Positions 1 to 64,000 of a stretch of 64,000 nt of DNA are shown in pieces. Source of the DNA: Croceivirga sp. (lineage in GTDB: Bacteria > Bacteroidota > Bacteroidia > Flavobacteriales > Flavobacteriaceae); NCBI GenBank assembly GCA_028284935.1, contig JANQQQ010000008.1, positions 124,001 to 188,000 of the forward strand, written 5' to 3'. The notes under the pieces are model-generated. The model was not told where the DNA came from and did no database searches. It saw only the letters and a list, made by a program, of their open reading frames with translations. The translations under genes and the position numbers were made by a program. Numbering within the stretch: the first letter of the stretch is position 1; each line of letters opens with the position of its first letter.

Positions 1-1406
1 CGGTCAAAAAGAGTAAGGTGGCCTTTTCATTCTTTAAGCAGGTGTTTTTAGGGGATGCCATTCCATCCAAAAAAGAACCACAAATTTTGGCCCACGAACT
101 GGTGCATATTAGACAGTGGCATTCGTTGGACTTGCTCTTTTTTGAGTTGATGCGTATTCTCCTATGGTTCAACCCATTAGTCTATGTGTATCAGGGACGA
201 ATGGCAGCCTTGCATGAATTTATTGCGGATGCCGAAGTAGCTAAAAATGACAAACCTGCACAATATCAAGTACTGCTTTCAGAAGTGTTTAAAACCGAAA
301 ATTTCAGTTTCGTCAACCAATTTTTTAAAAAATCTTTAATCAAAAAAAGAATCGTCATGCTAACAAAGGAAAAGTCAAAAACTATTTTGCAATTAAAGTA
401 TTTGCTCTTGGTACCGGTACTATTCGGTATGTTGTTTTACTCGTCCTGTGAAAGGGAAACAAGCAAAGACAATATTATCATTGATTCCATAGAAGTAGGA
501 GATATCGACAATCTTACACAAGAAGAAGAAATAATGGCGTTTAATACGTTGATTAATCTTTCTGTACAGTCCGAAAATTGGAGCTATGCCATTAGAGATA
601 AAAATTCGACAATAACATTCAAACAAGGCCAGGAGGGATCTTTTATCACGGGACCAGGAGGTGTGCCAATTAGGGCTACCATGCATATTGAGTCAGAAAT
701 TCTCGATGAGAATTTTGATTTATTCAAGTTTGATTCATCAAAACCAATACAGATTTTGACAAATGAAGGGCCACAAGTCTTGGTGAATGCTGGAGTGCCA
801 TTTGGGATGGTAGATAAAGTACCTGTTTTTCCGGGCTGCGAGGGTGCCGTGGACATAAAAGCGTGTTTTATGGAGAAGATACAAACCCATATCCGTAAAC
901 ATTTTAATTATCCCAAAGAAGCCCAAGACATGGGTATCCAAGGACGTGTGGCGGTGATGTTTACCATTGACAAAAATGGTCAAATCATCAATGTTAAAAA
1001 GCGAGGGCCTCACCAACTATTGGAAAATGAAGTGGAGCGCATCATCAAACGTCTTCCTAAAATGCAACCAGGCAAACATCAGGGTAAGGAGGTCAATGTT
1101 CCATTTTCCATTCCGGTCAATTTTGTATTGTCAGATGGTAGGGATATTAATCTCATTCAGTCGACTTCCAAAGATGAAATAGGGGTTTCAGGCGAGTTGG
1201 TTTTTAGAGAGAATACATCGTTTTATAAGGGGAAAGTAACAGATTCGGAGGGATTAAACCTTCCTGGGGTAACCATAAGTGTAAAGGGCAAGGAAACAGG
1301 TGTAATTTCTGATTTTAAGGGTGATTTTATGATTAAGGTGGAAAAGGGAGATGTACTTAGGTTTGTTTATCCCGGGCTTAAAACCATTGATATGGCAGTC
1401 CAATGA
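1..1406 (+). CDS. M56 (BlaR1/MecR1-type) membrane peptidase with TonB and carboxypeptidase-regulatory-like tails, 5' end cut by window edge
   Basis: The frame is open to the left edge (codons from base 3), so the true start lies outside the window. Counting from base 18, the zinc motif HELVH is at residues 26-30, followed by the WHSLD and WFNPL stretches usual in M56 peptidases. A membrane segment (about 128-142) closes the sensor domain. A TonB C-terminal domain follows (about 268-370, starting near VFPGCEG), then a carboxypeptidase-regulatory-like beta-sandwich (about 402-460). In the family, M56 proteins sense a cell-envelope signal and inactivate a BlaI-type repressor; that repressor gene would be expected just upstream, out of view. 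TonB tails on M56 proteins are common in Bacteroidota. The stop overlaps the next start (ATGA), so the two genes are co-translated. The ligand is unknown. Confidence 0.85.
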   Translation, partial: VKKSKVAFSFFKQVFLGDAIPSKKEPQILAHELVHIRQWHSLDLLFFELMRILLWFNPLVYVYQGRMAALHEFIADAEVAKNDKPAQYQVLLSEVFKTENFSFVNQFFKKSLIKKRIVMLTKEKSKTILQLKYLLLVPVLFGMLFYSSCERETSKDNIIIDSIEVGDIDNLTQEEEIMAFNTLINLSVQSENWSYAIRDKNSTITFKQGQEGSFITGPGGVPIRATMHIESEILDENFDLFKFDSSKPIQILTNEGPQVLVNAGVPFGMVDKVPVFPGCEGAVDIKACFMEKIQTHIRKHFNYPKEAQDMGIQGRVAVMFTIDKNGQIINVKKRGPHQLLENEVERIIKRLPKMQPGKHQGKEVNVPFSIPVNFVLSDGRDINLIQSTSKDEIGVSGELVFRENTSFYKGKVTDSEGLNLPGVTISVKGKETGVISDFKGDFMIKVEKGDVLRFVYPGLKTIDMAVQ

Positions 1407-2566
1407 TAGGATACTTAAGGTCTGTGTCCTACGTTTTTTCAACGTTTTTATTTTTATCGTTCATTGTAAAAACCGAAGCACAGTCTTCCGATTTATCCAT
1501 TGCCGATAGTCTGTACCGTATTGGCAGCTATACCAAGGCCATAAATACGTATGCCAAGGTGGCCGATGAATATTCAAGTTTGCAAATTGCGCGCAGCTAT
1601 TCCGCATTGGGCAATACCCAAAAAGCCATTGTACAATATGAAGGGCACCTCAAAAATTATCCTAAAAATACATTGGCAAAATTTGAGTTGGGCAAGCTTT
1701 ATGACAAAACAAAAAAACACGAAGCAGCCATTCCTCTATTTAATGCGTTGACGGATACATCGGATGAAAACCCTGAATTTTTTTATTACTTAGGAAAATC
1801 TTTACAGGCCCTCCTTGACTACGAAAACGGCAATAATGCCTTAAAAAGGGCCATCAACATGGACAGTACCCATTTAAAGAGTATTTATTTGCTGGGCAAG
1901 TATTATGTTGGGGTGGAAGAACCGGCCAATGCAATCAATATTATTGAATTGGGGCTGAGGACGGTACCAGATGATGTGGCCTTAATCAACCTTAAGGCAT
2001 TGACCAAATTTGATATAGGGGAATATGAGGTGGCCGCCCGCCAGTTTGAACGTTTATTGGAGTTGGGTGAAAAGAAGCCCTTTATCTATCAAAAACTAGG
2101 CTATGCCCAAGCCAGTATCAGACAATATGAAAAGGCAAAAAACACCTATAGACAACTCATTGACATGACAAACTATGAAGCCGATGCGTATAAGGGACTG
2201 GGTCAGGTGTTTTTGATGGAAAAGGAATTGGACAGCGCTGAAGTCTATTTTTTAAAATCAATCGAAGCACGTGAATACGTCTTCGATAATGAATATCAGA
2301 GTTTGGGTAGGATAGCCCGCTTAAAGGGAAAACTTAAAAGTTCGTTGGAGTATTACCAAAAAGCCTGGGAGGAAAACACTGCTAACTATCTAAACTATTG
2401 GCAAGTTTGCGTTGTTGCAGATGACTATTACAAAAGTCCCGAGACTAAATTGCGTTACTATGAAAAATTGGTTAATGATTTTGAGCGATTAGCTCCTTTT
2501 TTAAGGGAACGGGCCGAAAAACGCATTTCCGAACTCAAAGAAGAATTGCATTACTCTAAAAATTGA
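1403..2566 (+). CDS. exported tetratricopeptide-repeat protein
   Basis: 387 aa with an N-terminal signal peptide (hydrophobic segment about residues 9-22, ending near TEAQ), followed almost entirely by TPR-like helical pairs. Typical TPR positions are visible, for example ALGNTQKAI, LLDYENGNNALKRAI, YEKAKNTYRQLI and LKSSLEYYQKA. TPR arrays mediate protein-protein contacts; this one should act in the periplasm. It starts on the ATGA that ends the M56 gene, so it is probably the partner protein of that sensor. Such M56-TPR pairs are frequent in Flavobacteriaceae, but the role of the TPR partner is not established. The specific function is unknown. Confidence 0.8.
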   Translation: MIGYLRSVSYVFSTFLFLSFIVKTEAQSSDLSIADSLYRIGSYTKAINTYAKVADEYSSLQIARSYSALGNTQKAIVQYEGHLKNYPKNTLAKFELGKLYDKTKKHEAAIPLFNALTDTSDENPEFFYYLGKSLQALLDYENGNNALKRAINMDSTHLKSIYLLGKYYVGVEEPANAINIIELGLRTVPDDVALINLKALTKFDIGEYEVAARQFERLLELGEKKPFIYQKLGYAQASIRQYEKAKNTYRQLIDMTNYEADAYKGLGQVFLMEKELDSAEVYFLKSIEAREYVFDNEYQSLGRIARLKGKLKSSLEYYQKAWEENTANYLNYWQVCVVADDYYKSPETKLRYYEKLVNDFERLAPFLRERAEKRISELKEELHYSKN

Positions 2567-2607
2567 TTCTTTAAAATATCGTAATTTCAGCCCAAACTAG
2601 GGGCTGT

Positions 2608-3084
2608 ATGCAGCGATGGTGGTTCTTGGCGATGCTACTCATTTTTACTTCTTGTCAATACTTTTTGTCTAGCGAAGAGCAGACGCAAAGGTTGGTCAAC
2701 GAGAAATTGATGGCCATTGATTGGAATGACGTACATCAATATCCACTTTTTGAAGAATGTGATGAGATGGCACCTAAGCCGCAGCAACGAATTTGTTTTG
2801 AACAACAAATGCTGAGACGTTTTGTCGAGGCTTTTAGCGACACGGTTTATGAAGTGGAAGAAGAATTCAAGGACACCCTTTTTGTGGATTTTGAGGTAGA
2901 TGAGGACGGTTTTGTAAATATCACTGAGATTGAGGAAAACAATGCCATAGAACGGGTGGTTCCAGGTTTTCGGGATGAAATTCGAAAGCGTTTTAAGGAT
3001 TTAACCGTCTTTCCTGCCCAGAAGGAGGGTATAAAAGTGAAAATTAAGTTTAGACTTCCCATTGTTTTAGATACGGAGAACTAA
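2608..3084 (+). CDS. small lipoprotein with TonB-C-terminal-like fold
   Basis: 158 aa. The N-terminus is a lipoprotein signal (MLLIFTSC, lipidated Cys at about residue 16). The C-terminal half (about 85-155) has the beta-alpha-beta spacing of a TonB C-terminal domain: a strand FVDFEVDEDGFV, a helix with FRDEIRKRF and a last strand VKIKFRLPIVL. It lacks the membrane anchor and proline linker of a true TonB. It follows the TPR gene after 41 bases, in which a weak -7-like TAATTTCA occurs, so it may have its own promoter. It probably belongs with the upstream envelope-sensor genes. The assignment to the TonB fold is by pattern only. Confidence 0.6.
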   Translation: MQRWWFLAMLLIFTSCQYFLSSEEQTQRLVNEKLMAIDWNDVHQYPLFEECDEMAPKPQQRICFEQQMLRRFVEAFSDTVYEVEEEFKDTLFVDFEVDEDGFVNITEIEENNAIERVVPGFRDEIRKRFKDLTVFPAQKEGIKVKIKFRLPIVLDTEN

Positions 3085-3085
3085 A

Positions 3086-3637
3086 TTGACTAAAGAAAAA
3101 ATCATATTGGGGATTGATCCCGGCACCCAAATTATGGGATTCGGTATTATCAAAGTGATCAATAAAAAGATGCAGTTTGTTCAAATGAATGAACTCGTGC
3201 TTAAAAAGTATGATGACCCTTACCTTAAACTCAAATTGATTTTTGAAAGAACCTTAGAACTCATTGACACCTACCATCCTGACGAGATAGCCATTGAAGC
3301 CCCTTTCTACGCAAAAAACGTACAATCCATGCTAAAACTGGGTCGTGCGCAGGGGGTAGCGATGGCTGCAGGACTATCCCGGCAAATACCTATTACTGAA
3401 TACCTTCCGAAGAAAATAAAGATGGCCATTACGGGCAACGGTAACGCTAGCAAGGAGCAAGTTGCTAAAATGCTTCAAGGCGTACTGGCCTTAAAATCCC
3501 TGCCTAAAAATTTGGATAGCACCGATGGACTTGCAGCGGCCGTGTGTCATTTTTACAATGCGGGTCGGGTAGAGATCGGCACAACCTACACTGGTTGGGA
3601 AGCCTTTGTCAAGCAGAATCCCAAAAAGATTGGCTAG
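3086..3637 (+). CDS. ruvC: Holliday junction resolvase RuvC
   Basis: 183 aa, the normal length for RuvC. The enzyme cuts Holliday junctions symmetrically together with RuvAB during recombination. The four acidic metal ligands are present: D11 (GIDPGT), E71 (AIEAPF), D144 and D147 (DSTDGLAAA). The start is TTG at 3086, one base after the previous stop. No ATG is available near the conserved N-terminus and the GIDPG strand has to begin about here. The following hemW start lies two bases after its stop, so ruvC is part of a compact run of housekeeping genes. Confidence 0.95.
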   Translation: MTKEKIILGIDPGTQIMGFGIIKVINKKMQFVQMNELVLKKYDDPYLKLKLIFERTLELIDTYHPDEIAIEAPFYAKNVQSMLKLGRAQGVAMAAGLSRQIPITEYLPKKIKMAITGNGNASKEQVAKMLQGVLALKSLPKNLDSTDGLAAAVCHFYNAGRVEIGTTYTGWEAFVKQNPKKIG

Positions 3638-3638
3638 G

Positions 3639-4772
3639 ATGGCCGGTATCTATATTCATATTCCCTTCTGCAGGCAAGCGTGTCATTATTGTGATTTTCA
3701 TTTTTCCACCAGTTTGAAGAAAAAGGACGCCATGCTCCAAGCATTGACCAAGGAAATCGAGCTTAGAAAAAGTGAGTTGGGTAATGGAAAGATTGAAACC
3801 ATTTACTTTGGAGGCGGTACACCCTCCATTTTGGAATCTAATGAAATAAGGAGTTTAATTGAAACCATTTATTCCAATTTTGAAGTAATGGAAAATCCGG
3901 AAATTACATTGGAGGCCAATCCTGACGACCTTTTAGAGCATCACATTGTGAAATTGTCCAAAACCCCAATTAATCGGTTGAGCATTGGCGTACAATCTTT
4001 TTTTGATGAAGATCTAAAACTGATGAATCGGGCCCATGATAGCAAGGAAGCCAAACAGTGTTTGGAGACTGCAAAAACACATTTTCAAAATAGTTCCATT
4101 GATTTGATCTATGGTATTCCCAATGGGAGTGATGAACATTGGTTGGCCAATATTGAAACGGCCCTTGATTTTGAAATTCCCCACATTTCTTCCTATGCTT
4201 TGACCGTTGAGCCCAAAACCGCATTGGCACACTTTATTGCTGAAGGAAAAGTTCAAAATATTGATGATGAACAAGCCGAACGACAATTTCATTTACTTGT
4301 TGAACGCCTCAATGAAGATGGTTTCATCAACTATGAGATTTCAAATTTTGGGAAACAAGGTTTTTTTTCCAAGAACAATACGGCCTATTGGCAAGGGAAA
4401 ACCTACTTGGGAATTGGGCCTTCGGCACATTCCTTTGACGGAAAAAAAAGGGGTTGGAATGTTCGCAACAATGCAAAATACATCAAGTCTTTATCCACAA
4501 ACCAGCTTCCTATTGAATATGAGATATTGAGCGAACGGGATCGCTATAATGAGAGCGTAATGACAGGATTGCGAACCATGTGGGGTGTTTCACTTAAAAA
4601 GATTCGAAATGATTTTGGGCCTACATACGAAAGGTATTTAAAAAAACAATCCCATAAATATGTTCAGGAACACTTGCTGTTTTGGGATGGGGACGTGCTG
4701 CTCACCACAAAAAAGGGAAAGTTTTTGGCAGATGGAATTGCTTCGGATTTATTTATGATAAATTTGAAATGA
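3639..4772 (+). CDS. hemW: radical SAM heme chaperone HemW (coproporphyrinogen oxidase-like)
   Basis: 377 aa from the ATG at 3639. The radical-SAM cluster motif CRQACHYC gives Cys11, Cys15 and Cys18, followed by the F in CDF that marks HemW/HemN. Further family blocks are TIYFGGGTPS, RLSIGVQSF and NNTAYWQGKTYLGIGPSAHS. HemW proteins lack the fourth cysteine arrangement of true HemN and act as heme-binding chaperones; many are misnamed coproporphyrinogen III oxidase. A longer frame is open upstream to a TTG at 3606, but it would overlap ruvC and precede the conserved N-terminus, so ATG 3639 is preferred. The stop overlaps the next start. Confidence 0.92.
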   Translation: MAGIYIHIPFCRQACHYCDFHFSTSLKKKDAMLQALTKEIELRKSELGNGKIETIYFGGGTPSILESNEIRSLIETIYSNFEVMENPEITLEANPDDLLEHHIVKLSKTPINRLSIGVQSFFDEDLKLMNRAHDSKEAKQCLETAKTHFQNSSIDLIYGIPNGSDEHWLANIETALDFEIPHISSYALTVEPKTALAHFIAEGKVQNIDDEQAERQFHLLVERLNEDGFINYEISNFGKQGFFSKNNTAYWQGKTYLGIGPSAHSFDGKKRGWNVRNNAKYIKSLSTNQLPIEYEILSERDRYNESVMTGLRTMWGVSLKKIRNDFGPTYERYLKKQSHKYVQEHLLFWDGDVLLTTKKGKFLADGIASDLFMINLK

Positions 4773-5518
4773 TGATTGCCACCATAAAAAGCAATTCGAG
4801 AACTTTAAAAGTGGATTTATCGAAACCTTTGGATATTTCCATCCCACTACAAGTGGATGGTAAGGGAGTAAATGCTTGGTACGTAAAACCACCCATACTA
4901 CAACCTCATGAAGAAAATGGTTTTATAGGAAGCGTTAAAAATGGAGCTCCCATAAACTTCAACGATATCCATTTTAATCCACATGCCCATGTGACCCATA
5001 CGGAATGTGTGGGTCATATTACCAAAGAAGTGCATTCAGTAAACAGGAACGTGGGCACCTATTTTTTTTTGGCAGAATTGATTACCGTTGCTCCGGAAAA
5101 GCAAAGCGGGGATTTTGTGATTTCCAAAAAACAACTGCAGTATGCCATGGGGTTAAAAAAAAGGGAAGCATTGGTCATCCGAACGTTGCCAAATACGGAT
5201 GATAAACGAAATAGGAAATATTCCCACACCAATCCTCCCTATTTATTGGAAGAGGCGGCCATCTATTTACGTGAAAAAGGAATTGACCATTTATTGATTG
5301 ATTTACCTTCCGTGGATAAAGAGAAGGATAACGGACGTCTTCTGGCACACAGGGCTTTTTGGAATTTGGAAGGGGACATACGTTTTAGTGCGACCATTAC
5401 AGAGTTCGTTTATGTGGACAATGCCATCGAAGACGGCACCTTTTTACTTAACTTACAACTGGCTCCATTCGAAAATGATGCCAGTCCAAGTCGACCGGTG
5501 CTCTACCAAGTTCTTTAA
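4769..5518 (+). CDS. cyclase-family (kynurenine formamidase-like) metal hydrolase
   Basis: 249 aa, starting on the ATGA overlap with hemW (a second ATG follows at once). It belongs to the cyclase/arylformamidase fold: an N-terminal KVDLSKPLDISIPL strand, and a His-rich metal region at residues 68-83. Aligned on the last His, this gives His77, Glu79 and His83 where the usual HxGTHxDxPxH motif has His, Asp and His, so the motif is a variant and the usual Gly-Thr and Pro are missing. Family members hydrolyse amide or ester bonds with bound metal; the substrate here cannot be named. No kynurenine-pathway genes lie nearby. Confidence 0.7.
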   Translation: MMIATIKSNSRTLKVDLSKPLDISIPLQVDGKGVNAWYVKPPILQPHEENGFIGSVKNGAPINFNDIHFNPHAHVTHTECVGHITKEVHSVNRNVGTYFFLAELITVAPEKQSGDFVISKKQLQYAMGLKKREALVIRTLPNTDDKRNRKYSHTNPPYLLEEAAIYLREKGIDHLLIDLPSVDKEKDNGRLLAHRAFWNLEGDIRFSATITEFVYVDNAIEDGTFLLNLQLAPFENDASPSRPVLYQVL

Positions 5519-5537
5519 ACTCTTTTATCTTTAGATT

Positions 5538-6158
5538 ATGGACAGTCTTGTCGATGCAGTTTTGGGTATCTTGTTAGGCGCGGTAGTCATGTACTGGCTG
5601 TATGGGTTTTTCAATCGGAGGAAACGAAAGGAATTGGTGAAACATCAGTCCACCATAATCTTGGACCGTATTAAGAGGGTTTGTAAATTGGTTTCTGTTG
5701 AGGGTGACTTTGCTGAAATTTATAATTATGAGAACACCAAGGAGAATTTTTTGAAGATTTCCAGTAAAAAGAAGGCCTTGGTATTGATCAATGCAAAGGC
5801 CCAAGTTGGCTATGACCTTAAAAAAGTAAAGCTTTCGGCAGACAACAAAAGAAGAGTAATTGTCCTTAAACAATTTCCAGAGCCTGAAATACTCTCCATT
5901 GAGTCCAATATAAAATTTTACGATATAAAGAACGGACTGTTCAATTCTTTTGACTCTGAAGATTTGACAGAACTCAACCAACAGGCCAAGTCCCATGTCC
6001 GAGATAAAATCCCAGAGAGCGGGTTGCTGGACACGGCAAAAAAAGAAGCGTTGGAAGCCGTATTGATTATTGAAAAGATGGTAGAGACCATTGGTTGGAA
6101 ATTGGATTATTCGGCCTTGGAACTTTCAAATCGCGAAAAACAATTTTTAGAGGATTAA
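5538..6158 (+). CDS. DUF4230 family membrane-anchored protein
   Basis: 206 aa. One N-terminal membrane segment (about residues 5-25) is followed by a basic RRKRK stretch and a soluble domain with the DUF4230 pattern: STIILDRIKRVCKLVSVEG, an ALVLINAKAQVGYDL strand and a C-terminal helix rich in AKKEALEAVLII. The biochemical function of DUF4230 is unknown. It is 19 bases after the cyclase gene; TATCTTTA just before the start may be its own -7 box. Confidence 0.75.
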   Translation: MDSLVDAVLGILLGAVVMYWLYGFFNRRKRKELVKHQSTIILDRIKRVCKLVSVEGDFAEIYNYENTKENFLKISSKKKALVLINAKAQVGYDLKKVKLSADNKRRVIVLKQFPEPEILSIESNIKFYDIKNGLFNSFDSEDLTELNQQAKSHVRDKIPESGLLDTAKKEALEAVLIIEKMVETIGWKLDYSALELSNREKQFLED

Positions 6159-6161
6159 AAA

Positions 6162-6563
6162 ATGAAAAAAAGGATGATGCTATTTGTTTTGGTAATGGCA
6201 CCACTGCTAGCCAGTGCCCAAAACAACCAAATGAAGGAAGAATTTGATTCCAATTTTGCCCATGTGGTTTATTTCTGGTTCAAGAATCCAGACAATGCAT
6301 CGGATAGGGCCAAGTTCGAGAAATCACTCCAGACTTTTTTGGAGAATTCAAAATATGCCAAGACCAACTTTATAGGTATTCCACCCAAAGCGGTTCGTGA
6401 TGTGGTGGATGACTCGTTCACCTACAATCTTATTGTAACTTTTGAATCCGCTGAAACCCAAACTGCCTATCAAAATGAGGAGGCCCACCTTATCTTCATT
6501 CAAGAATGCAAAGACTTATGGGATAAAGTAATCGTCTATGACGCCAAAGGAACTAAACAATGA
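6162..6563 (+). CDS. Dabb-family (stress-responsive alpha/beta-barrel) protein with signal peptide
   Basis: 133 aa. A signal peptide (MLFVLVMAPLLASAQ) precedes a ferredoxin-like Dabb domain: FAHVVYFWFK strand, a KFEKSLQTFL helix, YNLIVTFESAETQTAYQ and HLIFIQECKDLW. Dabb domains form dimeric barrels; some are enzymes, many have no known activity. Export is unusual for the family as a whole but is seen in Bacteroidota. It starts 3 bases after the DUF4230 stop and overlaps the next gene by 4 bases. Confidence 0.8.
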   Translation: MKKRMMLFVLVMAPLLASAQNNQMKEEFDSNFAHVVYFWFKNPDNASDRAKFEKSLQTFLENSKYAKTNFIGIPPKAVRDVVDDSFTYNLIVTFESAETQTAYQNEEAHLIFIQECKDLWDKVIVYDAKGTKQ

Positions 6564-6916
6564 ACATTGAACAGGTCAGGGACTATTGTCTATCCAAAAA
6601 GGGCACTTTGGAGGGCTTTCCTTTTGATGAACATACCTTGGTCTTTAAAGTAATGGGCAAAATGTTCGCACTTGTTGCTTTGGAAAGGGTACCTTCCCAG
6701 ATAAATCTAAAATGTGACCCGGAATGGGCCATTGAACTTAGAGAGGAACATGATGGCAATATCATTCCAGGGTATCATATGAACAAAGCCCATTGGAATA
6801 CCGTATTTCTTGAACAGCTTCCTTCCGATCTCCTATTGGAATTGATAGACCATTCGTATCAATTGGTGGTTGATGGACTCCCCAAAAAGCTAAAAACAGA
6901 ACTTAAGGGATTGTAA
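6560..6916 (+). CDS. MmcQ/YjbR family protein
   Basis: 118 aa, the usual size. The family signature is plain: an N-terminal helix with VRDYCLSKKGT, then FPFDEHTLVFKVMGKMFALV, ECDPE-like CDPEWAIELRE, GYHMNKAHWNTV and a C-terminal HSYQLVVDGLPKK. The fold is CyaY-like and DNA binding has been proposed for some members; the cellular role is unclear. It overlaps the Dabb gene by 4 bases and is the last gene of the 3-6.9 kb run. Confidence 0.85.
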   Translation: MNIEQVRDYCLSKKGTLEGFPFDEHTLVFKVMGKMFALVALERVPSQINLKCDPEWAIELREEHDGNIIPGYHMNKAHWNTVFLEQLPSDLLLELIDHSYQLVVDGLPKKLKTELKGL

Positions 6917-6967
6917 AATCCGTAGTATATATTTGTAAGAAAAAAATTACTAATTTCATCGAAAGAT

Positions 6968-6991
6968 AATTACCATTCGCCGAAGGTAATT
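6968..6991 (+). terminator. hairpin after the ruvC-MmcQ gene run, possible weak terminator
   Basis: AATTACC (6968-6974) pairs with GGTAATT (6985-6991). Between them an extra TTC/GAA inner stem closes a three-base loop. The following TTTACTTAATG is a poor U-tract, so this may be a weak terminator or an RNA-processing hairpin. It separates the housekeeping run from the receiver gene. Confidence 0.4.
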
Positions 6992-7006
6992 TACTTAATG
7001 TCCCCC

Positions 7007-7035
7007 TTGACCAATTTTTTGGTTTTATTTATTTG
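7007..7035 (+). promoter_or_regulatory. candidate promoter of the receiver gene at 7065
   Basis: TTG (7007-7009), 18 bases, then TTTATTTG (7028-7035), one mismatch from the Bacteroidota TAnnTTTG -7 box. The start codon follows 29 bases later. A perfect TATATTTG also lies further upstream at 6928-6935, without a well-placed -33 element. Confidence 0.35.
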
Positions 7036-7064
7036 ACTTTTGTAACGTTAAAAAATGTCTAGTT

Positions 7065-7463
7065 GTGAAGGTATTATTTATTGAGGATGATATGATTGAA
7101 TCTATGAAAATGCAGCGCGCAATTTCAAAGCTTCAGTACAAGCATACCCTAATCGAAGCAAAAAACGGGGAAGAAGCGTTGGAGATTTTAAACCAAGGCG
7201 ATTTACCTGACATTATATTTTTGGATTTGAATATGCCACGTATGAGTGGGATAGAGTTTCTTGGGATCTTAAAAGCTGATGAACGCCTTAAATATTTGCC
7301 TACCGTTATTTTGACCACATCTGAAAACAGGACTGATTTACTGGAATGTTTTAAAATCGGTATCGCTGGCTATGTGATAAAACCCTTAAAATATGAGGAT
7401 TACGAATCAAAAATCAAAAAGGTATTCGATTATTGGGAAATCAGTGAGTTGATAAAAGGCTAA
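7065..7463 (+). CDS. single-domain response regulator (receiver, Rcp1-like)
   Basis: 132 aa, receiver domain only. It has the acidic pocket EDD (7-9), phospho-acceptor D54 (FLDLNMP) and switch lysine K106 (VIKPLKY). Stand-alone receivers of this type relay phosphate or act by protein contact; no output domain is present. The start is GTG at 7065; the ATG at 7055 is in another frame. It lies just upstream of the H-NOX sensor operon but has its own leader, and a spacer with the conserved upstream box separates the two. It is a candidate phosphate acceptor for the histidine kinases of that operon, by position only. Confidence 0.85.
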   Translation: MKVLFIEDDMIESMKMQRAISKLQYKHTLIEAKNGEEALEILNQGDLPDIIFLDLNMPRMSGIEFLGILKADERLKYLPTVILTTSENRTDLLECFKIGIAGYVIKPLKYEDYESKIKKVFDYWEISELIKG

Positions 7464-7479
7464 CAAAAATCCGTATTTC

Positions 7480-7520
7480 ACAACATTCTTTTTTAGACAA
7501 GTAGTCCAATTCCTACATTT
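7480..7520 (+). promoter_or_regulatory. conserved upstream box and -7 box of the H-NOX operon (site A)
   Basis: TTTCACAACAT surrounds the ACAAC core at 7480. TACATTT starts at 7514, exactly 34 bases on, and the H-NOX start follows at 7541. The same arrangement recurs at 14997, 25391 and 34546. This copy lacks a clear second half-site 21 bases upstream. No -33 TTG stands at the usual distance, which fits a promoter that needs an activator. Confidence 0.55.
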
Positions 7521-7540
7521 ATCTCATAATATTCTTTATT

Positions 7541-8083
7541 ATGAAAGGAATTGTCTTTACCGAGTTTTTGGAAATGGTGGAAACACAGTTTGGTCTTGAA
7601 ACTGTGGATACTATCATTGAGAATTCGGACTTACCTTCCGAAGGGGCGTACACTGCCGTTGGAACTTATGAATTTTCGGAAATGCTCCAATTGGTGACCC
7701 AATTGAGTGGTACCACCCATATGCCTGTCAATGATTTGTTGTATGCTTTTGGTCTTTACTTATTTGAAGGCTTGCTAAAAGCACACCCAGAGGTCGTAAG
7801 TAGCTACAAAAATCCCCTAGGACTTCTTTACTCCATTGAAAACCATATTCATATCCATGTAAAGAAGCTATATCCCGATGCGGAATTACCCAGTTTTAAA
7901 ATATTGGAAAAAACCGATAATTCATTGACCATGGTCTACAGCTCCTCGAGGGGATTGTATGCCTTGGCGCATGGACTTATCGTAAAAACATTTGAGCATT
8001 TTAATAAAAGTGCCCACGTAGAAATGGAATTGTTAAATGAGCAGGGAACAGAAGTCAAGTTTGCCATTGTCCAAAAAGGATAA
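7541..8083 (+). CDS. H-NOX (HNOB) heme-based gas/redox sensor protein
   Basis: 180 aa, the standard length of a stand-alone bacterial H-NOX domain. The proximal heme ligand is most likely His104 (seven residues before Tyr111 of KLYPDAELPSF, as in guanylate cyclase beta1). The heme propionate motif YxSxR is Tyr133, Ser135, Arg137 (YSSSR). In characterised bacteria such proteins bind NO (sometimes O2) and inhibit a partner histidine kinase or diguanylate cyclase, often controlling biofilm. Here the next gene overlaps by 47 bases and encodes a PAS histidine kinase, the expected partner. NO is the likeliest ligand, but the sequence alone does not settle NO versus O2. First gene of an eight-gene operon. 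Confidence 0.93.
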   Translation: MKGIVFTEFLEMVETQFGLETVDTIIENSDLPSEGAYTAVGTYEFSEMLQLVTQLSGTTHMPVNDLLYAFGLYLFEGLLKAHPEVVSSYKNPLGLLYSIENHIHIHVKKLYPDAELPSFKILEKTDNSLTMVYSSSRGLYALAHGLIVKTFEHFNKSAHVEMELLNEQGTEVKFAIVQKG

Positions 8084-10436
8084 GAACGAAGTCGCACTGC
8101 TCAAGCGTGCCCTTAATAGGGAGAAAACGGCGCGTAGGGCTGCAGAACGGTTATTGGAGGATAAGTCGAAAGAACTTTATGATGCTTCTTTGCACCTAAG
8201 GGAGGCCAACGGAAGGTTAGAAGCGCTATTGAATGAAAGTGATTCCAATATTTCAGGTGCTTTTGTCAACATTATCGATCCCTATGTGGTGATGGACCTA
8301 TCTACTAAGGTCCTGAATATGAACAGCAGTGCCAAGGAATTTTTGGGATTTGACCATACCAAAGAAGAGTTCTACTTGTCCGGCCTAGTTCACAAAGACT
8401 ATATTGAGTATACGGCAGCATCCTTTCAATCCTTGTTGCAGGTGGGTATGCTCAAGGACTACAATGTCAAGATTGTTACCAAAAAATTTGGTGAAAAATA
8501 TGTGAACATTAACGCCAGTTTAATTTATGATAAAAAGGGTACCCCAGTAGCTGCACAAGGAATCATAAGGGACATTACCAAGGAAATGCAGATTAAGGAA
8601 CTCCTGGAAAATCAAAAGCGGCAACAGGACATTATAGTAGAGAATTCTTCCCTAGGAATTTTGCTGGTTGTAGACGATAAAATTGTTAAGGCAAACAAAA
8701 CCTTTATTGAACTTATCGGGTACTCCGATGCCGAATTGAAGAAAATGTCCATTAATGATATTTCTACCATTGAGGACATTAGTCTCTATGAGGATCTTTT
8801 GGAAAACAATAAAAAAGGGGAAACGGATAAGTTTGCCATAGTCCGTAAGTTTCATAAAAAGAACGGTCACTCTATTTGGGGCAAGACCTCGGTAAGCACG
8901 GTCAGGAACCAAAAAGGTGAAATTGATTACAAGGTGGCGATGATTGAGGACATCACCAATGATAAAATTTCTGAAGAAAAGATTAAGGCCTCAGAGCAAC
9001 GCCTATCCACCTTAATTACAAACTTGCAGACGGGTGTCCTTTTGGAGGATGAAAACCGAAAAATGGTGCTGGCCAATCAGAAATTCTGTGAGCTGTTCGA
9101 TATTCCATTGGAACCACATAAGCTAACAGGGGTTAATTGTAAAAAGTCTCTAGATAAGTACAAGTATCTCTTTGTGGACCCTGAATACATGGTGAAGCGC
9201 GTAGATTCCATATTGGAACGCAAGGAATTGGTCCTTTCAGATGAATTGGAACTGGTCGATGGAAGGACCTTTGAACGGGACTACATTCCACTTTTCATTG
9301 ATGATATGTACAAAGGTCATCTATGGACCTATAATGATATCACCTTCAGAAAGAACTACAGAAAGAATCTGGAAATTCAAAAGGAAAAGTACAGCAGTGT
9401 TATAGCCAATATGAATCTTGGCCTTGTGGAAATCGATACCGAAAGCCAAATCAAGATGGTGAATAATCGATATACCGAGATGATTGGTCTTTCACAAAAG
9501 CGCTTGGTGGGCAAGAATGTTTTGGAGGTCATGGGCCTGGATGAGGAGAACTTGGCCATCATCCAAAAACAATTTGAAAAGCGGAGGAAGAATAAGTCCG
9601 ATTCTTATGAGGTACAAGTGAATGATGCCAATGGTAAGAGAAAACACTGGTTGATAAGTGCCGCCCCTACCTATGATGAAACTGGGAAGATAGTGGGATC
9701 TATCGGGGTACATTTGGACATTACCAAACAAAAGGAATTGGAACTCCAAAAGCAGAATCTGGTCAACGAACTGGAAAAGAGCAACCAGGGACTTCAGGAA
9801 TACGCCCATATCGTTTCACATGACCTAAAATCACCCCTACGCAGTGTAACTGCATTAGCCACTTGGTTACATGATGATTATAAGGATATTCTCGATGAAA
9901 ATGGGAAGTACAACCTACAAATGATGATGGAGAAGGTGGAGGGAATGGACAAATTGATTGACGGGATATTAAAATATTCAACGGTCAATAGTGATACCCT
10001 GGACCATACGGAGGTTGACGTTAATGAGGTGGTCAAGGAAATATCGGAGATCATTTACATCCCCGACCATGTAAGCATAAACGTGACCAATACCTTGCCC
10101 GTGATTCAGGCGGACAAGGTAAAAATCCACCAGTTGTTCCAAAACTTTTTGAGCAACGCCGTAGTCAATATTGACAAAAAAGTAGGGCTTGTGGAGGTGG
10201 CCACTCAAGAGAACAAAACCCATTGGCAGTTCAGTATAAAGGATAATGGGGTAGGGATTCCCAAGGAATACCATGAAAAAATATTTAAGATTTTTCAGTC
10301 CATTGGCAATAACGAGAGGTCAACTGGGATAGGATTGAGCATTGTTAAGAAAATTATAGATAGATATAAAGGAAAGGTATGGCTGGAAAGTGAAATAGGC
10401 GTGGGAACCACCTTTTATTTCACCATTAAAAAGTAA
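8037..10436 (+). CDS. multi-PAS sensor histidine kinase, probable H-NOX partner
   Basis: 799 aa, cytoplasmic (no membrane segment or signal peptide). An N-terminal coiled coil (about 17-68) is followed by four PAS domains (about 75-185, 195-312, 320-435 and 448-570). Then come a HisKA domain with phospho-acceptor His595 (VSHDLKSP) and an HATPase domain with DNGVGIP and GIGLSIVKK boxes. Coiled coil plus PAS with an H-NOX gene directly upstream is the usual layout of H-NOX-associated kinases. The start is taken as ATG 8037, inside the H-NOX gene; later TTG codons at 8061 and 8067 are alternatives. No receiver is fused, so phosphate must pass to the HPt or receivers encoded nearby. Confidence 0.9.
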   Translation: MSREQKSSLPLSKKDKNEVALLKRALNREKTARRAAERLLEDKSKELYDASLHLREANGRLEALLNESDSNISGAFVNIIDPYVVMDLSTKVLNMNSSAKEFLGFDHTKEEFYLSGLVHKDYIEYTAASFQSLLQVGMLKDYNVKIVTKKFGEKYVNINASLIYDKKGTPVAAQGIIRDITKEMQIKELLENQKRQQDIIVENSSLGILLVVDDKIVKANKTFIELIGYSDAELKKMSINDISTIEDISLYEDLLENNKKGETDKFAIVRKFHKKNGHSIWGKTSVSTVRNQKGEIDYKVAMIEDITNDKISEEKIKASEQRLSTLITNLQTGVLLEDENRKMVLANQKFCELFDIPLEPHKLTGVNCKKSLDKYKYLFVDPEYMVKRVDSILERKELVLSDELELVDGRTFERDYIPLFIDDMYKGHLWTYNDITFRKNYRKNLEIQKEKYSSVIANMNLGLVEIDTESQIKMVNNRYTEMIGLSQKRLVGKNVLEVMGLDEENLAIIQKQFEKRRKNKSDSYEVQVNDANGKRKHWLISAAPTYDETGKIVGSIGVHLDITKQKELELQKQNLVNELEKSNQGLQEYAHIVSHDLKSPLRSVTALATWLHDDYKDILDENGKYNLQMMMEKVEGMDKLIDGILKYSTVNSDTLDHTEVDVNEVVKEISEIIYIPDHVSINVTNTLPVIQADKVKIHQLFQNFLSNAVVNIDKKVGLVEVATQENKTHWQFSIKDNGVGIPKEYHEKIFKIFQSIGNNERSTGIGLSIVKKIIDRYKGKVWLESEIGVGTTFYFTIKK

Positions 10437-10455
10437 AACAGAAAATTAGGAAGTT

Positions 10456-11583
10456 ATGAAAATCAATCAAGCAAGAAGGGAAAAGAACGGCAGTTGGGAG
10501 TTTACCCAAAAAAGTAAGCTGATCAACCCATTGGTATTTGTATTTGGGGATCGCTTTATCCTGGAGTCGGATGGAATCTATGAAGAAATTAGGGAACTCT
10601 TCCCTGACGGGGAACTGGTATTTGGATCAACTTCCGGGGAAATAATGGATACCCATGTTTATGATGGAACCATTACGCTTACGGCAATACAGTTTGAAAA
10701 GACCCAATTTAAAATTGTTCATGAAAATGTCTCAGACTTTGTTGACATTCAGAAAATGGGTCGCGCCATAGCGGATCAATTTGATAAGACGGACCTTCGC
10801 CATTTGTTTATTGTCTCGGATGGAAGCTTTGTGAACGGCAGTGGATTGATAGAGGGTCTTGAATCGGATAAAGCATTCAATGCTACCATAACGGGTGGCC
10901 TATGCGGGGATGGGGCCCGTTTTGAAAAAACCCTTACCTCGTATAATGAAACCCCCAAGCAAGGAGAGGTGGTTGCCATTGGATTCTACGGTGATAGTTT
11001 AGAGGTATCCTACGCCAACTATGGTGGGTGGACTCCCTTTGGTCCTGAAAGGACCATTACCAAGTCCGTTGGAAATATTTTATATGAGATTGATGGGCAA
11101 CCGGCACTTGACCTTTACAAAACATATCTTGGGGAAAAAGCCAAGGACCTACCCCAGGCGGCCTTGCTCTATCCCCTTACCGTTCAGCAGTCAGAAAATG
11201 AAGAACCCTTGGTGCGTACCATATTGAATATCGATGAGGAGGCCAATTCCATGATTCTGGCGGGTGACGTTCCGGTGAACTCCAAGGTGCAGTTGATGAT
11301 GTGTACCATGGACGACATTGCAGAGGGTGCTTCCAATGCAGCCGAATATGCCATGCGAGACCGAAAAAAGCGTCCAGAACTGGCCATTTTGGTGAGCTGC
11401 GTGGGCAGAAAACTGGTACTTGCCGGACGAACCGAGGAAGAGATTGAAGAAGTTATGGATATCGTTGGGGACCAAGCCAAAATAACCGGGTTCTATTCTT
11501 ATGGTGAAATGGCACCCTTTGCAGGTAAAAACGAATGTCTCCTGCACAACCAAACCATGACCTTAACCTTAATGAGCGAATAA
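10456..11583 (+). CDS. FIST-domain sensory protein
   Basis: 375 aa. An N-terminal FIST domain (about 25-215; FGSTSGEI, TGGLCGDGARF, GWTPFGPERTITKS) is followed by the FIST_C domain (about 220-365; ALDLYKTYLG, AEYAMRDRKKRPELAILVSCVGRK, GFYSYGEMAP). FIST proteins are thought to bind small ligands such as amino acids, and occur beside kinases and other signal proteins. No membrane segment is present. It lies 19 bases after the PAS kinase and abuts the second kinase (0 bases), so it is probably the sensory input of that kinase, which has no sensor domain of its own. Confidence 0.9.
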   Translation: MKINQARREKNGSWEFTQKSKLINPLVFVFGDRFILESDGIYEEIRELFPDGELVFGSTSGEIMDTHVYDGTITLTAIQFEKTQFKIVHENVSDFVDIQKMGRAIADQFDKTDLRHLFIVSDGSFVNGSGLIEGLESDKAFNATITGGLCGDGARFEKTLTSYNETPKQGEVVAIGFYGDSLEVSYANYGGWTPFGPERTITKSVGNILYEIDGQPALDLYKTYLGEKAKDLPQAALLYPLTVQQSENEEPLVRTILNIDEEANSMILAGDVPVNSKVQLMMCTMDDIAEGASNAAEYAMRDRKKRPELAILVSCVGRKLVLAGRTEEEIEEVMDIVGDQAKITGFYSYGEMAPFAGKNECLLHNQTMTLTLMSE

Positions 11584-12633
11584 ATGCACTCTTTGCTGAA
11601 ACGTCAAATAAAGAAATTTTTGCCGGAGGGTCTAAAGGACTGCCCCAACATGGAACAGTTCTATGAATCCGTGGATAAATCATACAGTGATTATGACGAC
11701 AAGTTGGCGATGATTCAGCGTGCAACATCCTTGAGTTCAAAGGAATTGTATAAGGCGAACAAGAGGTTGAACAAGGAAACGGAGAGCCAACGTAAGGTAT
11801 TGGAGGCCCTAAGTAAGGCGGTAGCTTTTATGGAAAGTAAGACGGTTCCCGTTAATGGGGAAGGCGGCTTTGATCCACAAAAATTGCTAGAGAATATTGA
11901 ACGGCAGACCAATAAAATTGTTGAGATAACCGCTGAAAAGGACAATCTGCTGAAAAGTTTGGAACAGCAGAACGAATCCTTGAATAACTATGCCCATATG
12001 GTGTCCCATGATTTAAAATCACCCATTAGGAACATTCATTCCTTAGTGTCTTGGGTATTGGAGGATAGTGGAGAGGTTCTGGTAAATGGTTCAAAGGATA
12101 GCTTTGAGCTCATTTTTCAGAATTTGTCCAAAATGGATAGTTTGATCGACGGCATCCTAAAACATGCCACCATAGATTCCTTGGAAGAAAAGATAAAAGA
12201 GGTAGATTTTAATGCCTTAATCAAAGAGATTGAGCGTACTATTTTTGTTCCGGATCACGTCCGAATAAAGATCAAAGGAAAACTACCTATACTCCGTACC
12301 GGTAAATACCGCATAGAGCAATTGTTCAAAAATTTGTTGACCAATGCCGTAAGCGCCACTGAAAAGAACAAGAATGGACTTGTAACCATAGAGGCTAGGG
12401 AACAGGATGACAAATGGCTATTCTGTATTGCAGATAATGGGAAGGGAATTCCAAAGCATTTGCAAACGGGCATCTTTGATATGTTCAAGAAATTGGAAAA
12501 TGATGCAAATGCCACAGGAATAGGACTGGCCTTGGTCAAAAAGATTATTAACTATTACAAAGGTGACATATGGCTTTCATCTGAAGAGGGCATGGGAACC
12601 ACCTTTTATTTCACCATTAAAACAAACATATAA
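11584..12633 (+). CDS. cytoplasmic sensor histidine kinase without own sensor domain
   Basis: 349 aa. The first about 130 residues are helical and probably coiled coil, with no PAS, GAF or membrane segment. The HisKA domain carries His142 (VSHDLKSP) and the HATPase domain has DNGKGIP and GIGLALVKK. The H-box context (YAHMVSHDLKSPIR) is nearly the same as that of the upstream PAS kinase (YAHIVSHDLKSPLR), and the last residues (TTFYFTIK) are identical, so the two kinases are close paralogues likely to share a phosphate acceptor. The start directly follows the FIST stop, suggesting a FIST-kinase complex. Confidence 0.9.
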   Translation: MHSLLKRQIKKFLPEGLKDCPNMEQFYESVDKSYSDYDDKLAMIQRATSLSSKELYKANKRLNKETESQRKVLEALSKAVAFMESKTVPVNGEGGFDPQKLLENIERQTNKIVEITAEKDNLLKSLEQQNESLNNYAHMVSHDLKSPIRNIHSLVSWVLEDSGEVLVNGSKDSFELIFQNLSKMDSLIDGILKHATIDSLEEKIKEVDFNALIKEIERTIFVPDHVRIKIKGKLPILRTGKYRIEQLFKNLLTNAVSATEKNKNGLVTIEAREQDDKWLFCIADNGKGIPKHLQTGIFDMFKKLENDANATGIGLALVKKIINYYKGDIWLSSEEGMGTTFYFTIKTNI

Positions 12634-12956
12634 TGGCAGAAGTACCAAACCTAGATTATATAAAGGAAATTGCTGGAGGAAACGAAGAGTTTGAAAAAAA
12701 GTTCCTTTCCATTATCCAGGTAGAATTCCCAAAAGAAAAAGAGGATTATGTCCAATTGCTCAGTACAGGTCAATTGGAGGAATCGGCTAAAGTAGTTCAC
12801 AAGATAAAGCACAAGCTTGGTATTTTGGGCTTGAGCAATGGGTACAAAATGGCTGTTAAATATGAAGAGGACCTTAAGATTGGGAATACGGCACTCAAGG
12901 ATGATTTTGAAGGCGTGTTGAATGCGGTGGAAGAATTTATTTTAAAAATGGCATAA
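12633..12956 (+). CDS. HPt (histidine phosphotransfer) protein
   Basis: 107 aa, a single HPt domain. The phosphate-carrying residue is His56 in VVHKIKHKLGILGL, matching the HxxK core of HPt proteins; His60 stands where Gly is usual. It links kinases and receivers in a multi-step relay. Its ATG overlaps the stop of the kinase by one base, and the LytTR regulator starts 2 bases after it, so the relay order kinase to HPt to regulator is reflected in gene order. Confidence 0.85.
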   Translation: MAEVPNLDYIKEIAGGNEEFEKKFLSIIQVEFPKEKEDYVQLLSTGQLEESAKVVHKIKHKLGILGLSNGYKMAVKYEEDLKIGNTALKDDFEGVLNAVEEFILKMA

Positions 12957-12957
12957 G

Positions 12958-13674
12958 GTGAAATGTATTATTGTAGATGATGAGGCAACGGCACGGGCAA
13001 TAATTGCGGAAATCTGCAGCAATTTTCCGGAATTGGAAGTTGTAGCACAGTTTCCCAATGCACTGGAAGCCCTTAAATACCTTAATCAGAACAATGTGGA
13101 TGTTATTTTCTTGGACATTCATATGCCCTTGTTAACAGGAATAGATTTTATTCAAACAGTGAAGAACCCTCCAAAAGTGGTCTTAACAACCTCGGACAGG
13201 AAGTTTGCCATTGAAGCATTTGAATATGATTTCATAGTGGATTATTTAGTGAAACCGGTGACCCATAAAAGATTTCAAAAAACCATTGGTAAACTAAAAA
13301 ATGCATTCGCGCCAGCCCTAACAGATTTAGGAGATGGACCATCTCCATTGGAATCCCAGAAGGAAGAGGATTTGTACATCAATATTGATCGACGGCTTAT
13401 TAAACTTAAACTTGGAGAAATCCAGCTTATTGAGGCTAAAGGGGATTATATAGAGATAAAAACTATGGATGCTAAGTTCAGGGTACATTCCACATTGAAG
13501 AAAATCAAGGAGAAATTACCGGAATCGCTGTTTATGCAAATTCATCGTTCATTTATAATCAACTTCACAAAAATTATTGATATACAAGATAATAGTGTTT
13601 TAATTGATCGGAGCGTCATACCCATAAGTAGGTCGCAACGCCCCAATTTAATGCAACGTTTAAACCTTCTGTAA
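12958..13674 (+). CDS. LytTR-type response regulator
   Basis: 238 aa, starting with GTG at 12958. Receiver domain (1-120): acidic DDE at 7-9, phospho-acceptor D53 (FLDIHMP), switch Lys in LVKPVTHKRF. Then comes a LytTR DNA-binding domain (about 138-236) with the hallmark LIEAKGDYIEI, VHSTLKKIKEKLP, QIHRSFIINFTKI and IPISRSQR. LytTR domains bind pairs of direct repeats about 21-22 bases apart. This is the only classical DNA-binding output of the H-NOX operon and the best candidate to bind the repeated upstream boxes of this region (see findings). Confidence 0.93.
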   Translation: MKCIIVDDEATARAIIAEICSNFPELEVVAQFPNALEALKYLNQNNVDVIFLDIHMPLLTGIDFIQTVKNPPKVVLTTSDRKFAIEAFEYDFIVDYLVKPVTHKRFQKTIGKLKNAFAPALTDLGDGPSPLESQKEEDLYINIDRRLIKLKLGEIQLIEAKGDYIEIKTMDAKFRVHSTLKKIKEKLPESLFMQIHRSFIINFTKIIDIQDNSVLIDRSVIPISRSQRPNLMQRLNLL

Positions 13675-13704
13675 GGAGTGACTTAAAAATAAACAATACC
13701 TAAT

Positions 13705-14007
13705 ATGGCTTTGGAAATAAAGGAGAACGGCGGTTTTTTTGAAATAATAGGAAGGGTTACTGCGCAAAATGTGACGGCCTTAAGAGTGTATTTTAATGCT
13801 GTTTTGGAACGAAATGATACGATGGTCATTAGTGTTGAGAAAGTGAAGGAAATGGATCCCAGTGTTGCGCTTTTTTTTGAATCCCTCTACCGGGATGCGG
13901 CCAAGCAAAATAAGGTGTTGACCATAATTGGAAGGCAGAATGATGAGGTATCCAGGATAATGCAGGCCACTAAAACAGCGTACATTTTGGGCACCGATAG
14001 AGTTTAA
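13705..14007 (+). CDS. STAS-domain (anti-sigma factor antagonist-like) protein
   Basis: 100 aa, a single STAS domain: FFEIIGRVTAQNV, a VISVEKVKEMDPSVALFF core and a C-terminal VLTIIGRQNDEVSRIM. The core Asp51-Pro-Ser53 lines up with the DSS of anti-anti-sigma factors, where the second Ser is phosphorylated, so Ser53 could be a switch residue. No SpoIIE phosphatase or RsbW kinase is encoded nearby, so its partner is not visible. It follows the LytTR gene by 30 bases in the same operon. Confidence 0.7.
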   Translation: MALEIKENGGFFEIIGRVTAQNVTALRVYFNAVLERNDTMVISVEKVKEMDPSVALFFESLYRDAAKQNKVLTIIGRQNDEVSRIMQATKTAYILGTDRV

Positions 14008-14018
14008 ATGTTGGCGTT

Positions 14019-14867
14019 ATGTATCTTAACCACTACAGCAAGTACTACAAAAAAACACCTGAAGAACTTTCTTCGGAGGAATTAAAGCGACTCTTGACCT
14101 ACTTTGAATTACTGGGCCATGTCAAAAATCCAGTGGCCAGTTTGGTAATACCGGTCTTTCGCGCAAAGGATAGTCTTTTGGCACATATATGCTCGTTATC
14201 CAATTTAAAGACCATCATACCTTATGAAGTGATTTTTGTAGACAATAATGCTGAAGAGGAAACCTTGAAGATGCTAAAGACCCTTGGGGCCAGAGTCGTT
14301 AAAGAGGAAAGACAGGGGATTACACATGCACGTCAAAAAGGACTGGAAGTTGCCAAGGGAGACATTATCTGTTCAATGGACCCCGATTCCATTTATGATA
14401 CGTATTATATGGATAAAATGATACTTCCCTTTTTCAATGATCCCAATTTGGTCATGTGCTACTCCGTATCGAAAAGCTATGAAAACGACTTCCAATTGAG
14501 CGGAAGGATGCGAATTAGAAATTGGTTAAAAGTTAAATATTTCAGTTGGCGATTGTCCCAAAGTTTTGAGAATAGAATAAAATATGTCAGGGCAGTGGCC
14601 ATGTCCATCCGAAGAGAGAAAATGTTGCCTTTTGGTTACAGTACCGATTTAAAGGTTGTTTCAGGTTGTGATGATGGAATGCTTGCGATGCAGTTGAACA
14701 ATAGTGGTTCATTCAAATATGTCGCTGTTGAGGTTTATACTGCACTTCCACCCCCAAGGGAACCAGGCAAACCCTTTCCGTTTTGCAATGAGCGATTTTT
14801 GCTGAAAAATGCGGAAAGTATGAAACATACCATGCAAGAATTGGAGATAGAAAAAGCCCCTAATTGA
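14019..14867 (+). CDS. family 2 glycosyltransferase
   Basis: 282 aa. GT-A fold: SLVIPVFRAKDSL at the start of the nucleotide-binding region, FVDNNAEEET, and the metal-binding acidic motif MDPDS at about residue 122. There are no strong membrane segments. The sugar donor cannot be read off. It is the last gene of the H-NOX operon, 11 bases after the STAS gene and just before the terminator. It is the only enzyme of that operon and a physical link between the signalling genes and the polysaccharide locus that follows. Confidence 0.8.
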   Translation: MYLNHYSKYYKKTPEELSSEELKRLLTYFELLGHVKNPVASLVIPVFRAKDSLLAHICSLSNLKTIIPYEVIFVDNNAEEETLKMLKTLGARVVKEERQGITHARQKGLEVAKGDIICSMDPDSIYDTYYMDKMILPFFNDPNLVMCYSVSKSYENDFQLSGRMRIRNWLKVKYFSWRLSQSFENRIKYVRAVAMSIRREKMLPFGYSTDLKVVSGCDDGMLAMQLNNSGSFKYVAVEVYTALPPPREPGKPFPFCNERFLLKNAESMKHTMQELEIEKAPN

Positions 14868-14878
14868 GGGGCTTTTTT
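14851..14878 (+). terminator. intrinsic terminator of the H-NOX operon
   Basis: AAAAGCCCCT pairs with AGGGGCTTTT around a 5-base loop (14862-14866) and is followed by a run of T. The hairpin includes the stop codon of the glycosyltransferase gene (14865-14867). It closes the 7541-14867 operon. Confidence 0.85.
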
Positions 14879-14975
14879 ACAAAATCAATCATTTGTTTTT
14901 TTAAGTGGTTTTGACCTGATACTTCGGGAAATAGGCTCTTTTAATGTAGGTAACAAACAGATAAAACACCCTTAC

Positions 14976-15037
14976 AACACATTGCCTTGGTTTTACAACA
15001 ATCAATTCTAAAAAAGTAATATAAATCCTACATTTCG
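14976..15037 (+). promoter_or_regulatory. conserved upstream boxes and -7 box of the first polysaccharide unit (site B)
   Basis: TTACAACA occurs twice, with ACAAC cores at 14976 and 14997, exactly 21 bases apart. TACATTT follows at 15031, 34 bases after the second core. The receiver gene starts at 15067. The 8-base words TCCTACAT and CCTACATTT are shared with site A. This is the first promoter of the polysaccharide locus. Confidence 0.6.
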
Positions 15038-15066
15038 TTATTATTTATACTACAAATCTTACAAAT

Positions 15067-15432
15067 ATGAAAATTCTAGTAGTTGATGATAAGCAATCAT
15101 TAAGCGAATTAGTAGCCCAGTTTTTGGGTCAGGCCTACAATGTTACGACTTTAGAAAATGGTTTGGCGGCGATTTCTTGGTTACAGGAAGGAAACATGCC
15201 CGATTTGATAATTACGGACTTGGAAATGCCCGAAATGGACGGTTATGAACTGATCAAACGTGTTAAGCAAACGGGTCTGTTTTCAGATATTCCCATCATT
15301 GTGCTGAGTTGCCGGGACAATAGTAGCGATCGTATAGAATGCCTAAGACTGGGAGCGGATGATTATATGGTCAAGCCCTTTAACCCAGAAGAACTGCTCA
15401 TTAGGGTGGACAAGCTTTTAATTCGCCAATAG
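15067..15432 (+). CDS. single-domain response regulator (receiver) leading the polysaccharide operon
   Basis: 121 aa, receiver only. Acidic DDK at 7-9, phospho-acceptor D51 (IITDLEMPEMDGYE) and K103 (MVKPFNPEEL) are all present, so it should be phosphorylatable. It is the first gene of the 15-25 kb polysaccharide unit and is followed after 2 bases by a priming transferase that itself carries a degenerate receiver. A role in controlling the assembly machinery by protein contact is more likely than transcriptional control, because no output domain exists. Its kinase is not identified; the H-NOX operon kinases and the kinase at 33258 are candidates. Confidence 0.88.
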   Translation: MKILVVDDKQSLSELVAQFLGQAYNVTTLENGLAAISWLQEGNMPDLIITDLEMPEMDGYELIKRVKQTGLFSDIPIIVLSCRDNSSDRIECLRLGADDYMVKPFNPEELLIRVDKLLIRQ

Positions 15433-15434
15433 AC

Positions 15435-16664
15435 ATGGAGGTACTTGCCAAGAAAGGAACTTCGGTACTCTATATCGGGGCCAATAAGCGGTTTGCTGAT
15501 GAATTTCATCGTTTTTCTGAAAGTGTAATGGTGAATACGGTGGATTCTACCCAAAACGCCATGCGTTGGTTGCACAATCATAGTGAATATCGTGAAGGTA
15601 AATGGATAAATACGCGCAGTGCGGTTGATGCGATATTATGTGAACGCAGTCTTTCGGACAAGCAGCTTAAGGAGTTTCGTAACTACTTGGTTCAAATCTT
15701 TGACCCCTCCAAGAAAATACCCTTGGTCCTTCTTTGTGAAAAGGTATCAAAAAAGGAAAAAATAATAGCCTTGGAAAATGGATTTGATGACATTTTTGTC
15801 CATCCCATCAGTTTTGATCAGGTATTGGAGCGGATTGGATTCTTAAAAGAGTTAAAGAACAACTTAAGGTCACAAGAAATTTCAAGTGTCCAAAAACAAG
15901 TCAAGCAATATAAAATTGGATTTTGGAAAAGAAGCTTCGATATTATTTTGGCAGGATCCGTTCTTTTATTGGCGGCCCCCTTTCTTCTTTTGGTGATTTT
16001 GGCCATAAGGCTCGAGTCCAAGGGAAAAGTATATTACATCTCCAAAAGAGTGGGTACTGGATATAAAATCTTCAACTTTCTCAAGCTTCGATCCATGTAC
16101 CCGGATGCGGATAAAAGACTGAAAGAATTCGAACATCTAAATCAGTACGTGAATGAGGATGACACTCAGCAAGGTGAAGAATCCATTGCTGAAGTGGCAG
16201 AAGAAAATGGAGTTAAACTGATAAGTGATGATGCCGAGGTCGATGAAAAAATTCACAATGAAAAACGGAAAAAGAGTGCGGAAAGTGCTTTTGTGAAGTT
16301 TGATAACGACCCAAGGATTACTAAAGTTGGAAAGATTATTAGGAAGCTGAGCATTGATGAACTTCCACAATTGATCAATGTGTTAAGAGGGGATATGTCC
16401 ATAGTAGGCAATAGGCCATTGCCTTTATATGAGGCAGAAATGATAACTACGGATGAATCCACGGAACGGTTCAATGGTCCTGCTGGAATTACCGGTCTAT
16501 GGCAAGTTGAAGCCCGTGGGCGTACCTCCAAGATGTCTCCTGAAGAAAGAAAGCAATTGGATGTGAAGTATGTAGAATATGCCAATAGTAAGTATGCCTT
16601 CCTGTGGGATATGTGGATTATACTTAGAACGTTTAAAGCAGTTTTCCAAAAGGAAAATGTATAA
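15435..16664 (+). CDS. polyprenyl-phosphate sugar-1-phosphate transferase with N-terminal degenerate receiver
   Basis: 409 aa. Residues 1-140 resemble a receiver domain but have Glu70 in place of the phospho-Asp (ILCERSL) and His123 in place of the switch Lys (FVHPISF), so it is probably not phosphorylated. Residues about 163-409 are a bacterial sugar transferase: a membrane helix (168-190), KLRSM, the catalytic block SIDELPQLINVLRGDMSIVG, NRPLPLYEAE and GITGLWQVEARG. An acidic insertion of about 45 residues lies between KLRSM and DPRITKVG, as is usual in Bacteroidota members. The enzyme starts repeat-unit synthesis by loading the first sugar phosphate on undecaprenyl phosphate at the inner membrane. 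Confidence 0.9.
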   Translation: MEVLAKKGTSVLYIGANKRFADEFHRFSESVMVNTVDSTQNAMRWLHNHSEYREGKWINTRSAVDAILCERSLSDKQLKEFRNYLVQIFDPSKKIPLVLLCEKVSKKEKIIALENGFDDIFVHPISFDQVLERIGFLKELKNNLRSQEISSVQKQVKQYKIGFWKRSFDIILAGSVLLLAAPFLLLVILAIRLESKGKVYYISKRVGTGYKIFNFLKLRSMYPDADKRLKEFEHLNQYVNEDDTQQGEESIAEVAEENGVKLISDDAEVDEKIHNEKRKKSAESAFVKFDNDPRITKVGKIIRKLSIDELPQLINVLRGDMSIVGNRPLPLYEAEMITTDESTERFNGPAGITGLWQVEARGRTSKMSPEERKQLDVKYVEYANSKYAFLWDMWIILRTFKAVFQKENV

Positions 16665-16666
16665 GA

Positions 16667-17407
16667 ATGAAGATTCGGGAAAAATTATTTGTAGTGGCCT
16701 TATTTATGGCCACATACTCATTTTCACAGTCTATCAACGAGTTTATTGAGAATGGACTGAAAGAAAATGATATAAGCAAAAAATTACCACCATTGGACAC
16801 TTTGGTCGCTATGGCCAAAGAACACTCCCCCTTTATTAAAGTAACGATTAATGAGCAACAGTACCGAGATGGTGTGGTTTCCTTTGAGCAACGGGCATGG
16901 CTGGAATATATCAATCTGGAAGCTGGCTACAACTATGGAATTTTTGATAACCTAAGTAATCAACAAATTGCCGGTGACCCCCAAAGCCAAGCACTTTTTT
17001 CAACGGAGCAAAGTAGGTACCAAGTAGGTGTTTCACTTCGACTTCCCTTATCGGCCATAATCAATAGAAGGGCAAAAATTTTGAGTGCCAAAGGTGAAGC
17101 AAAAAAGGCCCGTTTTGAAACCCAGGTAGCCGAAATGGAACTCGAACAAAAAGTGGTTACCCTTTACAACGACTTGCTCAAGGTCCATCGAATGTTCTTT
17201 TTGGCCAGTTCCATTGTGGACAATTTTAGGATTCAGTCCATTAGGGCAGAAAAGGAATTTTCAAATGGTATCATAAACATTACGGAATATACACGTTTGC
17301 AACAGATGCTGAACCAAGCTGCCATGAATTACGAGTTGCAGCGATCTGATTTTGTTGCTGCAGTGATGGCCTTGGAGCACATTACTGGGGCAGATTTTGA
17401 TATTTAA
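16667..17407 (+). CDS. TolC-family outer-membrane-type protein, half length
   Basis: 246 aa with a signal peptide (LFVVALFMATYSFSQ). It has the OEP helix pattern (DTLVAMAKEHSPFIKV, a VGVSLRLPLS strand, long helices with VAEMELEQKVVTLYNDLL and EYTRLQQMLNQAAMNYELQ), but only about half the length of TolC, i.e. one of the two structural repeats. It sits between the priming transferase and the Wzz-like protein, where a Wza-type export porin would be expected; no Wza-like gene is present in the window. It may form the periplasmic or outer-membrane part of polysaccharide export. The frame is intact, so this is not a frameshift remnant. Confidence 0.7.
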   Translation: MKIREKLFVVALFMATYSFSQSINEFIENGLKENDISKKLPPLDTLVAMAKEHSPFIKVTINEQQYRDGVVSFEQRAWLEYINLEAGYNYGIFDNLSNQQIAGDPQSQALFSTEQSRYQVGVSLRLPLSAIINRRAKILSAKGEAKKARFETQVAEMELEQKVVTLYNDLLKVHRMFFLASSIVDNFRIQSIRAEKEFSNGIINITEYTRLQQMLNQAAMNYELQRSDFVAAVMALEHITGADFDI

Positions 17408-17409
17408 CT

Positions 17410-19641
17410 ATGAAGCTTAACCTGCTCTTTTTTGTACGCCTTTTACTACGGCACGCAGGCCTCCTTATGGCCATGCCCATTATTTTGGCTTCTTTGGTCT
17501 TTTTTCTTACTAGGGATGAACCCAAAGTCTATAACTCAAAAGCCAGGGTGTATACCGGTATAGCCTCAGGTTCGACCATTGATCTTGAAAATACCAAAAT
17601 CGATTTTCGGGCAGCAAATACGGCATATGACAATTTATTGAACCTTATTAAGGCAAGAACGACCATTGAAGTGGTTGGATTGAAATTATTTGCCCAACAC
17701 ATGGCCCAAGATAGTGCCAACCTAAAGGTGATTTCCCAGAAAAAGTTTGATGCATTGATGGAGGCGGTTCCCGAGGAAGTCAAAACTGTTGTGGTCAAAG
17801 GGGATGTTGAAAAGACGTATGAAAATTTTATTGCATTAAAAAACTCGAACCATTCCAACTATATCTATCAATTGATCAACCTGGATCATCCTGATTATAG
17901 TATTGAAAAGATTACAGGAAAAATAGGTCTTCGGCGTATATCCAATAGTGATTTTGTAGATATCCAATATGAATCCGATGATGCCGCAATTTGCCAGAAC
18001 ACACTGCTTATTCTCTGCGAAGTATTTGTAAAGTTGAATGCGGACATTAAGGTCAATCAATCCGATGCCGTCGTCAAGTATTTTGAAAAGCAACTGACAA
18101 AGTCTACAAAGGAACTAAGCGGCGCGGAAGGGGAATTGCTCGAATTCAATCGAACCCATAACATTATCAACTATTATGAACAGACCAAACATATTGCTGC
18201 TGAGAAAGAAGAATTTGAAATAAAATACTTTGAGGTTTATAGAAAATTTCATGCCGCAAAGGCTGTATTGGACAATTTGGAAAAGAAATTGGAAACCCAT
18301 GAAAGAAAGCGTATCGCCAGTGGTAGCATCATGGAACTTAGGGAAGAGCTCTCAAAATTGAATTTTGACATTTCCATGGAAACCTTAGGTATTGAAAGTG
18401 ATTCCGCAAAGGTTGAAGAAAGCGCCAAAAAGGTAGCCAAAATGATGAACCAAGCTGCAGCATTGGAAAAGGAATTGGCCAATCAGGTCGATGTCCTTTA
18501 TCAAACCGATTACAATAGCCAAAGCATTGCCTCTACCAGTGTGCTCTCAGATTGGTTGCGCAATACCATAGACTATGAAGGGTTCAAGGCCCAATTGAAG
18601 GTGATGGAACAAAAGCGATTGGAGTTTGACAAACTCTATCAGAAATTCTCCCCCTTAGGCGCTACCATGAAACGCCTTGAACGAAAGATAGACATCGCCG
18701 AAAGGGAATACTTAAGCCTTTTACATAGTCTAGGACTGGCCAAACTTAGGCAGCAAAATGTGGAGTTGAAATCAAATATCAAGCTTACCGAGATTCCTTT
18801 TTATCCCATTAGTCCCAAACCCAGCAAACGCATGATGTTAGTGGCAGTTGCGGGTATAGTGGGATTCTTGTTGGTGGCCATGACCATTCTTATTCTGGAA
18901 TTTTTGGATGGTAACATTAAAACCGCGCCAAGGGCCGAAGATAAAATAGAGCTTAAGGTCTCCTCTATTTTTCCCGTCATCAATTTGAAGGACAAAAAAA
19001 TTGATTACGATTACATTCAAAACAAAGCGGTCAATGCCATCTCCAGAAATGTGCTCCTCAATCAGTTTAAGAAATCTGACGGAGAAAAACCAGTGGTAAA
19101 TATGCTGTTTTCCACGCAGGAGAGTGAAGGCAAGACGTTTATTTGTCAGAACCTTATTGCAAAACTCTGCGAGCTTGGATACAAAACACTTCATGTAACC
19201 TATGACGAAACGGACATTGGGGTAAATGGGGAGCATTATCATAAAATCACTTATCCCATAAGTGATCAATTGTACAAAATCTCCAAGGTAGAGGAGTTTG
19301 CGCTGAACGGTGAATTGAAGAACTACAAAACTTTTGATTTTGTCATACTTGAAATTCCAAGTATCATAAAAAATCCATTCCCCGTAAAATTGGCGTCTAC
19401 CATGGATTATACCTTCTTGGTGACTAGGGCGAACCGAGCCTGGGGAGACGCAGATAAGAATGCTTTGATGCTCTTTAACGAGGCCACTACAGGGCCCGAG
19501 CCGACCATCATCCTTAATGGAGTTAAAGTGTTGGAGATGGAAACTGTTTTGGGCGAACTTCCAAAAAAACGATCTATTATCCGAAAATGGATAAAGAAAG
19601 TAGTACAATTCAGGTTCTTCAATAAAACCTCTGTGGCATAA
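17410..19641 (+). CDS. Wzz/GumC-like polysaccharide co-polymerase with degenerate BY-kinase domain
   Basis: 743 aa. An N-terminal membrane helix (about 15-33), a periplasmic Wzz-type domain with long coiled coils (about 200-450) and a second membrane helix (about 475-495, after FYPISPKPSKRMM) give the PCP-2 layout. The cytoplasmic part has a P-loop relic (SEGKT at 572-576, inside STQESEGKTF) but the usual Walker B Asp is Glu (VILEIP), and the C-terminus has no tyrosine cluster. It probably controls chain length and export without tyrosine phosphorylation. It overlaps the flippase gene by one base. Confidence 0.85.
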   Translation: MKLNLLFFVRLLLRHAGLLMAMPIILASLVFFLTRDEPKVYNSKARVYTGIASGSTIDLENTKIDFRAANTAYDNLLNLIKARTTIEVVGLKLFAQHMAQDSANLKVISQKKFDALMEAVPEEVKTVVVKGDVEKTYENFIALKNSNHSNYIYQLINLDHPDYSIEKITGKIGLRRISNSDFVDIQYESDDAAICQNTLLILCEVFVKLNADIKVNQSDAVVKYFEKQLTKSTKELSGAEGELLEFNRTHNIINYYEQTKHIAAEKEEFEIKYFEVYRKFHAAKAVLDNLEKKLETHERKRIASGSIMELREELSKLNFDISMETLGIESDSAKVEESAKKVAKMMNQAAALEKELANQVDVLYQTDYNSQSIASTSVLSDWLRNTIDYEGFKAQLKVMEQKRLEFDKLYQKFSPLGATMKRLERKIDIAEREYLSLLHSLGLAKLRQQNVELKSNIKLTEIPFYPISPKPSKRMMLVAVAGIVGFLLVAMTILILEFLDGNIKTAPRAEDKIELKVSSIFPVINLKDKKIDYDYIQNKAVNAISRNVLLNQFKKSDGEKPVVNMLFSTQESEGKTFICQNLIAKLCELGYKTLHVTYDETDIGVNGEHYHKITYPISDQLYKISKVEEFALNGELKNYKTFDFVILEIPSIIKNPFPVKLASTMDYTFLVTRANRAWGDADKNALMLFNEATTGPEPTIILNGVKVLEMETVLGELPKKRSIIRKWIKKVVQFRFFNKTSVA

Positions 19642-20987
19642 TGTGGGCTAGGATAAAACATATCGGAAAGGAAAAAAATCTAGCCTCATTATTGGCCAAT
19701 GTCAGTGTGGCCTTTGCCGGCCTGCTCAGCTTTATGTTGCTAACACGACAGCTGGAGAAGGAACAATTTGGCGATTGGGTGTTATTTATTACCCTTGCCA
19801 CGTTTATTGACCTATTGCGGTTTGGGTTTACCAGAACTGCTGCAGTACGTGCCCTATCGGGAGGTGATGGGGACGAACAAAAAATAGTCTTGGGTTCTAC
19901 TTTTAGAATCAATTTGGTGCTATTGCTATTGATTACCCTTTTGTGTTGGGGTCTTTGGATACTAAAACAAAGTGTAGGGGTTACCATCAACAATGGCTAT
20001 AGTTTGTTTTTGATATGGTATCCTTTTTTGGCGTTGTCCAACTTAAGTTGGAACAATGCCATGTCCCTTTTTCAAGCGGAACAGCACTTCAATAGAATGA
20101 TGTGGGTAAGACTATCCAACGTTGGTCTGTTTTTGTTGTTCTTGTTTGTAAATTATTTCACCCTTCAATTGGGATTGGTTCCAATTATCATGGCCAATCT
20201 CGTCGTAAACTTCATTTCTGGTCTATGGTGCACATTGAAAAAATGGGATGGTCTTACCTATTTAGGGAAGGCGAAACGAACAACCGAAAAAGACTTGGTC
20301 AATTTTGGGAAATATTCCATGGGTACTTTGGTCAGTTCCAGCTTGTTGAAAAGTGCCGATACCTTCATTATTGGATTAAGTCCCTTTTTGGGTTCTGCAG
20401 GAATTGCCATGTATGCCATTCCACTAAAACTGACGGATTTGTTGGGGATACCCCTTCACAGTTTTTCAATGACCGCCTATCCCAGGATGTCGAAAAAGTG
20501 TATTGACGGGGATAAGCCTGGAGCGAGAAAAATATTCTATACCTATTCTGGTACAGTGACCTTTTTGTTCTTTCCGGTAGCGGTGTTAAGCTTTGTTTTT
20601 GCGGAGTATTTGGTTTTGATTTTAGGGGGAAGTGAATATGCAGACTCTTTGGAATTACTGACCTTAATATTTAGGGTCTTCACACTTTATGTGATGCTCT
20701 TGCCCATTGATCGGTTCACGGGGGTTCTTTTGGATAGTTTGAACAAGCCTAAATACAACCTCTATAAGGTCATCGTAATGACTTTTGCCAATATCATTTT
20801 TGATGTAATAGCAGTTTTTGTTCTTAAAAGCTTGGTCGCTGTGGCCGTGGGTACCGTACTATTTACGGTGATAGGTATTTTTCTTGGGTTCTTTTATCTC
20901 AGAAAGGAAATTGAGATTCATATTCGGCATATTTTCCTGGAGAGTGTCCTATTCTTCAAAAATCTTAAAACCCATTTTGCCCCATGA
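19641..20987 (+). CDS. wzx: Wzx-type oligosaccharide flippase
   Basis: 448 aa with about a dozen hydrophobic helices from residue 14 to the C-terminus, the layout of MOP-superfamily polysaccharide flippases. Family-like stretches include the N-terminal AFAGLLSFMLLTRQLEKEQFGDWV and ADTFIIGLSPFLG. It would move lipid-linked repeat units across the inner membrane. It overlaps the upstream gene by 1 base and the polymerase gene by 4 bases. The symbol is by role and context; sequence conservation in this family is low. Confidence 0.85.
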   Translation: MWARIKHIGKEKNLASLLANVSVAFAGLLSFMLLTRQLEKEQFGDWVLFITLATFIDLLRFGFTRTAAVRALSGGDGDEQKIVLGSTFRINLVLLLLITLLCWGLWILKQSVGVTINNGYSLFLIWYPFLALSNLSWNNAMSLFQAEQHFNRMMWVRLSNVGLFLLFLFVNYFTLQLGLVPIIMANLVVNFISGLWCTLKKWDGLTYLGKAKRTTEKDLVNFGKYSMGTLVSSSLLKSADTFIIGLSPFLGSAGIAMYAIPLKLTDLLGIPLHSFSMTAYPRMSKKCIDGDKPGARKIFYTYSGTVTFLFFPVAVLSFVFAEYLVLILGGSEYADSLELLTLIFRVFTLYVMLLPIDRFTGVLLDSLNKPKYNLYKVIVMTFANIIFDVIAVFVLKSLVAVAVGTVLFTVIGIFLGFFYLRKEIEIHIRHIFLESVLFFKNLKTHFAP

Positions 20988-22462
20988 ATCCGGTTTTAAC
21001 AACATCAGGGGCGGAAAGGATGCGGAAACCCATCCCGATAATACTACTGTTTTCGGTAGTTTTAATGACGGCGCACTTAACGGCAACACGCGGATTGGTG
21101 GCAGGGGTGGCCGTTGTGGTTTTGCCATTGGTTGCCGTATACGTGGGGGCACTTTTTGTTAATCCTAGGATTGGAATCATAACGGTGCTTATATTCAATT
21201 TCTTTGTACTCGGCATTGGCCGGTATATCCCCATGACCTGGGGCCTTTTAATGGATGGGATTATGGTGCTCATGTACCTTGCCCTTTTCTTTAAAGCTTT
21301 TAAAATAAAGGTGCCCTGGGATAGGGCAAGCTCCCAGCTGACTTTACTGGTTTCCATTTGGTTTGGTTATGCAGTCCTGCAAATCGTCAATCCGGAAGCG
21401 GTAAGTATAGCGGCCTGGTTTTATGCCATGCGTGGCTTGGCTTTATATCAATGGCTTTTCGTGCCCTTGGTGTTTATTCTGTTCAACCAGCCCAAAGACC
21501 TTAAGATATTCTTTATGATTTGGGGTGTTCTGTCCCTTTTGGCGACTATGAAGGGCATGCAACAATTGGTGTTTGGCGTGGATAAATGGGAGCAAGCTTG
21601 GCTTGATGCAGGAGGCGATGTTACACACATTCTTTTCGGAAAACTGCGCATCTTTTCTTTCTACTCGGATGCGGGACAGTTTGGCGCTTCCCAAGGACAT
21701 ACGGGAGTGGTTTTTGGGGTTTTGGCACTGTTTGCCAAAAACCGAAAGTTTCAAATTTTTTGTGCCATGGTTTCCCTTGCCGGATTGTTGGGAATGATGA
21801 TTTCCGGTACCCGTGGGGCCATTGCCGTACCAGCAATGGGGGGAGTAATGTTCATTTTGGTACGAAAACATATTCCCAGTATTGTATTGGGAATTATTGC
21901 AGGTATTGGGGTCTTTGTCTTTTTCAAGTACACCACAATAGGCAATGACAACGACCAGATAAGGCGAATGCGAACAGCCTTTGATCCCAATGATGCTTCA
22001 TTGGAAATGCGAAGGATCAATCAAGCCAAACTAAAAGGCTATCTGGCAACAAGACCTTTGGGGGGTGGTATAGGATCCACGGGAAACTGGGGAAAACGAT
22101 TTTCACCCAACACGTTTTTGGCCAATACGGCAACCGATAGTTGGTTTGTGGCGGTATGGGCAGATACGGGAATCGTTGGCCTTTATTTACACCTATTTAT
22201 TTTGTTCTTTATCCTGATTACAGGAGCCTATAACGTCATGTACAAAATACGCGACGATTGGCTCAAAGGCCAAATTACAGCCTTGGTATGTGGTATGGCG
22301 GGTATTATGCTGGCGTCCTATGGAAATGGGGTTTTTGGTCAGTTCCCTACCTGTCTATTAATGTATACGGGCATGGTATTTATGTTCATTGCACCAAAAT
22401 TGGATAAGCAGATTTTAAAGGAAAAAGGATTGTTGGACGAACCCGAAATCGAAGAATCATGA
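20984..22462 (+). CDS. O-antigen ligase/Wzy-type polymerase
   Basis: 492 aa polytopic membrane protein. It has a large loop near residues 320-390 containing RRMRTAFDPNDASLEMR and RPLGGGIGSTG, which corresponds to the periplasmic loop of the O-antigen ligase/polymerase family, and SGTRGA in an earlier loop. Members either polymerise repeat units (Wzy) or ligate them to lipid A (WaaL). The flippase next door and the co-polymerase two genes upstream favour a Wzy role here. It starts on an ATGA-type overlap with the flippase stop and ends with a 4-base overlap into the next gene. Confidence 0.82.
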   Translation: MNPVLTTSGAERMRKPIPIILLFSVVLMTAHLTATRGLVAGVAVVVLPLVAVYVGALFVNPRIGIITVLIFNFFVLGIGRYIPMTWGLLMDGIMVLMYLALFFKAFKIKVPWDRASSQLTLLVSIWFGYAVLQIVNPEAVSIAAWFYAMRGLALYQWLFVPLVFILFNQPKDLKIFFMIWGVLSLLATMKGMQQLVFGVDKWEQAWLDAGGDVTHILFGKLRIFSFYSDAGQFGASQGHTGVVFGVLALFAKNRKFQIFCAMVSLAGLLGMMISGTRGAIAVPAMGGVMFILVRKHIPSIVLGIIAGIGVFVFFKYTTIGNDNDQIRRMRTAFDPNDASLEMRRINQAKLKGYLATRPLGGGIGSTGNWGKRFSPNTFLANTATDSWFVAVWADTGIVGLYLHLFILFFILITGAYNVMYKIRDDWLKGQITALVCGMAGIMLASYGNGVFGQFPTCLLMYTGMVFMFIAPKLDKQILKEKGLLDEPEIEES

Positions 22463-23358
22463 AAGCGCAACCATTGGTTTCCATAATAACCATCAATTAC
22501 AATGAATCCCAAGTGACTTTGGATATGTTGGAATCATTAAAAGATACCCATTATTCCAATGTGGAGGTCATTGTAGTGGACAACGCATCACCCAATGACA
22601 ACCCAGATGTAATCAAAGAAAAATTCCCAGATGTAACCTTGATCAAAAGCGAAAAAAACCTAGGTTTTGCAGGAGGAAACAATCTGGGGGTGAAGCAAGC
22701 AAGAGGTGCATACTTGTTTTTTATCAATAATGACACTATTGTGCCAGAGGGATGCATCGGACCATTGGTAGCAACCTTGGAAAACAATACGGCAATAGGA
22801 ATGGTGAGTCCAAAGATAAAGTTCCATTGGGATTCCAGCTTAATACAGTATGCCGGGTATACCCCAATGAACCATTGGACCATTAGAAATAACAGTATTG
22901 GATATCACGAAAAGGATGATGGCAGGTTTGATAAAGAAGGTCAGACCAACTCCATTCATGGTGCAGCCATGATGGTGCCAAGGCGTGTTGTGGAAAAGGT
23001 CGGCATGATGACCGAAGTATACTTTTTGTACTACGAGGAGCACGATTGGGCAGAACGGATCAAAAGGGCAGGGTATCAGGTATATTATCAACCAAAATCG
23101 TATATCCTTCATAAGGAATCCCTGTCCACTGGAAAGTTCAGCCCTTTGAAGACCTACTATATATCGCGCAACAGAATTCTGTTTGCCCGAAGGAATTTTG
23201 GACCGTTTCAACTTATGGTCAGCATGTTCTTTCAAGTGTTCGTTTCCATCCCAAAAAACATGATGGTCTTTGCCTTAAAGCGGGAATTTAAACACTTAAA
23301 AGCGTTTTGGGAAGCCGTATCCTGGAACCTTAAAAACCATAAGGTCATAAGGGCCTAA
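22459..23358 (+). CDS. family 2 glycosyltransferase (rhamnosyltransferase-like)
   Basis: 299 aa. VSIITINYNESQVT, VDNASPNDN, NLGFAGGNN and FFINNDTIV are the classic blocks of the GT2 group that includes many rhamnosyltransferases; the later EEHDWAERIKRAGY helix is also typical. dTDP-rhamnose genes lie at 34.6-37.9 kb, so a rhamnosyl donor is plausible but not shown. Cytoplasmic, peripheral to the membrane. It overlaps the polymerase gene by 4 bases. Confidence 0.87.
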   Translation: MKAQPLVSIITINYNESQVTLDMLESLKDTHYSNVEVIVVDNASPNDNPDVIKEKFPDVTLIKSEKNLGFAGGNNLGVKQARGAYLFFINNDTIVPEGCIGPLVATLENNTAIGMVSPKIKFHWDSSLIQYAGYTPMNHWTIRNNSIGYHEKDDGRFDKEGQTNSIHGAAMMVPRRVVEKVGMMTEVYFLYYEEHDWAERIKRAGYQVYYQPKSYILHKESLSTGKFSPLKTYYISRNRILFARRNFGPFQLMVSMFFQVFVSIPKNMMVFALKREFKHLKAFWEAVSWNLKNHKVIRA

Positions 23359-23376
23359 CTAGTAAAACACCCCAAT

Positions 23377-25344
23377 ATGAAGACTTTTAAAAACCTATTG
23401 TTTTATTCTTTTTTGGCACTCTGTATAAGCTGTGTCAGTGAAAGTGATTTGGATGATCCCGTTTTGGACGATGATGTTGGCACCACCGATGATGGTCCAA
23501 TTCAAGATGGACCATTGGCTGGATTAAATGTTTCGTCAGCTTTTGATTTTGCCACTAGCGAAAATGTAAATATTGTTTTGGAGGCTCCGCCGTTTTTGAG
23601 CAATGCCGTTTTTGATGTTTACTCGAAAAAGGATAATCAAGATAGTCTTTTGATAGCTACGGCCACATTTGATACCAATGGACGTTTTGAGAAGCGTTTT
23701 ACCTTATCCGTTCAAGCGGATAGTATTTTACTTTTCACAAAGTATATTGGGTTGATTGATAATATTAGACTGCCCATTGAGAACGGCTCCGTTGCTTTTG
23801 ACTACCGCCCTTTTTATGAAAGGGAAGACGGTTCCTCGGGAAAATCCATGAAACCCCAAAGAACCTTTTTTTCCTCCCAATTTGCGGTGGATTATACATT
23901 TATGGATACGTTTAACTTTCTAGGGGTACCGGATAATTTGGCTTTTTCGGATGTCATTCAGCAAAATCTGTTGGATGATATCAATGCTTCTTTACCAGAA
24001 AATGTGCAAGGCGGAATACCAGTTACGAATCCGGAATATTTGGCAGGTAAGGAAACCAATTTAATTACTACGGAGGAAGCGGATATTTGGGTAACGTTTG
24101 TTTCTGAAGGAGCGGGATATAGAAATGTATTGGGGTATTATACCTATCCCTTAGGTCAGGAACCGGAGACCGTTGATGAAATCACCGCTCATAATGTCAT
24201 ATTTCCAAATGCTTCTTTCCTTTTTTCCGGAGGAGGACTACTCCCTGGAGACCGTGTGTATCTAGGTCGATTTCCCGCCAATACCGTAGTCTCATGGTTT
24301 ATTGCGGCCAATGGTTGGACGGGTAGCGATGTGGGTGATGGGAATGGCTTATATTACTCCAATCCAGATTTTAATCCAGAGGGCACCGAGGAAGATAGAA
24401 ATCATATGGTATTGCTATATGACGAGGTAAGGGAACTTTCCATTTTGGGTTTTGAAGATTTACGAAGGGACCAATTCTCGGATGACGATTTTAATGATGT
24501 GGTGTTTTATGCAAGAGCTAATCCTATCAATGCCATTCAAATAGGCAATGTGGCACCTATAAGTACTTCAAATGATGCTGATGGTGATGGTGTCAATGAT
24601 GAATTGGATGACTTTCCCTTTGACCCCAATCAAGCATTTAACAATTTTGTCCCTTCACAAAATTCACAAGGGAAGATGGTCTTTGAAGATTTATGGCCCA
24701 GCCAGGGAGATTATGATTTTAATGACCTGGCCATGGACTATACCTTTAATCTTATCGCCAATGCCAGTAACGAAATCACCAAGATTAAAGGAACTTTTAC
24801 GGTTTCGAATATAGGGGCTTCCTTGCAAAACGGTTATGGATTTAGCTTACCTATTGAAAATTCGAAGATTGCGAGTATTGAGGGGCAGGTTTTGAATGCA
24901 GATTTTATTCAGACCAACTCCAATGGTACGGAATCTGGGACTTTGGCCAACGAATCCGTAATTTTTGTGGTGGGTAATGTGACCGATATGCTCAACGTAC
25001 CTATAACTATGACCATTACTTTTTCGAAACCTATTGGTCAACAAGAATTGGGCGAGGTACCCTTCAATCCATTTTTGGTAGTGAATGGGGAGAGGGCAAA
25101 GGAAATTCACTTGCCCGATTTCCCACCTACCAGTAAGGCGGACTTTTTAGGTACCGGTGATGATTTTAGTGATCCCGCCATTGGAAGATATTATAAAACG
25201 GAAACGAATCTTCCTTGGGCAATGAACATTTTTGAGGGATTTGCTCCTCCACCAGAGGCAATTCCCATAACTATTCAGTACCCGCGTTTTGTGAACTGGG
25301 CCAATTCTGGGGGCACCCAAGATTTGGATTGGTATCAACAATAA
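23377..25344 (+). CDS. LruC-domain surface lipoprotein (DUF4114/DUF4842)
   Basis: 655 aa. The N-terminus is a lipoprotein signal (LALCISC; Cys19 lipidated, with an unusual Cys at -3) followed by an acidic stretch (DDPVLDDDVG), compatible with surface export in Bacteroidota. A DUF4114-like block (GFEDLRRDQFSDDDFNDVVFY, about residues 361-381) and a calcium-type repeat DADGDGVND precede the LruC/DUF4842 region (FEDLWPSQGDYDFNDLAMDY and what follows). The biochemical function of LruC proteins is unknown. It ends the first polysaccharide unit, 18 bases after a glycosyltransferase, suggesting a surface anchor or polymer-binding role; this is inference. Confidence 0.8.
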   Translation: MKTFKNLLFYSFLALCISCVSESDLDDPVLDDDVGTTDDGPIQDGPLAGLNVSSAFDFATSENVNIVLEAPPFLSNAVFDVYSKKDNQDSLLIATATFDTNGRFEKRFTLSVQADSILLFTKYIGLIDNIRLPIENGSVAFDYRPFYEREDGSSGKSMKPQRTFFSSQFAVDYTFMDTFNFLGVPDNLAFSDVIQQNLLDDINASLPENVQGGIPVTNPEYLAGKETNLITTEEADIWVTFVSEGAGYRNVLGYYTYPLGQEPETVDEITAHNVIFPNASFLFSGGGLLPGDRVYLGRFPANTVVSWFIAANGWTGSDVGDGNGLYYSNPDFNPEGTEEDRNHMVLLYDEVRELSILGFEDLRRDQFSDDDFNDVVFYARANPINAIQIGNVAPISTSNDADGDGVNDELDDFPFDPNQAFNNFVPSQNSQGKMVFEDLWPSQGDYDFNDLAMDYTFNLIANASNEITKIKGTFTVSNIGASLQNGYGFSLPIENSKIASIEGQVLNADFIQTNSNGTESGTLANESVIFVVGNVTDMLNVPITMTITFSKPIGQQELGEVPFNPFLVVNGERAKEIHLPDFPPTSKADFLGTGDDFSDPAIGRYYKTETNLPWAMNIFEGFAPPPEAIPITIQYPRFVNWANSGGTQDLDWYQQ

Positions 25345-25369
25345 TTGCAAAACTTAAAATGTTGGCTTA

Positions 25370-25432
25370 ACAACGTTAAACCAAGGTTTCACAACATAAT
25401 TTTCAATTCCTTAAAATGTAGGATAATATTTA
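25370..25432 (+). promoter_or_regulatory. conserved upstream boxes and -7 region of the second polysaccharide unit (site C)
   Basis: ACAAC cores lie at 25370 and 25391 (21 bases apart); the second stands in AGGTTTCACAACAT. The -7-like AATATTTA is at 25425, 34 bases after the second core (TAATATTT one base earlier is the alternative). The word ATATTTACAA is shared with site D at the same spacing (35). On the other strand the first half reads AACGTTGTT, which fits the LytTR half-site consensus at 8 of 9 positions. Confidence 0.6.
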
Positions 25433-25459
25433 CAATTAAATAACGAAAAAACTTAAAAC

Positions 25460-26812
25460 ATGAATATTGCAGTGGTTGGTACCGGGTATGTCGGATTGGT
25501 TACCGGTACCTGTTTTGCGGAAACCGGAGTCAATGTGGTTTGTGTAGATATCGACAAGAAGAAAGTGGAGATGCTTCGTAACGGAGAGGTGCCCATTTAT
25601 GAACCTGGTTTGGATGCCCTTTTGGAAAGGAATATAGATAAAGGTAGAATTTCTTTTACAACAAGTTTGGAAAAAAGCCTTAAAGATGCCGACGCTGTAT
25701 TCATTGCAGTGGGCACGCCCCCGGATGAAGACGGGAGTGCGGACCTTAAATACGTTCTGGGTGTAGCCCGCGAGATAGGACAACACATGGAGGATTACAA
25801 GGTCATCGTAACCAAAAGTACCGTGCCCGTGGGGACCTCCTATAAAGTAAAGGCCGCTGTAGAGGAAGAATTACAAAAACGAGGGGTGCGCATTCCATTT
25901 GATGTGGCCTCCAACCCTGAATTTTTAAAAGAGGGTAGTGCAGTTGATGATTTTCTTAAGCCTGACAGAATTGTAGTGGGTATTGAGAGCAAACGTGCGG
26001 AAAAGGTCATGAAGCGATTGTATAAGCCCTATTTGATGAACGGTCATCCGCTCCTGTTTATGGACATTTTTTCTTCGGAAATGACCAAGTATGCCGCCAA
26101 CTCTATGCTGGCAACCAAAATTAGCTTTATGAATGACATCGCCAATCTGTGTGAATTGGTCGGTGCCAATGTAGATCTGGTGCGTAAAGGTATCGGATCT
26201 GATACCCGTATTGGGAACAAGTTCATTTATCCGGGAACGGGATATGGTGGAAGTTGTTTTCCAAAGGATGTCCAAGCCTTGGTAAGAACAGCCGATGAGT
26301 ACGGGCATTCCCTGGAAGTTTTAAAAGCGGTGGAAGCGGTAAACTATAAACAAAAGACCACTTTGGTAGAAAAGATTAAAAAACATTTTGGAAATAATTT
26401 AAAGGGGAAACAATTCGGCCTTTGGGGCTTGGCATTTAAACCCAAAACTGATGATATGCGTGAAGCACCTTCATTGGTCATCATTGAAGAATTGATTGCA
26501 TTGGGTGCAAATATCAGGGCCTATGACCCTGTAGCTATGGAAGAAGCACAACGCATCCTTGGAGACAAAATAGAATATGCCAAAGACGAGTATGACGTGT
26601 GTATCGATGCTGATGCCTTGATTGTTGTAACAGAATGGTCGGAGTTTAGGATGCCCAACTTCAGGATCCTTGAGAAGTTGATGAATGAGAAAACGGTTTT
26701 CGATGGAAGGAACGTTTACGATCCCGAAGAGATGTCCGAGCAAGGATTTAACTATTACAGTATTGGTAGAACCGCGGTTCGTCAAGAAATGGAAGCATCT
26801 ACCAATGCATAA
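25460..26812 (+). CDS. ugd: UDP-glucose 6-dehydrogenase
   Basis: 450 aa. It oxidises UDP-glucose to UDP-glucuronate with two NAD+. The NAD-binding GxGxxG is in VVGTGYVGLVTG near the start. The catalytic Cys266 is in YGGSCFPKD, and WGLAFKPKTDDMREAPS marks the C-terminal domain. Length is normal. It is first in the 25.4-33.3 kb unit and is followed by UDP-glucuronate decarboxylase, so the product is probably used for UDP-xylose as well as for glucuronate incorporation. Confidence 0.95.
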   Translation: MNIAVVGTGYVGLVTGTCFAETGVNVVCVDIDKKKVEMLRNGEVPIYEPGLDALLERNIDKGRISFTTSLEKSLKDADAVFIAVGTPPDEDGSADLKYVLGVAREIGQHMEDYKVIVTKSTVPVGTSYKVKAAVEEELQKRGVRIPFDVASNPEFLKEGSAVDDFLKPDRIVVGIESKRAEKVMKRLYKPYLMNGHPLLFMDIFSSEMTKYAANSMLATKISFMNDIANLCELVGANVDLVRKGIGSDTRIGNKFIYPGTGYGGSCFPKDVQALVRTADEYGHSLEVLKAVEAVNYKQKTTLVEKIKKHFGNNLKGKQFGLWGLAFKPKTDDMREAPSLVIIEELIALGANIRAYDPVAMEEAQRILGDKIEYAKDEYDVCIDADALIVVTEWSEFRMPNFRILEKLMNEKTVFDGRNVYDPEEMSEQGFNYYSIGRTAVRQEMEASTNA

Positions 26813-26836
26813 ACAAATAACAATCAATCGTAAAGG

Positions 26837-27805
26837 ATGAAAAGAATACTAGTAACCGGAGGCGCAGGATTTGTTGGATCACATTTATGTGAGCGACTTT
26901 TAAATGAGGGGAATGAGGTCGTTTGTATGGATAATTATTTTACGGGTAGGAAGACTAAAATCGTCCATCTTATGAACAACCCGTATTTTGAATTAATAAG
27001 ACATGATGTAACCCTACCTTATTTTATTGAGGTAGATGAGATTTACAATCTGGCATGTCCTGCATCACCGGTACATTACCAATACAACCCCATTAAAACC
27101 ATAAAGACCTCGGTGCTTGGTTCCATAAACATCTTGGGACTGGCAAAAAGAATTAAAGCCAAGGTCTTGCAGGCATCCACCAGTGAGGTGTATGGTGATC
27201 CTGAAATTCATCCGCAGCCCGAGGATTATTGGGGCCATGTAAACCCAATTGGTATCCGTTCCTGTTACGATGAGGGGAAACGATGTGCAGAATCACTTTT
27301 TGTGAACTACCATAATTCCAATGATGTTTTGGTGAAGATTATCCGAATTTTTAACACCTATGGTCCAAGAATGGAACCGGACGATGGCAGGGTAGTTTCC
27401 AACTTTATTATGCAGGCGCTTCAAGATCAGGACATCACCGTGTTTGGCGATGGAACCCAAACCCGAAGTTTTCAATATGTGAGTGATTTGGTAGATGGAA
27501 TGATCAAAATGATGGCTACCGAAGATGATTTTATCGGACCCATTAATATTGGCAACCCAGGAGAGTTCACCATGTTGGAGCTGGCTGAAAATATTATAGA
27601 TATCACGGGTTCTAAATCAAAAATCATCCATTTGCCCTTACCCTCGGATGACCCTATGCAACGAAAGCCGGATATTAGATTGGCTCAGGAAAAATTAAAG
27701 GGATGGGCACCTAAAGTGGATTTGAGGGAAGGTCTAACGGCAACCATAAAATACTTTGACGGAATGCTTCAAGATAAGTCTATCAAGGAACTGGTGAATT
27801 CATAA
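26837..27805 (+). CDS. UDP-glucuronate decarboxylase (UDP-xylose synthase)
   Basis: 322 aa short-chain dehydrogenase fold. NAD motif [10 protein letters not shown] (about 8-17), catalytic Ser-Glu block STSEVYGDP (114-122) and YxxxK as Tyr144/Lys148 (CYDEGKR). [12 protein letters not shown] and the [10 protein letters not shown] block are typical of UXS enzymes. It converts UDP-glucuronate to UDP-xylose. It follows ugd by 24 bases, completing a two-step pathway from UDP-glucose. The close relative ArnA/UDP-Ara4N branch is less likely because the protein is not fused to a formyltransferase. Confidence 0.92.
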
Positions 27806-27828
27806 GTTAAGTTTTAAATAAGGAGAAG

Positions 27829-29034
27829 ATGGATGCACTTCAAATTTCGGTCGGTGTTTTGGAGATGGTATTGTTGGTCTATTTTGGTTTTGCATCCATC
27901 TATATTTTTGTTTTTGCCCTAGCGGGTTTGTTCGAGGCAAAAAAGAAACCCAAAATTTTAAACAAGCAGCGCAAGTTTGCTGTTCTTATCCCTGGATATA
28001 AAGAGGACAATGTTATCGTTGAGGTTGCTAGGCGGGCCCTGGAACAAAGCTACCCCGAAGCCTTGTTCGATGTGGTCATTATTGCGGACTCTTTCCAAGA
28101 AATTACCTTACAAAAGTTGAGAACACTGCCTATTGAATTGGTGGAGGTTTCTTTTGATAAAAGTACTAAATCCAAAGCGCTGAATAGCGCCATGGAATGC
28201 ATAGGTGATGCCTATGACGTGGCCTTAGTATTGGATGCCGATAACATCATGGAGTTCGATTTTGTTGAACGTATCAATGAGTCTTTCAATAGGGGATATA
28301 AAGTGGTTCAAGGCCATAGAATTGCCAAAAATACCAACACGCCAATGGCCATCTTAGATGCCATAAGTGAAGAAGTAAACAACCATATTTTTAGAAAGGG
28401 GCACCGCGTTTTGGGCCTCTCTTCAGCATTGATTGGATCGGGAATGGCTTTTGATTATCACTTCTTTAAGACCACCATGGCAAAAGTGAATGCTGTGGGC
28501 GGTTTTGACAAAGAACTGGAACTGAAACTGCTGTGTAACAGGAACCAAATAGAATATCTGCACCAGGCTTATGTTTTGGACGAAAAAGTGCAGAAATCCG
28601 AGGTATTTGCGAATCAACGCAAGAGATGGCTTTCGGCCCAGTTTATCTATTTCAGAAGATTTGCCATCTCGGGAATCAGGGAATTGGTATTACGGGGAAA
28701 TGTTGATTTTGCGGATAAGGTGTATCAAATGGTTTCGCCGCCCAGGGTGTTGCTGTTGGGTATGGTAGTGCTTATAACCTTTGGCTATATCATTTCCGAT
28801 GTCGTGTTCGGTGCTTCGCTGTTCTTGCTGCCATCGATGATTTGGTATGCCATTATGCTCATTACCGTTATGGCATTCTTTTTTTCCATTCCCAAAAGGT
28901 TCTATGGAAAAGAGACCTTAAAGGCCATTGCCACATTGCCCAAGGCATTTGGATTAATGTTTTTGTCACTTTTTAAGTTAAAGGGTGCCAATAAAAAATT
29001 TATCCATACCCAGCACGGTGCCATTAATACTTAA
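27829..29034 (+). CDS. membrane family 2 glycosyltransferase
   Basis: 401 aa. One N-terminal membrane helix (about 8-33), the GT2 catalytic domain with AVLIPGYKEDNV, the acidic LVLDADNIME and the processive-type NQRKRWLSAQF (a QxxRW-like motif), then two or three C-terminal helices (about 305-365). This layout is that of synthase-like GT2 enzymes that both transfer and pass the chain across or into the membrane. The sugar is not identifiable. It is 23 bases after the UDP-xylose synthase gene. Confidence 0.82.
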   Translation: MDALQISVGVLEMVLLVYFGFASIYIFVFALAGLFEAKKKPKILNKQRKFAVLIPGYKEDNVIVEVARRALEQSYPEALFDVVIIADSFQEITLQKLRTLPIELVEVSFDKSTKSKALNSAMECIGDAYDVALVLDADNIMEFDFVERINESFNRGYKVVQGHRIAKNTNTPMAILDAISEEVNNHIFRKGHRVLGLSSALIGSGMAFDYHFFKTTMAKVNAVGGFDKELELKLLCNRNQIEYLHQAYVLDEKVQKSEVFANQRKRWLSAQFIYFRRFAISGIRELVLRGNVDFADKVYQMVSPPRVLLLGMVVLITFGYIISDVVFGASLFLLPSMIWYAIMLITVMAFFFSIPKRFYGKETLKAIATLPKAFGLMFLSLFKLKGANKKFIHTQHGAINT

Positions 29035-29043
29035 TAACAAAAC

Positions 29044-30204
29044 ATGAGAATTGGAATTGAAGGACAGCGGCTTTTTAGAAAGAAAAAGCATGGAATGGAT
29101 ATGGTGGCGCTGGAGTTGATCAAAAATTTACAGCAAATTGACCAACGGAATGAATATGTCATATTTGTTAAGCCCGATGAGGATAATACCTGTATTCCCG
29201 ACGCTCCAAACTTTAAGATAGTTGAACTTACTTCAAAATTGGGGTATCCGGGCTGGGAACAGCTAGAACTGCCAAAGGCCGCCTATCGGGAAAAATGTGA
29301 TGTGTTGCATTGCACAAGCAACACGGGCCCTATTTTTTGCAAAGTCCCCTTGGTCACCACTTTGCATGATATTATTTATTTGGAGAGCATAAGTATTTTT
29401 AAAAAAGACGGAACATGGTACCAGAAGTTGGGCAATATGTATCGAAGGTACTTTGTGCCGCCCGTCATTAAAAAAAGCAAAAAAGTGATTACGGTTTCCA
29501 ATTATGAAAAGAACCGGATCAATAACCATTTTGGTTTTACTGATGACCGATTGACGGCCATTTATAATGGGGTGGGCGAACACTTTAAAAAGGTGACAAA
29601 TACGGAAATTCTTCATTCAATAAAGGAGGAATTTCACCTTCCGGATAATTTCTTCTTCTTTTTGGGGAATACCGATCCCAAGAAAAATACCATCGGTGTT
29701 TTAAGGGCATTTGCTGAGTTCAATTCGGTGTTTCCCGGAAAATATCATTTGGTGATGTTGGATTATGACGAATCGGAATTAAAACGGATGCTACATTCCA
29801 TTGGGGTTCCTAAGCTACGAGATTTGATTCACCTAACGGGTTATGTTCCAAACACCAAACTTCCTGCAATAATTAGTCAATGTACCATATTTCTATATCC
29901 ATCACTACGGGAAAGTTTTGGCATTCCAATCTTGGAGGGAATGGCTTGTGGGGTGCCGGTCATCACTTCCAATACTTCCTCCATGCCTGAAGTTGCCGGT
30001 AAGGATGCAGCACTGATTATTGATCCATTTAATCCCAAAGAGATAGCCAATGCGATGCAGAATTTGGTGGAGGATAACATACTTGCCAATGTTTTGGTGG
30101 AACGGGGTATTGAAAGGGCCAAGGGTTTTTCCTGGTCGGTGATGGCCAAAAACGTATTGGAACTTTATGAAAATGTACACAATGAACTAAATGTGACATT
30201 ATGA
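29044..30204 (+). CDS. family 4 glycosyltransferase
   Basis: 386 aa GT-B fold. The N-terminus MRIGIEGQRLF with a HGMDMVALELI glycine/substrate loop, TLHDIIYLE, ITVSNYEKNRI and the donor-binding block PSLRESFGIPILEGMACGVPVITS with the E-x7-E pair are typical of GT4. No membrane segments. The sugar is not identifiable. It follows the preceding gene by 9 bases and overlaps the next by 4. Confidence 0.9.
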   Translation: MRIGIEGQRLFRKKKHGMDMVALELIKNLQQIDQRNEYVIFVKPDEDNTCIPDAPNFKIVELTSKLGYPGWEQLELPKAAYREKCDVLHCTSNTGPIFCKVPLVTTLHDIIYLESISIFKKDGTWYQKLGNMYRRYFVPPVIKKSKKVITVSNYEKNRINNHFGFTDDRLTAIYNGVGEHFKKVTNTEILHSIKEEFHLPDNFFFFLGNTDPKKNTIGVLRAFAEFNSVFPGKYHLVMLDYDESELKRMLHSIGVPKLRDLIHLTGYVPNTKLPAIISQCTIFLYPSLRESFGIPILEGMACGVPVITSNTSSMPEVAGKDAALIIDPFNPKEIANAMQNLVEDNILANVLVERGIERAKGFSWSVMAKNVLELYENVHNELNVTL

Positions 30205-31394
30205 TTGAAGGACGTGACATCCTTGTTGTGGGTATCCAAGCATGGGATATTGATATTGGGAGCAATTGTAAAAACATTGCTTCCGAGATGGCCAAACACA
30301 ACCGGGTATTGTATGTTAATCCCCCTTTGGATAGGGCTTCCCTAAAAAGGGAGTACAACACGGAAAAAATCCAAAAACGGATACATATCAAGGAAGGAAA
30401 TGCCCCCGATTTGGTCAAAATTCAAGATAACCTATGGAACCTGTATCCAAAGACCATGACCGAATCCATCAATTGGATACCCGTTCATCCTCTTTTTAAG
30501 GTATTGAATAGAAGAAACAACAAGATTTTTGCAAAGGACATCCAATCCGCGCTGGATAGGTTAGGGTTTACCGATATTATTTTATTCAATGACAGTTCCA
30601 TGTTTTTGGGATATCATCTCAAGGAACTGTTGAACGCGCAATCGTACACCTATTACATGCGCGATTATCTAATTCGGGTACCATACTGGCGTAAACATGG
30701 GGAACGTATGGAGCCCCAATTGATACAAAAGGCCGACACCGTGGTCAACAACTCTACCTTATATGCAGAATATGGGGCCAAGTACAATCCCAAGAGCTTT
30801 ATGGTAGGGCAGGGCTGTGACGTTTCCTTATTTAATGATGAAGAGGGTAAAATAGAAATCCCTAAGGAGTTCAAAAACATTCCAAAACCAATTTTGGGTT
30901 ATGTGGGTTATTTGACCAGTATGCGATTGGATATACCCTTATTGGAGTTTTTGGCACAGCAACGAAAGGATTGGAGTATTGTATTGGTAGGGCCAGAGGA
31001 CGAGTATTTCAGGAATTCCACCCTTCATGAAATGGACAATGTCTATTTTTTGGGAAGCAAAGACGCACAACAACTCCCATCTTATGTTAAAGGCTTTGAT
31101 GTGGCCATGAATCCCCAGGTTGTCAATGATTGGACCATTGGGAACTATCCCAGGAAAATAGATGAGTATTTGGCCATGGGAAAACCTACTTTGGCTACAA
31201 GGACCAAGGCCATGGAAATGTTCAAGGACCATGTTTATTTGGGCTCTTCCAAGGAGGAATATTTGGAATTGGCAGAAAAGGCACTTCACGAAAACTCAAA
31301 CAGGTTGGTTGAAGCGCGGATTGCTTTTGCCAAAAGCCATACTTGGGAGAACAATGTTAAAGCCATTTACGAAGCCATTAAAAAATCAGCATAG
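30201..31394 (+). CDS. GT-B-fold glycosyltransferase
   Basis: 397 aa. The N-terminal half (DILVVGIQAWDIDIGSNCKNIA, VLYVNPPLDR) and the C-terminal donor domain (ILGYVGYLTSMRLDIPLLEFLA, VYFLGSKDAQQLPSYVKGFDVAMNPQ, KIDEYLAMGKPTLATRT) show a GT4-like fold, similar in layout to teichuronic-acid TuaH proteins. The similarity is by pattern and the family placement is less certain than for the upstream gene. ATGA-type overlap upstream and a 1-base gap to the acyltransferase downstream indicate tight co-expression. Confidence 0.78.
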   Translation: MIEGRDILVVGIQAWDIDIGSNCKNIASEMAKHNRVLYVNPPLDRASLKREYNTEKIQKRIHIKEGNAPDLVKIQDNLWNLYPKTMTESINWIPVHPLFKVLNRRNNKIFAKDIQSALDRLGFTDIILFNDSSMFLGYHLKELLNAQSYTYYMRDYLIRVPYWRKHGERMEPQLIQKADTVVNNSTLYAEYGAKYNPKSFMVGQGCDVSLFNDEEGKIEIPKEFKNIPKPILGYVGYLTSMRLDIPLLEFLAQQRKDWSIVLVGPEDEYFRNSTLHEMDNVYFLGSKDAQQLPSYVKGFDVAMNPQVVNDWTIGNYPRKIDEYLAMGKPTLATRTKAMEMFKDHVYLGSSKEEYLELAEKALHENSNRLVEARIAFAKSHTWENNVKAIYEAIKKSA

Positions 31395-31395
31395 C

Positions 31396-32034
31396 ATGGG
31401 ATTAAAAGAGAAACTTAAAGGCAACGAAAAGCTAAAAAAACTGATGCATTGGTTGATGGTCCCTCAAGGGCAGGCCAGACCACGCCTTTGGGTAAAATGG
31501 TTGGTGAACCCGTTCTATCATAAAAAAGGAAAAGGCGCTTCAATTCGGCGAAGAACTAGAATGGATGTGTTGCCCTGGAATGATTTTCAGCTAGGGGCAA
31601 ATTCCACCATTGAAGATTTCACAACCATCAACAATGGGGTCGGACCGGTAAAAATAGGCGAGAACACCAGAATTGGACTGGGCAATACCTTAATTGGCCC
31701 GGTAACCATAAAAGATGATGTGCGATTGGCACAGAACGTGGTCCTTTCTGGTTTAAATCACAACTACGAAGATGTTGCCCAGCCCATTCATGCGCAAGGG
31801 GTATCCACTGCACCCATCGTAGTCGAAGAAGAAACTTGGATTGGCGCAAACGTTACCATTGTGGCCGGGGTCACCATAGGAAAACATTGCATTATTGCCG
31901 GGGGCAGTGTGGTGACCAAAGACGTACCACCCTATTCGGTAGCTGTTGGTAATCCTGCCAAAGTGCTAAAACAGTACAACCACCATACTGGGGAGTGGGA
32001 AAGAGTACAAAAGAAACAACCCGCAATTGTATAA
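31396..32034 (+). CDS. hexapeptide-repeat acyltransferase
   Basis: 212 aa from the ATG at 31396. An open frame reaches back into the upstream gene, but the ATG one base after that gene's stop fits best. Left-handed beta-helix repeats are clear (IGENTRIGLGNTLIGPVTIKD, IGANVTIVAGVTIGKHCIIAG), followed by the usual GNPAKVL. The catalytic His is probably in SGLNHNYED. It would O-acetylate or otherwise acylate a sugar of the repeat unit. The first 60 residues are basic and helical and may touch the membrane. Confidence 0.85.
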   Translation: MGLKEKLKGNEKLKKLMHWLMVPQGQARPRLWVKWLVNPFYHKKGKGASIRRRTRMDVLPWNDFQLGANSTIEDFTTINNGVGPVKIGENTRIGLGNTLIGPVTIKDDVRLAQNVVLSGLNHNYEDVAQPIHAQGVSTAPIVVEEETWIGANVTIVAGVTIGKHCIIAGGSVVTKDVPPYSVAVGNPAKVLKQYNHHTGEWERVQKKQPAIV

Positions 32035-32049
32035 TTCAAATGAACTAAA

Positions 32050-33261
32050 ATGGAAGCTCTACAACTATTTTTCTGGATTGCCTTATTCATCATTTTTTAC
32101 TCTTATTTGGGCTATGGTATCCTCTTATTTACCATTATCAAAATCAGAAGGATGCTTGGACTGGGAAAACCATTTCAGGGCAATGAAGACTATGAACCTG
32201 AAGTAACCTTATTCGTTGCCGCATACAATGAAAAGGACTATTTGGACGAAAAGGTGGCAAACTCCAAGGGCTTGGACTATCCCCAGGAAAAGGTAACCCA
32301 ACTATGGGTTACCGATGGTTCAGATGATGGTACACCTGAATTGTTGCGGAAATACAGAGAAGTCACGGTTTTACATGAACCCGCCCGAAAAGGTAAAATA
32401 GCTGCCATGAATCGGGGGATGAAACATGTGAGAACCCCTATCGTAATATTTTCTGATGGCAACACAAGTCTTGGTAAGGATTCAATCAAAGAAATTATCA
32501 AACTCTTCAGAAATCCTAAAGTAGGATGTGTTTCAGGTGAGAAACGGATTTATTCCAAAGATGCGGATAGCGCGGCTGGAGCAGGGGAAGGAATGTACTG
32601 GAAGTATGAATCCCAGCTCAAGAAGTGGGATGCTGAACTCTATTCCGTTGTGGGAGCGGCTGGTGAACTTTTTGCTATTCGCACGGAACTTTGGCAAGAG
32701 GTGGAAAAGGACACCTTATTGGACGACTTTATGATTTCACTAAGGGTTGCGATGAATGGTAAGACCATCCAATACAATCCTGAAGCCTACGCTATAGAAA
32801 ATGCTTCGGCCAACGTAAAGGAAGAACTGAAAAGAAAAGTCAGAATTTCTGCTGGTGGAATCCAATCCGTCGTCCGTTTGGCCCCACTTTTGAACTTTTT
32901 CAGATTTGGAACATTGTCTTTTCAATACATTTCACATCGGGTTTTACGATGGACATTAACGCCACTACTGTTGCTGTTGATTATACCCACAAACCTATTT
33001 TTGGCACTGCACGAAGGCCTATTTTCATTAGGAATATTTAGTGTGTTGTTTTGGGGGCAAGCGTTATTTTATGTGGCAGCCCTATTGGGATGGTTTTTGG
33101 AGAACCGTCAAATACCTCTCAAAATATTGTTCATCCCTTACTATTTCTTTATCATGAACCTTTCGGTCTTTTTAGGTTTTGGAAGGTATTTAAAAGGGAA
33201 TCAATCCGTAAACTGGGAACGCGCCCAAAGGGGAGGGCAAACTACGAAAGCCGTCGCTTAA
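32050..33261 (+). CDS. membrane family 2 glycosyltransferase (synthase-like)
   Basis: 403 aa. An N-terminal membrane helix (about 5-30), the catalytic domain with VTLFVAAYNEKDYL, VTDGSDDGT, FSDGNTSLG (a DxD variant) and DDFMISLRVAMNGK, then three or four C-terminal helices (about 295-385). This is the layout of polysaccharide synthases. It is the last gene of the 25.4-33.3 kb unit and overlaps the convergent kinase gene by 4 bases at the stop codons, so no separate terminator is visible between them. Confidence 0.83.
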   Translation: MEALQLFFWIALFIIFYSYLGYGILLFTIIKIRRMLGLGKPFQGNEDYEPEVTLFVAAYNEKDYLDEKVANSKGLDYPQEKVTQLWVTDGSDDGTPELLRKYREVTVLHEPARKGKIAAMNRGMKHVRTPIVIFSDGNTSLGKDSIKEIIKLFRNPKVGCVSGEKRIYSKDADSAAGAGEGMYWKYESQLKKWDAELYSVVGAAGELFAIRTELWQEVEKDTLLDDFMISLRVAMNGKTIQYNPEAYAIENASANVKEELKRKVRISAGGIQSVVRLAPLLNFFRFGTLSFQYISHRVLRWTLTPLLLLLIIPTNLFLALHEGLFSLGIFSVLFWGQALFYVAALLGWFLENRQIPLKILFIPYYFFIMNLSVFLGFGRYLKGNQSVNWERAQRGGQTTKAVA

Positions 33262-34394
33262 GCCGTTGCCTTTTCACTTAAAGGCAAATCAAAATAGAAG
33301 GTACTTCCTTTCCCGACGACGCTTTTGATTTTTAAAGTTCCCCCATTTTTTCTAACGAAATTTTGGCACAAGACCAAGCCCAATCCGGTTCCAGGCTCTT
33401 TATCAGTTCCCAACTTACTAAAAAGTTGATTGGGGTTGAGGATTTTTTCAATGTCCTCTGGTGGGATTCCTTGTCCGTTATCTTGGACCTCAATGAAGGC
33501 ACAATCTTCCTTCAAAATGGCATTGACCCTTATCTTTCCATCAAAAGGGGTAAACTTAATGGCATTGGAAAGTAAGTTACGCAACACGGTCTTTGTGGTA
33601 TTCAAATCAGAGTGGACGAAAGTGCCATCGGAGATATTATTTTCCAGGGTAATTTTCTTGTGCTCACTTCCCAATTTCAACAAACGAAAGGTTTGGTCTA
33701 CAATATCCTTGAGGTCAAGGTTCTCTGGAATTACATGAATTTGGTCACTTTCAGATTTGGCCCAACCCAAGAGGTTTTGTAGCAGGTTAAGGGCTTCATC
33801 CATGGTTTTCAACAGTTCAAAAACGGTTCCATCCACAAAGTTTTCGGCCTTTGGATCAATGATGCCGCGCATGATAAAGTCCATTTTCAGTTTGGCGGCA
33901 CTAAGTGGGGAACGCAGATCATGTCCGATAATGGAGAACATCCTATCCTTTAGAATGTTGGATTGTTTTAGGTTTTCGGCCTGTTCTTCAATTTGATTTC
34001 TCGCCCTTCTCAGTTCAATGTGCGTTTGAATTCGGGCAATCAGTTCTTGTTCGTTAAAGGGTTTGGTAACGTAGTCGACACCCCCTACTTCAAAACCTTT
34101 TACCTTATCTTTTACGTTAACTTTTCCGGTTAGGAAAATAACCGGAATATCTTTGTACTTAGCAAAGCTTTTCAGTTTTTCGCAAAGCTCAAAACCCTCG
34201 ATTCGAGGCATAATAACATCAAGCAAAATCAAATCCGGAAGCCGCTCTTCCAGTAGCTTAAAAAAAACATCATCATCATGGGTACCCGTAAAGTTGAAAT
34301 CATTACGTTCGAGGATAAATCGCAGCAGTTCTATATTTAACTGCTCATCATCAACCGCTAGGATATAAGGTTTTTCAGTAACTTGCTGATTCAT
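33258..34394 (-). CDS. response regulator-histidine kinase fusion (N-terminal receiver, C-terminal kinase)
   Basis: 378 aa, cytoplasmic. The receiver comes first (phospho-acceptor D59 in LILLDVIMPRIEGFE, switch K111 in YVTKPFNEQELI), then a short coiled coil, HisKA with His158 (IIGHDLRSP) and HATPase (DNGQGIPPE, PGTGLGLVLC). Receiver-before-kinase proteins act as phosphate-controlled kinases. It is the only minus-strand gene between 3 and 39 kb, inserted between two polysaccharide units and read against them; it may regulate them. Its leader contains a 13-base inverted repeat. Confidence 0.9.
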   Translation of the reverse strand: MNQQVTEKPYILAVDDEQLNIELLRFILERNDFNFTGTHDDDVFFKLLEERLPDLILLDVIMPRIEGFELCEKLKSFAKYKDIPVIFLTGKVNVKDKVKGFEVGGVDYVTKPFNEQELIARIQTHIELRRARNQIEEQAENLKQSNILKDRMFSIIGHDLRSPLSAAKLKMDFIMRGIIDPKAENFVDGTVFELLKTMDEALNLLQNLLGWAKSESDQIHVIPENLDLKDIVDQTFRLLKLGSEHKKITLENNISDGTFVHSDLNTTKTVLRNLLSNAIKFTPFDGKIRVNAILKEDCAFIEVQDNGQGIPPEDIEKILNPNQLFSKLGTDKEPGTGLGLVLCQNFVRKNGGTLKIKSVVGKGSTFYFDLPLSEKATA

Positions 34395-34420
34395 TGTTAA
34401 ATAGCTAGTATTGGAGTACT

Positions 34421-34457
34421 TAGGAATTTACTTCTTATATTAATAAGTAAATTCCTA
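34421..34457. promoter_or_regulatory. perfect 13-base inverted repeat between divergent kinase and rfbB genes
   Basis: TAGGAATTTACTT (34421-34433) is repeated inverted as AAGTAAATTCCTA (34445-34457) around 11 A/T-rich bases. It lies 27 bases upstream of the kinase start (minus strand) and about 90 bases before the conserved box of rfbB. With no U-run on either side it is more likely an operator or an RNA hairpin in the kinase leader than a terminator. Confidence 0.5.
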
Positions 34458-34524
34458 TAAAACTCTTAACGATTTAATAAGGAATATGGTATAATTTGGA
34501 TTATAAATGTAATTTGATGATTCC

Positions 34525-34587
34525 ACCACCAAAAACTAGGTTTTCACAACATTAATTCAACCAAGCAATTAAGTAAGAATATATTTA
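34525..34587 (+). promoter_or_regulatory. conserved upstream boxes and -7 box of the rfb unit (site D)
   Basis: The ACAAC core at 34546 stands in AGGTTTTCACAACAT. ACCAC, one base different, lies at 34525, exactly 21 bases upstream. The -7-like TATATTTA starts at 34580, 34 bases after the core. rfbB starts at 34610. Spacing is identical to sites A, B and C. Confidence 0.6.
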
Positions 34588-34609
34588 CAAAAAAAGTAAT
34601 ACTATCATT

Positions 34610-35644
34610 ATGGAGTATATTTTGGTAACAGGGGGAGCTGGGTTTATTGGCTCCAACTTTGTTCCCTATTTTGTAGACAATAATCCCAATGTCCATTTGG
34701 TCAATTTAGATGCCTTGACCTATGCGGGTGATTTGGATAATATTAAGGAAGTTCAAGGTCATGAGCGGCATATCTTTGTTCATGGGGATATTTGTGATAG
34801 GGGCCTAATTGAGTCCTTGTTTCAAAAGTATGACTTCAAGGGGGTCATTCATTTTGCGGCGGAATCCCATGTGGACAACTCCATAACAAATCCCGATGCG
34901 TTCATGCAAACCAATATCATAGGCACGTTCAATTTAATTGACGTAGCCAAAAAGCATTGGATGGTTGGTCCGGGAATCTACAAGGAAGCGCATAAGAATT
35001 CGCGTTTTCATCATGTATCTACGGATGAGGTATACGGTACTTTGGGCAAAGAAGGCTTGTTTATGGAAACAACCCCTTACGCTCCCAATAGTCCTTACAG
35101 CGCATCTAAGGCATCCTCAGATTTTATTGTCAGAAGTTACCATCATACCTATGGCATGAATGTGGTGACCACCAATTGCTCCAATAACTATGGACCCAAA
35201 CAACATGACGAAAAATTAATACCAACCATCATAAGAAAAGCATTGGGTGGTGAACCAATTCCTATTTATGGGGATGGTTCCAACATTAGGGATTGGCTCT
35301 ACGTCTTGGATCATTGCAAAGGCATTGCTTTAGCCTATCGCAATGGGGTCTCTGGAGAAACCTACAACATCGGTGGACGTAATGAACGTGATAACCTTTA
35401 CATTGCCAACAAGGTGTGTGAACTGTTGGACATAAAACATCCTAAACCCAAAGGAACGTACAGTGACCAAATTTCGTTTGTAAAGGATAGGGCAGGCCAT
35501 GATTTTAGATATGCCATTGATGCCACTAAAATTGAAGATGAATTGGGTTGGAAAGCCGATGAAAATTTTGAATCTGGAATTGACAAAACTATCGACTGGT
35601 ACTTGAACCGGTACGTTGAAAAAGAAAATTCAAGTTTAGCTTAG
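34610..35644 (+). CDS. rfbB: dTDP-glucose 4,6-dehydratase
   Basis: 344 aa. NAD motif GGAGFIGSNF (about 8-17), catalytic Thr-Asp-Glu in STDEVYGTLG and YxxxK in YSASKASSD; NCSNNYGP and DWLYVLDHC are typical. It converts dTDP-glucose to dTDP-4-keto-6-deoxyglucose, the second step to dTDP-L-rhamnose. First of the four adjacent rhamnose genes, led by site D. Confidence 0.96.
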   Translation: MEYILVTGGAGFIGSNFVPYFVDNNPNVHLVNLDALTYAGDLDNIKEVQGHERHIFVHGDICDRGLIESLFQKYDFKGVIHFAAESHVDNSITNPDAFMQTNIIGTFNLIDVAKKHWMVGPGIYKEAHKNSRFHHVSTDEVYGTLGKEGLFMETTPYAPNSPYSASKASSDFIVRSYHHTYGMNVVTTNCSNNYGPKQHDEKLIPTIIRKALGGEPIPIYGDGSNIRDWLYVLDHCKGIALAYRNGVSGETYNIGGRNERDNLYIANKVCELLDIKHPKPKGTYSDQISFVKDRAGHDFRYAIDATKIEDELGWKADENFESGIDKTIDWYLNRYVEKENSSLA

Positions 35645-35669
35645 GACAACCTACGTAAACAAATAAACC

Positions 35670-36530
35670 ATGAAAGGAATAATTCTGGCGGGAGGTTCTG
35701 GCACAAGGTTGCACCCATTGACCTTGGCCGTGAGCAAACAATTAATGCCCGTCTACGATAAACCCATGATTTATTACCCACTTTCCACCTTATTGGAGTC
35801 TGGTATTTGGGAAATACTAATCATATCCACTCCTCACGATTTACCACTTTTTAAAAAGCTATTGGGGGATGGAAGAAAATATGGATGCCGATTCGAATAT
35901 GCGGTACAGGAAGAACCCAATGGATTGGCCGAAGCCTTTTTGATCGGGGAGGATTTCATTGGGGATGACAAAGTAGCGCTTATTTTGGGGGACAACATAT
36001 TCTATGGGTCCGGTTTGGATACGTTGTTGCAATCCAATAACGATCCGGATGGAGGTGTCATCTATGCCTATCATGTCAATGACCCTGAGCGTTACGGTGT
36101 TGTTGAGTTTGATGAAGGAGGTACTGTTATTTCCATTGAGGAAAAACCGGTAAATCCAAAATCTAACTTTGCCGTTCCTGGAATCTATTTTTATGATAAT
36201 GATGTGGTTGCCATTGCAAAGAATATTCAACCAAGCCCAAGAGGTGAATTGGAAATAACGGACATCAACCGAGAGTACCTACGCAGAGGGAAATTAAAGG
36301 TCTCCATTATGGATAGGGGGACGGCTTGGTTGGATACCGGTACCTTTACCTCATTGATGCAGGCAGCACAATTTGTGCAGGTCATTGAAGAAAGACAAGG
36401 ACTTAAAATTGGCGCAATTGAATCATCGGCCTATAAAATGGGTTATATTACCAAAAACCAATTCAAGAAGTTGACGGAACCCTTTTTAAAAAGCGGTTAC
36501 AGTAAAACCTTGTTGGAAGTAATTTCATAG
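35670..36530 (+). CDS. rfbA: glucose-1-phosphate thymidylyltransferase
   Basis: 286 aa, the normal length. Nucleotidyl-transferase motif [11 protein letters not shown] near the N-terminus, then [25 protein letters not shown] and [11 protein letters not shown]. It makes dTDP-glucose from dTTP and glucose-1-phosphate, the first step of the rhamnose pathway. It is 25 bases after rfbB and 1 base before rfbC. Confidence 0.96.
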
Positions 36531-36531
36531 T

Positions 36532-37080
36532 ATGCAAATTAAGAAAACCAGTATTGAAGGCTGTTTTGAAATCATCCCGAGAGTCTTTGAAGATGAAAGG
36601 GGGTATTTTTTTGAAAGTTTTAATCAGTCCACCTTTGAAAAGGAGACTGGAGCAAAACCATTTTTTGTGCAAGACAATCAGTCCTTTTCCTCCAAGGGGG
36701 TGCTAAGGGGGCTGCACTTTCAAATAGGTGTCCATGCCCAAGCGAAACTGGTCAGGGTTTTGGAGGGTGAAGTTTTGGATGTTGCCGTAGACTTGCGTAG
36801 GGATTCCAAAACTTATGGAAATGTTGTACGGACCCAGCTTTCATCAGAAAATAAAAAACAGTTGTTTATTCCAAGGGGTTGTGCGCACGGATTTGTGACC
36901 TTGAGTGATACTGCGACCTTTTTTTACAAATGCGACAATTTTTACAATAAAGCCTCTGAGGGTGGAGTTTTGTATAACGATGCTGAATTGAACATTGATT
37001 GGATTTTGGACGAAAAGGAATTGATTATTTCGAGTAAGGACAAGATCCTACCCACGCTAAATGAATTTGTAGCCAGTTAG
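36532..37080 (+). CDS. rfbC: dTDP-4-dehydrorhamnose 3,5-epimerase
   Basis: 182 aa cupin-fold epimerase. Catalytic His62 is in GVLRGLHFQ; DERGYFFESF, VQDNQSFSSKGVLRG, FIPRGCAHGF and YKCDNFYNK are the family blocks. It converts dTDP-4-keto-6-deoxyglucose to the L-lyxo isomer, the third step of the rhamnose pathway. The neighbouring genes lie 1 and 4 bases away. Confidence 0.95.
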   Translation: MQIKKTSIEGCFEIIPRVFEDERGYFFESFNQSTFEKETGAKPFFVQDNQSFSSKGVLRGLHFQIGVHAQAKLVRVLEGEVLDVAVDLRRDSKTYGNVVRTQLSSENKKQLFIPRGCAHGFVTLSDTATFFYKCDNFYNKASEGGVLYNDAELNIDWILDEKELIISSKDKILPTLNEFVAS

Positions 37081-37084
37081 ACGT

Positions 37085-37948
37085 ATGAAGATTCTTGTTA
37101 CCGGAGCTTCCGGACAATTGGGAAGGACACTCAAGGATGTCGTGGAAAATCAAAAGGATTTGAATGTTGTGTTTAAATCCTCCAGAGAACTGGATATTAC
37201 TGATTTTGATGCTGTTCATGAAGCGTTGGCCTCTTCGGATTACGCGTATTGCATTAATTGTGCAGCCTTTACCAATGTGGATTTAGCGGAAACGGAGACC
37301 GACAGGGCCAAATTGGTAAACGTTACTGGGGCAAGAAATTTAGCACTGAACTGTAAGGCTAGCGGAACGGTACTTATTCATATTTCCACTGATTTTGTTT
37401 TTGATGGTTATTTAAATGTGCCTTACCGTGAAGAGGATATTGCACGGCCCATTGGGTTCTACGGCGACACAAAATACAAAGGTGAACGTGCTATTATCAA
37501 TAATTTGGACGAGCATTTTATTCTGCGAACGTCATGGCTATACTCGGAACATGGCAGCAATTTTATGAAGACCATGATAAGGTTAGGGACGGAACGTGAT
37601 GAGCTATCCGTGGTCTATGACCAAGTGGGGACTCCCACCTATGCCAGGGACCTTGCTAAAGCGGTTCTGACTATTATTATGGCACATAGTATCGATTACG
37701 GGGTGTATAACTATAGCAATGATGGCGTAGCCAGTTGGTATGATTTCGCAAAGGCTATTTTTGATGGCTTTGGAATTGAAATTGTGCTTCACCCCATTCT
37801 TTCGGAAGAATATCCAACTGCGGCCGAACGCCCCAAGTATAGCGTTTTGGATAAATCTAAAATCAAGGAGACCTTTAATCTGGAAATCCCACATTGGAAA
37901 GATAGTTTAAAAGTCGCTCTGAAAGCCTATTCCAAAACTACCGTCTAG
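37085..37948 (+). CDS. rfbD: dTDP-4-dehydrorhamnose reductase
   Basis: 287 aa. NADPH motif VTGASGQLGRTL at the N-terminus, NCAAFTNVDLAE, STDFVFDG and the YxxxK-type FYGDTKYKGE. It catalyses the last step to dTDP-L-rhamnose. It ends the rfb unit; no clear terminator follows, and the next gene has its own -7 box. Confidence 0.95.
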   Translation: MKILVTGASGQLGRTLKDVVENQKDLNVVFKSSRELDITDFDAVHEALASSDYAYCINCAAFTNVDLAETETDRAKLVNVTGARNLALNCKASGTVLIHISTDFVFDGYLNVPYREEDIARPIGFYGDTKYKGERAIINNLDEHFILRTSWLYSEHGSNFMKTMIRLGTERDELSVVYDQVGTPTYARDLAKAVLTIIMAHSIDYGVYNYSNDGVASWYDFAKAIFDGFGIEIVLHPILSEEYPTAAERPKYSVLDKSKIKETFNLEIPHWKDSLKVALKAYSKTTV

Positions 37949-37994
37949 TTTTTCATTTGCATCTTTAAGAGGTACATAATTTAATCCCCTCGAC

Positions 37995-38002
37995 TATCTT
38001 TG
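37995..38002 (+). promoter_or_regulatory. -7 box of the MutS-like gene
   Basis: TATCTTTG matches the Bacteroidota TAnnTTTG -7 consensus perfectly, 16 bases before the ATG at 38019. No -33 TTG is seen at 17-21 bases upstream, and no copy of the conserved ACAAC box occurs here, separating this gene from the polysaccharide units. Confidence 0.5.
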
Positions 38003-38018
38003 GGTTTTTGTTTTAAGT

Positions 38019-39788
38019 ATGCAAAAACTCGTAGCATTTTACACACACTTACTTCATGAGCATCTTGAGGACTATAATGGTATAAAAGGAAGACTACGGC
38101 TGTTATCCACGTCTCGACTGATTGCCTTTGTAGGGACCTTGTTGATGATCTATTTTTTTAGGGAGGACGCCAAATTGGCTGCCATTTTTTCCGTAATTGG
38201 AATGGGGCTTTTTCTTTTTTTGGTACGCTACTATGAAGATACCAAAACCAAGTTTCGATTGGTCCATGCCCTGGTGAAAATCAATGGAAGGGAACTTAAA
38301 GTTTTAAAACACGAATACCAAGAACTACCCAATGGGGAAACGTATCTGGATGATCAACATGCCTATAGTCATGATATGGACCTTTTTGGACAAGGCTCTT
38401 TTTTTCAATATTTGAATAGGACGCAGCTTGTTGAAGGAGAGGATATGTTGGCCCAGCTCCTGACTTCAAATAATGTGGAATCCATTGGGGCAAAGCAAGA
38501 AACTATAGATGAACTGGCACAAAAACCGGAATGGAGGCAGCATTTTTCAGCTCATGCATCTTTGATAGTGCAGCAAATGCCCATTGATGGTGTGATAAAA
38601 TGGTTGCAAAGCTATAGCTCCTTTGTGCCAAAAGTAATGCGGTACTTACCCTTGTTGTTTTTATTGACCACACTCATTTTAATCATAGGAAATATATGGG
38701 GAGGATGGTCTTTGAACTTTTTGTTTTATTGGATTTTGGTTGGTTTGGGTATCAGCGCTTCCTACCTAGGCAGTATTAGACGACTTGCCGATACATCGGA
38801 TCGGGTCAAGTCCATTTTTAAACAGTATTTCAAATTATTGGAAATCATAGAGGGAAAGGAGTTTGAGGCTCCACAGCTACGCTATCAACAACAACGGCTT
38901 AAGGTAGAAGGGGAAAAGGCATCAGAGGCTATTGGACGCTTCTCTCGATTGTTGAACACCATGGACTACAATCATAATATGTTTTATATTTTTTTTGGAA
39001 ATGGTTGTTTTTTGGGAGCCTTGTGGACGGCATACCACATTGAAGTTTGGATAAAAAAGCATAAGGACAGTGTAAAGGAATGGTTTGATGTCATTGCTTT
39101 TTTTGAGGCGCACAACAGTCTGGGGAACTTTTCCTTTAATCACCCGCTATATACCTACCCAGTATTGACCAATGGACCAGAAGTTTTGGCCTGTAAGGCA
39201 TTGGGGCACCCTTTAATTCCGGCCGAAAAGAACATCAGAAATGATTTTAGGATCAATGACGAAAATTTTTTTATCATCACTGGTTCCAATATGGCCGGTA
39301 AAAGTACCTTCCTACGAAGTGTTGGGCTATGTATGATCATGGCCAATTTGGGACTACCAGTGTATGCAGAGGAGTGTATGTACAGTCCTCGAAAGTTAAT
39401 TACCAGTATGCGCAGTATCGACTCTTTATACAAAGGAGATTCCTATTTTTTATCTGAACTGAAACGTTTAAAAAAGGTAGTGCAGAGCGTACAGCAGGAG
39501 GCCTATTTTGTGCTATTGGATGAAATCCTCAAAGGGACCAACAGTCATGATAAGGCTGCAGGTTCCAGAAAGTTTTTGGCACGATTGGTCAGGGCCAATG
39601 CTACGGGACTTATTGCTACGCATGACCTTAGTCTATGTGCCGCCGCCAATGAATATTCCAACGTTTGGAATTATCATTTGGATGCCACCATTGAAAACGA
39701 TGAGCTCAGTTTTGACTACAAGCTCAAAGAAGGGGTAAGCAAAACCATGAACGCTTCTTTTCTTTTAAAGAAAATGGATTTGATTTAA
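38019..39788 (+). CDS. membrane-anchored MutS-family ATPase
   Basis: 589 aa. The C-terminal part (about 400-589) is a MutS ATPase: P-loop GSNMAGKST at 422-430, Walker B YFVLLDEILKGTNS and a final IATHDLSL. The N-terminal DNA-mismatch domains of MutS are absent. In their place are hydrophobic pairs (about 33-70 and 208-250), so the protein should sit in the membrane. Bacteroidota commonly encode such MutS-related proteins; their function is unknown and mismatch repair is doubtful. The 3' end overlaps the convergent DUF4407 gene by 4 bases. Confidence 0.85.
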   Translation: MQKLVAFYTHLLHEHLEDYNGIKGRLRLLSTSRLIAFVGTLLMIYFFREDAKLAAIFSVIGMGLFLFLVRYYEDTKTKFRLVHALVKINGRELKVLKHEYQELPNGETYLDDQHAYSHDMDLFGQGSFFQYLNRTQLVEGEDMLAQLLTSNNVESIGAKQETIDELAQKPEWRQHFSAHASLIVQQMPIDGVIKWLQSYSSFVPKVMRYLPLLFLLTTLILIIGNIWGGWSLNFLFYWILVGLGISASYLGSIRRLADTSDRVKSIFKQYFKLLEIIEGKEFEAPQLRYQQQRLKVEGEKASEAIGRFSRLLNTMDYNHNMFYIFFGNGCFLGALWTAYHIEVWIKKHKDSVKEWFDVIAFFEAHNSLGNFSFNHPLYTYPVLTNGPEVLACKALGHPLIPAEKNIRNDFRINDENFFIITGSNMAGKSTFLRSVGLCMIMANLGLPVYAEECMYSPRKLITSMRSIDSLYKGDSYFLSELKRLKKVVQSVQQEAYFVLLDEILKGTNSHDKAAGSRKFLARLVRANATGLIATHDLSLCAAANEYSNVWNYHLDATIENDELSFDYKLKEGVSKTMNASFLLKKMDLI

Positions 39789-40885
39789 AGGCCTTTTAGT
39801 TGGGTGTTGTGAAACGAATCGGCTTGTAAGCGAAGCAATTCCTCTGCTTTTTCCTTTTTGTAGCGATGAAGTTCCTCTTCCGATTTTATTTCTTCATAGA
39901 TTTCCTGATTCATCGAAGCATCGGTCGACAACAGTAATTTACGTTGCTCCACTTTTTGGGTCACCCAAGTAGCTACAACACTTTCTCCTTCTTCAAACTT
40001 ATAGTCATATTCCCCTTTAGGAGCGAGAAGTTTCGCGATGATGGGCGCGGTTTCAATGGCCAAAAACAACAGGAAAATAAAGAACGAAGGAAACCAAGGG
40101 AGTTTCCCCAAAGCATTGATTCGGGCCATGAGACCATCAAAACCATCAATGATGGGTTGGGAATCATTTACTGCTGATGAATAATCCGCGTTTAACGCAA
40201 CAATTTCGGCTTCGATGGCCCTAATTTTTTCACCGTTGTCTTGTTTCAATTGTTGCAATTCGGCGAGATAGGCATCATGCTTTTCCCGCTTTTCCTTATA
40301 AACAGGGCCTTTGCCCAATAATCCCGTCCCGGCGGTACCTTCCGCCTCAGAGATATAGGTGTCATAAAGGGCATTGGTTTCTGCTTCCTTTGCGGCAATT
40401 TCGTTTTTAAGGTTGACAATGTCTTGATTTAAACGTTCAATTTTAGGAGTGTACTGTAATGCCAATTGTTCTTTGTTGGCCAGGGTCATGGCATTTTTTT
40501 CCTCTAAAAGCACTTGATTGATCTCCTTTTCAAAAATCTTCATCTCCAAAGGTTTGGAAATCACCACGGCTATGATAACAGCCAATAAGATACGGGGCGT
40601 TGCCTGCAGGAGTTCACTTTTAATGGAATCCCTCTTTTTAATGGTAGAAACGATATAGCGGTCCAGGTTAAAGATCAATAACCCCCAAATGAAGCCGAAG
40701 AAAATAGAAGTATAGATATTGTCGAAAACGGTATAAAGGGCATAACCTGAGGCTATGAAAGCCATGACGGCGGTAAAAAAGACCGTGGCTCCAATACCCA
40801 CATATTTGTTCTGTTCCCCTTTGGAACAAGTTTCCAGAATATCACTGTCCGCACCGGAACAAAAAATAAAAAAGCGTTGTAACAT
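39785..40885 (-). CDS. DUF4407 membrane protein
   Basis: 366 aa. Three N-terminal membrane helices (about 28-55, 60-80, 97-114), a long cytoplasmic or periplasmic coiled coil (about 120-260; many E/K/Q, ALDLK-like heptads) and a fourth helix (about 275-297; FPSFFIFLLFLAIETAPII). NLDRYIVSTIKKRDS is the DUF4407 hallmark. The function is unknown. Convergent with the MutS-like gene, with the stop codons overlapping. Confidence 0.85.
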   Translation of the reverse strand: MLQRFFIFCSGADSDILETCSKGEQNKYVGIGATVFFTAVMAFIASGYALYTVFDNIYTSIFFGFIWGLLIFNLDRYIVSTIKKRDSIKSELLQATPRILLAVIIAVVISKPLEMKIFEKEINQVLLEEKNAMTLANKEQLALQYTPKIERLNQDIVNLKNEIAAKEAETNALYDTYISEAEGTAGTGLLGKGPVYKEKREKHDAYLAELQQLKQDNGEKIRAIEAEIVALNADYSSAVNDSQPIIDGFDGLMARINALGKLPWFPSFFIFLLFLAIETAPIIAKLLAPKGEYDYKFEEGESVVATWVTQKVEQRKLLLSTDASMNQEIYEEIKSEEELHRYKKEKAEELLRLQADSFHNTQLKGL

Positions 40886-41031
40886 GATAGTGTTCGTTTA
40901 GGTTCATTACTTGATTTTACTTCACTTTCAGGTCAACGAGTACTCCATGGAAGGTTGGTGTTGGAGCACTTTTGACTTCATGAGAATTTGAAAGCGATGC
41001 TATTAGAACGTGAGTTTGTGGTTTTTGTTAC

Positions 41032-41057
41032 AAAAAAGCCTTCAAAATGAAGGCTTT
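41032..41057 (-). terminator. intrinsic terminator of the BlaI-M56 operon
   Basis: AAAGCCTTC (41035-41043) and GAAGGCTTT (41049-41057) form a 9-base stem with a 5-base loop. On the minus strand it ends in a run of T (A at 41032-41037 on the + strand). It lies 35 bases past the M56 stop. The 206-base gap 40886-41091 holds nothing else I can recognise. Confidence 0.85.
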
Positions 41058-41091
41058 ACTTGAATAATATGGTGTTTTGGATGTAAAGTGC

Positions 41092-43725
41092 CTAAACCTT
41101 CTTCCAAAAATATACTTTGGGCCTGCCGTTTTTACTGCCCACGGTTTGTACCCTTTCAATTTCGTCATTCTGGGTCAACCAAAGTGCTTTTTCAGTGGTG
41201 ATGGGTTCATCATTATAGTAGAACGACGCACCTTTTGAAATCATTTCGGTGAGGTCAATAAGGGCATTGTGATTGGTGTTTTTATTGTAATCTTGCGCGG
41301 TGTACGCATTTAAATCTATTAAAACAATGGCATATTCCTCTTCGATAATGTCTTCAGTCCCCACCTGGATGGAGGTATTATTTCGTAGTAATTCATGCGC
41401 CCTGGCCGAGGAAATTTGCTCCCCATTAAAATAATAGGTAGGTTTTCTTTTGGGAAGGGTAGTTAGCTTTTGGCCCTGGGCATCAACCCGTTCACCATTG
41501 TTATCATGATAGGTAGTAATACCGCCCTTTTTTGTGTAGAAAAGTTCCTTTCCATTGACTTTAATGTTTCCGGTTTCCAGGGATGGTTGATCCTTTATTT
41601 TGCCAATGGAAATGGGCGCTTTTGAAATTTTCACCTTGGGTTTTTTGGATTTTGAGTTTGTGGTTTCAATGTTGAGGTTCTTGTTCTTTTTAAGCAATTC
41701 TATGGCCTTATCGGAAGATATTTTTTTGCCCTCAAAGTAAAATGTTGCGCCCTTCTTTGCCATTTCAATGACATGGTCAAGGGGTGAAACGGGAGCAGGG
41801 GGAAGTGGAGGTGAAGGTAAGTAGAAACTGCCGGAAGCGTTATTACGAATAGGCTCATCGCTTGGGTCCTGGGTTTTGATAATACTATCGATCTGGTTGG
41901 AAGCATACTGCCTGTCCGAAATAACTTTAGGGGCTTTTGGAGGGGCTGGTGGCTCCGGAAAATCTGGAAAGGGTTCCGCATCGGCTTTTTGTTTTTCTGA
42001 CATGATGCTATGGATATACTTCATACGCTCCACTTCTTTCGTTAAAATGTGCATGTTATCTCGGGGCATTTCATTGTATTTTCTGGCCAAGGCATTGTAT
42101 TCCCTCATTTGTTCTCTGGATGCTGAAGTCTGTTGGGACTTGGCCAGTGGCTTAAATGCAATTTTGTGATTTCTTTTTTGCTCCTTGGACATCCTGTTTT
42201 GTAATTGCAACATTCTTTGCATTTCACTGAACAAAAGCCTACTGCCTCTGCTATATTTTATTGATAAATCCTCATATTCCACGAGTTCCGCTTTGGTCAA
42301 CCCATTCGTTGACAGGGGATTTCTTCGGGTGGATGGACTTAGTGGATTTGATGATCTTTTGAAAATGTTTCCCCTAGAGTCAACAAGCACTCCATCTTTT
42401 AATTCAAACATCCAGAACTCGTTCCCATAGGAAAAACCGAAACCCTTGGAACTAGCTCCGGTCGGATAAAACTTGTTGGTTTGTCCATTCGTGGTCAAGT
42501 GGCAGATAAATGCACTGTTGTAGTTTTCAATATTAAGCTTAATGCTTGCATCGTTGTTTTCCCACTGCCCTTCGTATTTTTTTCTATTGCTATCTTCAAA
42601 TCGTACGTACTCTTTTCCTTGAAATTTCAGCACAGTACGTTTTTCGTTGAATGTTAAGGGAGACATTGTTGTAGGGTACTGAACGTAATAAAGGCCATTG
42701 ATATTCACAATTGGAATTTCAGACTTTCCGCTATAAAATTTTAGTTTCTTTCCGTCAGACGCAATGGAAAAAACGTACTGTTCCATGACCTTTTCCAGCC
42801 AAATTCCATTAATTGACAATTGGTTTTGATAGGTATGTATCGTTTTTCTCTCACAAAATCCAGATATCAATAACACCAGCAAGGGCAATAGAAGAAAGAC
42901 CCTTACTAAAATTGATTTTTTCGATGTTCGTTTTTTCATGACTTTAATTCGTTTTTTGATGGATGAATAATTGATGGCATTGGCCATCTCTACTGACTGA
43001 TATTTTTTTTCACTTGCTGTGGATAAAAAGGACAACAGGGTATTTTGGTAGCTCTTGGTCGGTACATTGTCTTTAAGTACCGCACCGTCTGCTAAAAATT
43101 CGTGGTTGAGTTTGATGTTCTTTTTGAACAATATGAGTAAAGGATTGAACCAAAGGATAACTTGGAGCAATTCTATAAACATCACGTCCAGGCTATGAAC
43201 CTGTTTGGCATGGGTCTCCTCATGAATCAAAACCTCTTTAGGAATAGTATTCTTTTCCAGGGCTTCCTTATTCAAGAAAATGTAACTGAAAAAGGTGTGC
43301 GGGGGCATTTTTTCCCTTAACAGGACCTGTGTTATAGCCTTCAGCTTCAATTTTGGGTTTTTTCGAATTCTTTGGAGAATCTGATAGAGGTGTTTAACAA
43401 AGCGAAGGCCAAACAGGATGAGTCCTAAGGAATATATCGTCCAAAGCAGGAGCGACCAATTGATAACATCCTTATCGGTAACGGGCTCGCCTGCCAGAGG
43501 CATTTCTTGGGATGCGTAACTGTTCGTTTGAGGAGGAGCATAGGATGGAGCAGCAGCTTCCACATATTCCGTGAAGACCAATGCTGGGATGACCAAGGAA
43601 GCCACGAGCGCCCCCAATAAAAAGAACCGCTTAAAGTGATGCATGCGTTCCCTTTCCAATAAAGATTGGTAGAACCCTAGGAACACGGCCATACATGCTG
43701 CAGATTTTAAGAGGTATTCCAACAT
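41092..43725 (-). CDS. M56 (BlaR1/MecR1-type) peptidase with long repeat-bearing C-terminus
   Basis: 877 aa. Membrane helices at about 5-20, 35-52, 88-108 and 274-292; zinc motif HEETH at 168-172 with the WFNPL segment after it. The extracytoplasmic part (about 295-877) has a proline-rich stretch (PEPPAPPKAPK) and three copies of a roughly 45-residue unit (about 655-705, 757-805, 829-877) with the pattern FYF-x-G-x-x-IS-x-x-x-A-x-x-LL-x-x-N. It is expected to sense an envelope signal and relieve BlaI repression. The upstream BlaI gene is 2 bases away. No beta-lactamase is encoded nearby, so the signal is open. Confidence 0.88.
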   Translation of the reverse strand: MLEYLLKSAACMAVFLGFYQSLLERERMHHFKRFFLLGALVASLVIPALVFTEYVEAAAPSYAPPQTNSYASQEMPLAGEPVTDKDVINWSLLLWTIYSLGLILFGLRFVKHLYQILQRIRKNPKLKLKAITQVLLREKMPPHTFFSYIFLNKEALEKNTIPKEVLIHEETHAKQVHSLDVMFIELLQVILWFNPLLILFKKNIKLNHEFLADGAVLKDNVPTKSYQNTLLSFLSTASEKKYQSVEMANAINYSSIKKRIKVMKKRTSKKSILVRVFLLLPLLVLLISGFCERKTIHTYQNQLSINGIWLEKVMEQYVFSIASDGKKLKFYSGKSEIPIVNINGLYYVQYPTTMSPLTFNEKRTVLKFQGKEYVRFEDSNRKKYEGQWENNDASIKLNIENYNSAFICHLTTNGQTNKFYPTGASSKGFGFSYGNEFWMFELKDGVLVDSRGNIFKRSSNPLSPSTRRNPLSTNGLTKAELVEYEDLSIKYSRGSRLLFSEMQRMLQLQNRMSKEQKRNHKIAFKPLAKSQQTSASREQMREYNALARKYNEMPRDNMHILTKEVERMKYIHSIMSEKQKADAEPFPDFPEPPAPPKAPKVISDRQYASNQIDSIIKTQDPSDEPIRNNASGSFYLPSPPLPPAPVSPLDHVIEMAKKGATFYFEGKKISSDKAIELLKKNKNLNIETTNSKSKKPKVKISKAPISIGKIKDQPSLETGNIKVNGKELFYTKKGGITTYHDNNGERVDAQGQKLTTLPKRKPTYYFNGEQISSARAHELLRNNTSIQVGTEDIIEEEYAIVLIDLNAYTAQDYNKNTNHNALIDLTEMISKGASFYYNDEPITTEKALWLTQNDEIERVQTVGSKNGRPKVYFWKKV

Positions 43726-43727
43726 GA

Positions 43728-44093
43728 CTATTTGTTTTTGATTTGTTCGTCAATCAATTTTTTCAATGCTTCAAGTTCTTCCTTACTTAAATTGGTTTCT
43801 TTGGTAAAGAAAGAAGCGAACTGACTGGCACTATCGTTAAAGAAGTTTTTGATAAGCCCGTTGACATGTTTGGAGAAATAGTCTTTTTTCTTGACCAAAG
43901 GGTAGTACTCCCGGGACCTACCAAAACTTTTATAGCCTACAAACCCCTTATCCGCCATTCGCTTTAAAAGTGTAGCCACTGTTGTGGTCGCTGGTTTGGG
44001 TTCTGCATACCCATCCAATAAGTCTTTCATAAAAGCCTTTTTCCGCTTCCATAAAATGTTCATGAGTTCTTCCTCTGATTTTGAGAGTTGCAT
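43728..44093 (-). CDS. BlaI/MecI/CopY-type transcriptional repressor
   Basis: 121 aa winged-helix repressor: LSKSEEELMNILWKRKKAF, TTTVATLLKRMADKGFVGY and a C-terminal dimerisation helix ending in LKKLIDEQIKNK. It binds TACA/TGTA palindromes and is cleaved in response to its M56 partner. Three such palindromes cover its own promoter, so autoregulation is likely. It forms a two-gene operon with the M56 gene. Confidence 0.93.
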   Translation of the reverse strand: MQLSKSEEELMNILWKRKKAFMKDLLDGYAEPKPATTTVATLLKRMADKGFVGYKSFGRSREYYPLVKKKDYFSKHVNGLIKNFFNDSASQFASFFTKETNLSKEELEALKKLIDEQIKNK

Positions 44094-44094
44094 A

Positions 44095-44157
44095 TTCTAC
44101 ATTCTTAGAATTAACTCTACAAACATAGAATAAACATTTGTATTCTACAACTGTAGA
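44095..44157 (-). promoter_or_regulatory. BlaI-type operators and promoter
   Basis: Three palindromes: TCTACA-AC-TGTAGA (44144-44157, perfect), TCTACAAACATAGA (44116-44129) and TTCTA-N6-TAGAA (44095-44110). The -7 box TATGTTTG (minus strand, 44127-44120) lies inside the middle site, and a -33 TTG (44150-44148) lies inside the perfect one, 20 bases apart. Repressor bound here would cover both promoter elements. Confidence 0.75.
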
Positions 44158-44252
44158 GATAAAATTTTTTTAAAATAATTGGTTATGTGTGACTTAGGTT
44201 ACTGAAAAACAGTAGAAAGTAGCGTACCTTTTTACTATCAAACCTAGAAATT

Positions 44253-45455
44253 ATGAAAACAACAGTAGTCATCGGAGGGAATTTCGCTGGGATGACGGCA
44301 GCCCTCGAAATTAAACGTAAAGGTAAAAGAAATCATAGGGTAGTTGTTATTGATAAATCCCCTTTGTTCCTATTTATACCTTCATTGATATGGGTACCTT
44401 TTGGTAGAAGGAAGATTAAGGACATCTCTTTTAGAAAGGATGAAATTCTTAAAAAAAAGGGAGTTGAATTTGTCCAAACGGAGGCTTTAAGTGTAGCGCC
44501 TGAGAACAATGTGGTGAGAACGAAAAGAGGAAATTTTGGCTATGACCATCTAGTAGTAGCTACTGGTCCAAAGGTCGATTACAACGTTGCTCCCGGAGTC
44601 AAGGAACATGCCCATTACATTGGTACGCCCCAAGGGGCAATGGACACAAAAAAAGCTTTGGAGAAATTTAAGGAAGCACCAGGGCCCATAGTCATTGGGG
44701 CGACCCAAAATGCGGGTTGTATGGGAGCTGCCTATGAGTTTTTATTCAATATAGAAAAATGGCTTCGCGAGCAAAAAATACGTAAGAAGGTGGATCTGTA
44801 TTGGGTGACTCCCGAAACCTATCTTGGCCATTTTGGTATCGACGGTATGCCAGGCGGCGAAACCATGTTGAAATCGTTTATGAAAATGTTCAACATCCAT
44901 TACCGAACCGAGGTAGCGGTGGAAAGGGTGAACCCAGAATCCGTAGTACTTTCCAATGGAGAGACATTGCCCAGTAGTTTTACCATGTTAATGCCACCAT
45001 TCATTGGGGTTGACTTTGTTACAAATTCACCGGGACTTCATGCTACTTCAAATGGTTATTTACCTGTTGGGGAAGACTACCGTCATAAGGACTGGGCCAA
45101 TGTATGGGCCGCTGGAATTGCGGTTCAGGTAGATTTGCCCTTTACACCTGGAAAGGTACCCTTCTCAGGACCAAAAACAGGCTATCCTTCTGATGAGACC
45201 GGTAAAATCGTTGCGGAAAATATTGTTAGGGTCGAAAAAGGAAAGGACAAGCTCCGTAAAAAGGCATGGGGCAAAATACCGGGTATTTGTGTCATGGATG
45301 CCGGTAAAAAAGAGGTGATCATTTTAAGCGATCACTTGTTTAAGCCCAGAAAGTTTGCTGTCATGATTCCTAATGTATTCTACGACTTTTTCAAAGTATT
45401 GTTCGAGAAATACTTTTTGTGGAAAACACGAAATGGCTATTCGCAGTTGCCATAA
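44253..45455 (+). CDS. sulfide:quinone oxidoreductase-like flavoprotein
   Basis: 400 aa. FAD motif VVIGGNFAGMTAA at the N-terminus (a GxGxxG variant), HLVVATGP and WAAGIAVQ of the disulfide-reductase fold. Cys156 (QNAGCMGAAYEF) and Cys346 (PGICVMDAG) match the two active-site cysteines of sulfide:quinone reductases, and the C-terminus FEKYFLWKTRNG is also typical. It would oxidise sulfide to persulfide or sulfur and pass electrons to menaquinone at the membrane. The substrate is not proven; other NAD(P)/FAD oxidoreductases share the fold. Single gene, own promoter region. Confidence 0.72.
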   Translation: MKTTVVIGGNFAGMTAALEIKRKGKRNHRVVVIDKSPLFLFIPSLIWVPFGRRKIKDISFRKDEILKKKGVEFVQTEALSVAPENNVVRTKRGNFGYDHLVVATGPKVDYNVAPGVKEHAHYIGTPQGAMDTKKALEKFKEAPGPIVIGATQNAGCMGAAYEFLFNIEKWLREQKIRKKVDLYWVTPETYLGHFGIDGMPGGETMLKSFMKMFNIHYRTEVAVERVNPESVVLSNGETLPSSFTMLMPPFIGVDFVTNSPGLHATSNGYLPVGEDYRHKDWANVWAAGIAVQVDLPFTPGKVPFSGPKTGYPSDETGKIVAENIVRVEKGKDKLRKKAWGKIPGICVMDAGKKEVIILSDHLFKPRKFAVMIPNVFYDFFKVLFEKYFLWKTRNGYSQLP

Positions 45456-45484
45456 CGCTTTTTTGATGGGTTGATGATTAAAGG

Positions 45485-45511
45485 CCCACCCTAATGCGGG
45501 TGGGTTCTTTT
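45485..45511 (+). terminator. intrinsic terminator between convergent genes
   Basis: CCCACCC (45485-45491) pairs with GGGTGGG (45498-45504) around TAATGC and is followed by TTCTTTT. It serves the flavoprotein gene. On the other strand it ends in CCTTTAAT and may also stop the dipeptidase transcript, whose stop codon it touches. Confidence 0.8.
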
Positions 45512-46898
45512 AGGTTGACAATTCCGTGAAATACTTGTAGAAATAGGGGATGGTCTCAATCCCCTTGAGGTAATTCCAAATCCCAAAATGCTCATTGGGG
45601 GAGTGGATGGCATCGCTATCCAGTCCAAAGCCCATTAAAATGGTCTTACTTCCCAAAACCTGTTCAAAAAGGGCCACGATGGGGATACTTCCCCCCGTAC
45701 GTTCTGGAATGGGCGTCTTTCCAAACGTGGTTTCATAGGCTTTTGCTGCAGCTTGGTAACCAATACTATCCATATTGGTCACATAGGGCAATCCCCCGTG
45801 GTGGGGTGTCACCTTTACTTTGACCCCTTTAGGAGCAATGGACTCAAAATGTTGACTAAAAAGCTGGGTAATCTCATCCGGGTCTTGATGGGGTACCAAC
45901 CGCATGGAGATTTTGGCGTAGGCCTTACTGGCGATAACCGTTTTTGCCCCTTCTCCGGTATAACCACCCCAAATGCCATTGACGTCCAAAGTAGGTCGAA
46001 TAGAATACCGTTCGGGAGTGGTAAACCCTTTTTCTCCGTACACCTCGGCAATATCCAAATGTGCCTTATACTCCTCAATATCAAATGGAGCCTTGGCCAT
46101 TTCAGCACGTTCCAAGTCAGACACCACTTCTACCTTGTCGTAAAAACCAGGAACGGTAATATGATTGTTCCCATCATGCAATGAAGCAATCATTTTTGAC
46201 AATACATTAATTGGGTTGGGCACGGCTCCACCATAAATTCCAGAATGTAAGTCCCGATTTGGACCGGTAACCTCCACTTCAACATAGCTTAGGCCACGCA
46301 ACCCTGTGGTAATGGAAGGCACATCGTTGGCCATCATTCCTGTATCAGAGATTAGAATGATATCGTTCGCTAGTTTTTCTTTGTGACCCTCTAAAAAATC
46401 CGCTAGGCTATCACTGCCCACTTCCTCTTCCCCTTCTATCATAAACTTGATGTTGCAGGGCAATTGGTCATGGGCTACCATAAACTCCAATGCCTTTACA
46501 TGCATGTACATTTGCCCTTTATCATCACAGGAACCTCTAGCGAATATGGCTCCGTCAGGATGGATATCGGTTTTTTTGATGATAGGTTCAAAGGGAGGTG
46601 ACTCCCAAAGGTCTAAGGGATCCGGGGGTTGTACATCATAATGTCCATAGACTAAAATGGTCGGTAACTTGGGGTCCAGCAACTTTTCACCGTAAACCAC
46701 GGGATACCCCTTTGTTTCACAGATCTCAGTATGCCCGCAACCTGCTTTCTTGAGGGCGCTTTCAACAGCTTCTGCAGTTTTGATGACTTCCTTGGCATAG
46801 GCACTATCGGCACTGATGGAGGGTAGTTTTAATAGGTCGATGAGTTCGTTGACAAATCGGTCTTTGTGTTGTTGGATGTAGTCCTTGATTTCTTGCAT
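45510..46898 (-). CDS. M20 family dipeptidase
   Basis: 462 aa from the ATG at 46898; the frame is open 49 codons further, but that stretch looks non-coding and overlaps the promoter area. Zn-peptidase blocks: ILVYGHYDVQPPDP (metal His and catalytic Asp), GSCDDKGQ (bridging Asp), FMIEGEEEVGS (catalytic Glu-Glu), and the lid or dimer domain with DLHSGIYGG. Cytoplasmic, no signal peptide. It probably splits dipeptides such as Xaa-His or Cys-Gly. Single gene, divergent from tRNA-Leu. Confidence 0.92.
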   Translation of the reverse strand: MQEIKDYIQQHKDRFVNELIDLLKLPSISADSAYAKEVIKTAEAVESALKKAGCGHTEICETKGYPVVYGEKLLDPKLPTILVYGHYDVQPPDPLDLWESPPFEPIIKKTDIHPDGAIFARGSCDDKGQMYMHVKALEFMVAHDQLPCNIKFMIEGEEEVGSDSLADFLEGHKEKLANDIILISDTGMMANDVPSITTGLRGLSYVEVEVTGPNRDLHSGIYGGAVPNPINVLSKMIASLHDGNNHITVPGFYDKVEVVSDLERAEMAKAPFDIEEYKAHLDIAEVYGEKGFTTPERYSIRPTLDVNGIWGGYTGEGAKTVIASKAYAKISMRLVPHQDPDEITQLFSQHFESIAPKGVKVKVTPHHGGLPYVTNMDSIGYQAAAKAYETTFGKTPIPERTGGSIPIVALFEQVLGSKTILMGFGLDSDAIHSPNEHFGIWNYLKGIETIPYFYKYFTELST

Positions 46899-47029
46899 GG
46901 TTCTATTGTCTGAAAGACGAAAGTACAAAAACAAGCTTTGGAAAGCTAAGGGTACATTCCTCCATAAAAGCTGAAAATAGTGGATTCCAATTAAGGGTTT
47001 TAAAATTTTATACAGATGAAAAATTGAAC

Positions 47030-47037
47030 TATATTTG
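47030..47037 (+). promoter_or_regulatory. -7 box of tRNA-Leu
   Basis: TATATTTG is a perfect TAnnTTTG box 27 bases before the mature tRNA. No TTG lies at the usual -33 distance. Confidence 0.5.
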
Positions 47038-47064
47038 CCGTCCAATTTAGCATTGGATGCCTAT

Positions 47065-47146
47065 GCGGGTGTGATGGAATTGGTAGACATGCTAGACTTA
47101 GGATCTAGTGCCGCGAGGCGTGGGGGTTCGACTCCCTTCACCCGCA
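47065..47146 (+). tRNA. tRNA-Leu (anticodon TAG)
   Basis: The acceptor stem GCGGGTG (47065-47071) pairs with CACCCGC (47139-47145), with discriminator A at 47146. The anticodon stem CTAGA/TCTAG encloses the loop CTTAGGA with anticodon TAG (47099-47101). A long variable arm makes it class II, as expected for leucine, and GGTTCGACTCC forms the T arm. CCA is not encoded (CAT follows). Confidence 0.96.
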
Positions 47147-47150
47147 CATA

Positions 47151-47178
47151 AAAAAGCTTCTCCTAGGAGAAGCTTTTT
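47151..47178. terminator. bidirectional terminator after tRNA-Leu
   Basis: A perfect palindrome: AAAAAGCTTCTCCT followed by its reverse complement, with T-runs on both strands. It lies 5 bases after the tRNA and can also act on minus-strand transcripts from 47243. Confidence 0.88.
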
Positions 47179-47190
47179 TATTTATTAACA

Positions 47191-47219
47191 AAAAGGGCCG
47201 CTCCCCCAAGCGACCCCTT
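47191..47219 (-). terminator. terminator of the minus-strand surface-protein operon
   Basis: On the minus strand AAGGGGTCGCT pairs with AGCGGCCCTT (one bulged G, one G-T pair) around TGGGGG and runs into TTTTTG. It lies 24 bases past the last gene of the operon. Confidence 0.75.
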
Positions 47220-47242
47220 CCGTAATTCGCGGTCCATGACCA

Positions 47243-47989
47243 CTATTCATCCACCCGGAATAGAAATTCTTCCGAATCGGATGCGTTATCTTGCCCATCC
47301 ACAGTTTGAATAAGCCATACGTATACATTTCCTGACGATACATCCACGCTAAATGTAGTTTGTGTGGTAGCCCCCAAGGAGACGAGGTTCCCAGGTTCAT
47401 CCAACCCAAAGAACACCTCGAAGTCAACAATGTCATTATCCACATCGCTTGCTGTCCATTCCAAAGTCACTGAAGTCGTGTTTGCCGGGAGTGTTGCACC
47501 CCTGGTGGGACTAACGGCTTCGGCAGGAAAGGGAGCGTAATTTTCAATGCCGGGGCCTTCGTTGTAAAATCTAAAAGCAACACTTTGCGCTGTTACATTT
47601 GTCCCGTTGGCCCGAGAGGTAACGAACCACTCATAGGGCGTTCCCCTTGAAATGGTAATGGCTGCCTCGTTGGTATTGGCAACCGTATTGAAAGAATTTC
47701 CTGAGTTTAAATTGGTCGTTGTCACCAAATAACTATCCGTGTTCTGAGAGGCATTCCATTGAAAGGTAACCGTACTTTCCGTATCACTTATGGGCTGCCC
47801 CTCATTGCATTCCGTATCATCTTCAGGAAAAATGAGGGTGGCCGCCGTTGGATCGGGGATGACCACAGGGTCATCGTCTCCACCTCCGGTTGGCGGAGGA
47901 GGGTTATCGTCCCCGTCCCCACCGGAGCTGCATGCGCCCACAAGCAATAGGGCACAAAACAATATGGCCAGTGTATAATACTTCTTCAT
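47243..47989 (-). CDS. surface lipoprotein with two fibronectin-type-III-like domains
   Basis: 248 aa. Lipoprotein signal with lipidated Cys20 ([10 protein letters not shown]), then a low-complexity acidic/proline linker ([18 protein letters not shown]), the kind of stretch linked to surface export in Bacteroidota. Two beta-sandwich units follow (about 50-145 and 150-245). Each has the Trp/Tyr pattern of FN3-like domains ([50 protein letters not shown]). The second resembles a substrate-binding module. Its ATG overlaps the stop of the upstream gene by 4 bases, so the two are coupled. Confidence 0.75.
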
Positions 47990-50091
47990 CGCTTGATAAT
48001 TTTATGGTTAAATAAGGTCGTTTTGTTGGATACATTCAAAATGTAAACACCCTCTGGAAGTGAATTGACATCAATTTGGATAAGTCCATTTGTAACATCC
48101 ATTTGAGTGTCCATAACCTTAGATCCGGAAATGCTAAAGATTGAAGCGTTCACCTTTTCAAATTCATCCCTTGAACCCAAATAAACTGATACGTTGTCCT
48201 CAACTATGGGATTGGGATAGGCCAACATATTTTTAGAAACAACAATGATTTCGTCATAGGAACCTTGACAGCCCTTATCCCCCGTTACGTTCAAGGTATT
48301 CTCAACCTTGTTCAAAGGAAGTGTAATGGTACTTTCACTAGTTCTAAAAGATGCATCGTTTAGTTCAATAAAGTAAGTACTGCTGCCTGAAAGATGAAGG
48401 GTCATAGTCTTTCCAAAGGAATCCACTTTGGAACTGGCGGATAATGGTTCGGGTTCCACTATGGTAATATCAAAACATTGTTCGTAGTCCGTTTGATTTG
48501 CTACTGTGACACAGAGTTCGTAGAAGCCGGCTTGCAAATCGGAAAAAACCAATTCTCGGTCAAAGGAAATGACTTGGTCTACATCGCCCAGTCGCAAGGT
48601 GGCCGTATAATCCAAAACTTCCATGGCCATTAGTTCAATTAAACCATCGTTACTTTCAATACAGCTCTCCCCAGTAATTTTTACGGTGTAGTTATCGGCT
48701 GGTAAGGAAAACGTCGGGCAACCATCAAAATCCACGATGGTGCCGAAAGGCGTATCCGGACAAAGATCCTCTGGGTCTTCTACCCCGTCGTTGTCGGAAT
48801 CATTATCGCAAGCATCACCCACGCCATCTCCATCGGCATCTGCCTGATCTGCATTGGGAATCAATGGACAATTGTCTTCGGAATCGCTGATGCCATCTCC
48901 ATCGTCATCGGCATCACAGACATCACCCTCTCCATCGCCATCAGTATCCAGCTGGTCTGCATTATCAGTAAGTGGACAATTATCCTCACTGTCTAAAATG
49001 CCGTCTCCATCGTCATCGGAATCGCAGACATTACCCTCACCATCCCCGTCGGTATCCAACTGATCTGGATTTGGGATTAGTGGACAGTTATCATCAACGT
49101 CCAGGACACCATCATTATCATCGTCATCAGATTCAACCTCTACCGCAATACAGTCCGAAAGTACTGTTTGTCCACCAAAAGAGATTTGAACGGCATAACT
49201 ACCACTTATTTGCGCGGTAAAACTCCTATTGGTCTCCCCCGAAATTGTGGTATTGGAATTGTTGCAATTGAGCCATTGATATGTTGCTCCTGCAGAATCA
49301 AAATTTGCCGTTAGTAGATTATCCGTTACGGTGACCGTATTGTCTATGGCATCTGGGTCTATTGTAAATGCAGCACTATCATATAGACTCCATGTACCAC
49401 CCTCCGTCCTCACCCTAATGTAAACTGTATGAGGGCCCGTGGCCAATCCATCTGTGGATAGTGCTATCGACTGGGTCAGTTGTCCTGAATTTTCATCCAA
49501 AGGCAAAATAGTTCCGTTACCCACTCCTGGGTCAGGGCCATCAAAGAAATACTCCACTGCATTTATAGGCTCGTCCTCATTTGCAAAATTTCCAATGTAA
49601 AAAATGGTCCTGTCATACAAACTCCAATGGCCATCCGTGTTTCTGGTGCGAATGTAAAAACTGTGGATGCCTTCAGTAAGTCCTGTGGTGGGAATGGCAA
49701 AGGTTTGAGTCAATTGTCCTGTGTTGGTGTTCAACCCTAAACTAGTTCCATTGCCCACACCTGGATCAGTATCAAAAAAATACTCTGCAGTTGAAATGTT
49801 TTGAGTAACATCTGAAACGGCAGTAATAAAAAACACAGTTCGGTCATAAAGACTCCAACTACCTCCCGAAACTTGAGTTCTAACGTAAAGGCTATGAAAA
49901 CCCTCTGTAAGTCCCGTTGTAGGAATAGCAAACTCTTGGGTCAGTTGCCCAGAGTTACCATTTAATGTCAATGCCGTTCCATTGCCTACCCCAGGATCCG
50001 GGCCATCTACAAAATATTCCGCGGCGCCAATGCTCTGTGCCGTTGCCCAACCCCCACATAGGAGTAGACATATCATCAATACCCGTTTCAT
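47986..50091 (-). CDS. secreted thrombospondin-type-3 repeat protein with T9SS type A sorting domain
   Basis: 701 aa from the ATG at 50091 (signal peptide [19 protein letters not shown]); an in-frame upstream ATG would spoil the signal peptide. Three units of about 70 residues follow (about 22-92, 94-165, 171-243), each with [15 protein letters not shown], QLTQ and WSLYD. Then come an Ig-like domain (about 250-320), calcium-binding thrombospondin-3 repeats (about 328-460; DxDGDGxGDxCD type) and a region of unknown fold. The C-terminal sorting domain starts near AYPNP and ends in NHKIIKR. It should be secreted by the type IX system and fixed at the cell surface. Confidence 0.85.
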
Positions 50092-50095
50092 AATT

Positions 50096-51124
50096 TTATT
50101 GATTAGAGGTATTGATAATGACATTGAGATTTTGACCTGGGGCTACGGCTGTACTTATGGCCTGGATAGTGACTGTGGGAATACCCTCGGTAAAACCAAA
50201 GTTGTCAAAGACGAAGCCACTACCATCGAAAATCCCTAAATTTTCGTTGTTTACACCAGCACCAATGGCTAAAGATCCCGTTTGAAGATTGTAGTCATCA
50301 ATTGCGGGGTCAAAATTAGTGTCGTCATTTGTAGCGACGAAAAGAGGGTCAACATTGTTCAAGTTGTTTTGACCGACTAAAGCTGTTACCGGTACGCCGC
50401 CCAAGTTGAATGTTAGGCAATTGGAATAGGATACTCCATCGTTGTTAGGGTTATCTGTGTTAAAGCTATCGTTGTAGTAGAATATAGTATTCTGAACCAC
50501 CAACGTCCCTGACTCATCCTCTTGATTTATTATGGGTTGAACCGTTGGGTTCAGGAAAATGTTGTTTTTGAAGGTCGTTGATTGGTGGTTTTTTACAATG
50601 AACCTATTTAATATAATGTTGTTTGTAATTAATGCATTCGTGTACGTATTGCTGGAACTTACCGTAGATCCCAATTGAAAAATAACATTACCCCTCATAA
50701 TCAGATTATTGATACCACCGTCGTCAATGTCCACCACACTTTCCACCAAACAATTTTCTATGGTCACATTTTCCAGTGTATTGGTGGTCTTAACCAAAAT
50801 ATCATCATCGATAAGCAGTCCACTTATTTTTGTATTCGAAGCCAAGTTTTCCAAATTAATATCAGTAACCATACTTTTTTTTAGGGGATCACTATGTCCA
50901 TATCCGATTAAAGTCAAAGGCTTGTCAACATTGATATTCCCATAGTTGGTTTCGGACGGATGAACATAAATAATATCTCCGTTAGCGGCTTGGGAAATAG
51001 CTGTTTGCAGATTGTCATAGTCGGCTTGCGTACCAGGGGTATTATCTACTGTGATCACATTCTGGGCATTAAGCAATACCATTGAGCCAAAGAGGCCAAT
51101 ACTAAAAAGGGTAATTTTTTTCAT
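50096..51124 (-). CDS. secreted right-handed beta-helix protein
   Basis: 342 aa with a signal peptide ([16 protein letters not shown]). The body begins with the pattern [20 protein letters not shown] seen in pectate-lyase-like and surface beta-helix proteins, then regular short strands rich in Asn and Ile ([61 protein letters not shown]). This is a parallel beta-helix. No catalytic residues of a lyase are evident, so binding or adhesion is as likely as enzyme activity. It lies 4 bases upstream of the thrombospondin-3 gene. Confidence 0.75.
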
Positions 51125-51135
51125 TTTGTTGATTT

Positions 51136-51693
51136 TTAATTTGTAGTATATGGAACTTCATTGATTTTGCCTTGAGTGACCAAATACTCTTGACCCGTAT
51201 CCTCATCTATGGCAAGAAATGAAAAGTCACCTGAAATAGTATTGGTCTCTGTATTTAGCGCTGTAATTTCAAAAATGGCATACCCTCCAGCTTGATTGCT
51301 ATCAGCTAGAACAACATCAGCGGAGGAAAGCGTTGCGGCACCAAAGGAATAAGAGCCAACAACTGTTCTAAAACCTTGGTTTTCTAAAGAATCCCAAATG
51401 GCACCTGGTGACAATTGGTCTAAATTTTCAAAGGTGAATCCAATACCTATTCCCTCTGATACTGCGGATCCGACCTCACTATCCAAATAGCTGCCAGCAA
51501 TTACAAATTGAGAAAATGAATCACTGAGGAAAAGAGTGGCAGAAACATTTTGATCATCTGAAGCATATGATTGTCCATTGATTTGAGCAGTCAATAATGT
51601 TCCGCGATTTTGATTGTTTTCATCTCCTCCATTGGACTCGGAAGAACAGCTGATAAAAACCAGAATTGAAACGATTAAACTTAACTTTTTCAT
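51136..51693 (-). CDS. lipoprotein of unknown function (DUF6252-like)
   Basis: 185 aa. Lipoprotein signal (ILVFISCSS, Cys16) and a short Asn/Glu-rich linker. The mature part is all-beta in appearance: LTAQINGQSYASDD, FVIAGSYLD, GYAIFEITALNTETNTISGDFSFLAID and a final YLVTQGKINEVPY. The last strand pattern (TNTISGDFSF ... TQGKIN) is that of small Bacteroidota lipoproteins grouped under DUF6252, a tentative placement. It sits directly against the upstream gene (0 bases) and 11 bases before the beta-helix gene. Confidence 0.6.
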   Translation of the reverse strand: MKKLSLIVSILVFISCSSESNGGDENNQNRGTLLTAQINGQSYASDDQNVSATLFLSDSFSQFVIAGSYLDSEVGSAVSEGIGIGFTFENLDQLSPGAIWDSLENQGFRTVVGSYSFGAATLSSADVVLADSNQAGGYAIFEITALNTETNTISGDFSFLAIDEDTGQEYLVTQGKINEVPYTTN

Positions 51694-53373
51694 TTATTTT
51701 ATTTTTTCTGAAATACTCTCAATTGTACCCACTATCTGCCTAGCCTCTTCAATGCCTTTAGCCTCAATTTCTACCTTGTACTGATAGGGCTTAATTTCAC
51801 CATCAACATAAGTTTTGACGATTTTTTCCAAATGGTTTGTGTTTAGCTCCGCTACTACATGTTTCCCTTTTACTTTTATCGTGCAATTTTTTGGATTGAT
51901 ATCATTTAAGCTGAATTCTTGGACAGTTTCCGTACTCTTCTTAAGATTGGAAAATACTGTGGTGATTTTAAGGGTGTTGGTCTTGGCATCAATCAATTCA
52001 ATGTAAAGATCATAGCCGTCCTCCCCAATCTTGACTTTTTGCATTAACGTTTTTAGTTTTTCTACCGCTTCTGAAGTCGTGGAACTGGAATAAGAAATGT
52101 TCCCCATTTTTTCTCCCTGAAGGTTGGCCAATGTTTTTAGGGCTTCGGTCCCCACGATTGCGTCTTCAATAGACGTAAAGTAGACCTTAGTGTCCTTATC
52201 GTAATTCTGTAATTCACCATTTTTGATAACCTTGACGAACTTTACCGACTTTTTCGTGGGTATCCTAGTGAAGAGTAAATTCTTTTGCCCGTCATAATCG
52301 ACGTTGTTGGCATTGATATCACCAAAATTTAATTGGTACAGATACTCCGTACTCTTTTCCGGCTCTGCAAAAGTCTGTTTTAGCTGGGCCACATTTTCTT
52401 GCATTGATAGGTTTTGAGTAATGCTCCCTTTGCTAATGGATACCTCAGATGCAACAGCATTTACGAATTTGAGCGCCTTTGGGGCAGAGGAAACATCCGT
52501 TCTATTATTTTCAAACGCTTCTTCCGCCAAGGGAATAACCTTTTTTAGGACCTTGTAGATATCCTTGCCATTGGTTATGGATTTGGCATATAATCGGAGC
52601 GTATTGGTATAACTCTTCTGCTCACCATCTTCACTGTATTTGATGCCTTTGATACCTCTTCTGGTCCCGACCGATACCACAAGTTCCTCTCCAGTTATTT
52701 TATACCCGACAGAGTTAGGGTTTAGAGTGGATAGATTGAGTTGATAGGATTGGGACCTTGTTTTGCTTTTGGTATTAAGGAACTGTTCCAAAAATAGTTG
52801 TCCTGGAATGTCCGAGGTCGATGTTTTTTGGACAATTTGTTTGCTAGGAAGTTCAACATCAGCAATATTCTCCAATAACCAATCCATATGCTCCCCGAAA
52901 GAAGAAAGTGCCAATCGTTTCCCTTCCTTTTTAATGGCCACGGGAATAAGCTCTTTAACGGCCTTTTCAAGTTGCTTTCCATTTTCGGAATCGGAGGCAT
53001 AGAGTTGAAGTTTGTCCGTGTAGGCCAATTTATCACCTCCGTTGCTCACCATCTGTACTAACTTTTGTTTGCCACTGACCAGTAACTGAACAATAATCAC
53101 GTCTTTTTTGGTAAGTGCCCTAACCGTATTTTGGTCAATGTCCGACGGTCCAAAGATGTATTGGATTTCTTTTTCCCTTCCTTTGGTATCAACTTCAACC
53201 AAGGAATATTGGACCAAACCGTCATCTAGGGATCTTAGTTCTTGTCTAAAGGTTACTTTTCCCGTCTCCACCGTATTTAAATGGTTCTGAACGAGTTCGA
53301 GTTCCTGTGCCCAGCCCATTGTCGGAAAGAACAACAAGACCCATATGTATGTGAAGAATCTGGTGATGTGCAT
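51694..53373 (-). CDS. secreted protein built of four similar about 130-residue units, unrecognised family
   Basis: 559 aa from the ATG at 53373 (signal peptide with YIWVLLFFPTMGWAQ); a frame opening 15 codons earlier is less likely. I do not recognise the family. Four units can be lined up (about 24-150, 160-290, 300-425, 430-555). Each has a strand such as YQLNFGDINANNV or EFSLNDINPKNC, then a basic strand, G-x-x-x-x-Y, an LYA-like strand and a helix with an LK-x-LIP-like end. The units are diverged. Periplasmic or outer-membrane location is expected. First gene of the operon that ends at 47243. Confidence 0.6.
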   Translation of the reverse strand: MHITRFFTYIWVLLFFPTMGWAQELELVQNHLNTVETGKVTFRQELRSLDDGLVQYSLVEVDTKGREKEIQYIFGPSDIDQNTVRALTKKDVIIVQLLVSGKQKLVQMVSNGGDKLAYTDKLQLYASDSENGKQLEKAVKELIPVAIKKEGKRLALSSFGEHMDWLLENIADVELPSKQIVQKTSTSDIPGQLFLEQFLNTKSKTRSQSYQLNLSTLNPNSVGYKITGEELVVSVGTRRGIKGIKYSEDGEQKSYTNTLRLYAKSITNGKDIYKVLKKVIPLAEEAFENNRTDVSSAPKALKFVNAVASEVSISKGSITQNLSMQENVAQLKQTFAEPEKSTEYLYQLNFGDINANNVDYDGQKNLLFTRIPTKKSVKFVKVIKNGELQNYDKDTKVYFTSIEDAIVGTEALKTLANLQGEKMGNISYSSSTTSEAVEKLKTLMQKVKIGEDGYDLYIELIDAKTNTLKITTVFSNLKKSTETVQEFSLNDINPKNCTIKVKGKHVVAELNTNHLEKIVKTYVDGEIKPYQYKVEIEAKGIEEARQIVGTIESISEKIK

Positions 53374-53462
53374 TGAAGAATATGATAAATCAAGGCCGAC
53401 TTTGCTGTTGCGGGTCATCGGCCCTGATTGCCAATTAAACTACTTGAACATGTTTCATGAAA

Positions 53463-53484
53463 CCATTCTGGGATTCCAGAATGG
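53463..53484 (-). terminator. hairpin after the beta-barrel gene
   Basis: CCATTCTGG (53463-53471) and CCAGAATGG (53476-53484) form a perfect 9-base stem with a 4-base loop, 1 base past the stop of the 53486 gene. On the minus strand only TTT follows, then a second small palindrome GTTTCATGAAAC. A terminator is likely but not of the strongest type. Confidence 0.6.
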
Positions 53485-53485
53485 A

Positions 53486-54013
53486 TTACAGGTCAAAATA
53501 ATAATGGATTCCACCACCTCCGTTGAAACCTCCGATAGACGAAAGACCATCAAAAGCGATATTGGTATAGCCCAGTTCAAAGCTAAATGCCAATCCATCA
53601 ACAAAATTGTTGAAGCTCCATTCTATACCTCCTCCAGCACCTATTGCAATGGCATTTTCACTAAACTCGCCCCCTAATATGGGTCCTAGGTCATACTTAT
53701 AGGTCCAATATCCGAGTTGTCCATACAAGTAGGGTTTCCAAGTGGCAAAATCAATGTCTCCCTCATCAAAATTATAAGCATAGCGCCCGGTGATGGAGAA
53801 ACTGCTGTCATTCGCAAAACTGAAACCGTAATTGGCGGACCCCACTATTAATTGACCGGTGTGGTTCTCCGTAAAATTATATTTGGCAGAAACGCCAAAG
53901 TTTAATGATGTCCAAGCAAGTCCAGCTCCAAGTGTGCCGGCTTCGGACATTTGGGCATTTGATGTAAGACCGCTTAGAAGTAGGACAATACAAAGAGTAC
54001 TTAGTTTTTTCAT
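53486..54013 (-). CDS. outer membrane beta-barrel protein
   Basis: 175 aa from the ATG at 54013 (signal peptide LCIVLLLSGLTSNAQ); an upstream in-frame ATG lies within the promoter. The mature part alternates polar and aromatic/hydrophobic residues as in 8-stranded barrels: LGAGLAWTSLNFGVSAKYNF, GRYAYNF, YLYGQLGYWTY and a terminal GGGIHYYFDL with C-terminal aromatic-rich strand. It probably resembles OmpW/PorT-like small barrels, though no family is certain. Transcribed alone from a promoter that carries the TACGG-N4-CCGTA element. Confidence 0.78.
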   Translation of the reverse strand: MKKLSTLCIVLLLSGLTSNAQMSEAGTLGAGLAWTSLNFGVSAKYNFTENHTGQLIVGSANYGFSFANDSSFSITGRYAYNFDEGDIDFATWKPYLYGQLGYWTYKYDLGPILGGEFSENAIAIGAGGGIEWSFNNFVDGLAFSFELGYTNIAFDGLSSIGGFNGGGGIHYYFDL

Positions 54014-54048
54014 AACTGGATTGGTTTTACTATGATTTTTAGTTAAAC

Positions 54049-54092
54049 CAAACCTAATCATGAAAGGGCAATGGGTTTTACGGCTTCCCGTA
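54049..54092 (-). promoter_or_regulatory. promoter with TACGG-N4-CCGTA operator, beta-barrel gene (P2)
   Basis: Inverted repeat TACGG (54079-54083) / CCGTA (54088-54092) with 4 bases between; then, on the minus strand, 22 bases to a perfect -7 box TAGGTTTG (54056-54049). The start codon is at 54013. The same layout stands before the 57934 gene. No TTG at -33, which suggests dependence on an activator. Confidence 0.65.
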
Positions 54093-54229
54093 GAAAGGGA
54101 CCATCTTTTCCAGGGTTTAGACGAACTAACAATTTAATCGGTAAACGGAAATTTTTAGGCTCGAGTTGATAAGAAAAAGACTGTTAATTTCTTTGGTCCA
54201 GAAAAACTGAACACAGGATTAAGATTTAA

Positions 54230-55165
54230 TTACCAATCCCTAAAACGGTAATAGTAGTTCTTTTTGGGTTGGTTTTCAATGTATTTAAGTATTAGTTCCC
54301 TTGTATATTCAACTTGATCAACATGGGCATCCACTATTTTAAGTTTCAAGTCCCATTCCCGATCCCCCAGTTCTTTTACTTTTTCTGACATTTGGGTGTA
54401 AAGTTCGTTCACACGGTCCCTACAATAGGACCTTGGTTCCAAATCTGCAAGGACTTCGCCGGCAGCTTTGGCACCTTCCAAAGTTTGATTGGTAAACCAT
54501 TTTGACTTTGCGACATTAATTAAACTATCACAGTCCCTTTCCAAAACCGATTGGTAAAACGTTCGTATTTCATCTTCGTGCTCACTGTAACAATTACTCG
54601 CAATAGGAATATTGGCAATGACCGTTACCGCCTGTCTGGTTTTATCTTGAGCATCCAAAGCATAAGCTTTTTTGGTAATTTCCTCGCAGTGTTCCTCATA
54701 GTATTGGATAATTTCCCTTTTGGTCCTTTCCAAAAAGTCCAGTAGTCCCGGATTTTTTGGCCGAATGTTTTTAACGGCAGCTATATATGCCTTTTGTTCG
54801 TTTTGCCCTACTCCTTTTAGTGTTATGGACTCAGTTCCAAATACATTCCCCTTTTCCTTTTCTATATCCCCTACAAAAATGGTCATCTCCAGGTTTAAAA
54901 TCACTCTTGGTGGTGCAGTACCTAAAATTTCCTTATCAATAACAGCTATTCTGGGTAGCAATAAAAATCTTGGGCTATAGAGATTGCCACTTATCCCTTT
55001 TTCGGAAACCAATTGATACATACGGGTCTCCAATAAAGATTTTGCACTACTTGGCATTGGTTCGCTTTGTGTTGGGACATGCACCCCCAATAAAACGTCA
55101 TTATAATCTTGGGCAACCAAGAAAAGCGAATTGAGGAAAAAAGTGATTGCTAAAAATTTTCTCAT
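54230..55165 (-). CDS. exported protein of unknown function, last gene of a four-gene exported-protein operon
   Basis: 311 aa with a signal peptide (LAITFFLNSLFLVAQ). I do not recognise a named family. The N-terminal half has strands RFLLLPRIAVIDKEI and RVILNLEMTIFVGDI and a block GVGQNEQKAYIAAVKNIR like the repeated-domain edge of CsgG/FlgT-type outer-membrane assembly proteins. The C-terminal half is helical with several Cys (CYSEHEDEI, CDSLINVAKSKWF, YCRDRVNELY), possibly TPR-like. It lies 11 bases after the DUF6175-like gene. A periplasmic scaffold role beside the other three products is a guess. Confidence 0.55.
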   Translation of the reverse strand: MRKFLAITFFLNSLFLVAQDYNDVLLGVHVPTQSEPMPSSAKSLLETRMYQLVSEKGISGNLYSPRFLLLPRIAVIDKEILGTAPPRVILNLEMTIFVGDIEKEKGNVFGTESITLKGVGQNEQKAYIAAVKNIRPKNPGLLDFLERTKREIIQYYEEHCEEITKKAYALDAQDKTRQAVTVIANIPIASNCYSEHEDEIRTFYQSVLERDCDSLINVAKSKWFTNQTLEGAKAAGEVLADLEPRSYCRDRVNELYTQMSEKVKELGDREWDLKLKIVDAHVDQVEYTRELILKYIENQPKKNYYYRFRDW

Positions 55166-55176
55166 GACATTTATTT

Positions 55177-56112
55177 TTATTTACCACCTAAAATAAGGGT
55201 TACCTTGCCCAAGCCTTCAGTGGCCAACTTATTCGGGGTTTGATAGTCATCTGCCAGCATTTTGCTTAAACCCCTAAAAAAGTTCCTTGCCGCCAAAGCT
55301 CTGCCTCGCTCATTGAAGAGCGGCATTCTAACCTGTTCAAATAGCGCATAGCTTTCGGTAACATCGGTGGTGGAGAATCGCCCCTCAACAGTATTGGCAT
55401 CCAGCCAATCCTCAATTTCAAAGGATAGGTCATCCAAGTCACCATCCCAATCATCCCAAGTCAGGATTTGAAGACTTACTTCCCTTCCGTTTTCAAACAT
55501 ATCATCAAAGTGTTCCTGTAGGGTGTAGGTGAAATCCTCCATATTATCCCGAACGGCTTCCTCCAACAAAACCGGGAGTTCGGTACTAAAGGATTGGGCC
55601 CCAGTTCCTGTTGCGGTTGCGACCTGTTTGTAGGTGTAAGAATCCAAACCTTGTAGGTTATAGGTAACGGATTTTTTTGGCCCCATTTCATTTATGGTCC
55701 AAGTCAACTGTAAAATAATGTCGGCCCGTGCGGTTTTAATGATTTGATCTATAGGGGATTCAGAGATGGAGGCCCCGGTGTCCCTGGAAGTACGAACAGC
55801 GTTTAACCCTCTATCATTTGCCAAACCCTTTAGCACAGTTTCCAAATTCTTTAAAGGAAACTCCCTTTCGGCCATAAGTCCGTTAAGGGTACTTATTACC
55901 AATAGCAAATCCGTATTCTCTTGAACAGCTCTTTTATAATCAGGAACCTTTGTCTCAATACCTTGGTTGTCATAGGTTAACATATACCCATTTTTGTTGC
56001 ACCAAGCATCACTGGGAACGACCATTAAAGTTGGCTTTTTGGCCTGCCCAAAGGACAATGTTGTAACCAAACAAAAAAGAAGTATACCGAGTTCAAAAAT
56101 CCTTTTTTTCAT
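55177..56112 (-). CDS. exported DUF6175-like protein
   Basis: 311 aa with a signal peptide (LGILLFCLVTTLSFGQ). The opening KPTLMVVPSDAWCNKNGY and the later ADIILQLTWTINEMGPKKSVTYNLQGLDSYT resemble Bacteroidota proteins grouped as DUF6175; the placement rests on my memory of the family. LMVVPSDAW with ADIILQL is also reminiscent of CsgG-like nucleotide-fold domains without a known ligand. The function is unknown. Its start is 2 bases after the 56115 gene, so the operon is compact. Confidence 0.6.
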   Translation of the reverse strand: MKKRIFELGILLFCLVTTLSFGQAKKPTLMVVPSDAWCNKNGYMLTYDNQGIETKVPDYKRAVQENTDLLLVISTLNGLMAEREFPLKNLETVLKGLANDRGLNAVRTSRDTGASISESPIDQIIKTARADIILQLTWTINEMGPKKSVTYNLQGLDSYTYKQVATATGTGAQSFSTELPVLLEEAVRDNMEDFTYTLQEHFDDMFENGREVSLQILTWDDWDGDLDDLSFEIEDWLDANTVEGRFSTTDVTESYALFEQVRMPLFNERGRALAARNFFRGLSKMLADDYQTPNKLATEGLGKVTLILGGK

Positions 56113-56114
56113 TC

Positions 56115-56672
56115 TTAAAAACCTTTTGCCAATGAATTGATAATATCATTTTTTTCCAGAAACTTTCGTAGGTCGTCAGAAGCGACGCTCACCAATACAC
56201 CTACCTTATATTGGTAGAATTTGTCCTTTTTATCCTTTTTGTTCCTTACCAGTTTCTGAACGTCTGCTGCGCCTTTGTGATCCGTGGCGAATGTTACAAA
56301 GCGATTGAATTCACCATCATCAAGAAAAAAATCCTTAAAAAAGTCCTTGTATTCTTTCTCGGTCATTTCTCTGTTCATCAAAGGCCGGGATGCCCTACAA
56401 CCTCTCCCTTCGCCTGCATAGCCCTTGAAAATGATGCCGTGAACTGCATTCTTTTTTGCTTGTAGGGAGGCTACACTCTTTTCTTTGGAGTAGGACCAAA
56501 CCTTTACCAGTTTGTAGCCATTTTTTGCTGTGCCCCCGTAACACTCAATATCATATACCCACTCATAGGTGTCCTGATCTGCAAGTTTTTGCCTCCTTTG
56601 GGCAGAAACCATGGAACAAACAAGAAGGGCCAAACAAGGGACGATTACCTTTTTCAACGGAACTGAAATCAT
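56115..56672 (-). CDS. small exported basic protein of unknown function
   Basis: 185 aa with a signal peptide (VIVPCLALLVCSMVSAQ). The mature protein is Lys-rich, with two cysteines (YDIECYGG, GRGCRASRP) that could form a disulfide. The stretch WVYDIECYGGTAKNGYKLVKVWSYSK followed by SLQAKKNAVHGIIFKG suggests an LPP20/FlgP-type core in which a helix AKKNAV-like follows a strand pair. The family is not recognised with certainty. Its ATG overlaps the preceding gene's stop (4 bases). Confidence 0.55.
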   Translation of the reverse strand: MISVPLKKVIVPCLALLVCSMVSAQRRQKLADQDTYEWVYDIECYGGTAKNGYKLVKVWSYSKEKSVASLQAKKNAVHGIIFKGYAGEGRGCRASRPLMNREMTEKEYKDFFKDFFLDDGEFNRFVTFATDHKGAADVQKLVRNKKDKKDKFYQYKVGVLVSVASDDLRKFLEKNDIINSLAKGF

Positions 56673-57934
56673 TTGAATAAACTTTGGTTTTTTTTGAATC
56701 GAATTAACATGCCGGGATATAACTTTTTGGAACTGCCTTTAAATATGGTTTGCTCCAAATCTGCATCTGGAAGCTCCTCTGGAAGATAGGAATTATCCCA
56801 AATTTGTGCAGGGTCAACCGTGATTTCGGCTACCTTTTTATATTCAACGGTTCCATCTTCCGATAACAACTGTTCCAAAACTTCAAACCGATCCCCTTTT
56901 TGTAAGCCTTCCTTTGTTCCAATTTTTGCCGCGATGGGTTCAATGCTTACCAAGGGGGTTTTTGTCCGGAAGACCTCGAATTTTCGTTCCAAACGGGCAA
57001 TGGCAGCATCTGTTGCCTTTATTGTAGCTCTGGCAATCAGTTCATCCTCTGTCTTTGTGGTATATTTGGTGGATTGAACATCGGACCATGCATCCTGTCG
57101 GCCAATATACTCCAATTTAAAAATGTCCGTTTCGTCAAAAGCGGCGACACGAGCTTTATCGTGGTTGTCACTGGTCACCCAAAATTCACCAAAGAAACGG
57201 GAAGCTGCCTCCTCATCCCACACAAGGCGGTAGAGATAGGATGTAGTTTTTATGACATATCCCTTGGCTAGGATATCCGCAGCGCCTACCGTGGCCGAAT
57301 TTTGGATACTTCTGGTCTTCCGGCCCCCTAAAAGGCTGCTCATATCATTGAGAAGATTCTTCCCCTTGGAAAGTACTTCTTCCTTATTGGTGTACTTATA
57401 GTCGTTTACTACAACAAACGAGTTGGATATAAGTTCTTCCCCTGCGTCTTCCAGCATGGCATTGCCCCGTAAGGTCTGTTTTGCAATTTGTACATCAAAG
57501 GCACTGGCATTGTACAGCCCACGGATTTTTACAAGCTCAACATCAAAATTTCCACTTTTGCTTCTGTTGAACCATTTGGCCACCATTTTCTTTGCGACTT
57601 GGTTTTCCCTTAAATACTTGGATATGGCGATGGAATGATCCTTTGCCTCGGATTTTAAAGGGATGGATGGGGGCATTTGTAAGCTATGGTCGTTAAACTT
57701 TTTTGGAATGGCAATCTGTTCAAAAGTACCCTTAATGGTGCTCAGCCTTTCCTTTTTTGGTGTTTCCACCATAAGCAGTTCCAGTGAACTTCTTTTAAAA
57801 TCCTTTATTTCACCAGAAAAATCCGCTTTCCTTAAAACCCTTTTTTCTTGAGCCTGTAAGGGGAAAGAAATTCCTGATATAAGAATGGCAGTAAAAAAGA
57901 ATTTTATGTAGGATTCCTTAATACCGAAATACAT
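56669..57934 (-). CDS. exported protein of unknown function, first gene of the operon
   Basis: 421 aa with a signal peptide (FFFTAILISGISFPLQAQ). The C-terminal 100 residues (VSIEPIAAKIGTKEGLQKGDRFEVLEQ ... LYPGMLIRFKK) have the G-L-x-x-G-D-x-F-x-V pattern found in FlgT/CsgG-like and other outer-membrane accessory proteins. A long helix region (TKTEDELIARATIKATDAAIARLERKFEVF) precedes it. The N-terminal half is not recognised. It is led by a promoter with the TACGG-N4-CCGTA operator and lies downstream of a two-component pair, the probable regulator. Confidence 0.6.
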   Translation of the reverse strand: MYFGIKESYIKFFFTAILISGISFPLQAQEKRVLRKADFSGEIKDFKRSSLELLMVETPKKERLSTIKGTFEQIAIPKKFNDHSLQMPPSIPLKSEAKDHSIAISKYLRENQVAKKMVAKWFNRSKSGNFDVELVKIRGLYNASAFDVQIAKQTLRGNAMLEDAGEELISNSFVVVNDYKYTNKEEVLSKGKNLLNDMSSLLGGRKTRSIQNSATVGAADILAKGYVIKTTSYLYRLVWDEEAASRFFGEFWVTSDNHDKARVAAFDETDIFKLEYIGRQDAWSDVQSTKYTTKTEDELIARATIKATDAAIARLERKFEVFRTKTPLVSIEPIAAKIGTKEGLQKGDRFEVLEQLLSEDGTVEYKKVAEITVDPAQIWDNSYLPEELPDADLEQTIFKGSSKKLYPGMLIRFKKNQSLFK

Positions 57935-57963
57935 GATTGGGTTGGTTTACATTTTGGTTCAAT

Positions 57964-58006
57964 CAAATCTATGGAAGTGCACTAGTAATTTTTACGGTTT
58001 TCCGTA
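57964..58006 (-). promoter_or_regulatory. promoter with TACGG-N4-CCGTA operator, exported-protein operon (P1)
   Basis: TTTTTACGG (57989-57997) and CCGTAAAAA (58002-58010) form a perfect 9-base inverted repeat with a TTTT centre. On the minus strand 21 bases separate it from a perfect -7 box TAGATTTG (57971-57964), and the start codon lies at 57934. It has no U-run on either strand, so it is not a terminator of the 58076 gene. Confidence 0.65.
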
Positions 58007-58075
58007 AAAAAGTTCAAATGTTCACGAAAAAATTACGCGCATGAGGTAACCTGTAAGATTTACATGTAATACTAT

Positions 58076-58744
58076 TCAGATTAATCCTAAATCCTTGGCG
58101 TTGGCCACCAATTGAACATTGTTATTGGCTTTTAATATGTCCTTCAATTTGTTGAGGCGTTTTTCTATGGAACTGAGGCTGGAAGGAGAAATGCCTTCTT
58201 TTGAAAGGGTTGCTGAAATCTCTGTCTGCGAAAACCCATTGGAGAGGTAAGAGAGCAGGGAAACATCATAATCCTCAAGTTCAAAAAAGCCACTACCCTT
58301 GGTCAATTGGGTTATAGTATTGGAGACAAAATGTTGTCCCTTAAAGACAGCCATTACGGCCTCTTTCAAATCTTTCAACCCATTGCGTCCTTTTAGGACA
58401 TAGGCTGAAACCTTGTCTATTTGGATAAATCGCTTCACCATAGTCGGTTTTTCTTCTACTGAGCAGATAATAATGGGCAAGTTATGCTCCTTTTGTCGAA
58501 GTTTTTCAATCAGCTCTTTACCGGAATGTAATTGTAGAGGGGTATGGTCTTTTTTAAAGGAAAGGTCCGTAATCAAAAGGTCGTAAGGCTGTCCCTTTCT
58601 TAACTCACCCTCAATTTTCGTATACGCCTTATCGCAATACTCGGTGGAATGTACCTCCCTAATTCCCAACTCCTGCTTCAGCATCATGGAGATGCCATAG
58701 GCAACGGTATCCAAGTCTTCAACAACCAAGACCTTTTTAAACAT
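58076..58744 (-). CDS. NarL/LuxR-type response regulator
   Basis: 222 aa. Receiver domain with acidic ED (9-10) and phospho-acceptor D60 (LLITDLSF), switch Lys in YVLKGRNG. The C-terminal HTH (about 160-215) has LSYLSNGFSQTEISATL as the recognition-helix region, a variant of the LuxR pattern. LuxR-type regulators bind inverted repeats. It is the second gene of a pair with the TPR kinase (14 bases apart) and lies just upstream of the P1 operator. Confidence 0.87.
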   Translation of the reverse strand: MFKKVLVVEDLDTVAYGISMMLKQELGIREVHSTEYCDKAYTKIEGELRKGQPYDLLITDLSFKKDHTPLQLHSGKELIEKLRQKEHNLPIIICSVEEKPTMVKRFIQIDKVSAYVLKGRNGLKDLKEAVMAVFKGQHFVSNTITQLTKGSGFFELEDYDVSLLSYLSNGFSQTEISATLSKEGISPSSLSSIEKRLNKLKDILKANNNVQLVANAKDLGLI

Positions 58745-58758
58745 GGGTATAATATCAT

Positions 58759-60696
58759 TTAAATGGGGATGGCTATCTCTGCCTTGACCCCGGGTCCAAA
58801 ATTCTTGGGGACTAATTTAAATACGGATCCAATCGCATTCATACGGGAAACCGTATTTTTAAGTCCAATGCCTTTCGGTTTTTGGGGATCTATGCCCACG
58901 CCATTGTCCGTGTAGGTAATCAATAACTTTTTATGGTCCTGTTCAAAGGTAAAAGAGACAAGGCTTGCTTCCGAGTGCTTTCGCATGTTCACTAGTACTT
59001 CGTTGATGGTACGGTGAAGGGCAATACATTTATGTTCGCTTAACAAGGACCAGTCAATTTCGTTCATTCCCTTGGTCACAACGGTAATGTCCCTGCCGTG
59101 GTACGTATTGATTAGGTTTTTAAGCTCGCTTTCAAACGCGACGCCAGTCTGTATTTCGGAATTGTCATGGGAGATTTGCCGTGAGGTGTTGTAGATATGT
59201 TCCAAGTTGCCCAAAAACTCTTCCGTATCGGGTTTTTTATTTTGGACTTTGGTCATCAAAGAAAATACATCGTTGCTGAGACTGTCGTGTATGTCCTGTG
59301 CAATCCGTTTCTCGGTATTGTACACTTCTTGTAGCCTTTGTTTTTTGTGACGCTGTTTGAGCACAAAATAGAGGGAGACCCCACCCATTAACAGGATGGC
59401 GCTTAATGAAAGAAAAAGGATTTTCTGGGTTTCCTGTTGGGCCAGTTGTACTTCTTTTTGCGCCGTTTCGGTTTCCAGGGCCAATAAACGGGCTTTTTCT
59501 TGTTGGTCTTGATACTTCAGATAAGCATATTGATTTTTTGATTTTTTTTCGATTAAGTCTAGACTGTCCGACAGATTTATATATCTAATGCGATATTTTA
59601 CTTCGTTCGGTTTCAGTCTAAATAGGATTTGCAAAGCTTCCAACTCCGCTTCAGGAATGACCAAGTCCTTTGATGTTACAATTAAGGTATCCAAATAGTT
59701 CTTTGCTTTTTTAGGTTTGGATACTTCATGGAATTCGGCTAATGATCGATAACTAGAAAGTAACCCTCTTTTATCCCCATTTTTTTTCCGTATTTCTAAT
59801 GCTTTTAAATAGGTCGATAAAACATTCGTTTTTTTAAGCTTCCACTCGCATTCGGCTTTATTGTGAATCAATCTAGCATATTCTATTGGGTTAAAGTTTT
59901 CCGGAATTAAGCTAATAGCATCACTCAGTGTTCTATGCGCTAGGGTGTATTCGTTTTTTTTTGAATAGAGCATCGCTAAATTATTCATATATAATGCTTT
60001 ATAAGATATTTTGGATTCCAGTTCTATTGCTTTTATATAGTTTTCTTCAGCATTTTTGTAATCATTGAGCTCTTGATAATTATTACCAAGTTCATTCCAA
60101 CACCATATCAAATACTTTTCATCTTTCTTAGGGTTAAAATATGTTATGGCGTGCGTTATGGACTCTTTTGAACCATAATAGTCATTTTTCCTATACTGGA
60201 TTTTACCCATTTCCAGTAGGTTCTTTCCTACTTGGGTACTGTCTGAAAGCTGCTTGTAGGTGTTTTTTGACTTTTGATAATAGAAAAATGCACTGTCAAA
60301 CTTTTGTTTAACCCTAAAATCATAAGCTAAATAGGATTCTCCGATAGCCCTATACAGAATGTTATTTGTTTTTTTTGCGATTTGATATAATAACCTATCA
60401 TATATAATAATAGAATCATAATCTCTAGCTTCATTGAAAGAACCTGATTTCCTTATCAAGGTTTCGAAGATTAATGTATCGGTCTTTTTTACATCAAATG
60501 ATTTGATATTTTTTATTGAAGTAATAGAGATTGGTCGGAGGTCAGTACTCAATTCTAAACCCAATCCTTCCTCATCTGTTTGTTTCCCATATTTAGGATT
60601 ACATCCACAGAAGATAATCAAAAGTGGCAAAAGAAATTTTTCTGGTCTGTACAAAATCTTTTTTATGAATATAAAAAAAAGGGCTCGTCTTGACAA
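58759..60696 (-). CDS. TPR-containing sensor histidine kinase (HisKA_3 class)
   Basis: 645 aa from a TTG at 60696; no ATG is available before the signal-like segment LLPLLIIFCGC, so the start is uncertain and the CGC may be a lipobox. TPR-like helices fill residues about 100-400 (extracytoplasmic), then a membrane helix (about 425-445; ILFLSLSAILLMGGVSLYF). The kinase part has His470 (AQDIHDSLSND) and a GHKL ATPase (YTDNGVGIDP, KGIGLKNTVSRM). It belongs to the NarX-like group that pairs with NarL-type regulators, which fits the gene that follows. Confidence 0.87.
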   Translation of the reverse strand: MSRRALFFIFIKKILYRPEKFLLPLLIIFCGCNPKYGKQTDEEGLGLELSTDLRPISITSIKNIKSFDVKKTDTLIFETLIRKSGSFNEARDYDSIIIYDRLLYQIAKKTNNILYRAIGESYLAYDFRVKQKFDSAFFYYQKSKNTYKQLSDSTQVGKNLLEMGKIQYRKNDYYGSKESITHAITYFNPKKDEKYLIWCWNELGNNYQELNDYKNAEENYIKAIELESKISYKALYMNNLAMLYSKKNEYTLAHRTLSDAISLIPENFNPIEYARLIHNKAECEWKLKKTNVLSTYLKALEIRKKNGDKRGLLSSYRSLAEFHEVSKPKKAKNYLDTLIVTSKDLVIPEAELEALQILFRLKPNEVKYRIRYINLSDSLDLIEKKSKNQYAYLKYQDQQEKARLLALETETAQKEVQLAQQETQKILFLSLSAILLMGGVSLYFVLKQRHKKQRLQEVYNTEKRIAQDIHDSLSNDVFSLMTKVQNKKPDTEEFLGNLEHIYNTSRQISHDNSEIQTGVAFESELKNLINTYHGRDITVVTKGMNEIDWSLLSEHKCIALHRTINEVLVNMRKHSEASLVSFTFEQDHKKLLITYTDNGVGIDPQKPKGIGLKNTVSRMNAIGSVFKLVPKNFGPGVKAEIAIPI

Positions 60697-60793
60697 CTCA
60701 CCCTTTTCCTAAAAACAATCCGAATTCAAAACTTGAATTGGCAAATTCATGGCTTGATTCAATACCATATTTAAATCAAGTAGTTCGCTCAGG

Positions 60794-60826
60794 ATACGAA
60801 AATCTCAATCTATGAGATTTTCGTAT
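60794..60826. terminator. perfect 14-base inverted repeat after the small lipoprotein gene
   Basis: ATACGAAAATCTCA (60794-60807) and its reverse complement (60813-60826) with loop ATCTA. It lies 10 bases past the stop of the 60836 gene. On the minus strand no U-run follows, on the + strand TCTTTTC does, so terminator function is probable but a transcript-stabilising hairpin is possible. A second, 7-base repeat (AATTCAA/TTGAATT) is at 60723-60739. Confidence 0.55.
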
Positions 60827-60835
60827 CTTTTCTTG

Positions 60836-60985
60836 CTAGCCCTTGCCCCCTTGCGGGCTTGTAGTAGTACCTTGACCGTCTGCCTGTTGCTCAGGTATAA
60901 ATTGAGCTTCAAGGTTTTCTACTTCGCAAGAAGCGGATAACAATAGAGCTACCAAAACGATCAATCCTAAAAACTTGTTAGTCAT
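60836..60985 (-). CDS. 49-residue lipoprotein
   Basis: A short gene read on the minus strand from ATG 60985 to TAG 60836. MTNKFLGLIV and LVALLLSASC give a typical lipoprotein signal with lipidated Cys20 (LSAS-C), leaving a 30-residue mature part rich in Gln, Gly and Thr and ending in SPQGGKG. The length, clean lipobox and a hairpin behind it argue for a real gene. The function is unknown. In this 467-base stretch between the kinase and the 61164 gene nothing else is recognised. Confidence 0.65.
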   Translation of the reverse strand: MTNKFLGLIVLVALLLSASCEVENLEAQFIPEQQADGQGTTTSPQGGKG

Positions 60986-61163
60986 AACACTAGTTTTTAA
61001 GGTTAATAATTGGCAGCATTCTGATCGCCACTGCCTCGACGATCAAGTTTTTATGTGATCACGAATCAAAAATGCAAAGAGGAAATATCATTATGAATCC
61101 TAGTTTAATCAGTTCAGCTGAGTTCAATTATTTTAACAGTTTTTTGTAGCTTCAGCTAACGAA

Positions 61164-61994
61164 ATGAAAGAGGAAGAATACTTTTCACAGGTCCTAGACG
61201 AATATTATAAGCACTTCGGTGGAGATAGTGTTGACCATTACTTAAAGAACCCGACTGCCGGAAATATAAAAGAAGCAGCCAAAGAAAGATTTAAAGATTT
61301 TAGTCGAAATCCTAGCCACGAAGATTTTTCACTAATCATAAAATTTCTGAAAGCAACAAGAAAAGAATATCCTATTAAAGTAAATAGCTCATCTGAATTG
61401 TTCAATGAAATTGAAAAGTACCCCTTTTATGACAGAGTGGTAAAAATCGTAAAAGAGTATAAAAAGGGTAATGCATATGAAACGAAGATTGCCAATATTG
61501 ATTTTTTGGCATGGTTAATTGATTTCAATGACAGACCCTTGGTTAAAAGAAATGACGAGGCTTTTCAAAAACGGAAAATAGAAGATTTAAAGTCAGATTT
61601 TGAATCATTATTCACTACTGAAAAGGGAAAACTATTGTTGGATCAATTGATGTTTAATGAAGAATTTCTAAGTAATTTAAAAAACAAGTTGCTGATCCAG
61701 GTTCTTGAGGATTATAATCTTGAAAATAATGCTTCTTTTCGTAACTATCGGGACAAGATAAAGGATGACATCATCTTACAATCATTTACCATTAAAAGAC
61801 TTGAATCCAAGGTGCACCTGTTGCATCGACAACTAAAAAGGGCAAGAAGTTTAAAAAGATGGGCAGGCAGTTTTGGTCTGTTCTTTTTGGCAATAGAGTA
61901 TCGAAAGCCCTCGTTTAATCATTTATTTGAAGACTTATTCGAAGACTATCTAGGGATTGACGACTTAGATGATTTTTTCGACGACTTGGTTTAA
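61164..61994 (+). CDS. unrecognised cytoplasmic protein with acidic C-terminus
   Basis: 276 aa, no signal peptide. The protein is almost entirely alpha-helical by composition (many Lys, Glu, Leu, Phe). Possible coiled coil lies near 205-235 (TIKRLESKVHLLHRQLKRARS), with a short hydrophobic stretch (WAGSFGLFFLAIEYR) after it and a strongly acidic tail (DDLDDFFDDLV). I know no family. The start ATG is 5 bases after an A/G-rich stretch. It is 12 bases before the next gene, suggesting a two-gene unit. Confidence 0.65.
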   Translation: MKEEEYFSQVLDEYYKHFGGDSVDHYLKNPTAGNIKEAAKERFKDFSRNPSHEDFSLIIKFLKATRKEYPIKVNSSSELFNEIEKYPFYDRVVKIVKEYKKGNAYETKIANIDFLAWLIDFNDRPLVKRNDEAFQKRKIEDLKSDFESLFTTEKGKLLLDQLMFNEEFLSNLKNKLLIQVLEDYNLENNASFRNYRDKIKDDIILQSFTIKRLESKVHLLHRQLKRARSLKRWAGSFGLFFLAIEYRKPSFNHLFEDLFEDYLGIDDLDDFFDDLV

Positions 61995-62006
61995 ATTGTT
62001 TTTGTG

Positions 62007-62669
62007 ATGAACCTAGAAACAGAAAGAAAAATAAAGTACTGGTTGGCCCTTTCAGCCAAAATCCTTGTGGTATCTTTTTTGGCTTTAAAAATTTCTCAAA
62101 TGGTTTTTGGGTGGCCAAACATTTCGCTCATAACAACTTCAGAAGAAACAAATAACACCTTACAATCTTCTAAGAAGGATTTGGGCTCTGAAGAAAAAGT
62201 GGATAAAATAGATACTACTTCTGAAAATGACACAGAACATGCGCCTTCGACCGCTTACCAAAATGAGCTTATTCCAAATTCTGCCAGTATTTACATTTTT
62301 AACAATCAAGACCTTGAAAACCAGTGGTCAAGGCAATTGGGGACAACATACTTCCAAGAATATGGGATTAGGGCACAACCTGGTTATGATAAGGCACAAC
62401 TGTTAATGGGGGACTTGGGCTCCGCCGCAAATACGGAACTGGTCTGCGTGGGCACAGCTACCTATAGTTACTATGAAAATTCATTGGGTCAAATCAGTTG
62501 TGAAGCATCATTGGAGTTTACCACCTATAATAAAATGACTGGGGAAGTATTGCAGGGGTTATCAAGTGCTATTTCAAAAACGGGCCCTGGAAGTACACGT
62601 TCCAAGGCGAAGGAGCAGGCACTAAAACAAATACGTCAGGAACTGGCTACAACCTCCCCAACTTCCTAG
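62007..62669 (+). CDS. membrane-anchored protein of unknown function
   Basis: 220 aa from ATG 62007 (a GTG three bases earlier is possible). One N-terminal membrane segment (about 14-36; ALSAKILVVSFLALKISQMVFG), a polar linker rich in Ser, Thr, Glu and Lys, and a C-terminal domain (about 85-215). That domain has a strand LVCVGTATYSYYENS, ISCEASLEFTTYNKM and a helix with RSKAKEQALKQIRQELA, a layout like LPP20/FlgP or CsgG-accessory domains. It is 12 bases after the 61164 gene; its 3' end overlaps the convergent FlgO-like gene by 23 bases. Confidence 0.65.
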   Translation: MNLETERKIKYWLALSAKILVVSFLALKISQMVFGWPNISLITTSEETNNTLQSSKKDLGSEEKVDKIDTTSENDTEHAPSTAYQNELIPNSASIYIFNNQDLENQWSRQLGTTYFQEYGIRAQPGYDKAQLLMGDLGSAANTELVCVGTATYSYYENSLGQISCEASLEFTTYNKMTGEVLQGLSSAISKTGPGSTRSKAKEQALKQIRQELATTSPTS

Positions 62670-63150
62670 CAATATCAGGGGTCATGGGCAAATTTCCGGA
62701 TATACCGGCTACCTGTAGGGCCGTTTCCGTATCCAAAACCTTTACCCTTAGTTTTATTCCGGTCCGCAATATGGTATAGGTGCCCACTACAATGGCATCT
62801 GCAGCACTGAACTTCCCCAATTGTTTGGCTGTTTTTTCATCAATATAACCATCATCGGATAATTGATGTTCCTTAAGCACCGTTTTTAATTGGCTTCTAT
62901 CAACCACCGAAAAAGTATTGGCGTAATACGCTAAATGGATGGAGAAGTCTTCAGTCAATAGAGCGCCAAGGGGATTCTCTTTTCCATCATCCGGGAGGAA
63001 GCTCCAAATGGCCACTTTATCTTTTTCCTTTTCATCCAGTTTCTCAGCCAAATCTGAAGCCATTTTTTCCAGTTTCCTGTCAAAGCTTTGTGAAGAAGCC
63101 GTAAGTGACAATAAGAAAAGAAATAGTAAAAGAGAGATATGATGCGGCAT
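62647..63150 (-). CDS. exported FlgO/CsgG-like outer-membrane-type protein
   Basis: 167 aa with a signal peptide (ISLLLFLFLLSLTASSQ). VAIWSFLPDDGKENPLGALLTEDFSIHLAYY, VVDRSQLKTVLKEHQLSDDGYIDEKTAKQLGKFSAADAIVVGTY and IKLRVKVLDTETALQVA are the blocks of the FlgO/CsgG nucleotide-fold family: a strand, helix, D-R-x-x-L motif and a last strand. CsgG forms the curli secretion pore; FlgO-like proteins are accessory. No curli subunit or CsgE/F genes are visible here. It is divergent from the 63395 gene and overlaps 62007 tail-to-tail. Confidence 0.75.
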   Translation of the reverse strand: MPHHISLLLFLFLLSLTASSQSFDRKLEKMASDLAEKLDEKEKDKVAIWSFLPDDGKENPLGALLTEDFSIHLAYYANTFSVVDRSQLKTVLKEHQLSDDGYIDEKTAKQLGKFSAADAIVVGTYTILRTGIKLRVKVLDTETALQVAGISGNLPMTPDIARKLGRL

Positions 63151-63394
63151 GGTATTTTACTTTTAATTCTATCTACAATTATACTTCATTTCAGCATTAT
63201 GAAATTTGCCATCAATAATAAAGTGTATTTGTGAAAGTGCTATCGAATCCGGTGAGATGATAACTTGCTTGTTTTAATATATGGTTTATTTTTTTTGAAC
63301 TTTCTGATGGAGTGATGTAAAATCACTGTTAATCTTCCACTAAAACGTATTTGTGTTCATCAATTATATGTAAATTGTTAAACAAAATTAAACT
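63151..63394. other. 244-base divergent intergenic region
   Basis: This region separates the FlgO-like gene (minus) from the small membrane protein (plus). It is A/T-rich and I find no clear -7 box, operator or terminator in it. Confidence 0.5.
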
Positions 63395-63619
63395 ATGAAG
63401 ATTTCTGCAATGGGTGTAGTAGGGTTTACCACCATGGTGTTGGTCACTGTGACTATTATGGTGAGTATGAACTTTCCCTTTAATTGGGTGTTCTATATCA
63501 CCGTTTTTGGTCAGGCTTTAGTAGTGTATATGGTGTATAAGGTACTCACCGATGACTACGATACAACAAAAACCTTTGAAGACTTTTATGAGGACCATCC
63601 CATTGGCCGGGAAAACTAA
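63395..63619 (+). CDS. small two-helix membrane protein
   Basis: 74 aa. Two membrane helices (about 6-25, VVGFTTMVLVTVTIMVSMNF; about 30-50, VFYITVFGQALVVYMVYKVL) and a short acidic cytoplasmic tail (TFEDFYEDHPIGREN). The ATG is well placed and the reading frame has normal codon use for the window. Such proteins are common in Flavobacteriaceae beside stress or respiration genes. The function is unknown. It is convergent with the universal stress protein gene after 5 bases. Confidence 0.65.
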   Translation: MKISAMGVVGFTTMVLVTVTIMVSMNFPFNWVFYITVFGQALVVYMVYKVLTDDYDTTKTFEDFYEDHPIGREN

Positions 63620-63624
63620 ATCTA

Positions 63625-64000
63625 TTACACGGCTTGCGCACTGTGTTCCTGGGGTTGCGTAAAGGCTTCCATACCCAACTCAGGAATGACCAGTAACGGA
63701 ATTTGTGTGTGAAAGGCCGTCCGTTTCACTATGGGTTCCCTTGTCATCTTTTCCATGTAGCTATGTTGGTAATGCAACATGGCCAGAAGATGGATGTCCA
63801 ATTCCTTGGAAAATACATCCAAGGTGTGGGAAACGGAATTCAATTCTGAAACCGTATGAATATAATGTTCCACATCGGCAAAGTATTTTCTCAGCATATT
63901 GAGGTTGAACTGTTGTAATTCGGTCAGTGCCTTAATTTCATATTGTACATGCACTATGCGTATCGTGGCCTTGAACGAATTGGCAAGATCAATCAAGGGC
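63625..64000 (-). CDS. universal stress protein (UspA family), 5' end cut by window edge
   Basis: The frame is open to the right edge, so only about 125 C-terminal codons are seen. The visible part begins inside a Usp domain (LANSFKATIRIVHV) and ends with the family hallmark in the form TAFHTQIPLLVIPE after a HYQHSYMEKM helix; the ATP-binding Gly-x-x-Gly stretch of typical members is replaced by a non-glycine loop. Tandem-Usp proteins are common in Bacteroidota, and this looks like the second half of one. A variable C-terminal tail (EAFTQPQEHSAQAV) follows. Confidence 0.75.
   Translation of the reverse strand, partial: PLIDLANSFKATIRIVHVQYEIKALTELQQFNLNMLRKYFADVEHYIHTVSELNSVSHTLDVFSKELDIHLLAMLHYQHSYMEKMTREPIVKRTAFHTQIPLLVIPELGMEAFTQPQEHSAQAV

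Follow-up and report, generated by a model that had tools for sequence, protein, structure and literature searches.

Four promoters in a Flavobacteriaceae genome share one architecture, an ACAACA half-site set precisely 34 bases upstream of a −7 box, and very probably belong to a single regulon governed by lyB, a LytTR response regulator encoded on another contig. In this regulon, lyB would activate transcription from direct repeats 21 bp apart, with small RNAs, a kinase, polysaccharide genes, and an H-NOX (haem-NO-binding) operon as its targets. The window analyzed here is a 64,000-nucleotide stretch (G000:C16:124001-188000) of a 4.23 Mb genome, and the closest loci retrieved with its LytTR protein came from a Flavobacteriaceae isolate, Croceivirga, Croceitalea, Allomuricauda, and Flagellimonas.

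Table 1. Promoter sites, overlapping elements, and genes. Coordinates are window positions except for lyB.
Feature	Position	Strand	Details
Site A, H-NOX operon promoter	7480..7520	+	ACAACA 7480-7485; TACATTT 7514-7520
Site B, CheY-like/polysaccharide unit promoter	14974..15035	+	ACAAC 14974; ACAACA 14995; TACATTT 15029-15035
Site C, UDP-sugar dehydrogenase/polysaccharide unit promoter	25370..25431	+	ACAAC 25370; ACAACA 25391; AATATTT 25425-25431
Site D, rml unit promoter	34525..34586	+	ACCAC 34525; ACAACA 34546; TATATTT 34580-34586
GTA-N10-TAC, site A	7501..7516	+	over −7 box
GTA-N10-TAC, site B	15016-15031	+	over −7 box
GTA-N10-TAC, site C	25418-25433	+	over −7 box
GTA-N10-TAC, site D	34573-34588	+	over −7 box
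H-NOX gene	7541..8083	+	first gene behind site A; PF07700
LytTR response regulator (12958), H-NOX operon	12958..13674	+	PF00072, PF04397
Polysaccharide unit 1	15067..25344	+	predicted transcript extent
Polysaccharide unit 2	25460..33261	+	UDP-sugar dehydrogenase, epimerase, glycosyltransferases, hexapeptide transferase; predicted transcript extent
rml (dTDP-rhamnose) unit	34610..37948	+	predicted transcript extent
lyB, second LytTR response regulator	C35:521910-522662	minus	outside the window; 251 aa; PF00072 and PF04397 above cut-off

Each of the sites A to D heads a plus-strand unit, and matches to ACAAC-N29-WANATTT on both strands of the window are confined to these four positions. The first-pass annotation had described the ACAAC core and the −7 box 34 bases downstream for four units, and this spacing holds at all of them; its coordinates are correct for sites A, C, and D, but the core of site B lies at 14995 rather than 14997. 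The additional half-site that it placed 21 bases upstream is found at sites B and C as ACAAC and at site D as ACCAC, and site A, with nothing at that distance, possesses a single half-site. Besides H-NOX, the operon behind site A encodes two kinases and a LytTR response regulator (the 12958 protein). Unit 1 encodes a CheY-like protein, a sugar transferase, an outer membrane export protein, a chain-length-like protein, Wzx, a Wzy-like protein, a glycosyltransferase, and a DUF4842 protein.

In PMC6847099, the Bacteroidota sigma-A promoter is described as a −33 TTTG element and a −7 box, TANNTTTG, at −12 to −5, positions also given for the −7 element in PMC9723704. On this numbering, ACAACA occupies −46 to −41 and the half-site preceding it −67 to −63, placing a direct repeat with a period of about 21 bases just upstream of the core promoter at three of the four window sites. 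The window −7 boxes read TANNTTT at A, B, and D and AATATTT at C, all lacking the final G, and three sites beside lyB carry TANNTTTG itself. The −33 TTTG is absent from all window sites, which have TTTT, ATTC, TTTC, and TTCA at −36 to −33, in agreement with the missing −33 TTG noted earlier. Such sequences would amount to a weak −33 box, as in an activated promoter.

A genome-wide scan of the kind proposed in the first-pass annotation, run here with the loose pattern ACAAC-N29-WANATTT, returned 22 matches versus 9 for a reversed control; four of the 22 fall within the 27 kb that hold sites A to D, where post hoc arithmetic from the other 18 predicts about 0.12. The companion scan for the 21-base repeat without the −7 box did not exceed its control (154 half-site pairs with at most one mismatch versus 204), so the −7 box is needed as a marker. 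Taken by itself, the latter count would suit an explanation by chance, or by a general promoter feature of AT-rich flavobacteria. With the −7 box included, however, matches rise far above control, one spacing is preferred, and the sites are kept in orthologous promoters, results that already contradict this explanation and leave it a negligible probability. ACMAC-N16-ACAACA-N28-TANNTTT was present in 85 of 397 Flavobacteriaceae genomes and its reversed control in 16, and strict patterns of this kind miss variant sites. When the gap was left free between 24 and 44 bases in 25 genomes, 87 of 112 matches lay at 34 and at most four at any other spacing, a peak whose height is biased upward by the choice of genomes with matches at 34; with the pattern reversed, all spacings together gave 38. 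On the genome counts and the spacing peak, chance was set aside.

Orthologous promoters, whose comparison was likewise suggested earlier, retain the site. Using the window LytTR protein alone, 79 loci were fetched, of which 42 had a usable H-NOX upstream region, the window excluded. The distance from ACAACA to the box was 34 in 16 of these, 35 in two (L019 and L020), and 55 in one (L023), and the remaining 23 H-NOX upstream regions contained no ACAACA. For the CheY-like promoter, 14 of 15 loci had the box at 34, and the fifteenth (L024) showed one mismatch. The UDP-sugar dehydrogenase promoter carried the site in all four loci, each sharing the AATATTT box of the window, and similar sites precede rmlB-like genes in L204 and L215.

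On the comparative evidence, the units are probably connected by one LytTR-type activator that recognizes direct repeats with a 21-base period. The first-pass annotation had proposed a single activator of this type, and that part is retained; its tentative choice of the 12958 protein, autoregulating its own operon, is not supported. The 12958 gene encodes a LytTR response regulator, lies behind site A, and adjoins site B, all of which would suit such a role. It is, however, only 28% identical to lyB, and the distribution of the two proteins among the 397 genomes separates them. Orthologues of 12958 (E ≤1e-60) occur in 155 genomes and those of lyB in 82, the latter at a cut (E ≤2e-85, ≥59% identity) set by eye once the drop from 59% to 46% had been noticed. 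The full motif coincides with lyB in 81 genomes; a single genome has lyB only (G343), and four have the motif without lyB (G232, G244, G268, and G378), with one match each, which is the control level. Among genomes with a 12958 orthologue and no lyB, the motif was found in 0 of 107, as opposed to all 34 with lyB and no 12958 orthologue, 47 of 48 with both, and 4 of 208 with neither. Fisher P values were 2e-78 for motif and lyB and 7e-4 for motif and 12958, neither corrected for shared ancestry.

Autoregulation would require the 12958 protein to bind at site A, and the genome profile speaks against it; on this profile the protein was set aside as the regulator, a role that now appears highly improbable. 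Because it carries the site, the H-NOX/LytTR operon looks like a target, and its 12958 protein is likely controlled by the ACAAC regulon rather than controlling it. The 12958 protein may act on other sites.

The co-occurrence was compared for these two LytTR genes, and since lyB marks a clade, any other clade-specific factor could co-occur with the motif in the same way. The repeat could then be bound by a third clade-restricted factor, or by several LytTR paralogues with one recognition sequence, and the 36 LytTR domain matches in the own genome would accommodate the latter. What makes both unlikely is the position of lyB itself. In 40 lyB loci, representing 37 distinct places and fetched by protein alone, the promoter lies within 1.5 kb of lyB in 39 and the repeat is present in all 40. 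In the own genome, 20 LytTR loci were examined out of the 36 matches; among these, sites occur only near lyB and near 12958, where the neighbour is site B, and at none of the other 18. A further 16 lyB regions were chosen because lyB was divergent or partial or had no listed adjacent site. Twelve of these contain a repeat site, nine with the −7 box in place and as many as five in succession (L289), and in four (L280, L284, L287, and L294) lyB has no site nearby, so that lyB adjoins sites in most divergent regions too.

The preferred reading, control by lyB, is also consistent with H-NOX promoters sorted by lyB status. For this, 49 genomes were searched for lyB, with L067 left out. ACAACA precedes H-NOX in 18 of 20 lyB-positive loci versus 0 of 20 lyB-negative ones, a contrast weaker than it looks because H-NOX in the lyB-negative loci mostly begins directly, or almost directly, behind its upstream neighbour. 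Five of the lyB-negative loci have a relative at 35–48% identity that was not counted as lyB. The two lyB-positive exceptions, L028 and L036, have lyB and no ACAACA before H-NOX, and the 2.6 Mb assembly of L017, which carries sites A and B, yielded no lyB.

In the own genome, ACMAC-N16-ACAACA-N29-A..TTT has ten exact matches, and 16 versus 5 in the control when one mismatch is allowed. The ten comprise sites B, C, and D, one match inside a 230 aa open reading frame (C36:168142), and six intergenic sites elsewhere, three of which stand in a row behind lyB. Two of these lyB-side sites head short stretches terminating in a hairpin-like repeat plus a T run, and the third heads a TPR/HisKA_2 kinase gene, a relative of which is present in all seven lyB-holding loci among 26 loci. 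Of the remaining three, C35:134961 precedes another RNA of the lyB-side family, C36:29711 the gene of a CHU_C/Ig-domain protein, and C36:141905 a stretch containing a short hairpin. A site with one mismatch lies before an ECF sigma gene (C35:464544), and no site occurs upstream of lyB itself in this genome. From the fetched loci, 136 distinct sites selected by pattern yielded the consensus ACMACA-N12-TTCACAACAATAATTT...TANNTTT. Crude rules placed 28, 14, and 8 of them before three RNA types; of the 86 others, 60 have an open reading frame of at least 70 aa close behind.

In the other lyB loci too, the adjacent promoters that were read head such hairpin-ended stretches and the kinase gene. The stretches are candidate small RNAs, with transcription and function predicted from promoter, hairpin, and conservation. 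The largest family displays the core TTTCATTTTCATATAGTGTTCTCG, followed by a hairpin and a T run, and RNAalifold folds its 28 copies into one 11-pair 3′ hairpin. Our own terminator test, which admits no G–U pairs, detected a hairpin in 6 of these 28 copies and in all 14 of the second RNA type; a terminator scan of the lyB intergenic region with a loop limit of 8 found none. With up to two mismatches, the core occurs in 71 of the 397 genomes, spanning 42 genera and all containing lyB, and the reversed core pattern has no match in the 397. The 11 lyB genomes without the core are those in which lyB has at most 76% identity. In the lyB loci, the promoter accompanies each of the 25 distinct core copies with no more than two deviations, compared with 39 of 1000 random positions in the same loci, true sites included.

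Searches against Rfam 15 returned one tRNA and nothing else at gathering score in five loci, and in six loci at E up to 1 gave six matches, none reaching its own gathering score; an Rfam identity of the candidate RNAs was therefore rejected. An extended pairing target of the core was also discarded: matches to AACACTATATGAAAATGAAAA with up to three mismatches in 14 genomes consisted of RNA genes, near-copies, and scattered weak matches, with no recurrent target seen among the matches themselves. Core pairing at start codons versus internal positions of 125 genes differed by an amount that 15 of 200 shuffles also reached. No account of such a regulon or RNA was found in listings of the open-access literature. 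The work on the Flavobacterium psychrophilum transcriptome describes other conserved small RNAs, such as Rfp18 (PMC9723704).

A second element, GTA-N10-TAC, overlies the −7 box at all four window sites. A form in which one half reads GTARGA or TCYTAC occurs in 17 of 43 H-NOX and 14 of 16 CheY-like promoters, in all six UDP-sugar dehydrogenase promoters (one motif-selected), and in all three rml promoters (two motif-selected), the window counted in each case; none of 50 small-RNA promoters contains this form. At H-NOX, L028 and L036 retain the element and lack ACAACA, and the opposite holds for L032, L034, L044, L054, and L072. Another factor may recognize the element.

In the proposed mechanism, the TPR/HisKA_2 kinase beside lyB is the likely partner and would phosphorylate it. 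LyB would then bind ACMAC-N16-ACAACA, with half-sites two helical turns apart near −67 and −46 on one helix face, and help sigma-A polymerase at the TANNTTT −7 box and the weak −33 box. Predicted outputs are the kinase gene, small-RNA genes both next to lyB and at other places, and, in the window, the H-NOX/LytTR operon, the two polysaccharide units, and the rml unit. The arrow from sensing to polysaccharide production that the first-pass annotation drew, and with it the idea that NO sensing drives polysaccharide, would thereby be reversed, with H-NOX and the 12958 protein as outputs. More tentatively, and at somewhat less than even probability, a new two-component/small-RNA switch can be envisaged in a large marine flavobacterial clade. 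Here lyB and the TPR kinase might drive multicopy, often tandem RNAs, their 24-base core near-invariant over 42 genera, that regulate many genes post-transcriptionally; the same repeat might turn on the exopolysaccharide genes and the H-NOX operon, and a second factor at GTA-N10-TAC might gate that branch only.

For a regulon in about one-fifth of the sampled genomes, the analysis yields a DNA site together with its promoter geometry and a candidate regulator, and it predicts new small-RNA families with a named candidate activator. The Flavobacteriaceae are important in marine polysaccharide turnover, and few of their regulons have been mapped.

Parallels exist with several known systems. In Proteobacteria, H-NOX is linked to biofilm control, and the H-NOX gene lies with kinases near matrix genes; in contrast, the H-NOX operon described here carries the site of the regulon as a predicted target. 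In the streptococcal CiaR–csRNA regulon, a response regulator controls several related small-RNA genes, an arrangement that we infer here as well. CiaR uses direct repeats at the csRNA genes and represents a different DNA-binding family from LytTR. Published LytTR systems mostly have repeats separated by 12 bp, often placed 10 bp before the −35 element (PMC6193735), and a 12 bp gap fits a period of 21. The same account has HdrR/BrsR-type systems controlling the genes beside the regulator, as proposed for lyB. Compared with what is described of AgrA, YpdB, and HdrR/BrsR, the common features are a LytTR domain and direct repeats of about 21 bases upstream of the core promoter; the differences are the ACMAC recognition sequence, the putative Bacteroidota sigma-A promoter, and the putative regulon of small RNAs and polysaccharide genes. 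Unlike the regulators of the LytTR regulatory systems, which work with a membrane inhibitor, lyB is a response regulator with a HisKA_2 kinase as its likely partner.

A GTA-N10-TAC element lying over the -7 box is common to the polysaccharide and H-NOX promoters and was found in 0 of 50 promoters of the small-RNA candidates. Two of the loci fetched for comparison (L028 and L036) retain this element in the absence of ACAACA. In three other Flavobacteriaceae genomes, a repeat of similar sequence at spacing 43, consisting of a TATAAGAAA-like stretch followed by CGTANTTTT, is perhaps an orthologous variant promoter.

Small-RNA candidates in the Croceivirga genome carry the core TTTCATTTTCATATAGTGTTCTCG, which is present in 71 of 397 genomes, several of them with tandem arrays. 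A second RNA type, composed of CCCCAAAT and CCTACTT repeats followed by a terminator hairpin, also forms tandem arrays downstream of the shared ACAACA promoter at five comparison loci (L220, L223, L225, L228, and L229).

Table. Coordinates of promoter elements, RNA candidates, and genes (G000, the Croceivirga genome itself; C, contig)
Feature	Context	Position
GTA-N10-TAC	over -7 box	window 7501-7516, 15016-15031, 25418-25433, 34573-34588
Spacing-43 repeat		G304:C1:398234; G369:C1:2799548; G135:C2:700052
Small-RNA candidates	core TTTCATTTTCATATAGTGTTCTCG	G000:C35:521323-521822 (L164); C35:134961
ECF sigma factor gene	downstream of site with one mismatch	site at G000:C35:464544
CHU_C/Ig-domain protein gene	downstream of site	site at G000:C36:29711
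107-aa protein	between kinase and LytTR genes	window 12633-12956

Two further genes follow the promoter site in the Croceivirga genome, and the CHU_C/Ig-domain product is probably type IX secreted. This 4.2 Mb genome contains 36 LytTR domain matches. The 107-aa protein lacks a Pfam match; from the look of its sequence, we take it to resemble an Hpt phosphotransfer domain.
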